Position numbers and translations under genes: made by a program. Positions 1 through 64,000 of a stretch of 64,000 nt of DNA are shown here, in pieces. The stretch is from positions 165,258,102 through 165,322,101 of the forward strand of contig NC_091132.1 in assembly GCF_040183065.1 (NCBI RefSeq), read 5' to 3'. The notes beneath the pieces were generated by a model, which saw nothing but the letters and a program-made list of their open reading frames with translations, was not told the DNA's origin and did no database searches. Numbering within the stretch: position 1 is the first letter of the stretch; every line of letters begins with the position of its first letter. This DNA comes from Periplaneta americana. Lineage: Eukaryota > Arthropoda > Insecta > Blattodea > Blattidae.

Positions 1-34
1 CGGCAATGAACCTCCGGGTTTCTTAAAAGCCAGC

Positions 35-39
<5 letters not shown>
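1..39 (+). mobile_element. LINE 3' end (RTE-like), cut by window edge
   Basis: The first 39 bases are the reverse complement of the left ends of the LINE copies near 34660 and 46740. They encode the last residues of the same reverse-transcriptase ORF (a MNLRV-type end followed by TAA) and then the short tail AAGTA that runs into an (ATT)n tract. The rest of this copy lies outside the window. Confidence 0.7.
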
Positions 40-79
<40 letters not shown>

Positions 80-185
80 ATTATTATTATTACTAGCATT
101 ATTATTGTTGTTATTATGACTTATTATTTTATTATTATTATTACTATTATTTTATTATTATTATTATTTTATTAGTATTTTATTA

Positions 186-238
<53 letters not shown>
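40..238. repeat. (ATT)n microsatellite
   Basis: About 200 bp of imperfect ATT/TTA trinucleotides, placed directly on the tail of the LINE end at 1-39. It probably grew from the retrotransposon tail. Confidence 0.95.
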
Positions 239-240
239 GT

Positions 241-540
241 GGCGAGGACATTCAATAGGAGTCAGTCTGGATTTAATGTTCCTAATTATGTCAGGTGAAG
301 AATACAATTCATGCAGTTCTGCGCTGTGTAACTTTCTCCATTCTCCTCTAACTTCATCCGTTTATCCCAAAATGTTTTTCTAAGAACCTTATTCTCAATC
401 ATACTTAATCTCTGTTCCTCTCTCAAAGTGAGTGTCCAAGTTTCACAACCATACACAACAACCGGTAATATAATTGTTTTATATATTCTAACTTCTAGAT
501 TTATTCGCAGCAGACTAGATAGCGAAAGCTTCTCTACCGA
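241..540 (-). mobile_element. LINE fragment, C-terminal part of RT ORF
   Basis: On the minus strand this piece encodes the CETWTLT-type C-terminal region seen complete at 34841-35278 and 46743-47357, but with stops and small changes. Both ends are truncated and its orientation is opposite to the LINE end at 1-39, so two LINE insertions meet at the microsatellite. Confidence 0.75.
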
Positions 541-734
541 ATAATAACCACTATTACTTTGACTATGATGATGATTATTAATATTATTACCTTAATTTTT
601 TAAGACTATCCTTGCAGAAGTAACTGAAGTTGGAAATCCACTATTAATTCCTTCTATATTACTTTGCTTAAGAAGCATATATTTCCATATTACTTCGACA
701 TATTCTTTTCACTAATGGAAAATATAATTATCAG

Positions 735-1317
735 TGTTCCAGTTAGCCATAATAGTGGAATTTCAACATTGAGTGAAAATCTTCCACAAGGAGAGGAAGT
801 GCATACCGTTGAGAAGAAATACGATTGTGACGTTTGCGGAAGGTTCTTTCCTGACTCTGCAAGACTCAAAAGACATGGCCTCGTACACAAATATGAGAAG
901 AAATTCAGTTGCGAGGTGTGTGGAAAGTGCTTTTTCCAATCGGAAGTTTTCGAAAAGCATTCAATCAAACACAAAAGCGAGAAGCGTTTTATTTGTCGCG
1001 CGTGTGGAATGTGTTTTTCAAAGTCGAAATATCTCAAGAGCCATTTACGCGTTCATACAGACGAGAAAACATTCAGTTGTGACGTTTGTGGAAAGGGTTT
1101 TTCGTTCTCGGCTAACCTCGAGAGGCATTCACGCGTGCACAGAGACTCGAAACCATTCAGATGTGACGTGTGTGGCAAGTGTTTTGCGTGGTCAAACAAT
1201 CTTGCGAGGCATTCAAGCTTGCACAGAGACGAGAAGAAGTCCTTCAGTTGTGACGGTTGTGGAATATTTCGATATGCAGTCACGCGTACATACAGACGAG
1301 AAGCCATTCAGTTGTGA
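735..1317 (+). CDS. Unit 0: C2H2 zinc-finger exon (final exon), frameshifted
   Basis: Final exon of a tandem zinc-finger gene whose first three exons lie left of the window. The splice acceptor is ATTATCAG|T at 734/735, the same position as in units A, B and C. The first codon is split AG|T, giving a SVPVSHNSG start against SVAVSHNSG in the others. Five complete fingers of the C-X2-C-X12-H-X3-H type follow (830-1210), with degenerate TGEKPF-type linkers. The sixth finger begins CDGCG and then loses frame near 1255-1270, where roughly 20-25 bp are missing compared with a normal finger, so the reading frame ends at 1317. Likely a nuclear DNA-binding protein. It is either a truncated five-finger product or a pseudogene; the broken sixth finger favours loss of function for the downstream array. 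Confidence 0.75.
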
Positions 1318-1633
1318 CGAATGTGGAAAGTGTTTTTCGCGTTCGGTTCATCTGAGTATGATTTCACCCAAATACAAGGACGTGAAGCCCTTCCGTTGTG
1401 ATGTGTGTGGAAAGATTTTTGTACGCCAGGATAATCTCGATGTCCATTCACGCGTTCACACAGGTGAGAAGCCATTCACTTGTGGTGAGTGTGGAAAGGG
1501 TTTTTCACAGCGTGATCATCTTACTGCGCATATACGTGTTCACACTGGCGAGAAGCCGTTCAGTTGTGAAGTGTGTGGAAAGAGTTTTTCGCGCTTGGAT
1601 AATTTCAATGTCCATTCACGTATTCACCAGTAA
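1268..1633 (+). pseudogene. Unit 0: downstream fingers in shifted frame
   Basis: After the frame break the array continues one frame over. It has a finger with both zinc-binding His lost (1310-1375, Ser-Pro-Lys-Tyr in place of the H-X3-H end), then three complete fingers (about 1395-1630) ending RIHQ and a TAA stop. Linkers here are the canonical TGEKPF, better than in the other units. Because the N-terminal part is in another frame, these fingers are untranslated unless the frame is restored by splicing or frameshifting. Confidence 0.75.
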
Positions 1634-1706
1634 GAAGCCATTCAGTTCAAGTGTGTTTGTTTTTTTATTCCTCCCTCCCCATTTGGGAAACTTTAACACA
1701 GTATAA

Positions 1707-3225
1707 TATATACAGTCACGAAGCTCAATACTTACTAAATATACAAACATAGTTGCTCACACCAGGATCGCTACTATCGCCTCATCACAGACCCCTTCCC
1801 CAGCAGACTTCAGATTTCGTATTCTTTTGAAAAAATTAACACCTTCCTACCATATTGACATGTGAAATGCTAAGGTTTATATATATTGTTTTCATAAAGT
1901 ATATATATTATATTTTATAAACTCACCTTCCTGGATCTTTCGGAAGAAGGATAACTCTGACTTCTTTTTCTTACAATATTTATAGTACCACGAACGTCTC
2001 CTTGTCCCATATTATATTCAAATTATTGTATTTTAGCCATTTACAGTTGCTACAACCGATAACGAACATTTCACAGTTTACACAACTTTTCACAACAAAG
2101 CGAAATACGGCACAGTCAAGCCTTTTCGATCTAGACGACGCCGTAATGTATGTTCGGGTTTTCTATTTCAGTGTGTGGAGCTCAGTGAAATATTATAACT
2201 TTATTGCGTATCATTGCTAAGTTTTATTTTGTGCAATTTGTCCATAAGTTCCGTTTACTTCTTCTTGCATAATATGTTGTAGAAATAATTACAGAACTGT
2301 GTTATTTTAATGTGAAGAGAATTTTACGTGTTAACATAATCTGTTCGCATCAACATTTTAAGTTTAGAATGGAAGCTATTTTGATGTTCAATAAAACGAA
2401 TTTATATTGTGATCTTAATTTAGCACATCTACGTTCCTTAATTGTAGACAGAAAATTTACCATTCCACTCCTATGAAATTAGTGTACGTACCATTGTTAC
2501 TTCGTCTCTTATCTAGTAGATAAATATACTAATTCAGTACTCAATTGTAGTATTGAAATACAGACAAACAGAATGTGACGGATGACATACATAACATTAT
2601 GTTTAATTATAATGTATAATTGCGAATATAGGAATATAAGTTAAATACAGTAATCATAACCTATAATATCCATATGACATAACATACATATGTAGTGGCA
2701 GGGCATTGGAGACCACTAAAATTAGAGAGTAAGGGGCAACTGGTACAGTAAACATAACCTATAATTTCAACATACCTAAATATTCGTGCGGTGCAACTGA
2801 AAATTATTGAATCGTGTATAAATGAGTGTACAAGTATTTCGCAATATTTAAACGAAATAAAGGCAGGTATTACACATACGAACAACGAAATTTTCACACC
2901 TAAAATAATATCACACCTTAACTCGCAAGGAATTTTGTCTGAAGTGTTCCCTACTCATTGTTTTAAATTTTAATAATGTAATTATACTACATTTTAGAGA
3001 AATATATGTTATCTTTATGCATTCCTATTAATTTATATGTTGAAACGCCGCCGTTTGTGATCGGGTTAAGCGAGTCACATGGTCAGCCTTACGGCCTGTA
3101 TTGGATCACGATAGCAGTGACACAGTATATTGTTCCTAGTACTCGCAGCGCTCCAAGCGGCTAGCAAATATCGCGAGAAATGCAACTCATAGCAAAAATC
3201 ATCCCAAGCTTCGTTACTGTATATA
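1707..3225. mobile_element. Non-autonomous DNA transposon, TIR TATATACAGTCACGAAGCT
   Basis: The left end TATATACAGTCACGAAGCT (1707) is matched by an inverted AGCTTCGTTACTGTATATA at 3207-3225. A 163-bp relative with the same ends lies at 16247-16409 in the tail of unit A's finger exon. No transposase is visible. A short open stretch at 2780-2972 follows an AG acceptor-like site but matches nothing I recognise. The element sits in decayed finger sequence, which resumes at 3226. Confidence 0.6.
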
Positions 3226-3720
3226 GTAGACTGTGACTTTAACGAGTATTTATATGTACACACAGACATGAACCCATTCTGATGTGATCTCTGTGGAAAG
3301 GATTTTGCATGCGCGCCTAACTCAAATTGCATTTCTGTGTTCATATAGGCAAGAAACCTTTGAGCTATTACGTGTTTCGAATGGCTTTCGGCGCTAGGAA
3401 AATCTTAATATGCAGTTTTGGTCTAATTGGAATCCATTTTTTATGGTCTGCACATCTCTGTATACATTCATGCGTGTAAATAGGTGAGATGCCATTCAGT
3501 TTCAGGGGGAGATGGGTTTTGGCTGTTAGAAATCTCAAAAGGGTGTACACGCTTCCTGGCGTGAAGCCAAGTTTGTGGGTTACGTTTCTTGAATGAGGGA
3601 GGGAAGTCAGAAATGCTACGTTTGTGGGAAGAACTATAAAGAATAATTATTGTGTATTCTAAGAACTCAGGAATTCATTCACACAAGCAAAAAACCGTAC
3701 TAGTGCAACGACTGGAAAAA
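3226..3720 (+). pseudogene. Decayed zinc-finger remnants, tail of unit 0
   Basis: Recognisable finger pieces remain, such as a CDLCGKDFAC segment near 3283-3312 and a CYVCGKNY-like segment near 3620. They have frequent stops and frame changes and lost His pairs. The same tail occurs after unit A (16143-17350) and unit C (55967-56850), so it descends from a longer ancestral array. Confidence 0.65.
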
Positions 3721-4311
3721 AAAAATATCTTGACTATAGACATTTGAAACACGCCAGAAACCATTCCATTCTGATACGTGTAGAACTGAGGTAGGTTATG
3801 ACTTTATTTTGTACTCAAAGCTCTGAACTGTGAGAGATCCGAAAAATCATGGTGATTGGTAATAGCGATTTTATCTGAGAATTTTTACTCGTTCAATAAT
3901 ATTTACCAAAGATAAGGCGATTTATTCTTGGAAGAATACAATGAGTGCATTGCAGCTTTAGTATCAAACGCTAACAAAAACCTTGTGATAGGCAAGGAAA
4001 TCCTTAGATCCCCGTTTTGTTGTCCTTCAAGTTAATCTTCCGTTCTGCACTCCTTTCCACTCCACAGCTGTCACATATACGTACCTACGTCACATCCGCT
4101 ATTAATCACGTATCGGTCAGAGATGGCGCTTTCTCGGTCCTCGACTTTGGAACTATTGAGAGTTGGAACCAGTGACAAACATCTGACGGTAACAAGATCA
4201 CAGGTTTATAAATTACACCTCAGCGCTATTATGGAAAGAATTGTCTGAATCTCGATTACCTAAAATGGCATGCACGCATACATACTGAAAAGAAATAATT
4301 TATTTGCTATG

Positions 4312-4312
<1 letters not shown>
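3721..4312. other. Intergenic spacer, paralogous to 56850-57590
   Basis: No gene is visible. Positions 4070-4230 match 57345-57510 closely (same GTCACAT..CGTACCTACGTCACATCCGC series), showing that the spacers after units 0 and C were duplicated with the genes. Confidence 0.7.
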
Positions 4313-4361
<49 letters not shown>

Positions 4362-4367
4362 TACTAT
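4313..4367. repeat. (ATT)n microsatellite
   Basis: About 50 bp of ATT repeats ending in ATTACT variants. The matching site after unit C (near 57580) has only a few ATT units, so this tract has expanded since the duplication. Confidence 0.9.
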
Positions 4368-5389
4368 TACACTGATGTTAATTAAAAAAATATTCTCCAA
4401 CAATTACTGATTCTAGTTAATTAAAGTGCCCTGAATCCGAATTTGTGTTCATGTGTTCATAATCATGTTAGATTTTTCTGTAGTTTTGAAAAGAAAAAAG
4501 TAAAAAAAATGTGAAAATTGACAAATTTCATGATTAAAAAATAAATTTAATACTATAATCTAAGTTGTATTATTGCTTTTAAGTACTGAAGATTGCTGAT
4601 TCTAGGCCTCTATTCTGTTTTTCTTTGTCACGCCAGGATTTTCTGTAAATTTTGGAAATAATGACGAAAAAATTCAAAATTTAAATAAGAGTATCAAAAA
4701 AATCATATAACGTACTGTATACAATTTTAAAATATATTTTATCGCCGTATATAGGCGTAAAATTGGAGATTATAAAATAAAATTTCATTGTGGAAAACGT
4801 TTTACCTGCGTGTTTCTTAATTTCCTTTACTATGGTTGTTTCTGTGTGCATAACTAGTGCTGTGGTAGGCTACCTTGATTGTTTCTCTTATGAGTCTTAA
4901 TATATTATTTTGTGTTTGATCTAATTTTGTTACTCTCTTTTTGTTAGCTGTAACAATTTCATCACTCCCATATCTGTTGTAAACAATGCAGAAATTTTGA
5001 ATTTATATTTCTTAAATAAAGTAAAATTCTCGTACAAATCTCTGCTGTCAAGTTTCTATATTTCTAGTGAATATGTAAATGTCCTATTTATGTATATTGT
5101 ATTTCGGTGAATCTTGAATTTGGTATTGCCAATGTAGGGAATTAAAAACAAACACTGAATATCTCTTTGTCGTTGATTGGTGGCTCACTTCACCGGCGCA
5201 GAACTTAAACGTATCGGAGTCTTGTTGCTACAGAAACCATAGGAGGCGAAATAGAAAGTCGCATTGCAAGAAGTGGATTCACCTACGCTATGTTTGTTAA
5301 TTCCTCAGCCCGGCGCGATTTTTGAACGTACATAAATATAAATACCATAAAATCAGCCACACTGTGATGTATAGTAAAAGTAAAGTGAA
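4368..5389. other. AT-rich spacer, no gene seen
   Basis: Positions 4375-4700 are paralogous to 57600-57900 (shared GTGCCCTGAATCCGAAT and CACGCCAGGATTTTCTGTAA). Nothing coding, no RNA gene and no clear repeat ends are visible in the rest. Confidence 0.6.
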
Positions 5390-6233
5390 TTTTTCAACAG
5401 TAATCTCACTAGACGTTTTGATTTATCTAGAGAAAATCAAAACTCGAGTGGGATTTAATTGACTATTACACGATTAGAAGAAAGTATATAACGATTAGAA
5501 GTAACGAAGCACTCCAATACAATAAAATATTAATTTTCTTACGAAAATACAACTGTCTTCAAATGTATTATTGTACCATCTCAACATTACAAATATTACG
5601 CTAGATGCATGCTAGATGGCAGTAGTGAGCAATGCCTTCTCGTCGAGAAGTTCTCGATCTATTATACACGATGGCAATGTTACTAGTCAAGAAGGCTTTG
5701 TTGATTCAGTTTCATTTTTTATTAAAATGCAACATTCCACTTCAATTATCCGAATCCCAGTAATCAACGTCACTTGACAGATGATTTTCAATAAATCTTA
5801 ATATTAAACAATCTCTGATACGGGACTATCCATAATATCATATAGCAGAAGCTATAACATAACCTAACTAATATGCTGTACACAAGTGTTAGAAAAGTTT
5901 TAATTAACGACGATGACATAAAAAATAAACATGAATAATTTTAAAAGGAATAATTATTGAATGTACAATTTTCAAATTTGAATGTGGTTGGTGGTTCAAT
6001 TGATGTTATATTGGACGTGTGCGTAATAGAAGTGGAACTCGTTGATTTAGGCCTACATGGTGTATTCCAGTTATTCAGGATTTCCGAATGGTGCTCTTCA
6101 TTTATTTGTAAATCTGATTTCAGAAGATGCATAGGTATGATAAGTGATTTTTTTTTTCAATTCTTGTTCTTGAATGCCAATGCGAGTCATATTTGAAACT
6201 GCTGTGCATCGACTGGAGTGGTTTGTAATTATA

Positions 6234-6267
<34 letters not shown>

Positions 6268-6500
6268 TTTTTTTTGACGTTCAGACCAGCGCAGTTTCAA
6301 ATGTTGGCAAACAAAGAAACAAATGCTAGGGACGCGATAAAATTGTGCGATAAGCAGCCATGATTGGTTGAAATACGTCCTTTCGTACCGTTTTATTGGT
6401 CAAAAGTAGTATGACGTAGTTAGAGTGTAATAGTCAATTAAAAAAAAAATACTATGGTGAAGTTGTGCTTCACATGGTTCACCTGAAAAGCCGCCTCTGG
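5390..6500. mobile_element. Possible TIR element with ends TAATTGACTATTACAC
   Basis: TAATTGACTATTACAC at 5456-5471 is inverted exactly at 6425-6440, 969 bp later. Outside the left copy is a small palindrome (GTTTTGATT..AATCAAAAC, 5415-5443). The interior has (AT)n and a poly-T run at 6224-6275 and no credible transposase. The true boundaries may lie further out, and the superfamily is not clear. Confidence 0.45.
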
Positions 6501-6589
6501 TTGATTGTCCAGACTCACTAACTATTACTGTCACATGTAACTCTTACCACAATTTGCAACTACTTCACGGCTGTCAGTTTCTGATGTAT

Positions 6590-6845
6590 TGATGTTTTTA
6601 ATCGGTTGTTTTTGTGTCGCTTTGTCAACTACTATGCATATCTAGCGTCCGAATGAGATGAAAGTGATAACATCAGCGAATTGAGTCCAGGGTCCAGCGC
6701 TGAAAGTTAGGCCTACCCAGCATTTGCTCTTACTGGATTGAGGGAAACTTATGGAGAAACCTAAACCAAATAACTTGTACAACCAGGATTTGAACCCGGC
6801 TCGCTCGTCACATGGTCAAGCATGCCGTTACTCCACAGAATTGGA
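6590..6845 (-). mobile_element. tRNA-derived SINE, family 1
   Basis: Reverse-strand copy of the element also found at 40576-40845 (-) and 51275-51535 (+). Read on the minus strand it shows a B-box-like GGGTTCAAATCC, the shared body with GCAAATGCTGGGTA, and the GACGCTA end. It is diverged (about one change per 8-10 bases by eye) and therefore old. Confidence 0.75.
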
Positions 6846-7212
6846 CGCGTATTGATTTCACTGACATTGGAATCAGCCCTTAAAGACACGCTTCCTTTCT
6901 CTGTCTGGCAGCACGTGGAGAGGAAGATATAGGAAGGGAATACAGTGGGAACAGCTCCTTCTCTCAGTCTCGTGGTATGTCCCATATAATCCATGTTTTC
7001 GGGATGGAAATATTGAGAATAGCCCACACTCTCGAAACTGTAGTGGGCTGCCAATTTTCCCTGTTGATTGTCGTTACCCACGCTCCTCGTATGTATGCCT
7101 TCTTGAAAATTCTATAACGAACATATATAGGCCTACTGTGTTTGAAATATACAAGCGGATACGTAAAGTAATTCATTAGACACATTGGACATTATACATA
7201 TTTTCCACCATA
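6846..7212. other. Spacer, nothing identified
   Basis: Between the two SINEs I see no gene, no repeat ends and no paralogous block in the other units. Confidence 0.5.
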
Positions 7213-7395
7213 GGGTCGACCTGGTTGGCAAGTTGGTATAGCGCTGGCTATAGTGTGCTTAAATGCGACAGTCTCAGGTCTGCAGATTTACTGGCATGTA
7301 AAAGAACTCCTGCGGGACAAAATTCCGGCACATCCGGCGACGCTGATATAACCTCTGCAGTTACGAGCGTCGTTAAATAAAACATAATATTTTTT
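7213..7395 (+). mobile_element. tRNA-derived SINE, family 2 (internally deleted)
   Basis: Begins GTCGACCTGG with an A-box-like stretch and lacks the B-box segment that the fuller copy at 15291-15507 has. It continues with the shared body (TGTGCTTAAATGCGACAG, CGGCGACGCTGA, GAGCGTCGTTAAA). It is flanked by the short duplication CACCATAGG (left about 7207-7215, right about 7403-7411). Confidence 0.75.
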
Positions 7396-7573
7396 TTTAT
7401 TCACCATAGGCTACAGATACTTTTGACCTAAAACTACTTATGAAAGTATTGAAATGTCTTATTTTCCTTGTTTTTTCTGTTACAGTAAGAAAAATTATAC
7501 CCGAATACCACGCAGAAATTCATCATTTCAAAAAATAATAATAATCCAGACTCCAGTTAGAATTAGACTTTAA

Positions 7574-7605
<32 letters not shown>

Positions 7606-7613
7606 GTAAATAG

Positions 7614-9422
7614 TAGAGTTGGGCAACACGATTCATTTTCAGAAGTCGATTCCAACGATTCAATCGTACATTACGAATCGATTCTAACGATTCGTTCACG
7701 ATTCTTCTCAGTCTGCGATTCCAACTATTCTTTTGAATCGTCGCAAGACACTTTCCTTTGCAAACCACGCGTAGAACAAAAACGTTCTACATCTCTCGCA
7801 TAGATGGCATAAGAGGCGAGACATTGGATTGTCTCTTTCTCATTGGCTGGAACCATTCAGCACAACGAGTTAGAAAGAGAGTTCTATCTCGTTGATTCAG
7901 CATAACCTCCATTAGTCTACAAAATTACCCAAGATAATGTTTCTAAATTATAATTTATCAACTGAACCTTATTACGAAGTACATTTTTTGTAAATTTCAG
8001 GTTTGTGTTCATTATTTTTCACATTTAATCAAATGCAGTATTTAGATTTCACTCTCGCTCGGGAGTATTCGGCACGGTTCGGAAATGTCCGCTGACAGGT
8101 TACATCAAACAAGTAAATAGAATCGTGGGTTACGATCAACGAGCACAGAATACAATAGAGTAGACACTAGCATCTTAATACCATTGGACGGAGTGAAGCC
8201 GGTTTGATGGACCTGACGCCATCTTGTTGCTACCAAAACATTGCAAAATAGCTATTACGTTATAGAAGATCTTATGATAATAAGAATTCCATATGTCCCT
8301 AATTTCTTGTAGGACTCACACTTTCTTGTTTGTTTCGTAATACAGAATCGCTATGCACGTATTTTTAGCAAAAATTACGAAACTGTCATCGATAAATCAC
8401 ATATATACAGGTTATTTAAATTGGCAGCTCTTCAAATTGCAGTATGGTATTTAATAGATAATCTGGAAGGTTAAACAAACAATAATGATAAAAAAGGAAA
8501 ATAACAGTTTGACCTTATTTTGCTACTAGTCCAATAAAAATGCTACCCTATAATAATTACTTTTATAGGTTGATCCATTTGCTTCGATTTAATAATGAAA
8601 CTTGCTTCTTAACGCAAATTATCATTCTCTTCCTTTTGCCAGTATTTCGTATAGATGTCCCGATTTTGTTTAGAGAAAAAATGGAATGCTCTTAACCATA
8701 TAATATTTGATAGGCTCTTCGTTTATAGTATATAATTAGATTATAACGGCGAACAAAAGTGAAGTTTTATCACCAAATGGGTCAAGTCAGTTCACGACCG
8801 AGTTAATGAAGCTACTAAGTCTGTAAAGCATAAGTCTGATTTCGTGATTATAAAAATTAATTACAATAATATTAATACACTATTTCTTTTTCTTCATCAA
8901 ACGAATACGTGCATTCGGTTTAAGATAAATCCTTTCTCTTAATCAAACAAATACGTGAACAATACGAATCTAACCGACTAACTTAGGCTAAATCATTCAT
9001 TACCGTATCTAGCCTACCGGTGATAAGTACATTTCACACATGCATATTTACCCGTGAAAAGTTATTCCAGGAATTTTTTTTGGAAACCTGTTTGTGCAGC
9101 CATACGCAGAACATGTAGGCATATTGAAATTAGTTAATTCATTAATTAAAACAACGATGCAACATCACAATCAACTGCCCATGTGCTAACCGGGAGCGCA
9201 ATGTTTTGGTAGCATCATAATGGCGACTGTCCACAAAAGCGGCTTCACCTCCAAGCTGTTTATATCTACTCTATGCATTCTGTGCTCGTTGGTTACGATA
9301 CCATGTCAATTCGTTACTATTCTTTTGAACGACGATTCGTTGATGCCACGAATCGATTCTTACGATTCTTTATTATTAAGACGTTCGAATGAACGTTTCG
9401 TTCACGAATCGACCCAACTCTA
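7614..9422. mobile_element. hAT-like foldback element, TSD GTAAATAG
   Basis: Ends TAGAGTTGGG and CCCAACTCTA are inverted, and both sides carry the 8-bp duplication GTAAATAG (7606-7613, 9423-9430), the hAT hallmark. Below the termini both arms are rich in ATTCG/CGAAT-type repeats. A second, inner pair of inverted arms (about 8120-8255 and 9205-9300, sharing ACGAGCACAGAAT and GCTACCAAAACATTGC) makes it a foldback. No transposase ORF is present, so it must have been mobilised in trans. Confidence 0.8.
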
Positions 9423-9430
9423 GTAAATAG

Positions 9431-10107
9431 TATCTGTTCACATGAACTAGCATAGTGAAGCAATATGGCTGACCGCGCATCAACACTGCAATTACTCGCC
9501 TTCACGATAGACAATGATGTTACATAGAGCACTGCTGTCCTATTCTATTATAATTACATCTGTGGTATGAAGCTAAACCAGGGCAACGAGGTCGAAAATT
9601 TGTTTGCAAAAGTTAACGGAATCTTTATGGGGAAAGGAATGTAGCTCCGTGACCCATTTCTTTTAGGGCTCATACAGATATCTGCCTTAGAATTTTAGGA
9701 AAATATTAGGCAGAATGAATTTGTATACTGAAATTGTGTATCCGTTTATTATGCTGGAATCATTAGCATACCTAATCCAGAAACCTTTTTGTCACGGCCT
9801 TCTATGTTAGTAGCTATTCAACTATCTTAATTATACTTTCCAGAAAATTAATTTATATAAATTTGCTGTATAGAGCTAATTATTCTGTGCTAAGTTAGGC
9901 CTTAACTAGTGCTTCAGATTTACGGCCCAAAGCAGGTACGTAAATGTAAATATTTCAATGCACAATGGGCACTATACTGTTGCATTGTATTGCTCACAGA
10001 AATACACATACTAGGCAGATGTGGACTTACTATTGCCAAGCTAGTTAGTATATCCGAATAATTCACATTCTGCGTATTAACTTATGTTACTTAATTTCCA
10101 TTTTCAG
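9431..10107. other. Unit A upstream region (5' flank or 5'UTR intron)
   Basis: Positions 9570-9720 match 46540-46680 and 60160-60290, and 9770-10080 match 20460-20680, 47870-48080 and 60590-60800 in patches, so this is the duplicated upstream part of the gene unit. It ends in the polypyrimidine-AG acceptor TTTTCAG at 10101-10107. A GCCAAGCTA followed by a weak donor (GTTAGT) near 10045 matches a good GTAAGT donor in units B, C and D. Unit A lacks the conserved block found about 200-300 bp upstream of exon 1 in those units. Confidence 0.5.
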
Positions 10108-10112
10108 TCGTA

Positions 10113-10205
10113 ATGGACGCGATCAAGATGGAACCTGGGTCCGACCCAATGGGTATACACACAAGTGGTATCGCAGATATAGAAGAGAAGAAGCCTTTAT
10201 CTGAG
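10113..10205 (+). CDS. Unit A exon 1: N-terminus of C2H2 zinc-finger protein
   Basis: Thirty-one codons starting MDAIKMEPGSDP and ending KKPLSE, spliced at GAG|GTATAT (phase 0). The exon begins 5 bases before ATG, after TTTTCAG. The start is chosen because the same ATG heads the homologous exon in units B, C and D and an acceptor lies just upstream. It contains the SUMO-acceptor consensus I-K-M-E. It joins 10785-10922, 11246-11325 and 12195 onward. Intron 1 is 579 bp and holds nothing but AT-rich sequence conserved in the other units. Family role: N-terminal, finger-free region of a presumed nuclear regulator. I recognise no KRAB, ZAD, SCAN or BTB domain. Confidence 0.85.
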
Positions 10206-10784
10206 GTATATTGAGAGCAGTGACTATTTATTATCTAAATGCGTCATTTATAACTAGGAAGTGCATTCCTTTGTAATTAATTCTTCTTTTTCCACGAGAT
10301 GAAACACAACTGAAAAAGTTGAAATTTGTGAATGTGAAGTTCCAAACGGAATTTTATTTCACATAAAACACACATACTCAAAATTGTGTGAATAGTTGCT
10401 TTCAGGAAATATATATTAAAACCACAAAAATGTTGAAGTTTTTCTTGCTTCCATGGATTTTTAGAAGAACTTTTAAATAATTTAAAACTGAATCAACACC
10501 GGTAATAACTTATTTAGAATAACATTAACCTTTATGTTTTACTATGGGTCTTTCTGATCATATTGCAACAAAATATCATACACTAAATATATTCTATTAC
10601 ACGTATGTGTATCGTTACAACGTTTCTTAGATAAATTAATTTACTATTGGTTTTGGAATAGGTACATATACATTTGTTGACATCAGTATTAATAATAATG
10701 TGGAGGGTCTTTATAAATAGTTACGGGTTTTCGTGAACAACTTTTATGCTGTTTTGTCTAATTATTTTGTTCTTTATGTTGCAG

Positions 10785-10922
10785 GAAGGAAATTTATTAG
10801 ATTTGGACATCACTAAAATAAAAACTGAATGTATAGAACACAGGTATCACATGAAACCGGAGATAGTATTTGAGGAATCTGCAGTGCCAATTGACTTTCC
10901 CATGCTGAAGAGTGAAGCTGAG
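10785..10922 (+). CDS. Unit A exon 2: acidic linker with SUMO motifs
   Basis: Forty-six codons between GTTGCAG|GAAGG and GCTGAG|GTGAGT, both phase 0. The peptide begins EGNLLDLDITKIKTECIEH and ends MLKSEAE. Psi-K-x-E sites are I-K-T-E and L-K-S-E; M-K-P-E replaces M-K-S-E of units B and C. The exon is acidic with two hydrophobic patches (NLLDLD, VPIDFPML) that could be short interaction motifs. Intron 2 (323 bp) follows. No known domain is recognisable. Confidence 0.85.
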
Positions 10923-11245
10923 GTGAGTGCAGTCTATGAAGTGTGTTGGGCTGTAGTTCCCTCCCTGTTACTTTCTGGCTGATGTAGCTGCTACAGTCAT
11001 CCCAGTGATAACTTTTACCCTATCCAATTTTTGAGTTAATTGTGTTACTAGCACTGTTTAGATTATTTCAATCATATACCGTACTTGCTGGTAATCCATT
11101 TGTGGCACAATGGATGCCCACATCCTTCACAAAATATTTCCATTACTGACTTTACTTTAAAGATTGGATGAGTTGCACATTTTTACTGCCTGATTTTCAT
11201 GTATTATTGTGCTCTCTATCTGTTTTACGTAATCTTCTGCTACAG

Positions 11246-11325
11246 GAAGAGTTTTGTGAGTTGGATCAAGTGAAGGAGGTCAAACTGGAAGTAACAGCAG
11301 AGGAGAATGAAGTCTTGACTGAGAG
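11246..11325 (+). CDS. Unit A exon 3: acidic linker with VKLE motif
   Basis: Twenty-six codons plus two bases, between TGCTACAG|GAAGAG and GAGAG|GTGAGT (phase 2). The peptide begins EEFCELDQVKEVKLE and ends NEVLTE. V-K-L-E with an acidic stretch just downstream fits a negatively charged SUMO consensus. The trailing AG joins the T at 12195 to make Ser. Intron 3 (869 bp) contains the (ATT)n tract at 11458-11690 and a conserved pre-exon region (about 11690-12194). Confidence 0.85.
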
Positions 11326-11457
11326 GTGAGTGTAATATACGAGTGCCTAGTTTGCTGTTGGTTTTACTGCTTTATTTAAATAATGACAACATAAACATAT
11401 TTATAATCTCAAACTGGTTATTGTTTATATGAAAACTCCAGTACCACCATTAGTACT

Positions 11458-11617
11458 ACATTTATTATTATTATTATTGTTATTATTATTATTATTAATT
11501 ATTATTATTATTATTATTGTTATTATTATTATTAATTATTATTATTATTATTATTATAATTATTGTTATTATTATTAATTATTATTATTATTATTATTAT
11601 TGTTATTATTATTATTA

Positions 11618-11685
<68 letters not shown>

Positions 11686-11690
11686 ATTTG
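11458..11690. repeat. (ATT)n microsatellite in unit A intron 3
   Basis: About 230 bp of ATT with periodic AATTATTATT interruptions. Units B (25381-25435) and C (53397-53462) have shorter tracts in the same intron position, followed by the same TAATTTGTAC-type sequence, so the microsatellite predates the unit duplications. Confidence 0.9.
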
Positions 11691-12194
11691 TACCATAGTT
11701 GTTTATTTCATCGTATCACTGTCTTGGACTTCTATTGTCCAATGTCTGTTGTCCAGCACATAAACATTAATAATTAAATGAATAATTGAGGGGTTTGCGA
11801 ATTGAGATACACATAATCTAAGATTTTAAAACGCAGCTGAATAAAATGTTATACACGCACGCAGCCCTGTCCTGCAGATATGTAAATACAGTCCAAATAA
11901 AATTTCGCTACTATAATTATTCACTACATTTTAAACCGTTTTCCCGAAGAAGGGCGTATAGGTCTGTACGCCTTTCTTCCGGCAAAGCCCTCATTTATTG
12001 TTATTACTATCAATATTGCTGTTATGATTATTATAATTACTATTATTACTTAATTTTTTAATATGGTCTGTACAGAAGTAACTGAAGATGAAAGACCATT
12101 GTCAGTTTCTCCTATATTACTTTGCTTATGGTGGATATATCTCTTCATTGAAAGTCTAGACATTCTTTCCACTAATGACACTTATAATTGTTAG

Positions 12195-12636
12195 TGTTGC
12201 AGTTAGCCATAATAGTGGAGTTCCAAATTTCTGCGAAAATATTCCAGAAGAGTACGACGGCAAGAAATACGTTTCTGATATTAGCGGAATGTCTTTTCCC
12301 AACTTTTCAAAACTCAAATCGGGGGATTTCGAAAAGCATTCACGCGTGCTCACAGGCGGGAAACCGTTCAGTTGTGATGTGTGTGGAAAGAGTTTTTCCC
12401 AATTGGCACATCTCAGGGCGCATTCACTCGTGCACTTGGGAGTGAAACCATTCTGTTGCGGCGTGTGTGAGAAGTGTTTCTTAAGGTCTGGACATCTTAA
12501 AGCGCATTCAATGGTACACAGTGGCGACAAGCCATTCAGCTGTGACGTCTGTGGAAAGAACTTTTCTAAGTCCTACGACCTCAAGAGGCATTCACTCGTG
12601 CACTCAAACGACAAGCCATTCAGTTGTGACGTGTGA
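12195..12636 (+). CDS. Unit A exon 4: zinc-finger exon up to in-frame TGA
   Basis: The acceptor TTGTTAG|T gives the split Ser codon and the conserved SVAVSHNSGV start. The first finger is damaged: CDICG became SDISG, and a deletion fuses it to the second finger. Three complete C2H2 fingers follow (about 12370-12610). The next finger starts FSCDV and then has TGA at 12634-12636, where every other finger has TGT for the second zinc-binding Cys. The predicted product to this stop is 250 aa. It could be a short three-finger protein or a recent pseudogene. Exons 1-3 remain intact, which suggests either recent inactivation or a working short product. Confidence 0.75.
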
Positions 12637-13536
12637 GGAAAGTGCTTTTCAAACTCGGACTATCTCAAGAAGCATTCACGCGTGCACACAAACGAGAGCC
12701 CATTCAGTTGTGATGTGTGTGGAAGGAGATTTTTGCAATTGGCACAGCTTGAGAGGCATTCTCGCACGCACAAAAACGAGAGACCATTCAGTTGTGATGT
12801 GTGTGGAAAAAGTTTTTCGCAATTGGCACGTCTCGAGACGCATTCATACGTCCAATCAGGCGTGAAACCATTCAGTTGTGACGTATGTGGGAAGTGCTTT
12901 TCAAGGTCCTACGATCTCAAGAGGCATTCAGTCGTGCACACAAACGTGAAGCCATTCATTTGTGATGAGTGTGGAAAGAGTTTTTCAAACTCGGATTATC
13001 TCAAGAAGCATTCACGCGTGCATACGAGCGAGAGCCTATTCTGTTGTGATGTGTGTGGAAAGAGTTTTTCGCAGTTGGCACACCTTGAGAGACATTCACG
13101 CTCTCACATTGGCGCGAAACCATTCTGTTGTGATGTGTGTGAGAAGTGTTTAACAAGTTCTTCAAACCTTAAAACACATTTAATTATGCATACCGGCGAG
13201 AAACCATTCATTTGTGACGTTTGTGGAAAGTGTTTTTCGCTCTCGAAATACCGCGATATGCATTCACGCGTTCACTCGGGCGTGAAACCATTCTCTTGTG
13301 ACGTCTGTGGAATGAGTTTCTCGCGCTCCATACGTTTGAAAAAGCATTCGCGTGTTCATACAGGTGAAAAGCCATACAGTTGTGACGTATGTGGAAAAAG
13401 TTTTTCGCAATTCGCACATCTCAAGATGCATTCACGCGTGCACACAGGCGCGAAACCATTTTGTTGTGATGTGTGTGGGAAGTGTTTTGCAAGATCTTCA
13501 AACCTTAAAAGACATTTAATGTTGCACACTGGGTAG
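12637..13536 (+). pseudogene. Unit A: ten further fingers in frame after the stop
   Basis: The same frame stays open for 300 codons after the TGA. It encodes the rest of the interrupted finger and ten more fingers, each 84 bp apart, ending HLMLHTG and TAG at 13534-13536. One finger (about 12790-12855) has the last His changed to Gln (HSYVQ); the rest keep C2H2. Absence of any indel across 900 bp argues that the nonsense change is recent or that the region is still translated by some means. Just after the stop the array is cut by a PIF/Harbinger insertion at 13550 and continues in decayed form at 16143. Confidence 0.8.
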
Positions 13537-13789
13537 AAGCCATTGGGACATATTAATAAAAGTGAGAAACTCCTAGTAAGGCCTGATGAGCACTAGCATA
13601 TCCTCGCTAGTTTGTATTAATAAAAACATCCTCAAATGGCGGAGCAAAAGATCAGCGACATGAGCATTTGCTCTGTATTTGTTCATCTTTTGTTTTTGCT
13701 TTATTTACTTCCTTCCACACTTACGACTCTATTTCATATCACAGGGTTGACAATAGTAGATAGGCTATCTTAACAAACACAACGTGTTC

Positions 13790-13925
13790 GGTCTGAGGTG
13801 TGGATTAAAAATTTAATTAACGTTCCGCAATGGAGGAAAGCACAAAAGCGTTTTGAGCAAATTATTGAAGTCCATAAGAAAGTGCTTCAGAAATCACAAC
13901 TCCCTGACAGCAAGGGCATAAAACA
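13790..13925 (+). pseudogene. Harbinger accessory ORF fragment, N-terminal part
   Basis: One frame reads as a charged, plausibly coding peptide (for example QWRKAQKRFEQIIEVHKKVL) and is broken at 13928 by a nested insertion. Its continuation at 14948 resembles the C-terminal helix of a MADF/SANT-like domain (EFGMEM..NNMRSRLK). Assignment as the DNA-binding companion protein of Harbinger is inference from position. Confidence 0.4.
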
Positions 13926-13927
13926 TG

Positions 13928-14246
13928 TAGGGAACGTCCATGGAATTTGGACCACTTGACTTAAATAGCATATAACTTCATCCACTGCAATGATATCTCT
14001 ATGATTTTTATAAACAAAAATTAGTGTAGTGCAGTGACTGCTTTGGTGAAACTAAACAATAATACCGGTATAATTTACATAAATTGTTTAAAAACAATGT
14101 TTATCAGAAAATGTGTTTCCATGTAATTTGGACCGGGAATTCGTGTAATTTGGACTGGTATACTGTATATCTCCAGTACTTACTTAAGTTATTCTAAACA
14201 ATAAAATGGAACATTATGATACATTGTACGTACCTTTGCACACGTG

Positions 14247-14294
<48 letters not shown>

Positions 14295-14945
14295 AGTTCA
14301 TCCCGAATTTCGGCACAGTCTTCATGGGCTTGCCTTTCGCAACTACTGCACTGCTAAGTCCACAGCCAGACTTTCAAAACAAATTAAAAGTGGGCGAAAG
14401 TTTTATACATTCGTGTTTATTAGAGGCTATTTCAATATAAGAAACTTACTGTAGCTAAGTTTGTGAATATAAACCAGAATTATGGGGTTATTGTATATGT
14501 CTTTATGTAATATTTATCTCTCTGTCAAATTTCAAAAGCTTTTATTCAATATCGTCCTTAGAATCACAGGTAAAACCACCCACAAGCGCAGAAATTAAAA
14601 TATTGCTTCAGTGGTCCAAATTACACATTCATGGTCAGTTCAAATTATACACCGTGCAAATATTTCATATATAAACAAATATTACAAAAAATATTGTAAA
14701 TAGACGAATGCAACTATGGTATAAGTTATCTTTATATTTTTGCAATACTTGAACAAGCAAAACATCCAAATAGTAACTACACAGCACTCAATCTCGACAG
14801 AGTGCAAGGTTTTAAGGATTGAGAGTAAAAAACTTATTTTCTTCTCACCCCTCACCTTTGAATGTAACAGCAAAATAACTTGCATATACCAAAATTGAAA
14901 TCAATTCAAATTACACGCCGGTCCAAGTTACACGGCCTTCCCCTA
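13928..14945. mobile_element. Nested DNA transposon, TIR TAGGG...TTGGACC
   Basis: The left end TAGGGAACGTCCATGGAATT and the inverted right end (reverse complement TAGGGGAAGGCCGTGTAACT) flank about 1 kb. It has several subterminal TAATTTGGACCG-type repeats and an (AAT)n tract at 14249-14294. The outermost TA on each side is consistent with a TA target duplication. No transposase is visible. It interrupts the Harbinger accessory ORF. Confidence 0.55.
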
Positions 14946-14947
14946 GC

Positions 14948-15098
14948 TGTCGAATCCATCAGGAAGCAATAAAGCAGGAATTTGGCATGGAAATGATAGT
15001 AAACAAGATTATGAAAAATATTAATAATATGAGAAGCCGATTGAAATCAAAAACAGACCTAAAAGGACTGGAAACAAGCAAATCATTTTAAAGAATTT
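14948..15098 (+). pseudogene. Harbinger accessory ORF fragment, MADF-like end
   Basis: Open frame with EFGMEMIVNKIMKNINNMRS, resembling the end of MADF/Myb-SANT domains, where a hydrophobic helix is followed by LRSxxxR. Ends KSF and a stop at about 15090. It is separated from its upstream half by the nested element. Confidence 0.4.
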
Positions 15099-15290
15099 CT
15101 TCATATACGGGAATAATGCACGGAACCAGGCCACTTGACGTTAACGCTAGTTTAATCTCTCATGTCCATTGCACGTAGCCTGCACGTTAATACTGGGGAC
15201 TGCTTTTCTATTTATATATTCATCCCCATGTATAGTTTTTTTTATTAACACGTGGGTACAGTCCACTGCCCCTGTAATATCAGGGAATGT

Positions 15291-15507
15291 GTCGACCTCG
15301 GTAGCGCACTGGGTATAGTGCTGGCCTTCTGCGCTCGAGGTTGCGGGTTCGATCCCGGCCCAGGTGTGCTTAAATGCGACAGGCTTATGTCTGTAGATTT
15401 ACTGGCACGTAAAAGAACTTCTGAGGGACAAAATTCCGGCACACCGGCGACGCTGAAACAACCTCTGCAGTTGTGAGCGTCGTTAAAGAAACCATAATTT
15501 AAAAAAT
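15291..15507 (+). mobile_element. tRNA-derived SINE, family 2, TSD TATCAGGGAATGT
   Basis: A tRNA-like head with A box (GGTAGCGCACTGGGTATAGTG) and B box (GGTTCGATCCC) is followed by the family body ending GAGCGTCGTTAAAGAAACCA. The 13-bp duplication TATCAGGGAATGT flanks it exactly (15278-15290 and 15508-15520). Intact pol III boxes make this a comparatively young copy. Confidence 0.9.
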
Positions 15508-15529
15508 TATCAGGGAATGTACACTTGTT

Positions 15530-15945
15530 TGACCGTTAAATTTTAGCTGCCTCAAGAGCAGCATTGGTAATTGTATCCAGTTGTCTACTTTTTCCTTAAT
15601 TGCACAGATAATTTCCCAGAATGCTGAGGACACAGTCCCTTGTGAAATACCAATATCTTCTACTACACCAACCTGAAAACTAAGGGCTCCTACGCACCTT
15701 AGAAATATTCTCTTTTTTTCTTCATTGCTTGGTGTTCCATCCCTTGTTTCGTTCGATTCGGGTAAGAAATGTTCCGTAAGCCACTACACGTCATTTTCCC
15801 GTTCAAATCTGTACAAATCTTAGTAACTATACACATTAGACACCCTATGTATTTTATAAATCTTTCTTCTTCGATCAGGAATCACATTCATGAATGCTGC
15901 CATCATGTTTATAAACCTCTCTCGAGTACGTTGAGTCTCCTAATA
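15530..15945 (-). pseudogene. PIF/Harbinger transposase fragment (HARBI1-like)
   Basis: Read on the minus strand, one frame is open for about 55 codons around 15710-15550. It contains a helix-turn-helix-like stretch (EDIGISQGTVSSAFWEI) followed by AIKEKVDNWIQ, which fits the N-terminal region of HARBI1-type transposases (FL+ALRF..., GISQSTVSR). Upstream (to 15945) a frame with RNRFINGRFF continues the similarity with stops. The catalytic domain is missing. Confidence 0.55.
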
Positions 15946-16142
15946 AGCTACCTCAGGATATCGTAATCATTTGCTCGTAACAATGAGCATGACCTCTGCT
16001 TTATTTATATCAAAACGTGAGCACTTGCTCTGCGGCAGAGGTGATTGAGCACGACCTCGGCGAGTAACATGAGCAAGATCTTATTATTAATATCAAACAG
16101 AGACAATGCTCAGATTCTTAAGTAACTTCCTTTTATTAATAT

Positions 16143-16900
16143 CTCCTATTGAGTTGTCATGTTTGTTGAAAGTGTTTTTCGCTCTCAAAATATCTCGATA
16201 GGCATTCACGCGTACACTAAGGTGTAAAACTATTACCACAGCGTACTATATACAGTCACGAAGCTTGAGTTTTGAGGGTGCTAGAAACAATAGACTGTGA
16301 CGGTATTATTTTGCACTTCCTGTAATGAGGCGATATTAGCGATCCTAGTGGTGAGCAACTACCTAATGTTTGCATAATTACTACATATTCAGCTTCGCGA
16401 CTGTGTATACTAGACTTTGCTATTACGCTGTGACGTCTTTGGGAAGACCTTTTTCGCTCTCCGTACATTTGAATAATCATTCACGCGTACGCACTAGTCA
16501 GAAACCATTCGTTTGTGAAGTGACTGGGAACTCTTATAGAAGCTCTTCAAATCTATATAAGGCATTCTTTCGTCCTTACTGTCATAGAGCCATTCAATAC
16601 AGACGTCAATGCAAAGTGTTCTTCTCGCGCGGAATCTCTCTCTTTGCATTCACGTGTTCATACAGATCTCAATGTGCATTCACGTATCCACAATTGAGTA
16701 GCCATTCAGTTGTGATGTGTGTGGGAATCTCCAGATGCCTTTTCGTGAAAAACCGTTCGGTTGTGATGTGTTTGGACTGGATTTTTCACGCTCGAAAGAC
16801 CTTAATCTGTATTCACGTATGCATACGTAAGAGAAAGTCTTCAGCTGCGTGTGTGTGAAATGCGTTTTTATGGCCCGCACATCTTAATATACATACATGC
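16143..16900 (+). pseudogene. Decayed zinc fingers, tail of unit A
   Basis: Finger fragments (VECFSRSKYLDRHSRVH-like at 16160-16215, CDVFGKTFFAL-like at 16425-16480) continue after the Harbinger insertion, with several frame changes. The 163-bp MITE at 16247-16409 interrupts them. Confidence 0.65.
16247..16409. mobile_element. 163-bp MITE, TIR TATATACAGTCACGAAGCT
   Basis: Ends TATATACAGTCACGAAGCTT and AGCTTCGCGACTGTGTATA match the 1.5-kb element at 1707-3225. Both copies follow a CACAG.GTA-like sequence in the tail of a finger exon, which suggests one insertion inherited through unit duplication, with internal loss in this copy. Confidence 0.6.
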
Positions 16901-16919
16901 GTGTACATAATTATATTTT

Positions 16920-17215
16920 ATAATAAATGTTTAAATATCCTGTACTTTAATCACTATATGGTTTTATTATGTTAGCTTTAATTTGTACTTCGGCAAGATA
17001 ATCTTTCTTTGTTATTAACGTCTATAATAAATTGTCTAGGATTTTTAATCAGGTAATGTTTTATTCCTTTGACTTTTATTCTAATTGTAACTTTAACACT
17101 AATTGTAATTATAATTTTATTTTTATTCATAATACTGTAGTTATAATTCTCAGCTAGGGGTTAAGATTAGGCTTGATGGGATTAGTTCTACCAGGTTAAA
17201 TAAATCAATATATAG
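16920..17215 (+). mobile_element. LINE 3' end with TACCAGGTTAAATAAAT tail
   Basis: AT-rich sequence ending in the CTACCAGGTTAAATAAAT signature and an AT-rich tail. The same 3' end, at the same place relative to the finger array, is found at 56340-56610. A reversed solo copy lies at 56910-56990. Probably the 3' UTR of a Jockey/CR1-type LINE; the clade is inference. Confidence 0.55.
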
Positions 17216-18888
17216 TATACTATACTGTTCATATGCCAAAAGCCATATGATGGATCTTGCGTGGAAGGTCTTTTTGTGCTAAGAGGTACCTCAAATGGTG
17301 TTTACACTTACTTCCTGGCGAGAAATGACTGAATTGCCTAGTTTTGGCTTAACTTTGTTCAATAGGGGAAATATGAAATGCGAAGCTGCAGAAGCTCGAC
17401 ATCTTCCTCACTTATGGAATCAGTTCGAAGCAGCTAGGTCAAGTGAACCACGCACATTAACACAGAAGCATGGCACAATCGCTTCCAGAACATTGCTTGT
17501 AAGAATCATCCCACTGTTTACGAACTCACACGTTATTTAAAGAATGAGCAATCCGATGTAGACAGAATGATCCAGGGCTTGGAACTGGGACGAAGAGTGA
17601 AAAAAGCACTAAAACGAAAATATAAGGCTGCAAAATATTTCACAAAGGTATGATGAATTCAAAGACAAAGGACGTGTAGTTGAATATTTACGTGCATTCA
17701 ATTTTTGCGTTACAACATTCAAATCTGAATAAATCCATACAAAACTCGGTTTCTGCAATAAAATTGGACCAAAGTTTTTCAGGAAATATGTAAACATTTC
17801 AAAACTTCGTTCCAACTAATTATTGCAATATCATTTTAAAAAATATATAAAATAATAAATACTGTATATGTGAATTTGGTTTGTTCTAATTTTCTCTTGG
17901 GTCAATTCGTTTGGGTGAATTCTCCTTTGCGTCAATCATCCATGCGTCAAATTTCATTTCAGTGAATATTTTCGTGTGAACTAGCACCGATATAAATATA
18001 CTTGAACAATACGAAATGTACAAACATGTATGGGAAAAATGAGCAGCAGTATACTGATTATATGCAATTGTTCATTACTCCGTTATTAAGATACTCTTTG
18101 GAAAGTTTGGTTAAACTATTTCAAATGTATGTACGCCTAAAGTGTTTGTTGACCAGCGTTTCAACAAATATATTACGTATTTTCATTACAATGTAATCAA
18201 CAAAATAACTATATTCGTTATAGATAAATATTTCAGACCAGCTGCTGCTCCTCATTTTGATTTGGCTCACAAAATATGGACTCATTCGCTTTAGATTTTT
18301 GATTTTGATGTTGACTACTCTTTCAGATTCAAACAAGTTAAATCTCATCAATTATATATCTCATTCTGTTTATGGATGTATATGTGAAATTAGTAGCCTA
18401 CATAATTATGAGTTTGCTTCAGCTATTCTCAATGCCCCACATATAGCCCTGCAGGAACGTAATGAAATATATACTAGACATCTACCTGCCACTAGGAGAC
18501 AGGATTGCGGTCCTATTCAGACACTCCTAGCTCTATGTAATACAGGAAACTATTTTAAAGTCGTAAATCGACCTGATAATTATATTCGTGACTTTTTTTT
18601 TCCCTAGACTCTCTTCTTCTCAAATACGTCAGAAGGTTTTGGAAGGTAATACTCTCACACAGGCTTTAAACTAGAAAATAAATAATTGTCGCAGAAATCC
18701 ACAAATGAAAAATTATATTTGTTTTAAAATACGAAAATCTTGTAAAATATTCTAAATAATTGTGCAAAAAAGGATTAAATTAATAAGGTTTGTAGAAACA
18801 AAAAGATAAGTAATTTTTTCTTGGAGTTTTATTGCTTTAAGTCCATCTACCACAATCTAGATGAGATTATGCATGTAAATCGTTAGAC
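17216..18888. other. A-B spacer: finger remnant, FLYWCH/MULE C-terminal remnant, duplicated block
   Basis: Positions 17240-17380 hold a last decayed finger. Positions 17385-17740 encode, with breaks, the C-terminal helical part of a FLYWCH/MULE protein (a VxxWHxxFQ..HP..Y.L..YLKNEQSDVDRMI pattern) that is fuller at 41950-42900. Positions 17880-18350 match 43060-43360 and 44690-44890. Positions 18400-18660 match 45140-45390 and 59025-59480. The spacer is therefore part of the tandem duplication unit. Confidence 0.6.
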
Positions 18889-18896
18889 GTATCCAG

Positions 18897-19884
18897 TAGA
18901 GATGGGTAAAAAATAACACAACAGTTATTTTGGAACTGTTCCGGTCTCGGAACTGTTGCAAAAATGAACAGTAGGTCGGAACCTCCTGTTCCGAAATAAC
19001 AGTGTTCCGACTCCGAGCTGCTCACTTGCCCAGCTGTTGCGGGCTCGCAGTACCGCGTTGCACAGGGTATGTTCCGACTCTCTCGGAACTGTTGCAAAAA
19101 TGAACAGTAGGTCGGGACCTCCTGTTCCGAAATAACAGTGTTCCGACTCCGAGCTGCTCACTTGCCCAGCTGTTGCGGGCTCGCAGTACCGCGTTGCACA
19201 AGGTATGTTCCGACTCCGAGATAACAGTCGGAACGTCGGAGCTTGTTCCGATGAACCGACAGCTGCAGTTACACTGTTCTCGTTGTTCTTTATGTTATAC
19301 TTGGAACTTCGTTGGATGAAGTTGGTACTTGAAACTCTCACGTGGTTGGAGGGGGGCGCATGGAAATTGAAATCCTTGCGGTGGCGCGAACTTTAATATC
19401 AACATTTGTAAGACTGGCCAATCATCTGTAATGTTATAGTAAGTATTTAATAATCTGTAATATTCATTCCCGCTTTATGGTTTATTTCACCATTAGTTGA
19501 CTAATTCTGTTTTATAAACATTCTACAAAGTCATAAAGTACGCATACTATTATTAATTCATTGATCAGCTGATTCTATACAAAGGTTAAAGTCGTAAATG
19601 GTAATGAGTGGTTTAGTTACAATGCGTGTATGTCGTTTGTTGAGGTTAAGTCTGACAAGCACAAGTTTTTGTGCTATCTTCTCTGTTATCAAAGAACGAC
19701 AAAAATATTGTAGCATTATTTGTTGGAAACTACCCATATAAGCACTGATTTGGAGAGCGAGGTTTAATGCGAAGTTTAAATTACACTTTGGTAAAGATGC
19801 GATTCCAACATTTTACTAACCCACTGCGGGGTTTCCAGGTTTCAGTACTGCCAATATATATCTTTTTTATTTATGAAATTGTAA

Positions 19885-19928
<44 letters not shown>

Positions 19929-20420
19929 ACTGCATTAAGAAAAGTAAAAATAAAAATTAATGATTTGTTTTTTTTTATTATGTAATAGAGAGAAGAGAAA
20001 TTACATACCATATGTTTTAAATGTTATGTTATTTTTTTTAGTTGGCTACCATGTCTTTATAACTTTATGTACGAAAACAAAGTGTTGTATTCTGTCCTTG
20101 TAGTCAACAGCTGTTTAATTACTAACATTAAGCTTTTGAGTTCTGCCCGTATGCACAGCAATTTTCCAAAATCGATTCGAATGTGCATTGCAGTGCCATC
20201 TATAGATAAGAATGTGTACTATGTCATGCCTATGAGTGCTCCAGTGTGAGCAGCATGGTAAAGAGGGAGGGTACTGTACCGTTCGTTTGAACGACTCAAC
20301 GACTCCGACTCATCACCACTGGTGACTGTTATTTCGGAACTGTTATTTGGAACATAGTATTTTTTCGGAACCGGAACAGTCGGAACTGTTCCGGGAAAAG
20401 AACAACTTCGCCCATCACTA
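18897..20420. mobile_element. hAT-like non-autonomous element, TSD GTATCCAG
   Basis: The element starts TAGAGATGGG and ends CCCATCACTA and is flanked by the 8-bp duplication GTATCCAG (18889-18896, 20421-20428). Internally it has many GGAAC/GTTCC inverted motifs, a 136-bp tandem duplication (18949 and 19085 starts) and an (ATT)n tract at 19887-19927. No transposase is visible. Unit D (about 60540) and unit C (about 46690) carry the unoccupied sequence. Confidence 0.85.
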
Positions 20421-20428
20421 GTATCCAG

Positions 20429-22734
20429 TTTATAACGTTCACATTACTGGGCATGTGTAATCCAGAAACCTACGTCTCACGGTCTTCTATGTGAATTGCT
20501 ATGCAGCTAGAATAGTTATCCTTTCTAGAAGTTTCTTTTAGGTCTGTGTATATTTGCTGTATAGAGTCAATTATTCTGCGCTAATTTTGGTCTTACCTAG
20601 TGCTTAAGATTTACGGCACAAACAGGTATGTAAATGTAAATATTTCAGTGCACAGTGGACAATTTACTGTTGCATTGTATTCCGCAAAAGATTGGAGTAA
20701 ACGACATCTACAAACTTTCTTCATGACTTTCAATCCGTTGTGCTTTATATCGGCTTGTACTACAGACAAGTATTTCTTTCTTTGCGTGGTAATATGTATA
20801 ATGTGTTTCGGCAAATGTTTTCACTTCTCTCGTATGACATACAGTTGATTCTTGCTTACCGATTGTACGTTGTATTGTCACATTATTTCTACAATATTTG
20901 TATATGGAACTTGGGTCTTGTGAATACTATTCTCCACATTAATAATTATACGCAGTATATGAATATTGATATAGAATGTTTTACTCTGATTACGCAGGAA
21001 GGAACAATTGCACAATACCGAAGGAGCGAATATTTCGTATACCGCTACTCATGACGTCATCCTATTTTCTCGAAAATAAAAACGAAATTACACTCCTGAT
21101 ATCCTTATTCGAACCTATTTTGTCTACTCATACCTTTTTTACTATTTATTCTCTCTCTACTTTTATGATACATTCTTTTCATTACCGTTACTATCTCTTA
21201 TTTGTTATACTTACCGTACCCGTGCGCTCCGTTTCACCTGTTAGAATTAAATATAAAGTAATTACATAATTAAAATAGGACGTTTGAGCCAGGGAACAAC
21301 TTTTACAACAGCGCAACATAATCTGCTTCGCTCTTTACCCAATTTTCTTTATTTGCATTTATTGCATATATATTTTATGTATTTTAACACGATTCAACTG
21401 AGCATAGTTAAAATTTGAATTATAAAATAATGGATTGCTAAGCTAACGTACTATTACTGCATACTAAATCAATACACTCTCGTTGTTCGTTAATGCTCTG
21501 AGATTAAAATGAGTGTACATCAATATTATTTTAAGAAATACAGAAAACGAATGTACAAAATAGCCTATCAAACTTTCTGTGCATAAGAAGCTATTTTAAT
21601 CTTACCTGTCCTCGATTTACTCAGACGTTACTGTAATAACATTATAGCATTATGTCCATCTAGAGAAACTACACTTTCCAATGGTGAAATAATAATTAAT
21701 TATACAAATCGGTTAATTTAGCTTCTGATATTACTTCATACAAACACAGAAACATTCTCTGTAGGCTATGTTTAATAGCTTTCGATTGTTGATGTCCAAG
21801 GCCCCTGTTTCGATTGTTATTGTCCAAGGCACCTTATAGACGAAGTCATTCGTTCTTAATTCTTTGCACTATCTTAGATGGCTTTATTTTAATTTTAAAA
21901 CTCATTTATCTCATTAAATATCAGTCCTATCAAAGTTTTGTGATGGATTAAACTTATCGGAAATCATTTTTAAAGAAACTCTTCATATGTAACATTTTTC
22001 ACAAAAATCAATAATAAGCGAGATATTTCGATTTATTTAATTCAGCCCCCCTTACAACCCCCCTTTTAAATAAAGTATTTTGAATGCCATATAGCCTAAA
22101 ATCTAAGTTACAACGAACTTAATTTATATTCCAATTTTCATATAAATCGGTTCAGCCATTATCGCGTGAAAAGGTAACAAACATACAGACAGACATAGAA
22201 ACAAAAATTTCAAAAATGCGATTTTCGGTTTCAGGGTGGTTAATTATATATGTTAGGACCAATTATTTTTGGAAAATCGAAAATTACCAGAAAAATTTCG
22301 GCTACAGATTTATTATTAGTATAGATATATCCTAATCTCTATCCCACCTGATGCTATATTCCTAACTCTCCTAATTCTTAGTCCTTATTGACATGTAAGA
22401 TGACTAATTCATACACCTCTCTCACTTTGCTATTTACATCACTTCACTATTTAATTTAATACCTTTACACTATAATCTGACACTTTACATAATTTAAGCG
22501 ACTCATACACTTATCTTCCATTGTTCTACACTGTGTCTTTCATGTCTTTTGTTTTCTTTTTTCACTTCGTCTATTTCCTACTTTACTCGTCCGACACTAT
22601 TTAGTAGACATCTGCATTTTGTTGAAAATGCCCGATCGAATCCAGTGGAACAAATCATATGTAGAACATTGAGAGAAATAATATCGTGAAATAATCGAAC
22701 TTATTTTTTAGACAACGACTGTATCATGTCCCTA
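20429..22734. other. Unit B upstream region
   Basis: Paralogous to 60540-62200 (unit D) and in part to 47845-49720 (unit C). Positions 20740-21050 are open for about 100 codons, as is 60902-61174, but the differences between the two are mostly amino-acid changing, so I do not call a gene. Positions 22300-22734 are a pyrimidine-rich block conserved upstream of units B, C and D. Confidence 0.5.
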
Positions 22735-22741
22735 GTATCAC

Positions 22742-23484
22742 CAGCGAATAGGGATTGTAAAGAATGGACACTGAGCGAATTGTCCTGTGTTTTGTTTCTC
22801 TGTGCGCCAGCGGCTAGTTCCACTTTCAAGCGCTAGAGGTAGTGTAATCGAGCATACGCTAAGATAATAATTGAGAATAGTATTAAGGCACAGGATCCAA
22901 ACATCGCCTACCTTATTGCATATTCCAGTAACGCTTTGCTTCAAATAAATTCAAGTTAGCAGCTTTTCCTCATTTCTCAGTGACAAACTAGTTGTAATAA
23001 TAATATTTTATATTTCAGATATAATACATTACCGGTATATTATAAAATAATATAGTACATTATAAAATTAAGTATCGAATTCGTTTAATATTTGTATATA
23101 ATATAATATAGGTATATGGTTTTACTTCTCGTAAGAGTTTTGTTTTTCCATTTTGAGCGCTATCAAATCATTACATATTTTAATTGTTGTTGGGGTCAAC
23201 GTCTCAACTCTCATTATAAAGGAAGTCCAGACATTGCATTTAATGGAGGATTTATTATTTTATGGATCCAATTTATTTTATTTGAGTACATAATGTACCT
23301 AGATGTATTAATTGTATGTGTTATATTTCCGCTGTGTCGACTGCTAGCTGGTGTGATGTCAGCGCCAACTCTAGGCAGAAAGCAGAATGTCTCGTTCTAG
23401 CTGGCTTGAAGGTCATTGAAATCAGTCCGGCTACATCAAAGGTACCGACGCGAAGTGTCCATTCTTTATAATCCCTATTCGCTG
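22742..23484. mobile_element. 743-bp TIR element, 7-bp TSD GTATCAC (copy 1)
   Basis: The termini CAGCGAATAGGGATTGTAAA (left) and its inverted partner (right, ending TATTCGCTG) agree over about 30 bp with one difference. The 7-bp GTATCAC flanks both sides (22735-22741, 23485-23491). Units C (about 49718) and D (about 62198) carry the unoccupied site with a single GTATCAC. A second copy is at 38076-38813. No coding capacity. TSDs of 7 bp are unusual; P-type and Dada elements are candidates. Confidence 0.85.
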
Positions 23485-23675
23485 GTATCACATGCTCATC
23501 TGTGCTGATGTACACATTCGTTTGTATTTTTTTGGTAACTTTTGTGTGTTGTGGCGTGCACAGAAATACACACACTGCGCAGATGTGGACTTATTATTAA
23601 AAGCTAGTAAGTCTGTCTGAGTATTTCACATTCTGCATATTAACTTATGTCACTTAATTTCATTTTTCAGTCGTA

Positions 23676-23768
23676 ATGGACGTGATCAAGATGGAACCTG
23701 GGTCCGACCCAATGGGTATACAGACAAGTGGTATCGCAGATGTAGAAGAGAAGAAGCCTTTATCTGAG
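23676..23768 (+). CDS. Unit B exon 1: N-terminus of intact 15-finger protein
   Basis: Thirty-one codons (MDVIKMEPGSDPMGIQTSGI to KKPLSE), preceded by CATTTTTCAG|TCGTA and ending GAG|GTATAT. Predicted mRNA join: 23671-23768, 24346-24483, 24798-24877, 36613-37939, giving 545 aa. This is the only unit in the window with an uninterrupted finger exon. I-K-M-E is a SUMO consensus. A possible short 5'UTR intron with a GTAAGT donor lies about 65 bp upstream. No transcript evidence is available from sequence alone. Confidence 0.88.
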
Positions 23769-24345
23769 GTATATTGAGAGCAATTACTTTTCTTTTCATT
23801 TTCTAAATGCGTCATTTATAACTAGGAAACGCATTCCTTTGTAATTAACTGTTTTTTCTTCCGCGACATGAAACACAACTAAAAAAAGTTGAATATTGTG
23901 AATGTGAAGTTCCAAACGGAAATTTCTTTCACATTAAACAAACATACTCACAAAATGGTGTGAATATTTAAATTCAGATTATATATTTCAAACAAACAAA
24001 CCTTTTTTTTTTTATTCCATAAATTTTTAGAAGAGCATTTATGTAATTTAAAGCTGAATCAATAATAGGTTATTTAGAATAATATTAACCTTTATATTTC
24101 ATGCTGGATCCTTCTGATCATACTATCAGCATATTATCATCCAATAAATATATTCTTTTACTCGTATATGCTGTGCTAGGACGCTTTTCACATAAATTAT
24201 TTCACTCTTGGTTTTGGAATAGCCAGATGTGCATTTGTTGACATCGGTATTAATAAAAATGTGGACGGACTTTATAAATAGTCACGGGTTTTCTTGAACA
24301 AATTTTATGCTGTTTTGTCTAATTATTTTGTAATTTTTGTTACAG

Positions 24346-24483
24346 GAAGGAAATTTATTAGATGTCGACGTCACTAAAATAAAAACTGAATGTATAGACC
24401 ACAGGTATGACATTAAATCGGAGATAGTATTTGAGGAATCTGCAGTGCCAATTGACTTTCCCATGCTGAAGAGTGAAGCTGAG
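24346..24483 (+). CDS. Unit B exon 2: acidic linker with SUMO motifs
   Basis: Forty-six codons after TGTTACAG and before GTGAGT, phase 0 on both sides. Begins EGNLLDVDVTKIKTECIDHR and ends FPMLKSEAE. I-K-T-E and L-K-S-E fit psi-K-x-E; I-K-S-E (from HRYDIKSE) is a third in this unit. Intron 1 is 577 bp and intron 2 is 314 bp; both are clean of transposons. Confidence 0.88.
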
Positions 24484-24797
24484 GTGAGTGCAGTCTATGA
24501 AGTGTGCTGGTCGCTAGTTCTCTCTCTGTTATTTACTAGCTGATGTAGCTGCTACAGTCATCCCTGTGATAACTTTTACTGTCCAATTTTTAAGTTTTAC
24601 TAGCACTGTTTAGTTTATTTGAATCATATACCGTACTTGCTGGTAATCCATTAGTGACAAAATGGATGCTCACAATCTTCACAATATGTTTATGTTACTG
24701 ACTTTGCTTTAAAGATTGGATGAGTTGTACAATTTTGCTGTCTGATTTTCTTTTATTATTGTGCTCTGTGTCTGTTTTGCGTAATCTTCTGCTACAG

Positions 24798-24877
24798 GAA
24801 GAGTTTTGTGAGTTGGATCAAGTGAAGGAAGTCAAACTGGAAGTAACAGCAGAGGAGAATGAAGTCTTGACTGAGAG
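24798..24877 (+). CDS. Unit B exon 3: acidic linker with VKLE motif
   Basis: Twenty-six codons plus AG, between GCTACAG and GTGAGT. The amino-acid sequence is identical to unit A. The next intron is 11.7 kb in this unit (24878-36612) because of the composite insertion at 25676-36524, compared with 0.9 kb in unit A and 2.7 kb in unit C. Confidence 0.88.
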
Positions 24878-25378
24878 GTGAGTGTAATATACGAGCCACT
24901 ATTTTGTTGTTGGTCTTACTGCTTTATTTAAATAATGACAACATAAACATATTTGTAATTTGAACGTGAATATTTTATATATGAATATTCCAGTTTATCG
25001 TGCGGACATAAATGACATGATTGATATAATATCCTATCTCTATCACGAACACCTGCCCTACCACTACTTTACCACTCCTACAACTGCCAACTAGTGGAGC
25101 TGATGTTGCTGCTGTCGGAAAAAATACCAAGGCATAGACCTGCCTTCAACTTTTCCCATTTAATGCAGAACAGTTCACCAACCATTTTCATTGACTAATG
25201 GAATGTAGCCAGGATATATAGTTCCTGTTGTTTTCTCAGGTCTGATCCGGCAGTTGTAGTAGGTTTTGTGTATAGCTTTGAAGGAAGTGGGTCCTACTTC
25301 TCTGCAGCATATCTTTCACAGATCCTGAGTTCTAACATATAAATTAGAAAATCTGTGTCCATTTCAATTTTTGGATAT

Positions 25379-25380
<2 letters not shown>

Positions 25381-25435
<55 letters not shown>
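25381..25435. repeat. (ATT)n microsatellite in unit B intron 3
   Basis: About 55 bp of ATT repeats at the position equivalent to the longer tracts in units A and C. Confidence 0.9.
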
Positions 25436-25992
25436 TAATTTGTACCATAGTTATTTATTTAATTGTATTAATTGTATGACCGCGTTAGACTTCTATTGTC
25501 CAGTGTCTGTTGTCGAGCACATAAATATTAATAATTAAATAAATAATTATTATTATTACTATCATTATTGCTGTTATGATTATTATAATTACTATTATTA
25601 ATTTTTGAAAGATAATCTATACAGAAGTAACTCAAGCTCATTGTCAATTGCTAATGGCATATGGGGTTCCAAATCTAGTAGTGGACACAATTAACCATTT
25701 TTTTTATTTAAATAAATTGTGAGTGGTTGATGTTTTAAGTGATTTATTTTTAAAAATATTCATCATATATTTAAACACATGTACATTCACTTAGGTATGT
25801 TTGATTATGGATGAATTTTTTGGCAAAATTGTATATCACTTTTTGTATAGTGAAGACAAATCTTAGTATTGGACACTCAAATTTTAGTAGTGGACATAAA
25901 AAAATTCAGTAGTGGACACCCAGTTAAAAATAACAAATGATCTGGAAAAAATGTAGTTCACCAGTAAACAACAAATAGACTGCCTTGTATTA

Positions 25993-27571
25993 TACAGGGT
26001 GTATCAAAAATACGTGTACAAACTTCAGGCATGGGTTCCTTACACCAAAAGAAGGAAAAAAGTTCATATGAACATATGTCCCATAATCCTTTGTTTCCCC
26101 GTTATTCATTTATTACTAAAAGTTTGCGTTCAACGGCCTTCGAGGTCCAACCTCAAAACTTCATTTCTTTATGCACTCATTCATACAAGGCTGTGACTCG
26201 TTGTATCAGAAATGGACTGCAGATGGCGAAGTGTTGCCATGGAGACTTGTTTACATTTGTCATTTGTCATTAGTCTGTCTTCAACGTTGCAATTGTGAAC
26301 GTGGAGTGAGTTAACGTGTTTCGTTCAACCATGGCAGGACGATATTCATTTCGTGAGCAGGCTGACATCATTTTTATGTATGGTCGCGCGAATGGTAATG
26401 GACGCGAGGCTGTACGGCTGTATCAGATGGCGTTTCCAGACCGAAGACAACCGAATCATCAAACCTTTGTTGCTGTGTATCGTCGCGTTGCTGAGACAGG
26501 AACCGTTGCACCACAGACTGGTGATCGAGGAAGACCAAGAATTGTTCGTATGCCGAATCTCGAAGAAGACATTTTACACTGTGCTGAAGACGATCCAGGT
26601 ATCAGTACAAGACAATTGGCTGTGACAACTGGTACATCACACAGTACAGCATGGAGGGTACTTCACGAGCAGCTCTTGTATCCGTATCATATGCAACGTG
26701 TGCAGGACCTTTCGCCTGCCGATTATCCACCACGGGAGAACTTTTGTCGATGGTTTCTAGCACAAATAGCCAAGCCATTGTTTGTCTCATCAGTTTTGTT
26801 TACAGATGAGGCAACGTTTGGGAGAGATGGAATTACCAATTTCCACAATGAACACGTATGGGCAGATCGTAATCCTCGTGCTGTATTTCAGGCTAGACAT
26901 CAGCAACAATTTAGGATTAATGTGTGGGCTAGAATTGTAGGTGACTGTCTGGTAGGTCCATACGTTCTACCAGCACGTCTTACAAGTGCTATCTACAGGG
27001 ACTTTATCCAAAACACTCTTCCAGAATTACTGCACGAAGATGTGCCTCTGAACATAAGACAAAACATGTGGTTCATGCATGATGGGGCTCCAGCACATTT
27101 TAGTCGCCTCGTTCGAGATACACTGACTGGTGTCTACCATGACAGATGGATAGGCAGAGGAGGACCAGTTCAATGGCCAGCACGTTCTCCCGACCTCAAT
27201 CCTTTGGATTTTTATCTTTGGGAGCACCTTAAACAATTGGTTTATGGAGCAGACATCCCGGATCAAGAAACTCTTCATCGACATGTCATGGAAGCCTGTG
27301 AAACCATTCGACATCATCCCGGAGTATTTGAAAGGGTGCGACAGTCCATTATTCGACGAGTGCATGCATGTCTAGAAGCAAGAGGAAGACATTTCAAGCA
27401 TTGGTTATGAGTTTTGTGTGTTGGCACATTATGAGTGTACCAATGTGTTGAACAGTTCTAAACGGGGAAACAATGGATTATGGGACATATGTTCATATGA
27501 ACTTTTTTCCTTCTTTTGGTGTAAGGAACCCATGCCTGAAGTTTGTACACGTATTTTTGATACACCCTGTA
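25993..27571 (+). mobile_element. Tc1/mariner-type element (DD41D), 111-bp TIRs, apparently intact
   Basis: The ends at 25993-26103 and 27461-27571 are inverted copies of each other over about 111 bp with one mismatch that I can find. They begin TACAGGGTGTATC, with TA as the probable target duplication. The whole element is 1.58 kb and contains one uninterrupted transposase gene. Near-identical TIRs and an open ORF indicate a very recent insertion. Confidence 0.92.
26331..27410 (+). CDS. Mariner-superfamily transposase, DD41D, intact
   Basis: 359 aa from MAGRYSF; an in-frame ATG five codons upstream (26316) is also possible. The N-terminus (about residues 5-70) resembles the helix-turn-helix region (DUF4817) found in many arthropod transposases (FREQADIIFMYGRANGNGRE). 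A second HTH, with STRQLAVTTGTSHSTAWRVL, follows at about 95-120. Catalytic motifs are FTDEATF (first Asp), FMHDGAPAH (second Asp) and SPDLNPLDFYLW (third Asp). Counting by hand, 41 residues separate the second and third catalytic Asp, the spacing known for rosa-type DD41D elements. The length is normal for the superfamily. No stop, frameshift or missing catalytic residue is seen, so it may be active. It is transcribed opposite to the host pogo element and in the same direction as the zinc-finger gene. Confidence 0.93.
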   Translation: MAGRYSFREQADIIFMYGRANGNGREAVRLYQMAFPDRRQPNHQTFVAVYRRVAETGTVAPQTGDRGRPRIVRMPNLEEDILHCAEDDPGISTRQLAVTTGTSHSTAWRVLHEQLLYPYHMQRVQDLSPADYPPRENFCRWFLAQIAKPLFVSSVLFTDEATFGRDGITNFHNEHVWADRNPRAVFQARHQQQFRINVWARIVGDCLVGPYVLPARLTSAIYRDFIQNTLPELLHEDVPLNIRQNMWFMHDGAPAHFSRLVRDTLTGVYHDRWIGRGGPVQWPARSPDLNPLDFYLWEHLKQLVYGADIPDQETLHRHVMEACETIRHHPGVFERVRQSIIRRVHACLEARGRHFKHWL

Positions 27572-27744
27572 TATATGAAGGAAATAATGTGGTAGATAAT
27601 TAAGATTGTTTAACCACTAGCCTTAAATCTAGAAAAACATAACTTGAAATTTTACAAAAATAACATTCAGACAAGAAAAAATCACACTAGGCCTAGGCCA
27701 TAGTTTCACTTATATTAATTTAATAGTCATTATGCATCGAGCCT

Positions 27745-28390
27745 ATAATGGTAGTAATTAAGACGCGAGTATGTTTATGAAACGAGCGCAAGCGAGTTTC
27801 GTAGTTTTCATACAAGCGTCTTAATTACCGTTATAGGCAAGTTTCATACGACTTTTTATGCTCGACCATATTTCTAACTTGAAGTTATTCATAAGTATTC
27901 ATGTTATCGTTATCTGACTGGGGAGCGGAACTGACCTTGTGCAATATCTCATAAATTGTGAGATGTGCGCAGACGCGAAAGTATTGATTTTTTTCGTAGA
28001 AACAAATGTCATTGACCTTGATATAATTTAGTGAGTAAAATATAGATTAATCTTGATATAACCTTGAAATTGATTTAGACATTGAAAAACGAGATGACAA
28101 ATTGAATTTATTTGTATATTAGTTACAATTAACGCTAATTAATATAGTAACAGAACATAACCATCTGCGACAGTATTGGATTTCCAGCCTCCGCGATGTT
28201 TCGCTATTTGTCTGTCGATTGCATATCCGAGAATAATCGATACTTGCGCTCTCAAATTGCTACAATGATGTTTTCTGATTGGTGGAACACCTGAACTCTA
28301 ATGGATAAGTGTACTTTAATGAGGTCCAGTAAAGGGCTGCTACCAGGTGTATAATTACTACATTTCGGCATGGTCGAGCATAAAAAAAGT
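27745..28390. mobile_element. MITE with foldback, ends TTTTTATGCTCGACCA
   Basis: ACTTTTTATGCTCGACCA (27851-27868) is inverted at 28371-28390. Just left is a tight hairpin (27745-27832) with arms around AGTAATTAAGACGC and GCGTCTTAATTAC. The right end abuts the pogo C-terminal zinc module ORF, whose reading changes character at about 28395. It is probably one element of about 640 bp; the superfamily is not settled. Confidence 0.55.
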
Positions 28391-28394
28391 TCTA

Positions 28395-28710
28395 CAAGGT
28401 ATGAAAACGACTCCCCCAGCAGGCCTATGTACTTAGAAAAACTATCTTGATCTTCACTGAGTGTAGCACAGTTGTGACAGTGAAAGATGACGCAGTCTTC
28501 CTCCATATCCTCTTCATCCAAGCCAAGTGTATTTACACGTGACTTTGGGATGCATTTAATGTGATGTGTATCTTTGCATTTGTCATATTCAACCCATGGT
28601 CGCTTCAGTTTCTTCAGGTTTAAACTCTTACCACATTTCTTGCAAAGCCAATCGTTCGGATCTTCGATTAATCTTCTTCTGCTCTTTGGCATTTTTTTTT
28701 CTTCTGTCAA
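28395..28710 (-). pseudogene. Pogo-like transposase, C-terminal zinc (PHD-like) module
   Basis: On the minus strand an ORF of about 105 codons reads WLCKKCGKSL, then WVEYDKCKDTHHIKC, then VIFHCHNC. The spacing of Cys/His pairs fits the small PHD/RING-like module at the C-terminus of many insect Tigger transposases. One expected Cys is Tyr (WVEYDKC for WxxCDxC), so zinc binding is probably impaired. It is disconnected from the DDE part by 0.8 kb and truncated by the MITE at 28390. Confidence 0.6.
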
Positions 28711-29537
28711 AATGGGCCACTTTTTTTTTCTGGGATCTTTGGATAAAAGAGGGATCTTTTAAAGGGGCTGCTAACAGTACCCCCTTTCTTTGAGGGATAG
28801 GATGGTGATGAACATGTTTTAACTTCAAATGTTCAAAATCATCCTACATATTATTCAAAACTGCATGTTCTTAAGCTACAAAACGCACGACTAATCGTGA
28901 TACTATTGCGATCATATTATACCATCCTATTATAAATTGCGTTTGATCTTTCTGCAACTACAGAAAAAAATACAAGGAATTCAATATCGATAATCCCTTC
29001 CCTATAAAAAAACACATTAGTGGCTGCATATCCTGTTTTTAGCGTATGGTACTTAAATACAAATGATTAAAGAGGGCAATATTCACCTTCGACATAGTTC
29101 CTATTTTTTTATTCGTGCATATTGTTCTCAAAGTTCTCGTTTAGGTTCATGAACATTCAATTTACTCGTATCTATATTCTGCATACTGCAGATTTCTCCA
29201 CCCATCTCGGGGAATCGCTATTATACAGGTTTACGTTATTATTTATTGTAAATTAAATTAAGTTATGATGTAAGAAAATATTGAATTATATTAAATTATA
29301 CTAGGTTATACAAAATAATTTTGAATATAATTTTGACACTCACAGAAAACCAACAAGAGGAAAAACGTAATCAACTGTAGCATATGACATAACATAGCCC
29401 TACAACATGTTGCACTGTATGGAACGCTCCTGCCATCTAGCGGTAAAACTTCCCATAACATATCCCTACTGAGTTCACCACCTCCCCTATCTTGCAGTCA
29501 CGCCAAATCCTTAGGAGATTCTTCAGGTGACCACTGC
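28711..29537. other. Interior of pogo-like element, no gene seen
   Basis: AT-rich sequence between the transposase C-terminal part and the zinc module. It may contain an intron or spacer of the element. Poly-A/poly-T runs near 28690-28730 come from a lysine-rich linker. Confidence 0.4.
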
Positions 29538-29908
29538 TCACCATCTCGAACCTCCTTGAACCTGCCAAAGTGACAGGATTAATTTTGTCCTCCTGCATTT
29601 CAATGAAGGTCTTGGTCTGGGATACGGAAGCTCCTCTGCCAGAGGATCAATCGGCTCTCTACTCTGGATACATTTGTCAAAATTGACAATTTGACTTTTG
29701 AATGTATTAAGCCCAGTGCGTAGAAACCCATTCTTTATTACCTCTTCAATAGCTTTGGTTGCAAAGACAGATTGCAAAAGACCACAAAATGTTTTCTTCG
29801 TTACATCCTTTGCGTAGTTCTCAAATTTCCACTGTCGTACAACATCCTTCCAGCCAACCTTGAAAAACTGACATCAGCTGGCTGCAAGAGATGTGTGCAA
29901 TTAGTACA
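29538..29908 (-). pseudogene. Pogo-like transposase, C-terminal part of DDE domain
   Basis: Read on the minus strand from 29908: THLLQPADVS (third catalytic Asp), then FKVGWKDVVRQWKFENYAKD, then an ORF with SVFATKAIEEVIKNGFLRTG and FDKCIQS. This order is diagnostic for the end of a Tigger/pogo DDE_1 domain. A frame change near 29830 separates LQPADV from the rest. It continues the N-terminal piece at 34371-33441, from which it is separated by the hAT relic. Confidence 0.7.
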
Positions 29909-30289
29909 GGGCTGGGCACATTACGTGATTCTGAGAAATGAGCGCTGTGTGCTTTAAAGAGCGTGTCTTGCGAGCATTGTGACGTATGCATACTGTACGT
30001 CATTCAGTGTCGGTGCAGTGGTGACTCTGCAGTATGATGGCGAACTTTGAAGACTGAGTTTCCGCTCATACACTAAAGCGTCCCGCTATTCCCAATGTTT
30101 TTAATGTATCATGGGAGGAGGAGTTCTTTTTGGTAGAGAGTAGTGGATTAGCAAAGTGTTTAATTTGGTATAAAACACTCCAACTGGTTAACAAGTTCAA
30201 TATCCAACGACAATATTCTTTACAGCATGCTACTGAATATGACAAATATGTTGGTAATGAACGCCATAAATTAATACAACAACTTAAAG

Positions 30290-30598
30290 GAAATGTTTCT
30301 CTGGTACATTATATTAGAGTATCTGTTTCATATTTATATTGCATTATAAGTTATTATACATTTAGTAATATATAATTTTATATTATACAAGTAAGTATCA
30401 TGATATATCATAGTATAGTATATTACAGTTCATGATATATCATATATCATATTATGTACATGAACTGTAATATATTACACTATGATGTATCATAATACTT
30501 GTATAATTTAAAATTATATATTACTAAATGTATAATAACTTATAATGCAATATAAATATCGAATGGATACTCTAATATAATGTACCTGAGAAACATTT
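30290..30598. repeat. Long palindrome (about 150-bp arms)
   Basis: The sequence from AAATGTTTCTCTGGTACATT (30289) to AATGTACCTGAGAAACATTT (30598) folds on itself with only scattered mismatches and a centre near 30444. It starts inside hAT-derived coding sequence, so the right arm is an inverted copy of part of the element. Confidence 0.85.
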
Positions 30599-30624
30599 TA
30601 TGCACGTTGTATTAATTTATGGTC

Positions 30625-31605
30625 ATATCATATCATATCATATATTACATTACATCATATTTTATTACATTACATTACATTACATTATATTATATTATAT
30701 TATTATATATTATTCTACATTACATTATATTATATTATATTATATTACATTACATTACAATACAATACATTACATTACATTATATTATATTATATTACAT
30801 TTTATTATATTATATGACATTATATTATATTACATTACATTATATTATATGACATTACATTATATTATATTATATTACATTACATTATATTATATTATAT
30901 TACATTACATTATATTATATTATATTACATTACATTTTATATTATATTACATTACATTATATTATATTATATTACATTATATTATATTACATTATATTAT
31001 ATTATATTATATTACATTACATTATATTATATTACATTATATTATATTACATTACATTATATTATATTACATTACATTACATATATTATATTATATTATG
31101 TGACATTACATTACATTATATTATATTATATTACATTGCATTATATTATATTATATTATATTATATGACATTACATTACATTATATTATATTATATTATA
31201 TTACATTACATTATATTATATCATATTATATTACATTATATTATATTATGTTATATTATATTACAGTACATTACATTACATTATATTATATTATATTATA
31301 TTAAATTACATTATATTATATGATATTACATTATTTTATATTATATGACATTACATTACATTATATTATATTATATTATATTATATTATATTATATTACA
31401 TTACATTACATTATATTATATTATATTACATTATATTATATTACATTACATTACATTACATTACATTACATTATATTATATTATATTACATTATATTATA
31501 TTATATTATATGACATTACATTACATTATATTGTATTATATTATATTATATTATATGACATTACATTACATTATATTGTATTATATTATATTATATTATA
31601 TTACA
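30625..31605. repeat. (ATTAT/ATTAC)n pentanucleotide satellite
   Basis: Nearly 1 kb of ATTAT and ATTAC pentamers in irregular alternation, with rare variants (GACAT). It creates long spurious open frames in several phases. Confidence 0.95.
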
Positions 31606-32089
31606 TTTTTTTTCTTTATTGTGCTAAAACAGCAAGTTCCATTGCATACAATATTTGCAATTCTACATGCTATGTTTATGCTACATATTTTTCAGTTCAT
31701 AGTTGATATTCATATAGCAGTACATTATTGCAATACTCGTATACAGAGTCGGTTAAAATAGATATTACAATCCAAAAATTAAAATAAATAAAAATTATCT
31801 ACTCTACACAATATATGATCAACTAGCAATTATAAATCTTATGCTTAATTAATACATAACAAATACGCATTACACATCCACAATTAAATTATCTATGTAC
31901 TATATACAATCAATCCGCTCGCCAGTTACAAAGCTTATGCCTAAATGCATTATACGTAAATTTTGTACAAGTGTTGCAATATTACATGCTATGTTTATAT
32001 TATCAATCGAATTGATATATGTAGAATAGTTCACAGTTCATAGTTATTTAGCAATACACTATTGTAATAGATATAGTCAAATTAAATTA

Positions 32090-32410
32090 TACCTTACAAA
32101 TCCAAAGTTTAAAATATGTATTACAAATCCACAATTATATTGTACCTTACAAATTCACAATTTAAAATATTATACATTATAAATCCGAAATTTAAAATAT
32201 GCATTACAAATCCACAATTTAAATTGTATCTTACAATTCACAATTTAAAATATTATACATTATAAATCCGAAATTTAAAATATGCATTACAAATCCGCAA
32301 TTTAAATTGTATCTTACAATTCACAATTTAAAATATTATACATTACAAATGCACAATTTAAATTGCAGCTTACAAATTTACAATTAAAATATTATACATT
32401 ACAAGTTCAC
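32090..32410. repeat. 83-bp minisatellite
   Basis: About four imperfect copies of a unit built from CATTACAAATCCACAATTTA and TTACAATTCACAATTTAAAA. Equivalent points at 32221 and 32304 give a period of 83. Confidence 0.75.
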
Positions 32411-32865
32411 AAATTTAAATAAAATTTTCTACTCTATACAATGGATGATAAGCTAGCCAATTATAAAGCTTATGCTTAAATACATTATAAGACAACGTTG
32501 TACAAGTGTTTGAATATTATATGCTATTTTTACATTTCATACATGTTCACAGTCATTTAACAATACACTATTGCAATAGACTGAGTCATATTTGAATTGT
32601 ACATCACAGATCCACAGTTTAAAATCTTATAATTGTATGCTTATTTGGATTCATGTTTACAATGCGTTGTACTTATTTTTATTCATGTTTATAATGTGTT
32701 AAAGTCTATTGATTGTATGAATGTTTTGAATTGTTTGTAGTGTTTCAAAATGAGTTGATCTTGAGCAACTGGCCACTTTCCATGATTCGTTACTATTTGA
32801 TGTCTAAAGATGTCCCTCTGCTGCTGAAGTTTTCTAAACCTGTATTTTAGATGATCCACAATTTT

Positions 32866-33047
32866 TTATATTATATTACATTATATTATATTATATTATA
32901 TTACATTACATTACATTACATTATATTATATTATATTACATTACATTACATTACATTACATTATATTATATTACATTATATTATATTATATTATATTATA
33001 TTATATTATATTATATTATATTATATTATATTATATTATATTATATA
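32866..33047. repeat. (ATTAT/ATTAC)n satellite, second block
   Basis: About 180 bp of the same pentamer family as 30625-31605, ending immediately before the hAT coding relic at 33050. Confidence 0.95.
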
Positions 33048-33440
33048 TTAACAGGATGACAATAATGCACTTCGTGAATCGGCTATGAGAATTAGCTACA
33101 AAATTTGCCACGAAATTGCAAAGGAATTGAAAACATTCAACGGAGGTGAATTCATCAAGCGATGTTTAATTACATTGGCAGATGAACTCTGTCCAAAGCA
33201 AGTAGGGAAGTGGAAGCCATACGCCTTCTCGTAGAACCGTGGTGAGGAGATTGCAGTCTGTGCGTATGGGTTATGTAAATAAGCCTAATGATTTGTGTGT
33301 GTGCATAGAGCGAAGTTTATTTCATTAAATTAATAAGAGTGTTATAAAGTCTGTACAGTACAATGGATTGATGTAATATCCTTATAAACTATTATATACT
33401 GACAGACTGAATGACTAGAACAACCATGGCTCTTGTTACA

Positions 33441-34371
33441 TTAATGCAGGGAAGGTAGCTGTAATGCGAGTCTGCCACTGCGTGAGCGTTCTGCTCTGGC
33501 TTGGAATCGAAGTAGCTTTCGGAGCGAGAGGAGCTCTGGCACGATGTCATTTGAGCGGTGGCCATCTACAAACATTATCACAGGTCGTGCAATGTTTTCA
33601 TTCTTCAAAAATTCCATGTAATGATTCGAAATGTATTCGAAGAACACTTCGCTGTTCATCCAGCCACTCTCCAATAGACCAATTGCCCATAAATCTGGCA
33701 CAGAATCTGCAACATCTCGTGGCAATCTCTTGTACGGAAAAATGACGATAGGTGGCACAGTTTCTCTTCCTGCCGAGAAGCAACCCATTACTATTAACTG
33801 TTCCTTCTCATTGTTGATAAAAGTCCCCTCCACCCCGTGGTCCAAGGACTTTACCACTTTTTGGGCACAACATGAAGCCAGACTCGTCTGCGTTAAATAC
33901 CCGCCTTGGATGGTTTAGAACGTTCCTGAAGCCATCTGCAGTTAAAGTTAATTCAACTTCTTGAAACCACTTCTCGATAATCTTCTTTGACACTGATGCA
34001 CGTGATCGATTTAAACTCTCTGCATGTTTCTCGGTAATTACAGGATTGCCTTTCATAAATGCATGAAACCACGTCATTCCCGGGACGTTATTCGTGAAGG
34101 GATTGTGTCGTTTATCTGCATCAAGCACCCTCTTCACCTCATTGCATAACAAGTGCCTGGCAATTGGAAAACCCTTCCTAGCCAATGCTAAAACCCATTG
34201 TGCAAGGAGGTTTTCTTCAGCTGCTGTCAACGTACGTGCTGGGCCCATTCTTCTTTCTCCAGGAATAGTGCCACTACGCTTCCTGATTAGTGTTGATCTA
34301 GGGACACCGAAAGTGCTCGCAGCTTCCTTCTTTGTCATACCACTTCGTAATCCTGCTACAACGTCATTCAT
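33441..34371 (-). pseudogene. Pogo/Tigger-like transposase, N-terminal and DDE part
   Basis: On the minus strand from 34371: a pipsqueak-type HTH (KKEAASTFGVPRSTLIRKRS), a CENP-B-type HTH (about residues 50-115, with WFHAFMKGNPVITEKHAES), then FNADESGFM with the first catalytic Asp. A one-base frameshift at an A-run near 33845 separates this from the second part (MGCFSAGRETVPPIVIFPYK, then IMFVDGHRSN with the second catalytic Asp). The reading fails at about 33500, where the hAT relic begins. The family normally acts as a nuclear cut-and-paste transposase at TA sites; this copy is dead. Confidence 0.75.
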
Positions 34372-34645
34372 CTTCTACTCAGGATACTGGAGTGTAGGAC
34401 GTTTAAGCCCTTGCAACTAATGTAGGTCGCAGTCTTGTATTTGAAAAACCAAATCTATAAGAATATACAGAACCTTATTTAGTCCTACACAGTAAGAAGC
34501 ATCTCTAACAGAAATGAAAACACCCAAGAAGTGGGTTAAATCAACTAATAGTATTGGAAAATATTAAGCTGTCCATCATTAATTACTGTGTCCCCACCAT
34601 TAAGACCGCTATTTTAATAGAGGACCCCCATGTGTCCAGTACTTA

Positions 34646-36118
34646 CTTACGTACTTGCTGGCTTTTAAGGAACCCGGAGGTTCATTGCCGCCCTCACATA
34701 AGCTCGCCATTGGTCCCTATCCTGAGCAAGATTAATCCAGTCTCTACCATCATATCCCACCTCCCTCAAATCCATTTTAATATTATCCTCCCCTCTACGT
34801 CTCGACCTCCCCAAAGGTCCTTTCCCCTCTAGCCTCCCAACTAACACTCTATATGCATTTCTGGATTCGCCATACGTGCTAAATGTCCTGCCCATCTCAA
34901 ACGTCTGGATTTTATGTTCCTAATTATGTCAGGTGAAGAATACAATGCGTGCAGCTCTGCGTTATGTAACTTTCTCCATTCTCCTGTAACTTCATACCTC
35001 TTAGCCCCAAATATTTTCCTAAGCACCTTATTCTCAAACATCCTTAATCTCTGTTCGTCTCTCAAAGTGAGAGTCCAAGTTTCACAACCATACAGAACAA
35101 CCGGTACTATAACTGTTTTATAAATTCTAACTTTCAGATTTTTTGACAGAAGACTAGATGACAAAAGCTTCTCAACCGAATAATAACAGGCATTTCCCAT
35201 ATTTATTCTGCGTTTAATTTCCTCCCGAGTGTCATTTATATTTGTTACTGTTGCTCCAAGATATTTGAATTTTTCCACCTCTTCGAAAGATACCCGATCG
35301 CTTTACTTGCTTCAACTAGAATTTCCGCGTTTTCCCTAATCGTTTGTGCATTTTCTCCTAACATATTCACGTCATCCGCATAGACAAGAAGCTGATGTAA
35401 CCCATTCAACTCCAATCCTGTCTATCATCCTGAACTTAGCTAATGGCATATTCTTGAGCGAAGTTAAAAAGTAGAGGTGATAGTGCATCTCCCTGCTTTA
35501 GCCCACAGTGAATTGGAAAAGCATCAGATAGAAACTGGCCTATACGGACTCTGCTGTAAGTTTCACTAAGACACATTTTGATTAATCGAACTAGTGTCTT
35601 GGGAATACCAAATTCAATAAGAATATTATATAAAACTTCTCTCTTAACGGAGTCATACGCCTTTCTGAAATCTATGAATAGCTGATGTACTGTACCCTTA
35701 TATTCCCATTTTTTCTCCAATATGTGTCGAATACAATAAATCTGATCAATAGTCGATCTATTACGCCTAATTCCACTCTGATGATTCCCAATAATTTCAT
35801 ATGGAGTAAATCTTCTCAAAAGAGTATTCGACAAAATTTTGTACGACGTCAACAAAAGTGATATTCATCGAAAGTTACTACAGTTAGTCTTATCCCCCTT
35901 CTTAAAAATAGGTACGATTATGGAGTTCTTCCATTGTTCTGGTACAATTTCCTTTTCCCAAATTGCAAGTAAAAGTTTATAAATTTCGCTAGATAATGCA
36001 CTTCCACCCTCTTGTATTAATTCTGCTGGAATTTGATCAATAACTGGAGACTTGTACTTTTTCAGATTTTCTATCGCAATTTCGACTTCAGAAAGTGTGG
36101 GTTCGGTATGAATGGCTC
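34646..36118 (-). mobile_element. LINE (RTE-like), 5'-truncated, in the pogo element
   Basis: On the minus strand the order is an RT palm segment (IVPIFKKGDKTNC at about 35900, [14 protein letters not shown] at 35680, [15 protein letters not shown] at 35490), then the C-terminal domain ([10 protein letters not shown] at 35270, CETWTLTLRDEQRLR at 35080, RRLRWAGHLARM at 34900) ending AAMNLRVP at 34665. The YADD region at 35380-35410 is damaged and several frame breaks exist. The 3' tail is (GTAA/TAAG)-like. Endonuclease is missing. RTE-like assignment is from the F52C9.6-like C-terminus. Confidence 0.8.
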
Positions 36119-36612
36119 AGCAGTTTGTATTTGAATTTCGTCCCGTACTAAAATATATAACAAAAGCATGCTTCAGTATTGGACACCCCTACTGTACATA
36201 TTAAATATTTTTAGATAACTTTTATTGTTGTTTTAAATGAAAGCTTACTATAAAACATGATACATTATATGTATTTAACTTAATATAATCACATAAATTA
36301 CCAGATGCTTACCGATTCAAAACCATGCATCCACTATTTACAAGCAGCAGGAACTGAAACTATTTCCGGCTATCTCTGACTCCATGATTGGCCCAAACTA
36401 AGAGCCAATAGCAATCCACCTTACAAAAAATGACCAGTTTAAAAGCCTGAATGCAACTGTAAATAGATATACCATTGGTTGTGAGTGTTCTTAATAAAAT
36501 ATGTTCGGAACGTGTACACTACTAAATTATGTTCATTACTAGAATTGGTAGCCTGTGTTACCTTATTGGAAATTTAGACATTCTTTCCACTAATGACACT
36601 TATAATTGTCAG

Positions 36613-37939
36613 TGTTGCAGTTAGCCATAATAGTGGAGTTGCAACATTCTGCGAGAATATTCCTGAAGAGGAGGACGGCAAGAAATACGATTGTGACATT
36701 TGCGGAATGTCTTTTCTCGACCTTGCAAGACTCGAAGGCCATTACCTCGAAGACAAATGTCACAAGGAATTCAATTGCGATGTGTGTGGAAAGTGTTTTT
36801 CCCGATCGGGGGATTTCGAAAAGCATTCACGTGTTCACTCAAGCGAGAAACAATTCAGCTGTGACGTTTGTGGAAAGAGTTTTTCTCGCTTGGCTCATCT
36901 ACAGAGGCATTCACTCGTGCACACAGGCGCGAAACCATTCAGTTGTAACGAGTGTGGGAAGTGCTTTTCAAATTCCGACAATCTCAAGACACATTCACGC
37001 GTGCACACAGGCGCTAAACCTTTCAGTTGTAACGTGTGTGGGAAGTGCTTTTCAAAGTCCGACTCTCTCAGGAATCATTCACATGTGCACACGGGCGCGA
37101 AACCATTCTGTTGTAACGAGTGTGGGAAGTGCTTTTCAAACTCCAACAATCTCAAGCGACATTCACGCGTGCACACAGGCGCGAAACCTTTCAGGTGTGA
37201 CGTCTGTGGGAAGTGTTTATCAAGCTCTTCAATTCTTAAAAGGCATTCAGTGCTTCACACCAGCAAGAAGCCATTGAGTTGTGACGTTTGTGGAAAGTGT
37301 TTTTCCCGATTGTGGGATTTCGAAAATCATTCACGCGTTCACTCGAGCGACAATCAATTCCGTTGTGACGTTTGTGGAAAGTGCTTTACAAGGTCCATAA
37401 ATTTCAAGAAACATTCACGCGTGCACGCAGACGCAAAAACATTCAGTTGTGATGTGTGTGGAAAGAGATTTTCGCGCTTGGCTCATCTAGAGAGGCATTC
37501 ACTCGTGCACACAGGCGCGAAACCATTCAGTTGTAACGTGTGTGGGAAGTGCTTTTCAAACTCCGACAGTCTCAAGAGGCATTCACTCGTGCACACAGGC
37601 GCGAAACCTTTCAAGTGTGACGTGTGTGGGAAGTGTGTATCAAGCTCTTCAGATCTGAAAAACCATTCAGTGGTTCACACCAGCGAGAAGCCATTCGTTT
37701 GTGACGTTTGTGGAAAGTGTTTTTCGCACTCGAACTATCTCTATAAGCATAAATTTCTACACTCAGGCGTGAAACCATTCAGTTGTGACGTGTGCGGAAT
37801 GAGTTTTTCGCGCTCCGCATATTTGAATACGCATTCACTCGTACACACAGGGGAGAAGCCATTCGTTTGTGACGTGTGTGGCAAATGCTATAAGACGTCT
37901 TCACAACTGAAGAAGCATTCCCGCCTGCACATTCTATGA
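36613..37939 (+). CDS. Unit B exon 4: intact 15-finger C2H2 exon
   Basis: The acceptor ATTGTCAG|T at 36612/36613 gives the Ser split codon and SVAVSHNSGVATFCENIPEE, then 15 fingers. The first (CDICGMSF...HYLEDKCH) has a long H-X6-H or C2HC end; the other 14 are regular C-X2-C-X12-H-X3-H at 84-bp spacing with TGAKPF/SSEKQF-like linkers. The stop TGA follows SRLHIL. No ligand is lost and no stop occurs. The contact positions -1/2/3/6 differ among fingers (for example R-G-D-K, R-A-H-R, N-D-N-T, S-S-I-R, H-N-Y-K). Predicted role: sequence-specific nuclear DNA binding, with the acidic N-terminus as effector. The target is unknown. The first AATAAA downstream (38264) lies inside the 738-bp TIR element. 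Confidence 0.9.
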
Positions 37940-38068
37940 AGTCATTCAACTGTGACGTCTGTGCGAAGTGTTCTTCTCGCGCGGAATATCTCTTAATGGA
38001 TTCATGTGTTCACACAAGCGAGAAGCCTTTCATTTGTGAAGTTTGTGGAATGGAAGCATGCTGTTGAA
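37940..38068 (+). pseudogene. Decayed fingers after the unit B stop
   Basis: CDVCAKCSSRAEYLLMDSCVH-like and CEVCGM pieces continue the array out of frame; they stop at the TIR element (38076) and resume at 38821-39050. Confidence 0.65.
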
Positions 38069-38075
38069 ATATATC

Positions 38076-38813
38076 CAGCGAATAGAGAATATAAAGAATG
38101 GACACTGAGCGAATTTTCCTGTGTTTTGTTTCTCTTTGCGCCAGCATTTAGCTAGAGGTTAATGTAACCGAGCATACGCTAAGATAATAATTGAGAATAG
38201 AGTTGAGACACAGGATTCCAACATCGCCTACCTTATTGCATAATCAAGTAACGCTTTGCTTCAAATAAATTCAAGTTAACAGCTTTTCCTTATTTCTCAG
38301 TGGCGAACTAGTTCTCATAATATTTTTTTATATTTCAGATATAATAAATTATATCATTAAATAATTTAATACATTATAAAATTATGTATCAGATTCGTTT
38401 AATATTTGTATATAATATAATATAATATAATATAGGTATATGGTTTTACTTCTCATAAGGGTTTTGTTTTTCAATTTTCAGCGCTATCAAATCATTACAT
38501 ATTTTAATTGTTGGGGTCAACGTCTCAACTCTTCATTATAAAGGAACTCTAGAATCTAGACATTGCAGTTAATGACAGATTTATTATTTTATGGATCCAG
38601 TTTTTTTTATTTGAGTACATAATGTACCTATATGTATAAATTATATGTGTTATATTTCCGCTGTGTCGACTGCTAGCTGGTGTGATGTCAGCGCCAACTA
38701 TAGGGAGAAAGCAGAATTTCACGCTCTAGCTGGCTTGAAGGTAATTGGAATCAGTCCGGCTACATCAAAGGTACCGACTCGAAGTGTCCATTCTTTATAA
38801 TCCCTATTCGCTG
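38076..38813. mobile_element. 738-bp TIR element, 7-bp TSD (copy 2)
   Basis: Second copy of the element at 22742-23484, with ends CAGCGAATAG and CTATTCGCTG. It is flanked by ATATATC (38069-38075) and AGATATC (38814-38820), a 7-bp duplication with one mismatch. It lies in the finger tail, whose uninterrupted counterpart is AAAATATCTCGATGTGCATT at 56163. It carries the first AATAAA after unit B's stop. Confidence 0.85.
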
Positions 38814-38820
38814 AGATATC

Positions 38821-39065
38821 AATGTGAATTCACGTATATACAGTTGAGAAGCCATTCAGTTGTGATATGAGTGTTAAGTGTTTTGCAATTCCGGTTAATC
38901 TCCAGATGCTCTTTTCTGTAAAACCGTTCTGTTGTGGTTTGTTTGGAATGGATTTTTCGCGCTCGGAAAATCTTAATGTGTATTTACGTTTCTACACATA
39001 ACAGAAACTGTTCAGTTGTGATATCTGTGGAATGCGTTCATTATGACTCAAACATCTTTATATAC
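38821..39065 (+). pseudogene. Decayed fingers, tail of unit B
   Basis: Remnants such as CDMSVKCFAIPVNL and CCGLFGMDFSRSENL align with 56200-56280 and 16700-16830. No open frame. Confidence 0.6.
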
Positions 39066-39094
39066 AATCTTTCGTGTACATAATTATACGTGGT

Positions 39095-40130
39095 GTGTCT
39101 AAAAAGTTCGGTGAATGATGTCATATCTGAACGGCAACTTGGCGCACGTGCTTGCGCATGCGTATGGTTCTTCAGAGACTTGGAGAGAATCGATACACAG
39201 CATGCAATGCATGTGACTGGCAGTGTAAACAGACTGCGACCAGTTGAACATAGTGTGAGAGGAAGTGTCACAGCGCAATGGAGCAACGTGTAAACATCAA
39301 GTTCTGCTACAAATTGGGTAAGACTGCAACGGAGACACACGGAATGTTGGTGCAGGTGTACAGGAGGGAAGCCGTGAGCAGTAAATGTGTTTACGAATGG
39401 TTTAAACGCTTCCGTGAAGGGAAGGAAACAATTGAGGATGAGCCACGTTCAGGTCGGCCATCGACATGCAGAACCCCAGAAATGATCGAGAAAGTGCGAC
39501 AAATGCTGGCACAAGATCGGCGACTGACTCTAAGATCGATTGCGTAGGAATTGGACATTAGCAAGGACACGGTGCACACCATCGTCCGCGATGATTTGGG
39601 TAAGCAGAAGATCTGCTCCCGATTTGTGCCGCACAAGCTCACAGACGAGCAGAAAGCAAAACAAATGGAAACTTCTGGTGATTTCATTTCCATGTGTGAT
39701 CAGGATCCATTGCTTCTGAAAATCATCGTCACGGGAGATGAGATCTTGTGCTACCATTTCGATCCGGAATCAAAACGGCATTCGATGTCATGGTGTTCAC
39801 CGACTTCCCCGCGACCAAAAAAAAAAAGCCGTCTGCAAAAATCCAAGGTGAAAACACTGTGATCGCCGTCTTCGACAACAACGGCATCATCCACAAGGAA
39901 TTTGTTCCTACAGGTCAAACCATTAATGCTGCATTTTACCAGTCCCTTTTGAACCGATTGCTACAGCGTATCCGGCGGGTTCGGCCAGAGTTCCACAAGA
40001 CTGGAAAATGGCTGCTGCTCCATGACAATGCCCCTGCACACTGAGCGATCCGTGTTCGCCAATTCCTGGCTCAGAAGATGGTAACTGTTCTTGAACACTC
40101 TCCATACTCCTCTGATCTCGCCGCCTTCAA
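39095..40130 (+). mobile_element. Mariner element copy 1, broken
   Basis: Left terminus GTGTGTCTAAAAAGTTCGGT, then transposase coding from 39278: the N-terminal HTH region (KFCYKLGKTATETHGMLVQV, YEWFKRFREG), then a stop at 39545 and a continuation (ELDISKDTVHTIVRDDLG; VTGDEILCYHFDPESK with the first catalytic Asp). After a frameshift in the poly-A at 39820 it continues GENTVIAVFDNNGIIHKE and LLLHDNAPAH. The 3' third is missing. Classic mariner family, inactive. Confidence 0.8.
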
Positions 40131-40216
40131 GCGGGGAAACAGTAAAAAGTCCGCAGGAGCCAGATCAGGGGAGTACGGAGGATGTTCAAGAACAGTTATC
40201 TTCTGAGCCAGGAATT
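40067..40216. repeat. Inverted repeat joining the two mariner pieces
   Basis: CCAATTCCTGGCTCAGAAGA (40068) and its inverted partner ending GCCAGGAATTGG (40216) form arms of about 60 bp around CGCCTTCAAGCGGGGAAACA. It marks a fold-back or inversion junction between copies 1 and 2. Confidence 0.75.
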
Positions 40217-40217
40217 G

Positions 40218-41031
40218 GAAAAGTTCGGTGAATGGTATCAGAAAGCAAAAAAAACAAAGTTACAAACAAATTTTCTTTATTGCCCTTCAAAATAGTCGCC
40301 ACCCGCTACAACACACTTTTGACAACGTTCGTACAACTTCTGGAAACTATCAGCAAAAGCCTCCTGTGGAATCGATCGCAGAACGGCTGTCACACGATCT
40401 TTGATGGCATTCACATCCGCAAAACGTTCACCTTTCATGGCCGCCTTCAAGCGGGGAAACAGGAAGAAGTCCGCAGGAGCCAGATCAGGGGAGTACGGAG
40501 GGTCATTGTCATGGAGCAGCATCCATTTGCCAGTCCTGTGCAACTCAGGCCGAACCCGCCGGGTACGCTGTAGCTTTTATTTTATTTTTAGTAGGTTATT
40601 TTACGACGCTTTATCAACAGCTTTGGTTATTTAGCGTCTGAATGATATGAAGGTGATAATGCCGGTGAAATGAGTCCGGGCTCCAACACCGAAAGTTACC
40701 CAGCATTTGCTCATATTGGATTCAGGGAAAACCCCAGAAAAACCTCAACCAGGTAACTTGCCCCGACCGCGAATCGAACCCGGTCCACCTTTTTTGGCGG
40801 CTAGACGTGCTGTTACTCCACAGGCGTGGACTGTACGCTGTAGCAATCGGTTCTAAACGGACTGGTAAAATGCAGCATTAATGGTTTGACCTGCAGGAAC
40901 AAGTTCCTTGTGGATGATACCGTTGTTGTCGAAGAAGGCGATCAACAGTGTTTTCACCTTGGATTTTTGCATACGGCTTTTTTTTTTTTGGTCGCGGGGA
41001 AGTCGGTGAACACCATGACATCGATTGCCGT
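40218..41031 (-). mobile_element. Mariner element copy 2, inverted and 5'-truncated
   Basis: Starts (element 3' end) AAAAGTTCGGTGAATGGTAT. On the minus strand it encodes HRTGKWMLLHDND, then YSPDLAPADFFLFPRLKAAM, then SFQKLYERCQKCVV and GDYFEGQ. About 30 residues between the second and third catalytic Asp are deleted. It is interrupted by a SINE at 40576-40845. It is tail-to-tail with copy 1. Confidence 0.8.
40576..40845 (-). mobile_element. tRNA-derived SINE family 1 with TSD GTACGCTGTAGC
   Basis: Reverse copy inside mariner copy 2. The 12-bp sequence GTACGCTGTAGC occurs on both sides (about 40563-40574 and 40846-40857). Read on the minus strand it has the tRNA-like head with GGGTTCGATTCGCGGTCGGG, the CAAGTTACCTGGTTGAGGTT body and the GCGTCGTAAAATAACC end. 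Confidence 0.88.
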
Positions 41032-41200
41032 TACAAATATAGAAATGAAGTGACTTTTATTTTCTCAGTTTTTCCTGGTACCGGTAATATTAAACAGAAA
41101 AAGTAAAATTTAGCTTTTCTTTTTTCATTACTTTCAATTATATTGTTTAATAACGTTTTACTGATTCTATTATGTCTAAATTACCAGCTTTAACGTAGTC

Positions 41201-41239
<39 letters not shown>

Positions 41240-41949
41240 TAATAATAATATTAATAATATTAATAATAATAATAATAACCTACAGAAATACATACAAAAT
41301 CGGAGGTCACATGTCATCAGAATGACTCGTTCTAGAATTCCACGCCAAATTTAATTTTAAATTACCATCGTGTGGGCAACAGATTCTTTGGCAGTCTGTT
41401 CAACCATTGGCAAGAGACCGTAACAGGCCACTACGCCCAATATATGCAAGGATGATGATGATGATGATGATGATGATTATGATGATAATATTTTGACATT
41501 TTTATAAGTTTCGAAAAATGAATGTATATTTAGTAAATTGGACTTGATGAATCGAAACCACTTATGGTCTTTGTAAATATCCATTGTGTGAAACTAAGAA
41601 CTATAAACAGATTCTCTGTAGCAAAATAGTTGCACTCCAGCGTTATTTTTCTTGTACTCCAACCTAGCTAGTCCACACAATTGAAGTTGCCCAAAATATT
41701 GATCCAGGAATATTCGCCCAAATTGATTTCACCCAACTATTTTCATTCTCACCCTCACTCACGGGAAATTCACCCACTGCGATGAAGTTTAGTTCATTTC
41801 ATAGTTAATACATTTTAGAGCAATTCGCTTCCGTGGTAAATTTTGTATTCAGAAATGTTTAAATGTATATATTAATATTTTGAAGTTCTTTCTTAACAAT
41901 TCAAAATTTCTTTCCCTGGTTGTACTTGTATTACAGATTTCTTAAATCT
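41032..41949. other. Spacer with microsatellites, no gene seen
   Basis: Positions 41035-41200 match 58645-58810 downstream of unit C. (AAT)n is at 41204-41275 and (GAT)n at 41453-41482. From 41690 to 41790 there are repeated CCCAAATTGA/TTCACCCA motifs like those at 17890-17960 and 43060-43130, possibly ends of the MULE-like element. Confidence 0.5.
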
Positions 41950-42900
41950 AGATTACTGTTTTGAATGTTTACATTTTCAATTGATATCCACGGAGAAATT
42001 ATTCCAAGTGTATTACTGATTCATAAAGTTTATATGTACAACCTTCACTCCAGAAATGCCAATCGAACCAAGGGATATGGGTTTGCAGAAGGAAACCTCA
42101 TAGCGCAAAATGTGCGACCACAGGAGCACCAAATGGATCCTATGTAGAAGTGCAGTATATAAAGTAGAAGAAGATGTCCGTCCTCCACCACATGAAGAGG
42201 TGGAAACAGTGCGTCGATGTACGGCACTAAATCAAGCAGCTCCAGCTCAGATTATTGAACGTGAATGCAGCGGGTGCCATCAGACATGCTTCAGGTTTTC
42301 CTCTGAGGAAATCCTTAAAAAGAAGTATAAACCAAAGGCCAAAGGAACTTTTCTGTCAACCCAATATCTATCCGAGATCTTCGAGTTATACCACCAGAAT
42401 TGCTGTCTTAGCATTTGTTTCTGTTGAAGATGTACCAGCGTGGTTTCATACAGTTCCCGAGACCATGCCCAAAATGATGACATTTCGTCAAATATGTCAA
42501 GGCCACCTGCGTTGGGATTACTGCAGGAGGGCGTCGGTCTGCTACAGAAGCTCGATATCCTCCTCACTTGTGGAATCAGTTCGAAGCAGCTAGGTCAAGT
42601 GAACCACGCACATTAACACAGAAGCATGGCACAACCACTTCCAGAACATTGCTTGTAAGAACCATCCCAATGTATACAAACTCATACATTATTTAAAAAA
42701 TGAGCAATCCGATGTAGACAGGATGATCCAGGAGTTGGATCTAGGACGAAGAGTACAATAAACACAAAAAAGAAAATATAAAAGCTTAAATATAAGGCTG
42801 CAAAATATTTCACAAAAGTATGATGAATTCAAAGACGAAGGACGTGTAGTTGAATATTTGCGTGCCTGTGGTTACAACATTCAAATCTGAATAAATCCAG
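41950..42900 (+). pseudogene. FLYWCH/MULE-type protein relic
   Basis: A FLYWCH zinc-finger-like stretch is visible with one frameshift: KVYMYNLHSRNANRTKGY, then CRRKPHSAKCATTG in the next frame (42018-42170), then GSYVEVQ. A PPPHEEVE motif (42182-42203) and GYRASV/CYRSS fragments follow. The C-terminal helical region has VEAWHNHFQNIACKN-like and YLKNEQSDVDRMIQELD patterns at 42600-42745. FLYWCH plus a MULE transposase domain is common in insects. The catalytic domain is mostly missing here. The C-terminal third also survives at 17385-17740. Confidence 0.6.
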
Positions 42901-43366
42901 CGGAGACTCTGTTTCTGCAATAAAATAGGCCTGAATTTTTTCAGGAGATATGTAAACCATTCAAAACTTCGTTCCACCTAAATTATTGCAATATCAATTT
43001 TTAAAATATTATAAAAAAATAAATGCTTTATATATGAATTTGTTTTTGTTCTAAATTTCTCTTGAGTTAATTTGTTTTGTCGTATTCACCGGTGCGTCAA
43101 TTGTGCTTGGGTCAAGTTTTATTTGGGTGAATATTCTTTGTGTGAACTAGCACCGATATAATATACTTTAACAATACGAAATGTAAAATCATGTGGGAAA
43201 AATGATATCTTACTTAGGAACCTGCTTATGTTCACTTGTTTGTTACTCGGTTACTATCATACTGTTAGGAACAGTTTGGTTATACTGCTTAAAACGTATG
43301 TAGGCCTAGAGCTCTTGTTGACCAAATCATGAACAAATATTTTACAGTACAGTATGTATTTTCATT

Positions 43367-44665
43367 CAGTGGCGGTTCCTCGGGGGAGGGAAGGGAGGAA
43401 CGTCCTCCTCACATTTTCTTCTTTTGAAAGTAAATACCAAATAAAATATGTGCCTTGAAATTCGAGGAAGATTCGATAATTTTTAAGTTCACAGCTATAA
43501 GAAAACCTCGGTTGATCGAGTTTTAAACGACGCGCGCTCATGTGGTGCTAGAAAACTGTGAGAAAGATGCGAGATTGTTTGTGTAGAGGAAAGGCACTCC
43601 ATTCCTCCTTTACTGTAGTTAACACACATAGACAACAGCGCACTAGCGGCCAGAGAAAGAAGCAGAGTTTTAAAGCGAGTAAATGAACGGAGAGGGAGGA
43701 GATCCTCCCCTGAATTAGTTATGGGCGGGAAATAGAAACTGACTGGTCGTGCAGCAAGCTCGCTACCGCTGCCACCTAACGATGCTGCATTCAACCAGAC
43801 TATAACACATCTAGGAGGAGACACAACAAAAACAGTTTTAACGCAACGCTATGAAAGACACCATGTAAACTTTTTTTAAAATTATAAATCAAAAATATTA
43901 TTCATTGCACTTTATATAGGCTACTATTCATGGTATGAAACTTTCGTGGATATTTGAAAGTTAAAGTCAGGTTTATGTAAAACAAAGAGGAAGTAGTTTT
44001 ACGTAGTTGGCTCCTGAAATTCACTTCTATTCATTGTTTACTAGACAGGGCAACAGCCAAGTAGTCAGTTTTGTACAAATATATTTGAAACTGAAAGTAG
44101 GTACTCCAAACTACATCATTTTTAACATAAAAAAAATTAATCGGCCACCGGCAGTTTTGAACAATAATAAAAGTAGCCTATGACTTTACAAGAACTGACA
44201 TTCTTCAAAAGTATGTGATACTCAACTTGTAAAATGTACATGTGGCAATACAGACCACGTGGGTGGGTGCAGTGTTCTCGCTTTCCTCAGATTATTTCCC
44301 ATTCCCATTTCAATTTTTCCGTAAAACGGTTCCGGTTACGAGTTAGTAGCTAGACTCTTCCAACACGTGTGATGCTGTAGTGTGCTCGAAAAATGCTACG
44401 AGGTTGTGAATTTCCTTGTAATTGTTAATTTGCGCAATTATTCAACAATGAATGGAAGTGAAATCATAATATATTTTGGACAATTTAGGAAACTCAGTTT
44501 ACAAGAACAGATTATTGCTATACAGAAGGGAAGGCCAACCCCAACTCTACCTGGTCTTACATGTATGCATGTAGGCTAATTTGTAGCATGTTTCATTCAA
44601 GAAGGTGTCATTTAGTGCTGTTAATTTCTTTCCTCCTCTTAAGAAATATGCAGGAGCCGCCACTG
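43367..44665. mobile_element. hAT-like non-autonomous element, TSD TTTTCATT
   Basis: Ends CAGTGGCGGTTCCTC and (inverted) CAGTGGCGGCTCCTG. The 8-bp TTTTCATT is duplicated at 43359-43366 and 44666-44673. The A-B spacer carries the empty site (TATTTTCATTACAA at about 18177). About 1.3 kb with no transposase. Confidence 0.88.
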
Positions 44666-44673
44666 TTTTCATT

Positions 44674-45831
44674 ACAATTTAAACTATAAATAACTACATT
44701 CATTATGGATAAATATTTCACACCAGATGACGCTGATCCTCTTTCTAATTCACCTAATGAAGTATGGATACATGGGCTGAAGACTTTTGATAATTTCTTA
44801 TCAACACTGTTATTTACTCTTCGAGATTCAAAAAGTTAAATCTGATTAATTATTTGTCTCATTCTGTTTGTAGTTTTATAATTGTAATTGACACGTGATA
44901 AGAAATTGCTTTAGAATATGTATGATAAGTACTTTCTTGTGTTAAATTTTAACGTACCTCGTTAACATTTTTCGACCTATTTTCGGTCGTTCCGACCAGT
45001 TCCGAAGATGACCGCAAATAGGTCGGAACATGCTAACAAGGTACGTTAAAATTTAACACCATTAAGTACTTTTCATACGTATTCCGAAGTGATATAGTGT
45101 TAAAAGTTGTGAAATAAAAGATGTATAAATTGCTTTATCTATTGTCAATGCTCTCCATATAGCCCTAGAGCAACGTAATCGAATATATACCAGACATTTA
45201 CCTGCCGCTACAAGACGGCAATGTGGAGGATTTGTAGCTCATCATAGGCGTATTCAGACACTCCTATCTCTAAGTAATAATTGTTATTTTAAAGTCTTAT
45301 ACCGACCTCAAAATGATTATATTCGTTACCATTTTTTTTCCTGGACTCTCTTCTTCTGAAATACGTCAAAAGATTTTAGAAAATGATACTGTGAACTTAC
45401 AGTCAGAAGAATTTCCTTCTTCAGAAGTTGCATTCACTCCTGATTTACAGCCGATTGCAGCACACTATTTCGCCATAATAAAAGTAAATTTAACAGAATT
45501 TTTATTAAAGGAAGGTTTTCTTTCGTGTAAACGTCCATTTGCCATGTTAATTACAAGAGAGAGATGCGATTCATGAGTGGGAATACTATGGAAGTAACAC
45601 GTCACGTTTCTTTCTTTCTTTTTTTTTTTAATATATAGCTGTGGACGAAAGAGAGAGACAGGTGGAAAAACTTAAAAAATCAAGGGAGTTTGGGGCTGAG
45701 AAAAACTGAATATGTGAACTCCAAGCCTGTTCGCCACTTGTCTCAGTGTGGTTTCGCTGCTCCACTGAAAAAAAAATATTGAAGGGGAAACAGTCGAAAA
45801 TACACGTGACGCAATAGCTACCACATAACAG
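44674..45831. other. B-C spacer: foldback and duplicated block of unknown origin
   Basis: A foldback at 44917-45085 has arms around GTTAAATTTTAACGTACCT and GGTACGTTAAAATTTAACAC and central GGTCGGAAC motifs. Positions 45140-45560 match 18420-18660 and 59025-59710. One frame of 45150-45360 reads like protein (ALEQRNRIYTRHLPAATRRQ) and another (45313-45576) is open for 87 codons, but no family is recognised. Confidence 0.5.
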
Positions 45832-46278
45832 CAGTGTTGCCAACTGGACGGAAATTCCGTCAAAACTGACGGATTTTCAATGTAGCGGAAGGGAAAAAAA
45901 TGGCTCTGACGGGTGACGGATTTTCTGGCGGAAATTACGATTTACATCGTCTTATAACATTTTTTTTGCTGCTGTCAGTTATAATTGTTTAATTGTTGGG
46001 ATATTTTACTTTTTATTTGAATTGTCCTGCCTGTTCCGTACTATGTTTAAGATTCCCCTTTTTCAAATTTCCTCGTACTCAAGTTAGATGTTGACGAATT
46101 ATTATTTTAAACAGGATTGGTAAGTAAGTTGTGTTAAAATGTATTTTATATTTATTTATATACTTATTTATTTACTTATTTATTTATTTATTTGGTCTTA
46201 TTTTTTTATCTTGACGGATTTTGGCGGATTTCCAGGTGTTACACAGACGGGGATACAATTTATGTGTTGGCAACAATG
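45832..46278. mobile_element. MITE with TIR CAGTGTTGCCAAC
   Basis: The left end CAGTGTTGCCAACTGGACGG and an inverted GTTGGCAACAATG bound about 450 bp with internal GACGGATTTT repeats on both sides. Unit D (59875-59900) lacks it, with ACATAACAG followed closely by GTCGTTA. The target duplication is not clear. Confidence 0.65.
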
Positions 46279-46715
46279 GTCGTTAGAGGAGCTGACTTAG
46301 GGATCACAAAAAGAAACGCCGGCAGATGTAAGTCTGCACATTGGAAAGGTACTTTGTCCCTTCATAGTGCCAGTGGAGTCCAGTAAACTCGCTCATATGA
46401 CAAGTGTGAAGTTCGAAGACTGAGCGAAGACCGCCAGAAAGAACACCTGGATTTGTAAGACTGAACTGTAAAAGTCCCCTGTGCGAATAAAGTCGAGGAA
46501 CTCGTCCAAGTAGCAGGGTAATATATGAAGCTAAGCCAGTCCATCTATGTCGAAATTTGTTTGCAAAATCAACGGAATATTTAGGGTTAAAGGAATGTAG
46601 GTTCGTGGCCCATTTCTTTTAAGGTTCGTCCCGATATTTGTTTTAGAGGTTTAGGAAAACCTTAGGCGGGATGAATTTGTATAGAGGTATTGTGTATCCA
46701 GTTTACAATGTTGAC
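46279..46715. other. Conserved upstream block of unit C
   Basis: Matches 59890-60290 of unit D over about 370 bp (shared AGTAAACTCGCTCATATGAC and AAAAGTCCCCTGTGCGAATA). A GTAAGA/GTAAGT donor-like site after CACCTGGATTT (46455 and 60065) could end a noncoding first exon. This is inference. Confidence 0.4.
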
Positions 46716-47830
46716 GTGTACTTACTTACTTACAAATGGCTTTTAAGGAACCCGAAGGTTCATTGCCGCCCTCACATAAGCCCGCCATCGGTCCCTATTC
46801 TGTGCAAGATTAATCCAGTCTCTATCATCATATCCCACCTCCCTCAAATCCATTTTAATAGTATCCTCCCATCTACGTCTCGGCCTCCCCAAAGGTCTTT
46901 TTCCCTCCGGTCTCCCAACTAACACTCTGTATGCATTTCTGGATTCGCCCATACCTGCTACATGCCCTGCCCATCTCAAACGTCTGGATTTAATGTTCCT
47001 AATTATGTCAGGTGAAGAATACAATGCGTGCTGTTCTGCGTTGTGTAACTTTCTCCATTCTCCTGTAACTTCATCCCGCTTAGCCCCAAATATTTTCCTA
47101 AGCACCTTATTCTCAAACACCCTTAACCTATGTTCCTCTCTCAGAGTGAGAGTCCAAGTTTCACAACCATAAAGAACAACCGGTAATATAACTGTTTTAT
47201 AAATTCTAACTTTCAGATTTTTTGACAGCAGACTAGATGATAAAAGCTTCTCAACCCAATAATAACACGCATGTCCCATATTTATTCTGTGTTTAATTTC
47301 CTCCCGAGTGTCATTTATATTTGTTACTGTTGCTCCAAGATATTTGAATTTTTGCACCCCTTCGAAGGATAAATCTCCAATTTGTAATTTCCATTTCGTA
47401 CTATATTCTGGTCACGAAACATAAACATATACTTTGTCTTTTCGGGATTTACTTCCAAACCGATCGCTTTACTTGCTTCAAGTAAAATTTCCGTGTTTTC
47501 CCTAATTGCTTGTGGATTTTCTCCTAACACATTCACGTCATCCGCATAGACAAGAAGCTGATGTAACCCGTTCAATTCTAAACCCTGCCTGTTATCCTGA
47601 ACTTTCCTAATGGCATATTCTAAAGCGAAGTTAAAAAGTAAAGGTGATAGTGTATCTCCCTGCTTTAGCCCGCATTGAATTGGAAAAGCATCAGATAGAA
47701 ACTGACTTATACGGACTCTGCTGTATGTTTCACTGAGACACATTTTAATTAATCGAACTAGTTTCTTGGGAACACCATATTCAATAAGAATATCATATAT
47801 TACTTCCCTCTTAACCGAGTCATATGCCTT
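46716..47830 (-). mobile_element. LINE (RTE-like), 5'-truncated, TSD TTTACAATGTTGAC
   Basis: The 14-bp TTTACAATGTTGAC flanks the element (46702-46715, 47831-47844). On the minus strand: RT with [20 protein letters not shown] and [14 protein letters not shown] (active-site YADD intact), a small deletion-frameshift near 47345, then the C-terminal domain [38 protein letters not shown] and the end AAMNLRVP. The tail is (GTAA)n. Five-prime truncation is typical of target-primed insertion. Confidence 0.9.
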
Positions 47831-47844
47831 TTTACAATGTTGAC

Positions 47845-49909
47845 ATTACTGGACATAAGTAATCCAGAAACTTATGTGTCACGGTCTTCTATGTGGATTG
47901 CCGTCAAGCTAGCTTAATCACTTTTTGTGAGAAAATATACTAATATAAATTTGCTGTATAGATCTGGTCTTATGTTTCTATACTAATCGTCTCCTTCTCC
48001 AGTCACAGCTGAAAACAGGTATATAAATGTGATTGTTTCAATGAGCAGTGGGCAATATACTGCATTTTTTTTTTCACAAAAATGTAGGAGAAAACGACCA
48101 ATTTTATCGAATGCGTGATCGTCCACGGAACAATTCGCTGAAGTTGAGAAACTGACGTAATAATGAATGTACGATTGGAAAGATAGAATGTAGGTTATTA
48201 TTTTCTAATGTTCTGATGGATTATAGTCGAACAGAATAGTGGGAGAAAAGTATAACCAATGTTTCGCAACGAATTGGCTCTTAATTAAGATGTATTTACA
48301 TCTATACACCTGTCCAAATAGATAGATATACATCACAAAGAATATTTTGCTCAGTTATCCTATTTTACTGCATGTGGTGTGGTTATGAGCCTACGTATAT
48401 GGCTAGAATTGTCTACTTTAAACTTCCGCCCACATTTTCCGAGCACCTGGTCAAACTGGAAATGGATCTCCACAAAATGTAATAGCCAAAATAATCATCT
48501 CTGTAGAAAAAAATATCAGTTACGATTAGTGTAACTAATTTAGACAATTACGCATTTCTGTTTTTAAATATTAAATTTTGTGCCCGCAAATTGAAATTCC
48601 TAATCTAACTATTAATATTTGTGTTATTCTTTAGTATAAACAGAATTTTGAGAAAGGGAATTGACACTTTTTTTTAAATAAATTGAAGGGCAAGATTTGA
48701 TTTCTTCTCGTAGATGGTAATATGGAGGCACAGTATGTAAGAGATTTCAAGTTCCCTGTGTAATCGAAATCGGTAATCACTTATATTGTATCTCAATAAC
48801 TATGTAGAGCGATCGGTAATTTCATAGAAACTATATTATCTTCACTTCAGTTATTTTCTACTATCGATATGCGAAGTCCACTTAGTTTTTGGTTCGTAAG
48901 ATGAATCGATAAATCGAATTGCTATTAGACTATTTTGATATTTTGACGTTTTAGAGAATTGTACGTCGAGCATTTTGCTGGTTTAAATTTGGATATAAAT
49001 TGTGAATTATAAACTTATTGGATGACCCATGTACTTTTCTTTCTTTATTCAATGCTATGTCTTTCGTGTCCAATCTTTTAGTTATTACTACCTCTGTTTC
49101 GTACTTTAGTCATCTGACAATATATATCGTTCTAAAGCCTTTCCGAAACTAATTTGTCTATTCCTACCTTTTTTTTTGTTACTTTTTATTGTCTCTATTT
49201 TCGCGACACATACTTTTCATTGCCACTTCTATCTCTTACTTCTTATACTCATATCACATATATATATTTTTTTTTTCGTAATATCTATCCCACCTGATGC
49301 TATATTCCTTACTAATTCTTAGTCCTTACTGATATGTAACATGGCTGACATACTTCTCGATGATTTTGCCAACATGTAACATGGCTAACATACTTCTCGA
49401 TCATTTTGCTAATTACCTCACTTCACTAATTAATTTACCAACTTTACATTATATTATTACACTTTACATAATTTAAGCGACTCATACACTTATCTTCCAT
49501 TATTCTATACTGTGTCTTTTCATGTCTTTTGTTTTCTCTTTTCACTTCGTCTATTTCGTACTTTACTCGTCCGAAACTACGTAATATAGACATCTGCATT
49601 TTGTTGAAAATGGCGGAACGAATCCATTTGACTAAATCATATACAGAACTTAGTGACAAAAACTATCGTGAAATCATTGATTTTTTTTGTTAGGCAACTA
49701 CTGTAACTTATTCCTAGTATCACATGCTCATAATTATGTACTGTCGTACACATTCGTTTGTATTTTTGTGGTAACTTTTGTGTGTTGTGGCGCGTACACA
49801 GAAATACGCACACTACGCAGATGTGGACTTATCATTGCCAAGCTAGTAAGTCTATCTGCGTATTTCACATACTTCATATTAACTTATGTTACTTAATTTT
49901 CTTTTTCAG
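47845..49909. other. Unit C upstream region
   Basis: Paralogous in patches to units B and D (47860-48080, 49290-49720). Positions 49610-49693 hold a short ORF (MAERIHLTKSYTELSDKN...) whose counterpart in unit D lacks the ATG. Positions 48130-49280 show no gene. It ends in the acceptor CTTTTTCAG at 49901-49909. Confidence 0.5.
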
Positions 49910-49914
49910 TCGTA

Positions 49915-50007
49915 ATGGACGTGATCAAGATGGAACCTGCGTCCGACCCACTGGATATACAGACAAGTGGTATCGCAGATATAGAAGAGAAGAAGCCTTT
50001 ATCTGAG
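49915..50007 (+). CDS. Unit C exon 1: N-terminus of C2H2 protein
   Basis: Thirty-one codons, MDVIKMEPASDPLDIQTSGI to KKPLSE, spliced at GAG|GTATAT. It differs from unit B at four residues, and keeps I-K-M-E. Predicted join: 49910-50007, 50553-50690, 51014-51093, 53785 onward. Intron 1 is 545 bp. A GTAAGT donor for a possible 5'UTR intron lies at about 49846. Confidence 0.87.
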
Positions 50008-50552
50008 GTATATTGAGAGCAATTACTATTTATTATCTAAATGCGTCATTTATAACTAGGGAGCGCATTCCTTTGTAATTACTTCTTCTTTTTTCCACCA
50101 CACGAAAGTTGAAAATTGTGAATGTGAAGTTACAAACGGAATTTTATTTCACATAAAACACACATACTCACAAAATGGTGTGAATACATAAATTCACGAC
50201 ACAAAAAACTTGAAGTCTTCCTCATTTGCATGGATTTTTAGAACAACATTTAAATAATTTAAAACTGAATCAATAATAGGTTATTTTGAATAACATTAAC
50301 CTTTATATTTTGTTGTGGATCCTTCTGATCATACCGGTAACAAATATACAATAAATATATTCTTTTACTCGTATATGCTGCACTACAACACTTTTCAGAT
50401 AAATTATTTTACTATTTATTTTGCAATAGATACATGCGCGTTTGTTGACATCAGTATTAATAAAAATGTGGACGGACTTTATAAATAGTCACGATTTTTC
50501 GTGAACAACTTTTATACTGTTTTGTCTAATTATTTTGTTCTTTATGTTGCAG

Positions 50553-50690
50553 GAAGAAAATTTATTAGATTTGGACGTCACAAAAATAAAAACAGAATGT
50601 ATTGACCACAGATATGACATGAAATCGGAGATAGTATTTGAGGAATCTGCAGTGCCAATTGACTTTCCCATGCTGAAGAGTGAAGCTGAG
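50553..50690 (+). CDS. Unit C exon 2: acidic linker with SUMO motifs
   Basis: Forty-six codons, EENLLDLDVTKIKTECIDHR to FPMLKSEAE, phase 0 on both sides. The second residue is Glu rather than Gly. I-K-T-E, M-K-S-E and L-K-S-E are present. Intron 2 is 323 bp and clean. Confidence 0.87.
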
Positions 50691-51013
50691 GTGAGTGCAG
50701 TCTATGAAGTGTGCTGGTCGGTAGTTCTCTCTCTGATACTTTCTGGCTGACGTAGCTGCTACAGTCATCCCAGTGGTAACTTTTACCCTATTCAATTTTT
50801 TAGTTAATTGTTTTACTAGCACTGTTTAGATTATTTGAATCATGTACCGTACTTGCTGGTAATCCGTTAGCGTCAAAATGGATGCCCACATCTTTCACAA
50901 CATGTTTCCATTACTGACTTTACGTTAAAGATTGGATGAGTTGTACATTTTTACTGCCTGATCTTCATGTATTATTGTGCTCTGTGTCTGTTTTGCGTAA
51001 TCTTCTGCTACAG

Positions 51014-51093
51014 GAAGAGTTTTGTGAGTTGGATCAAGTGAAGGAGGTCAAAGTGGAAGTAACAGCAGAGGAGAATGAAGTCTTGACTGAGAG
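51014..51093 (+). CDS. Unit C exon 3: acidic linker, VKVE motif
   Basis: Twenty-six codons plus AG. Identical to units A and B except Leu to Val in the SUMO site (V-K-V-E), which keeps the consensus. Intron 3 (2691 bp) holds a SINE and a large compound microsatellite. Confidence 0.87.
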
Positions 51094-51274
51094 GTGAGTG
51101 TAATATACGAGTCCCTAGTTTGTTGTTGGTTTTACTGCTTTATTTAAATAATGACGACATAAACATATTTTTAATTTCAACGTGATTATTTTATATATGA
51201 AAACTCCAGTTCACGTTGCGTATATAAATGGCATGAATGGTAATATATTCTATAACTATCACGAACACCTGCCC

Positions 51275-51535
51275 TACCGCGACGGTCAGCGTGTCTGGCC
51301 GCGAAACCAGGTGGCCCGGGTTCGAATCCCGGTCGGGGCAAGTTACCTGGTTGAGGTTTTTTCCGGGGTGTTCCCTTAACCCAATACGAGCAAATGCTGG
51401 GTAACTTTCGGTGCTGGACCCCAGACTCATTTCACCGGCATTATCGCCTTCATTTCATTCAGACGCTAAATAAACTAGATGTTGATACAGCGTCGTAAAA
51501 TAACCCAGTAAAATAATAAAAATAAAAATAATCCA
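51275..51535 (+). mobile_element. tRNA-derived SINE family 1
   Basis: Forward copy with the tRNA-like head (GGTCAGCGTGTCTGGCCGCG) and B box (GGGTTCGAATCCCGG), the CAAGTTACCTGGTTGAGG body, and the end CAGCGTCGTAAAATAACC followed by an (AAATAAT)-like tail. It is absent from the same intron position in units A and B. Confidence 0.85.
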
Positions 51536-51606
51536 TCACAGATCCCGAGTTTTAACAAAGAAATTAGAAAATCTACGTGGATTTCAATTTTTGTATTTAG
51601 AAATTT

Positions 51607-51788
51607 CATATTATTATTATTACTGCTACTATTATTATTTTTATATTATTATTATTATTATTACTATTATTATTTTTATATTATTATTACTACTAATATT
51701 ATTATTCTTATTTTTATTATTATTATTATTATTATTACTGCTAAAATTATTATTATTATTATTTTTATATTAATATTATTATTATTAT

Positions 51789-51847
<59 letters not shown>

Positions 51848-52074
51848 AAACTGGTACTATTATTATTATTACTATTTCAATTCTCATTGTACTAATTTTA
51901 TAATTTTATAATTATTATTTGATCAATGATTGATGTAGACCATTATATTGTTTGTATTTCATCTCATTGCCATTTTCTATCATTCATTCTCATCATCATT
52001 TGTTGTTTTGTTCTGTTTTGTATCGTGCAAAACTGTAATTGGCCTTGTGCTGTTGTTTTTGCACGTTAATATTC

Positions 52075-52117
<43 letters not shown>

Positions 52118-52279
52118 AATTACTATTATTTTTATTATTATTATTAATATTATTATTATTTCTTATTTTAATATTTTTATTATTACTATTATTATTTTTA
52201 TATTATTATTATTACTAATACTACTATTATTGCTAATACTATTAGTATTATAATGATATTATTATTATTGTTATTATTC

Positions 52280-52328
<49 letters not shown>

Positions 52329-52690
52329 TGCTACTATTATTATTTTATATTAATATTATTTTATATTAATATTATTATTATTACTATTATTATTTTTATA
52401 TTATTATTATTATTATTCTTACTACTATTATTATTATTATTATTATTATTGCTACTATTATTATTTTTATATTGATATTATTATTACTATTATTTTTTAT
52501 ATTATTATTATTATTATTACTACTATTATTGCTAATACTATTAGTATTATAAGGATAGTATTATTATTGTTATTATTATTATTATTATTATTACTATTAT
52601 TAGTATTATTATAATAATAATAATAATAATAATAACTATTAGTGTTACAATTATATTATTAGTATTATTATTATTATTATTATTATTATT
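51607..52690. repeat. Compound (ATT)n/(ACT)n/(AAAT)n microsatellite region
   Basis: More than 1 kb of ATT, ATTACT and TTATTATTTTTA variants, with a pure (ACT)n block at 51790-51846 and (AAAT)n at 52077-52118. Positions 51895-52076 are non-repetitive, ending TTGCACGTTAATATTC before the AAAT tail, and look like the 3' end of a retroelement that seeded part of the tract. Confidence 0.9.
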
Positions 52691-53396
52691 CTTGTAAATT
52701 TTAATTCTATTCAATTTCTAATTCCGTAATACTCTCGTGTGTATTGTGCTGGGCTATGATTGGTCCGTGACTCTTGATGAGCACATTAAAGTAATAAGAA
52801 TAAGAATAGCCTGTTACGTCCTGTTAAAAGCAGAGTTCTTCCCTATGAGTTAGGTCTTTAGTAACTCATGTTGTGAGTTATTCCGTGTAAGGGATAAATA
52901 AATGCTGTAATTGACATTTGAAACAGAAAAAATGTAGCAAAATGTTCCAAGGATGTATTATTAATATCGTGTATTGTATAAACTAAAATAATAGCAGGAA
53001 ATGAAACCCTTAAGCAGAAATCTGTAAGTTGATCTTCGTATCATATTTCCAGTAGCTCCATCTATCTGACAGCATGCTCTTCGCCATGTGATAACTCTTA
53101 CGTGTTTTCTCCCGGCTCAATGACTGGACCAAGACTTCCTTACCAAGTTTATATTCAATCTACTTCCCAAGAATTTGGCAGTGGTTATGGATCAGTTGCA
53201 AAGGGGTTATTTTTGCCGTGTGATTTGTCCTGATGGAGGTTGTGTTCATAGATATATATTTCTATAGAAGCAGGACGAATAGTATTAGTGATTGAGTGGA
53301 TAGCGGTTTCTGGGTCTGAGATGCCTACAGAATTTCTGAATTAATTTTGTTAAATGTGCTTCCCCCTTTGGAAATGTAAAACGTCAAGCATCTGTA
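52691..53396. other. Unit C intron 3, unique part
   Basis: No gene and no clear repeat ends. Positions 52690-52805 end in AGTAATAAGAATAAGAATA and may be another retroelement 3' end. Confidence 0.4.
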
Positions 53397-53397
53397 C

Positions 53398-53461
<64 letters not shown>

Positions 53462-53462
53462 T
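53397..53462. repeat. (ATT)n microsatellite in unit C intron 3
   Basis: Sixty-six bp of ATT at the position conserved in units A and B, followed by TTAATTTGTACGATA as in those introns. Confidence 0.9.
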
Positions 53463-53784
53463 AATTTGTACGATACTGTCGGTAGATGTTTATTTTATTG
53501 TATTAATTTTATCTCTCTCTTGGATTTCTATTGTCCAGTGTCTGTTGTCCAGCACATAATTATTAATAAATAAATGAATAATTATTGTTATTACTATCAT
53601 TATTGCCCTTATGATTATTATAATTACTATTACTACTTAATTTTTTTTTAAATAATCTGTACAAAAAGTAACTGAAGGTGAAAGTCCATTATCAATTTCT
53701 CCTATATTACTCTGCTTATGGGGCATATATTTCATCGTTTGAAGTCTAGACATTCTAACCACTAATGACACTTATAATTGTTAG

Positions 53785-54526
53785 TGTTGCAGTCAGCCAT
53801 AATAGTGGTGTTGCAAAATTCTACGGAAATAGTCGTGAAGAGGACGACGGCAAGAAATACGATTGTGACATTTGCGGAATGTCTTTTCTCGACTCTGCAA
53901 GACTCAAAAGCCATTACCTCGTAAACAAATGTCACAAGGAATTCAATGGAGATGTGCGTGGAAAGTGTTTTTCACGATCGGGGGATTTCGAAGAGCATTC
54001 ACGCGTTGACTCAAGCGAGAAACCATTCAGCTGTGGCGTGTGTGGCAGGTTGTTTTCTAAATCCCACCATCGCAACCAGCATTCACGCGTGCACACAGAC
54101 GAGAGACCATTCAGTTGTGATGTGTGTGGAAAGAGTTTTTTGCAATCGTCACATCTGCAGACCCATTCACGCGTGCACACTGGCGTGAAACAATTGAGTT
54201 GTGACATGTGTGGAAAGTGTTTTTCAAAGTCCTACGATCTCAAGAGGCATTCACTTGTGCACACAAACGAGAGGTCATTCAGTTGTGATGTGTGTAGCAA
54301 GAGATTTTCGCTTTTGGATTATCTCAAGAGGCATTCAAGCGTGCACACAGGCGGGAAACCATTCTGTTGTGATGTCTGTGGAAAGTGCTTTTCAAAGTCC
54401 TACGATCTCAAGAGGCATTCACTTTTGCACACAAACGAGAGGTCATTCAATTGTGATGTGTGTGGCAAGAGATTTTCGCGTTTGGATTATCTCAAGAGGC
54501 ATTCACGCGTGCACACAGGCGCGTAA
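53785..54526 (+). CDS. Unit C exon 4: zinc-finger exon up to first stop
   Basis: The acceptor ATTGTTAG|T and the split Ser codon give SVAVSHNSGVAKFYGNSREE, then fingers. The first is noncanonical (CDICG...HYLVNKCH). The second is destroyed (GDVRG for CDVCG and Asp for the last His). Six regular fingers follow. The TAA at 54524-54526 replaces the AAA Lys of the next linker (TGA-stop where others have TGAKPF). The predicted protein to this point is 350 aa. It could be a shortened but working six- or seven-finger protein. Confidence 0.78.
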
Positions 54527-55707
54527 CCATTCTGTTGTGACGTATGTGGAAAGTGCTTTTCAAACTCCGGCTATCTCAAGAATCATTCACTCGTGCACAC
54601 GGCCGCAAAAACATTCAGTTGTGAAGTGTGTAGAAAGAATTTTTCGCGCTTGGCTAATCTCGAGAGGCATTCACTCGTGCACTCAGGCGCGAAACCATTC
54701 TGTTGTGACGTATGTGGGAAGTGCTTTTCAAAGTCCGAGTCTCTCAAGAGGCATTCACTTGTGCACACAGGCGCGAAACCTTTCAAGTGTGACGTGTGTG
54801 AGAAGTGTTTTTCAACGTCTTCAATTCTTAAAACTCATTCAGTGGTTCACACCAGTGAGAAGCCATTCAGTTGTGACCTTTGTGGAAAGTGTTTTTCGCA
54901 CTGGAACTATCTTTATAAGCATACAATTCTACACTCTGGCGTGAAACCATTCAGTTGTGACGTCTGCGGAATGAGTTTTTCGCGCTCCGCATATTTGAAT
55001 ATCCATTCACGCGTCCACACAGGGGAGAAGCCATTCGTTTCTGACGTGTGTGGAAAGTATTTTTCAAAGTCGAGTGATCTGAAGAGGCATTCACTTGTGC
55101 ACACAAACGAGGGGTCATTCAGTTGTGATGTGTGTGGCAAGAGATTTTCGCGTTTGGATTATCTCAAGAGGCATTCACGCGTGCACACAGGCTCGTAACC
55201 ATTCTGTTGTGACGTATGTGGAAAGTGCTTTTCAAACTCCGACTACCTCAAGAATCATTCACTCGTGCACACGGCCGCAAAAACATTCATTTGTGAAGTG
55301 TGTAGAAAGAATTTTTCGCGCTTGGCTAATCTCGAGAGGCATTCACTCGTGCACTCAGGCGCGAAACCATTCTGTTGTGACGTATGTGGGAAGTGCTTTT
55401 CAAAGTCCGAGTCTCTCAAGAGGCATTCACTTGTGCACACAGGCGCGAAACCTTTCAAGTGTGACGTGTGTGAGAAGTGTTTTTCAACGTCTTCAATTCT
55501 TAAAACTCATTCAGTGGTTCACACCAGCGAGAAGCCATTCAGTTGTGACGATTGTGGAAAGTGTTTTTCGCACTCGAACTATCTCTATAAGCATACAATT
55601 CTACACTCTGGCGTGAAACCATTCAGTTGTGACGTCTGCGGAATGAGTTTTTCGCGCTCCGCATATTTGAATATGCATTCACGCGTCCACACAGGGGAGA
55701 ACCCATT
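54527..55707. repeat. In-register 672-bp tandem duplication (8 fingers)
   Basis: CACACGGCCGCAAAAACATT occurs at 54595 and 55267, and both copies are preceded by a TAA stop and followed by the same six fingers with a few differences. 672 is exactly 8 x 84, so finger phase is kept. Homologous YDLKRH..LDYLKRH finger pairs at 54230-54510, 55070-55195 and 55825-55945 are the likely crossover sites. Confidence 0.85.
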
Positions 55708-55966
55708 CGTTTGTGACGTGTGTGGAAAGAGTTTTTTGCAATCGGCACATCTCCAGACCCATTCACGCGTGCACACAGACGTGAAACAATTGAGTTGTGA
55801 CGTGTGTGGAAAGTGTTTTGCAAAGTCCTACGATCTGAAGAGGCATTCACTTGTGCACACAAACGAGAGGTCATTCAGTTGTGATGTGTGTGGCAAGAGA
55901 TTTTCGCGTTTGGATGATCTCAAGAGGCATTCACGCGTGCACACAGGCGGGAAACCATTCTGTTGA
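54527..55966 (+). pseudogene. Unit C: seventeen more fingers in frame after the stop
   Basis: The frame continues without indels for 480 codons with two more stops: TAA at 55196-55198 in the same linker position as the first, and TGA at 55964-55966 at a zinc-binding Cys codon. Eight fingers lie between stops 1 and 2 and nine between stops 2 and 3. One finger (about 55035-55100) has Ser for its first Cys. Positions 54527-55035 and 55199-55707 are near-identical, 672 bp apart. Confidence 0.8.
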
Positions 55967-56335
55967 GACGTCTTTGGAAAGAGTATTTCGCTCTTCGTAC
56001 ATTTACATGAGCATTCACGTGTTCACACAGGCGAGAAGCTCTTTTGCTTTGATGTGTGTAGGAAGGATTTGCACTCCCGAATAATCTCTGTCTGCATTCT
56101 CGTGTTCACGCAAGCGGGAAGCCGTTTAGTTCTAAAGCTTGTGGAAAGGGATTTTTGCGTTAAAAATATCTCGATGTGCATTCACGTATATACAGCTGAG
56201 AAGCCATTCAGTTGTGATGTGTGTGGGAAGTGTTCTGGAGGTCCGGTTAATCTCCAGATGCTTTTTCGTGAAGAACCTGTCGTGAACTGCACATCTTACT
56301 ATTCATCCATGCGTGTACATAGTTATATTTCATAA
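55967..56335 (+). pseudogene. Decayed fingers, tail of unit C
   Basis: VFGKSISLFVHLHEHSRVH, FDVCRKDLHSRIIS and CDVCGKCSGGPVNL pieces across changing frames. They align with the tails of units A and B and show the sequence before the TIR insertion in unit B. Confidence 0.65.
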
Positions 56336-56339
56336 TCCT

Positions 56340-56610
56340 CTGCTTTAATCACTGTATGGGTTTATTATGTTAGCTTTAATTTGTACTTCTGCAAAATAAT
56401 CTTTGTTTGTTCTTAGCCTCTATAATAAATGGCTTTTTTTTAATTAAGCTGGTAATCTTTCATTACTTTGACTTTTATTGTAATTGTAAATTGAAGATTA
56501 ATTTTAATTATAATTATTAATGTATTGTTAATATTGTAGTTGTAATTCCCTGGTAGGGGGGAAGAGTAGGCCCCATTCCATTATCTCTACCAGGTTAAAT
56601 AAATATATAG
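56340..56610 (+). mobile_element. LINE 3' end with TACCAGGTTAAATAAAT tail
   Basis: Paralogous to 16920-17215, in the same place after the finger tail, so it was inserted before the units duplicated. The GGGGGAAGAGTAGGCC and CTCTACCAGGTTAAATAAAT end is clear. Confidence 0.55.
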
Positions 56611-56909
56611 TATAGTATACTTTTCGTAAGCCTGAAGCCATATAGTTCGATCTTGTGTGGAAAGTTTTTTTCTGCTAAGGGGTACCTCAAATGGTGTTTA
56701 CGCTTACTTCCTCGCGAGAAGTGATTGAATTGCCAAGTTTTGGCTTAACTTTGTTGAATAGGGGAAGTTTGAAATGTGATGCTTGTGGGAAAACCTGTAC
56801 ACAGTTGAGTAGTCTAGAAACTCAGCAATCCATTCTCATAAGGAATAAACCGTACTAGTGGAATGACTGGTAAAACTTGCGTACTATAATCTTTTCACAA
56901 TGTGGGTAG

Positions 56910-56990
56910 TAGTATTAGTATTTATTTATTTAACCTGGTAGAGATAAGGCCGTCAGGCCTTCTCTGCCCCTCTACCAGGGGGTACGTTTA
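56910..56990 (-). mobile_element. Solo LINE 3' end, reversed
   Basis: TATTTATTTATTTAACCTGGTAGAGATAAGGCC is the inverse of the tail at 56560-56610. It inserted in the last decayed finger (56640-56880). Confidence 0.55.
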
Positions 56991-57129
56991 CACAAGCGAG
57001 AAACATTTCAATAGCTTTGCAAACGCTTGCTCTGTTACAAGCACTCCAGAATCCATTTCGTATGAAGGATATGGCATTTTTCTTCTACTCACAGGTATGA
57101 ACTGTTACAATTCCGGAAATTCACTGTAA

Positions 57130-59020
57130 CTGGTAGTAGCGATTTTATCAGAGAATTTTTGCGCGTTCAATAATATTTACGTATGATAAGGACAAAAAAA
57201 AAACTACAGTGGCTTCATTGCAGCTTTAGTATCAAAGACTTATGGACGATAACCTTTTGATAGACACGAAAATCTTCAGATCACCGTTTTGTTGTCCTTC
57301 AAGTTAATCTTCTGATCTGCAGCCATTCCACTCCAGAGCTGTCACATGTACGTACCTACGTCACATCCGCTATGAATCACGTATCGGTCAGAGATGGCGC
57401 TTTCTCGCAGCTTCGACTTTGGAACTATTGAGAGTTGGATCCAGTGACAAAAATCTGACGGTAACAAGATCACAGGTTTATAAGTGACACCTCAGCGCTA
57501 TTGTGGAAAGAATTGTCTGGATCCAGGTTACTTACAATGACATGCATGCATACATACCGGGGAGTTGTAATCCATTGGAGATATTATTGTTATTATTATT
57601 ACACTGATTTGCATTTAATAAACATTTCTGCTACAGTTACTTGTTCTAGTTAACTGAAGTGCCCTGAATCCGAATCTGTATTCATATTTTCATTACCACA
57701 CTATATTTATCTGTAATTTTGAAAATGAAAGTTAAAAAATGTGGAAGTTGATAAATATCATGAGTAAAAAATAAATTCAATACGTTAATTTAAGTTGTAT
57801 GATTGCGTTTAGGTACTGATGGTTGTTGGTTCCGGTCCTATATTCAGATTTTCTTTGTCACGCCAGGATTTTCTGTAAATTTTGGAAATAAGGAAAAACA
57901 ATGCAAGATATAAACAAGGATATCAAAAGAGTCAAATAATATTTTTAAAACATATTGTAATGCCATAATATAACATTGCAGATTATAAAATTATTTATGA
58001 ACCCCTAGATTATTAATAAAAATAGTTTCCAGTAATAAAAATTATTTTATATATTTAATGTAATAATATGTTATATTAAGTCCTATATATTATTATTAAT
58101 AATTCTATGGTAAAAAAATGAATTTTTCAAAAGTTATTTTTTTTTTTTTTTTTACTTTACTCTTAACTAAATATAAGTATTAGAATGAAATTCATCTATG
58201 TTGATCAAAGTAATACCATTTTCGATGTAACATACAAGAAAATTTATCATTTCAAATATTATAAAAAATTCTTGATTTATGTTATCAGGTGCTTTTTTAA
58301 CGTAGGTGGTTTATCCTGACGACCAAAGAATTTTATACCCATTCAGACGTTCAAAATATCCGTCGAAACGCACCGTTTTGATGCCCTTCGGGGAATCCCT
58401 CTTTATGCATCAGCAATAATTCGCCAATATTTCTTCATTTCATTTGCCCTGGTACCATATTTCCATGTTTATCAAATCCTGATGAAAGCAGAATGCATTA
58501 ATGAGGTAATCAATACACCTCTGTGATTGAATCCCGGATTCATTATATACTTTTGGAAATCTTCTTGGTGGTCACTTCAACAGGAAATCATTATATTGCA
58601 CACATTTAGGGCTTATACCTACCAGTTTCAGGAAGTTCCACACTAATAAATATAGAAAAGTAGTGACTTTTTTTTTTTTTTTCAATTTTTCGTAGTAATA
58701 TTAAACAAAAAAGTGAAAATTTAGGTTTTTCTTTGTTCATAACTTTTAATTTATATTCTTTTGTAACATTTTAGTGATGCCATTATGTCTAAATTATCAG
58801 CTTTAACTTAATAATAATTATAATAATCATAATAATATAATTTATCTAAGGGTATATACTAATTTCAGTATTTAGACGGTTTTATGAGCACGAAGAATAT
58901 ATTAATTAACTACTTTGCCCTGTATTTTACAGAATGTTTACTTTAACCCTTATTACCCATTTTTAACTTGCACCACTTCCACTTCTAACAGCTGAATTAT
59001 GAAATTGCTTTAGCTACGGT
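57130..59020. other. C-D spacer, no gene seen
   Basis: Positions 57130-57900 are paralogous to 3830-4700 and 58640-58830 to 41035-41210. The remainder is AT-rich with poly-T runs (58138-58155, 58668-58682). No coding or RNA gene is recognised. Confidence 0.55.
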
Positions 59021-60285
59021 ACTGTCAATGCTCTGGATATAGCAACGTAATCAAATATGAAGGGTACAAAGAAAAAAGAACAGAGTCACAATTCTCATAA
59101 GGTTGACGACATCATTTAATTTAGTATATTATTGCAAAATTTATGTGTTTTTCTTATCAAAACTGGTGAAGGAGAATTATCACTACGTATGCAATCATCC
59201 TTTCCTACTTTTTCATTAGACACAGCAATTAATTTTGCAGTAATATACTGAATTAGATGATATCACCCTTAAGAAAATTTTGACTTTGTTCGTTTTTTCT
59301 CTGTGCCCTTCATATATACTAGACATTTACCTGCCGCTACAAGACAGCAATGTGGAGCATCTGTAGCTCTTCATAGGCGTATTCTGACACTCCTAACTCT
59401 AAGTAAATCGACCTCAAAATGATTTATTGCGTACCTTTTTTTTTTCCTTTTTTCGTCTGATATACGTCAAAGGATTTTAGAAAGTAACACTGTGAACTTT
59501 CCTATCAGAATTGGCAGAAACTGTGTATTTCGTCCCCCAATGCACTATGCTTTGCTCCTCCTTGAAGTCAGAAGAAATTCCTTCCTCAGAAGTTGCATCC
59601 ACTCCTGATTTACAGCCGAATGCAGCACACTGTTTCGCTGTAATAACGGTAAAATTAAACAGACATTTTATTAAAAGAAGGTTTTCTCTCGCCTAAACGC
59701 CCAATTGCAATGTTAACTAGAAGATAGAGAAATGCGATTCATGAGTGGAAGTAAAACGTCACTTTTTTTTTTGCAAGATTTGTATATAGCCGTGGACGAA
59801 TTGGGTTAAAAGAGAGAGAAAGGGAGGAAAAACTTATAACAGCCGAAAATAGACGTGACGCAATAGCTACCACATAACAGAGGGTGAGGGAGTCGTTACA
59901 GAAGCTGACGTAAGGATCACAAGAAGACACGACGGAAGATTGTCTGCACATTGAAAAGGTACTTAGTCCCTTCACAGTGCCAGTGGAGGACAGTAAACTC
60001 GCTCATATGACAAGTGTGATGTTCGATGACTGAGCGAAGACCGCCAGAAGAAACACCTGGATTTGTAAGTCTGAACTGTAAAAGTCCCCTGTGCGAATAA
60101 AGTGGGGTAACGTCGCTCATATAACAGGGTAATGTACGAATCTAACGCAGTGCATCTTTGTCGAAAATTTGTTTGCAAAATTAACGGAATCTCAATGGGC
60201 AAAGGAATGTAGGTCCGTGGCCCATTTCTTTCAGGGCTCATCCCGATAAGCGTCTTAGAGGCTTAGGAAGTCGTTTGGCAGGATG
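59021..60285. other. Unit D far-upstream block
   Basis: Positions 59021-59720 match 45140-45560 and 18420-18660 (unknown block, here with more stops). Positions 59830-60285 match 46290-46680. No gene is called. Confidence 0.5.
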
Positions 60286-60289
60286 AATT

Positions 60290-60528
60290 CTGTGGTGTTT
60301 GGGTAAAGGGAGATAAGTCATAAAAATGAGTTCGGAGATAAATGAAAATTAAACTTGGAACCCTTATTACAAATAATTTTCTACACAAAAAAAAAAACAC
60401 ACATCAACTGCTTGTATGCTTTGATTTTTTCACACCCACTTGTATAATTTAACTTATGTGTTCATCTCGGGAACAAAATTCCACCTGGACAAAAAAATGA
60501 CTTATACCCCTTTACCCGAACACCACAG
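60290..60528. mobile_element. 239-bp MITE, TIR CTGTGGTGTTTGGGTAAAGG
   Basis: The left end CTGTGGTGTTTGGGTAAAGG and the inverted right end agree over about 35 bp with a few differences. AATT flanks both sides (60286-60289, 60529-60532). Units A and C show the empty sequence GATGAATTTGTATA. No coding capacity. Confidence 0.88.
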
Positions 60529-60532
60529 AATT

Positions 60533-62390
60533 TATATACAGGTATTGTGTGTCCGGTTTATAATGTTCACACATACTGGGCATAGGTAATCCAGAAACCT
60601 TCGTGTCACGGTCTTCTATGTGAATTGCTATCGAGCTAGAATAGTTATCCTTTCTAGAACATTATTTTAGGTCTCTATAATTATATTTGCTGTGTAGAGT
60701 TAATTATTCTGTGCTACTTTTGGTTTTATCTAGTGCTTAAGATTTACGGGCCAAGGCAGGTATGTAAATGTAAATATTTCAGTGCACAGTGGACAATATA
60801 CTGTTGCATTATATTCCGCAAAAGACAGGAGTAAACGACATCCACAAACTTTCTTCATGTCTTTCTATATCGGCTTGCACTAGAGACATGTATTTCTTTC
60901 TTTGCGTGGTATTATGTATAATGTATTTCGGCAAATGTTTTCACTTATCTCGTATGACATACAGTTGATTCTTGCTTACCGATTGTATGTTGTATTGTCA
61001 TATTATTTTTACAGTATTTATATATGGAACTTGGGTCTTATGAATACTACTCTCCTCATTAATAAATATAAGCAGTATTTTAATGTTGATAGAGAATGTT
61101 TTACTCTGATTACAAAGGAAGGAACAAGTGCACAATACCGGAGGAGCGAATATTTCTTATACCGGTACTCATGACGTCATCTTATTTACTCGGAAATTAA
61201 AACGAAATCGCACTCCTGATCTCCTGACCTCCAACTCTCCTTCACTTCCTCTTCTAACTGTCTCATCTTATATATTTTATAGTTTATATGACTCAAAATA
61301 TCACTTATTTCACTCATTACTTACATTTTATCAACATTAAATCGACTGCAATGCATATTATATGTTCAAATTACTTACTCAGGTAGGCCTAAATTGTTTT
61401 CGTGAATTATTGTCCCAGTCACATGTTGCTAAGGTGTGTGATTTGAGTGGAAGCTGTGGTGCGTGTCGTAGGAGAGTTGGTCAGGGAGTATTTTGTGACA
61501 GTTGTAAAATGTGATTTAATTATGGAAGTAGTAACACTGCTAGTGATGAGGTTAGTCTATGTGATAACTGGTCATGTGAACTCTCTCACTATAAAACATT
61601 AGTTGTGAAACAGGAGGAAACCATCACCAATCTACAATATGAGCGGAAACTTTTTAAAATTCAATTGGGAAATTACACATTGTATATCGTTCTGAAACTT
61701 ATCCGAAACTAATTTGTCTGCTCCTACCATGTTTTTTTACTAGTTATTCTCTCTCTGTCTTCATGATACATTCTTTTCATTACATTTCTATCTCTTACTT
61801 GTTCTCTGTCCCTCCTGATGCTATATTTTCCTAACTCTCCTAATTCTCAGTCCTTACTGTCATGTAACATGACTAATTCATACACCTCGCTCTCTTTGCT
61901 ATTTACATCACTTGACTAATTAATATAATACCTTTACACTCTAATCTTACACTTTACATAATTTAAGCGACTCATAGACTTATCTTCCATTGCTCCACAC
62001 TGTGTCTTTCATGTCTTTTGTTTTCTTTTTTCACTTCGTCTATTTCCTACTCCACTCGTCCGATACTATTTAGTAGGCATCTCCATTTTGTTGAAAACGC
62101 CCGAACGAATCCAGTGGAACGAATCATTTATAGAACTTAGAGACAAACACTACCATGAAATAATCGACTTTATTTGTTAGACAACTACTGTATCTTATCC
62201 CTAGTATCACATGCTCATCTGTGCTGATGTACACATTCGTTTGTATTTTTGTGGTAACTTTTGTGTGTTGTGGCGTGCACAGAAATACACACACCGCGCA
62301 GATGTGGACTTATTATTGCCAAGCTAGTAAGTCTGTCTGAGTATTTCACATTCTGCATATTAACTTATGTTACTTAATGTTCTCCTTCAG
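60533..62390. other. Unit D upstream region
   Basis: Paralogous to 20430-22735 of unit B. Positions 62100-62180 hold the counterpart of the short ORF upstream of unit C (here TPERIQWNESFIELRDKHYH, ATG changed to ACG). A possible 5'UTR intron runs from GTAAGT at 62327 to CTCCTTCAG at 62390. No independent gene is called. Confidence 0.45.
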
Positions 62391-62395
62391 TCGTA

Positions 62396-62488
62396 ATGGA
62401 CGTGATCAAGATGGAACCTGGGTCCGACCCAATGGGTATACATTCAAGTGGTATCGCAGATGTAGAAGAGAAGAAGCCTTTATCTGAG
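62396..62488 (+). CDS. Unit D exon 1: N-terminus of C2H2 protein
   Basis: Thirty-one codons, MDVIKMEPGSDPMGIHSSGI to KKPLSE, spliced at GAG|GTATAT. I-K-M-E is kept. It joins 63080-63217 and 63919-63998; the finger exon is beyond the window. Intron 1 is 591 bp. Confidence 0.87.
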
Positions 62489-63079
62489 GTATATTGAGAG
62501 CATTTACTATTTATTATCTAAATGCCCCATTTATAACTATGGAGCACATTCCTTTGTAATTAATTGTTTTTCTTGCACGAGGTGAAGCACAACTGAAAAA
62601 AATGTTGCTGAAAAATGTTCAAAATTATGTACGTGAAGTTCCAAACGGAATTTTATATCAAATTAAACATGTATTGTCACAAATTCATATGAGTACTTAC
62701 ATTCAGGAAATATATTACAAACACAAAAGTCTTGAAGTTTTCTTACTCGCATTGATTTTTGGAAGAGCTTTTAATTAATTCAAAACTAAATCAATATTAG
62801 CTTACTTAAAATAACATTAACCTTTATATTGCATTGTGGTTGCTTATGATCATACAGACAACATAATATCACACAGTAAAATATATTCTTTTACTAGTAT
62901 CTGCTGTGTTACGAGAGTTTTCAGATAAACTGTTTTACTTCTTTTTTTTCGAATAGGTACACGTGAGTTCGAAGACATCAGTGCCAATGAAAATGTGGAC
63001 GGACGTTATAAAAATTCACGGAGTTTTTGTGAACAAATTTTATACTATTTTGTTTAATTATTTTGTTCTTTATTTGCAG

Positions 63080-63217
63080 GAAGGGAATTTATTAGATTTG
63101 GACGTCACGAAAATAAAAACTGAATGTATAGACCACGGATATGACGTGAAATCAGAGGTGACATTTGAGGAAACTGCAGTGCCAATTGTCTTTCCGGTGC
63201 TGAAGAGTGAAGCTGAG
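63080..63217 (+). CDS. Unit D exon 2: acidic linker with SUMO motifs
   Basis: Forty-six codons, EGNLLDLDVTKIKTECIDHG to FPVLKSEAE. The most diverged copy: V-K-S-E replaces M-K-S-E (a better SUMO consensus), and VPIVFPVL replaces VPIDFPML. Phase 0 on both sides. Intron 2 is 701 bp, about 380 bp longer than in other units, owing to extra blocks near 63290-63430 and 63630-63870 that I cannot assign. Confidence 0.87.
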
Positions 63218-63918
63218 GTGAGAGCAGTCTATGAAGTGTGTTGGTCGCTAGTTCTCTCTATCTTATTTACTGGCTGGTGTGGCTGTGCAGTAAAGTGACC
63301 AGCGAATGTATTAGTTGCTCTCATTCTTTGAATTTCTTCATGCTGTAGACATTACTAAATCTTTTCCGCCTCATTTTTGGCGTAGTGCCTGCGAACTGAG
63401 TGTTCGGTGATTCATATTAATCTTCATGTTTTCATGGCCAGTGATAATTTTTACCTTGCCAATTTGTGACTTAATAATTTTACTAATCCTGTTTAGTTTA
63501 TTTGAATCATATACGTATTTGCTGGTAATACACTAGAGTGAAAATGGAAGCTCACCTCCTTCATAAAATGTACCCACTACTGACTTCACTCTAAAGTTTG
63601 GATGAGTTGTGGTAATTTTTACTCCCTGACAGCTGTGAGCATCTCAGAACATCGTGCGAGACTCGTCATTTGCACTTTCACTTGTCACAGTTTAGTGCAA
63701 ATGTATTAAGTACGCGATATATCATACAAAATGCAATCAATTCCGTTTTTAATATTTTGCACTTATTTCCAAATCAAGTTTCTGCCAACAATTCTTATAT
63801 TGTATACTGCATTGGTAGAATCTATATTCTAATCTCTGGAGTATATAAACTGCCACGCATTTATTTTCATGTATTACTGTTGTCCTATGTGTCTGTTTTA
63901 CATAATCTTCTGCTACAG

Positions 63919-63998
63919 GAAGAGTTTTGTGAGTTGGATCAAGTGAAAGAGGTCAAACTGGAAGTGACAGCAGAAGAGAATGAAGTCTTGACTGAGAG
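63919..63998 (+). CDS. Unit D exon 3: acidic linker, VKLE motif
   Basis: Twenty-six codons plus AG. The protein is identical to units A and B, with three silent changes (AAA for AAG, GTG for GTA, GAA for GAG). The donor GT is the last two bases of the window, so the gene continues to the right. Confidence 0.87.
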
Positions 63999-64000
63999 GT

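Follow-up and report, generated by a model that had tools for sequence, protein, structure and literature searches.

A clustered zinc-finger gene family of Periplaneta americana with a conserved N-terminal row of candidate SUMO-acceptor motifs

Introduction

Tetrapod KRAB zinc-finger genes join an N-terminal effector to a separate finger array, have undergone expansion, and show fast-changing finger contacts, as does the cockroach family described here. The ZAD genes, a large class of finger genes in insects, likewise combine a module at the N-terminus with expansion in particular lineages. That module, ZAD, is a zinc-binding domain with a fold of its own; the cockroach N-terminus differs in that it has no ZAD match in Pfam. 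In KRAB genes the SUMO step falls on the cofactor TRIM28 (PMC7915335), whereas the candidate sites of the cockroach family lie on the zinc-finger protein itself.

The closest likeness is to the FiNZ genes of cyprinid fish, a set of hundreds of finger genes whose short, Glu-rich N-terminal region is unlike known domains, lies upstream of a separate finger exon, and serves as the lineage's own parallel to KRAB (PMC10547256). By description, the two families are distinct: the FiNZ domain has 28 residues in one exon and is confined to cyprinid fish, whereas the cockroach N-terminus is spread over three exons, counts 103 residues and repeats the psi-K-x-E motif. Knock-down data also back the function of FiNZ, while the cockroach family is known from its sequence.

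Among insects, the ZF271-like/APEZ genes of Hemiptera resemble the present family by description, with tandem C2H2 clusters, broken copies and no KRAB; fingers are the sole domain reported for them (PMC6444547), in contrast to the conserved motif array at the cockroach N-terminus. The same paper names no domain beyond fingers in the aphid and milkweed bug expansions, and describes these insects as having no direct KAP1 orthologue. Zinc-finger families also differ strongly between termites and Blattella (PMC6482461). A precedent for SUMO-dependent silencing is Drosophila Bonus, in which a single IKQE near the N-terminus is SUMOylated and is required for silencing and for interaction with SetDB1 (PMC10672805). 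Bonus and mammalian TIF1 share an N-terminal psi-K-x-E site with the cockroach proteins, but the site that functions in Bonus is single and belongs to a cofactor of the TIF1 family, as against the five or six candidates carried by a family of DNA-binding proteins.

Materials and Methods

The window is the whole 64,000-nucleotide stretch of DNA that was analysed. Exon 1 was located in 21 of 24 units (window and loci L021–L040), but not in L024, L032 and L039. Alignments A1 and A2 hold 23 of 44 and 20 of 41 exon copies, respectively, from the window, L021–L040 and the diverged fetches; A1 is without L059, which has lost K24. Removal of exact duplicates kept 37 of 40 exon-1 and 42 of 43 exon-2 sequences in the distinct-sequence tally. 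L033 was excluded from the residue-conservation and distinct-sequence tallies, and L048, identical in DNA to L047, from the residue-conservation and diverged-set analyses. Loci L001–L008 enter no count, and L009–L020 overlap other loci or count only where named. The split donor codon of exon 3 was retained in the shuffle, close-set and diverged-set analyses.

Results

The four N-terminal exon sets of the original prediction, A to D, were all found where it had placed them, with fitting splice sites and phases (Table 1). Each encodes a finger-free N-terminus of 103 residues; its three coding exons comprise 31, 46 and 26 codons, and one further codon is split. The final letter of exon 3, R as translated, represents the codon spanning the splice donor and becomes S once spliced. 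A splice acceptor 5 bases upstream of the unit A ATG implies a non-coding first exon.

Table 1. Positions of the exons of the zinc-finger units in the window.
Feature	Position	Strand	Content
Broken zinc-finger exon, earlier unit	628..1633	+	first frame: five canonical fingers, stop at 1315
Unit A coding exon 1	10113..10205	+	31 codons; IKME
Unit A exon 2	10785..10922	+	46 codons; IKTE, MKPE, LKSE
Unit A exon 3	11246..11325	+	VKLE; phase 2 at end
Unit A zinc-finger exon	12207..13536	+	start deduced from acceptor and phase; TGA in frame at 12634-12636 past three canonical fingers
Unit B exon 1	23676..23768	+	IKME
Unit B exon 2	24346..24483	+	IKTE, IKSE, LKSE
Unit B exon 3	24798..24877	+	VKLE; phase 2
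Unit B zinc-finger exon	36625..37939	+	open; 14 canonical fingers
Unit C exon 1	49915..50007	+	IKME
Unit C exon 2	50553..50690	+	IKTE, MKSE, LKSE
Unit C exon 3	51014..51093	+	VKVE; phase 2
Unit C zinc-finger exon	53797..55966	+	22 canonical fingers; TAA codons in frame (54524, 55196)
Unit D exon 1	62396..62488	+	IKME
Unit D exon 2	63080..63217	+	IKTE, VKSE, LKSE
Unit D exon 3	63919..63998	+	VKLE

In the broken exon of the earlier unit, finger-like sequence goes on in a second frame. Premature stops interrupt two of the three finger arrays downstream of A to C, namely those of A and C, and the pair of TAA codons in C occupies the equivalent spot in both copies of an internal duplication. Unit B is free of them. 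We infer that its exons 1–3 are paired with the finger exon over an 11.7-kb intron bearing a transposon; the resulting frame of 541 amino acids makes B the sole fully open unit of the window. Its fingers match PF00096 (E=2.2e-73) with the tandem C-x2-C-x12-H-x3-4-H pattern of the C2H2 family. Unit D may be broken as well; the 7 kb downstream of it (L081) hold a two-finger fragment and nothing more of an array. These tandem finger-array clusters with broken copies correspond to the arrangement of the ZF271-like/APEZ genes. Of the 20 sampled loci of 9.9 kb each, 15 carry a finger array on the strand of the N-terminal exons. At the finger contact residues pN is 0.30 versus 0.085 elsewhere; pS is also raised there (0.33 versus 0.20), which could be caused by finger shuffling.

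The predicted SUMO-motif array was confirmed, with five psi-K-x-E motifs in every unit: IKME, IKTE, a variable site (MKPE, IKSE, MKSE and VKSE in A, B, C and D), LKSE, and VKLE (VKVE in C). In the predicted unit B protein the motif lysines are K5, K44, K55, K73 and K90. The variable site had been credited to most units, which is too low, since all four possess it. A Leu-to-Val substitution in unit C, previously read as keeping the consensus, falls on the free x position and is therefore uninformative about it. Among 100,000 shuffles of each unit the mean was 0.53–0.56 motifs, and at least five arose in only 8, 5, 5 and 7 shuffles of A, B, C and D, respectively. In the diverged copies 18 motifs were observed in exon 1 (n=20) against 2.0 expected, 54 in exon 2 (n=19) against 2.9, and 38 in exon 3 (n=20) against 3.2. 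A chance origin of the motifs is ruled out by the shuffles of both sets. Across the family, exon 1 contributes one candidate site, exon 2 three, and exon 3 one or two; two motifs occur in exon 3 of 17 of the 20 sampled diverged copies, and one in each window unit. With this excess and the constraint described below, the motif lysines are predicted acceptors of the kind found in SUMO substrates with consensus sites. The phosphorylation-dependent psiKxExxSP motif was not seen when the exon-1 sequence IKMEPGSDP was checked by eye.

The N-terminus, the front end of a zinc-finger gene, is present in hundreds of copies across a large genome. The start M-D-x-I-K-x-E-P has 569 genomic matches, near-identical segmental or assembly duplicates included, versus 4 for the reversed pattern. 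Patterns of this kind demand intact flanking codons and are biased to working copies. MDVIKMEP itself has 152 matches, rising to 154 with the Lys freed, 160 with the Glu freed and 164 with psi freed, and to 346 with x freed, where x is other than Met in 194. The eight non-Glu matches include two Asp and two Gln among those listed, and the twelve non-Ile matches four Val, one Leu and one Asn among those listed. With Lys and x both freed (MDVI-any-any-EP), the motif Lys is kept in 346 of 352 starts, against a reversed-pattern background of 7; of the six without Lys, none of the five among the matches listed lies within a finger-gene cluster. An 1838-codon open frame at C17:4784025 was set aside, because the end of the retrieved sequence consists of N.

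Selection was assessed on exons 1–3. In the diverged copies, whose synonymous differences are 0.31–0.53, dN/dS is 0.25, 0.43 and 0.16 for exons 1, 2 and 3, and a codon bootstrap reached 1 in 0 of 1000 replicates. A ratio near 1 had been named in advance as evidence against a SUMO-dependent effector region; the diverged copies lie well under it in all three exons, but exon 1 among close copies gives 0.95–0.98, with pS of just 0.06–0.07. The motif codons of the diverged copies vary synonymously (pS 0.42–0.71), while amino-acid change is rare. In the diverged sets the mean pairwise difference is 0.067 at the 12 motif K/E columns, compared with 0.36 at the 92 other columns (p=3e-6), 0.31 at the 29 non-motif charged columns (p=1e-4) and 0.43 at the six motif x columns. 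In the close set (20 of 24 units, exon-3 insertions excluded; 18 units joined) dN/dS is 0.55 at motif positions including psi versus 0.47 elsewhere, and motif K/E give 0.130 versus 0.135 for other charged residues. These ratios do not set the motif apart, so that the difference between motif and other residues is drawn from the diverged copies together with the pattern counts.

Widespread loss of the motif lysines, likewise foreseen as adverse, did not appear: loss is rare both in the genomic starts and in copies sampled by similarity search, a sampling biased to conserved ones. The Lys of the first exon-2 site is present in 33 of 34 sequences, and those of the two exon-3 sites each in 20 of 20 diverged copies. 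The exon-1 motif occurs in 35 of 37 sequences without L033, or 35 of 38 with it, L033 having lost the motif Glu via a small deletion. An exon-3 motif is lost in L019, L020, L021 and L024, and in exon 2 K13 is changed to E in L037 and K24 to N in L032 and to T in L059. Five of the seven invariant columns of A1 (23 exon-2 copies) are motif K or E; the others are F38 and E46. E46 adjoins the splice site. Non-motif residues conserved as well as the motifs are D18, D37 and F38 of exon 2 (19 of 19 diverged copies). The same holds for C4 of exon 3 (20 of 20 diverged copies) and for K26 and K27 of exon 1 (18 of 20 each). Lys-11 of exon 2, directly before motif 1, is gone in 19 of 19 diverged copies and K13 is retained.

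As foreseen, no KRAB, ZAD, BTB or SCAN domain was recognized, and no other known domain accounts for the conservation. In Pfam no family was matched at E<=10, either by the concatenated N-termini of units A and B or by any of 23 exon-2 sequences, a search in which the HMMER filters discard the majority of hits with E beyond about 0.1; the Pfam domain that marks KRAB-, ZAD-, BTB- or SCAN-ZNF genes is thus not seen at the N-terminus. NCBIfam gave no match, which is weak evidence because it is a prokaryote library, and the PDB sequence search revealed no known domain (best E 1.1). Searches of the open-access literature listed no paper that describes the 103-residue N-terminus.

Discussion

These results describe an expanded, clustered C2H2 family, and we think it probable that its effector is a short, presumably unfolded tail with five or six candidate SUMO-acceptor sites. 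The row of motifs suggests a repressor handle made of tags rather than a folded domain such as KRAB. The proposed course of targeting, conjugation and repression would be as follows. The fast-changing finger array would select the DNA target, and Ubc9 would attach SUMO to several tail lysines. The SUMO cluster would then bring in repressors that bear SUMO-interaction motifs, and these would silence the target. One example is the SetDB1 machinery contacted by Drosophila Bonus; HP1 and Mi-2/HDAC complexes are further candidates.

Alternatively, the tail may be SUMOylated for turnover or nuclear placement, for instance so that SUMO-targeted ubiquitin ligases clear excess zinc-finger protein. The conservation of the motifs fits this equally well, and clustered sites suit the multi-mono- or poly-SUMO signals that recruit such ligases (PMC7915335). 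Nothing in the present data separates this reading from repression; nevertheless, the studied expanded families with an N-terminal effector, KRAB and FiNZ, work in silencing (PMC10547256), and we regard the alternative as unlikely. We also hold improbable a reading in which the tail acts as a small module for folding or binding, either dimerising or acidic and cofactor-binding. K and E would then be preserved by the demands of a fold or interface, and would resemble the SUMO consensus by coincidence. The strong conservation of D18, D37, F38 and C4, and the invariance of F38 and E46 in A1, would be expected of such a module, and the exon-3 stretch VK(D/E)ELKLEVTAEENE could form a helix. However, a consensus-type pattern, with psi hydrophobic but changing, K fixed, x free and E fixed, recurs at five or six places in three exons, Lys-11 is lost beside a retained K13, and charge and hydropathy put the tail on the unfolded side.

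That the conservation reflects mere recent duplication or gene conversion, most units being decaying copies, is already disfavoured and very improbable. The broken finger arrays of A and C, the lone finger fragment near D, the exon-1 dN/dS of about 1 in close copies and the identity of L047 and L048 all agree with decay. On the other hand, the diverged copies have accumulated ample synonymous differences with dN/dS far lower, and their motif codons change synonymously but seldom in amino acid. Relaxed decay of the entire family is ruled out by the dN/dS of the diverged copies, even though A and C, and possibly D, are broken.

A family with 569 genomic starts offers a conserved candidate effector made of predicted SUMO sites. 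If the tag-based repressor handle is real, it would be a linear-motif parallel to KRAB and FiNZ, and a genome-scale set of proteins would likely be a major SUMO target in Periplaneta americana. More tentatively, the motif array together with a SIM-like [VIL]-L-D-L might have armed the zinc-finger repertoire of insects without a folded cofactor domain, bypassing a KAP1-like adaptor and nucleating SUMO-SIM silencing bodies on transposons. With an acceptor array adjoining a SIM-like stretch, each DNA-bound protein would then both carry and grip SUMO. The SIM-like stretch, [VIL]LDL at the start of exon 2, is a lead only; it occurs in 30 of 42 distinct exon-2 sequences, and in a looser form in 38 of 42.

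Excess of SUMO motifs in the N-terminal region

The finger-free region encoded by exons 1–3 is rich in psi-K-x-E motifs (psi, hydrophobic; x, free position). Each of units A, B, C and D carries five of them in 104 residues, where shuffled sequences average 0.53–0.56 and only 5 to 8 per 100,000 reach at least five. The other 437 residues of unit B contain none, which is unremarkable since the shuffle mean there is 0.33. In diverged copies, found against expected motifs are 18 and 2.0 for exon 1, 54 and 2.9 for exon 2, and 38 and 3.2 for exon 3, an excess as strong as that in A–D. Exon 3 of A–D has 27 residues and one motif; the diverged form has 28 residues and, in most of the copies sampled (17 of 20), a pair of motifs, typically VK(D/E)E with LKLE. 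From the latter we infer six motifs as the family's usual total, a figure assembled across copies rather than by following one diverged gene through all three exons. The longer exon 3 also occurs at four loci elsewhere in the genome, L030, L036, L038 and L039, and in the first three an extra Glu creates VKEE.

Constraint on the motif residues

The exon-1 start MDVIKMEP is found 152 times in the genome, which in effect offers a natural mutational screen of the first motif. Freeing one residue gives 154 matches for Lys, 160 for Glu, 164 for psi and 346 for x. When Lys and x are both freed, Lys is present in 346 of 352 matches (reversed-pattern background, 7), and x is other than Met in 194 of those 346; thus Lys is kept in practically all starts while x is free to vary. 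Loss of the lysines from most members, which the original prediction had named as evidence against itself, was therefore not seen. Two MDVIRMEP starts, with Arg replacing Lys, lie outside the finger-gene clusters (C8:124922235 and C8:131264696) and may be duplicates of some other repeat.

Of 37 exon-1 sequences, 35 retain the complete motif (35 of 38 counting L033, which has a deletion); among 42 distinct exon-2 sequences it is complete in 41, 39 and 38 at sites 1, 2 and 3, and genome pattern matches keep the Lys of exon-2 site 1 in 33 of 34 places. In diverged exon 3, Lys is kept at both sites in all 20 copies. The VKLE-type motif of exon 3 is lost in 2 of the 24 window and L021–L040 copies (L021 and L024), and also in L019 and L020.

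Within the diverged sets, sequence pairs disagree at the 12 motif K/E columns with a frequency of 0.067, compared with 0.36 at the 92 other columns (Mann-Whitney p 3e-6) and 0.31 at the 29 other charged columns (p 1e-4), the columns being partly non-independent. At the six x columns the frequency is 0.43. Because the motif codons do vary synonymously (pS 0.42–0.71), the constraint acts on the protein.

By Nei-Gojobori counts, dN/dS in diverged copies is 0.25 (0.16–0.38), 0.43 (0.28–0.64) and 0.16 (0.10–0.25) for exons 1, 2 and 3. In the close set (window units and L021–L040 copies) it is 0.95, 0.45 and 0.26, or 0.47 (0.30–0.73) joined. A ratio near 1, named originally as evidence against the predicted effector role, is absent from the diverged exons. 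It appears in close exon 1, where by itself it counts against that prediction and rests on a pS of about 0.07. Within the close set, dN/dS is 0.55 at motif positions including psi and 0.47 at the remaining positions; it is 0.130 for the ten K/E codons of the motifs and 0.135 for the other charged residues. By this ratio the close set does not set the motifs apart, whereas the diverged set does, as do the pattern counts.

Structure of the units

The window covers bases 165,258,102–165,322,101 of contig C16 in a genome of 3.23 Gb, and all four N-terminal exon sets were recovered on its plus strand where they had been predicted, with matching splice sites and phases. Their coding exons run to 31 codons, 46 codons and, for exon 3, 26 codons with two extra bases. 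A splice acceptor lies five bases 5′ of the ATG in every exon 1, and a non-coding leader exon is therefore implied. With its phase-2 end, exon 3 can be joined to a finger exon at an acceptor ending in TTAG or TCAG; the pairing of finger exons with N-termini is what we infer from order and phase.

So joined, unit B encodes 541 residues, including 14 canonical fingers, in a single open frame. It is the sole window unit open throughout, a point absent from the original prediction. The finger exon of unit A meets a TGA after three canonical fingers, and unit D has only a two-finger fragment within the next 7 kb. In the finger exon of unit C (53797–55966) the two copies of an internal duplication share an in-frame TAA at the corresponding position, 672 bases apart, so the stop probably predates that duplication. 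Between units A and B, 16367–16858 resembles by eye a decayed zinc-finger-like remnant, perhaps of a lost unit.

Other elements in the window
Positions	Strand	Element	Features
25991–27573		Transposon in unit B long intron	366-codon open transposase-like frame; DUF4817 above cut-off, DDE_3 and Tc3-type HTH weakly; flanking 113-base inverted ends, 99% complementary; looks young
30471–31760		Long AT-rich array	Copies spaced by about five bases or a multiple of that; repeat structure leaves several frames open
33441–34374 and 47327–47845	minus	Broken transposase pieces and reverse-transcriptase fragment	DDE_1, weak Tc5-type HTH; RVT_1
39254–40944		Mariner-like element	Mos1-type HTH frame; nested inverted arms 39860–39970/40834–40944 and 39960–40042/40492–40574, as if one copy had inserted in or beside another

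Copy number and genomic spread

With near-identical duplicates included, the genome contains 569 starts of the form M-D-x-I-K-x-E-P, whereas the reversed pattern yields 4; membership in a finger gene was shown for part of these starts. Of 20 loci (9.9 kb each, taken around exon-2 matches), 15 carry on the same strand an array with at least five canonical fingers in a single frame. Similarity searches gave 620, 1445 and 724 first-look candidates for exons 1, 2 and 3, of which 150 per exon were scored; all 150 scored for exon 2 (of 1445) had E ≤ 2.4e-10. Among the matches listed, the majority lie on C16 at about 150 to 183 Mb and within the first 17 Mb of C17; lesser clusters fall on C2, C3, C4, C5, C6, C9, C12 and C15. 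Finger matches with identical scores and frame lengths occur in C16:180.1–180.9 Mb and C17:0.1–0.6 Mb, possibly an assembly duplicate or a segmental copy.

More distantly, L082 and L083 on C2 start with MDVIKTEP. Downstream in each, an open stretch unlike window exon 2 appears by eye to contain IKVE and IKHE, or IKLE and LKIE, a weak indication taken from motif-holding frames only. Among the other six distant loci (1.2 kb each), L084 alone has an exon-2-like stretch (IKAE, IKSE).

Proposed function

Placed by the charge-hydropathy boundary formula, the N-terminal tail falls on the unfolded side, and a tail of this kind with five or six sites most likely acts as a multi-site SUMO platform. SUMO attached to several sites would recruit repressors carrying SUMO-interaction motifs. 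The motif psi-K-x-E is the consensus recognised by the SUMO machinery (PMC7915335), and in the Drosophila repressor Bonus one such N-terminal site is SUMOylated, with silencing and SetDB1 interaction depending on it (PMC10672805).

The family is a C2H2 finger family and, as predicted, has no Pfam match to KRAB, ZAD, BTB or SCAN. No listing from the open-access literature searched describes this N-terminus. The nearest insect precedent, the ZF271/APEZ expansions of Hemiptera, is reported to lack any domain besides fingers (PMC6444547), and the FiNZ exon plan differs from the three-exon N-terminus of P. americana. Parallels with FiNZ and KRAB proteins (PMC10547256) suggest that the cockroach family may repress transposons.

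Finger contact positions (-1, 2, 3, 6) show pN 0.30, pS 0.33 and dN/dS 0.89, against 0.085, 0.20 and 0.40 at non-contact positions, in exon pairs of over 70% identity, which make up fewer than half of the 28 pairs among 8 arrays. Since pS too is raised at the contacts, part of this contrast may come from shuffled or misaligned fingers. It still fits arrays that switch target while the effector is retained. A SIM-like [VIL]LDL stretch at the start of exon 2, present in 30 of 42 sequences, is offered as a lead only.
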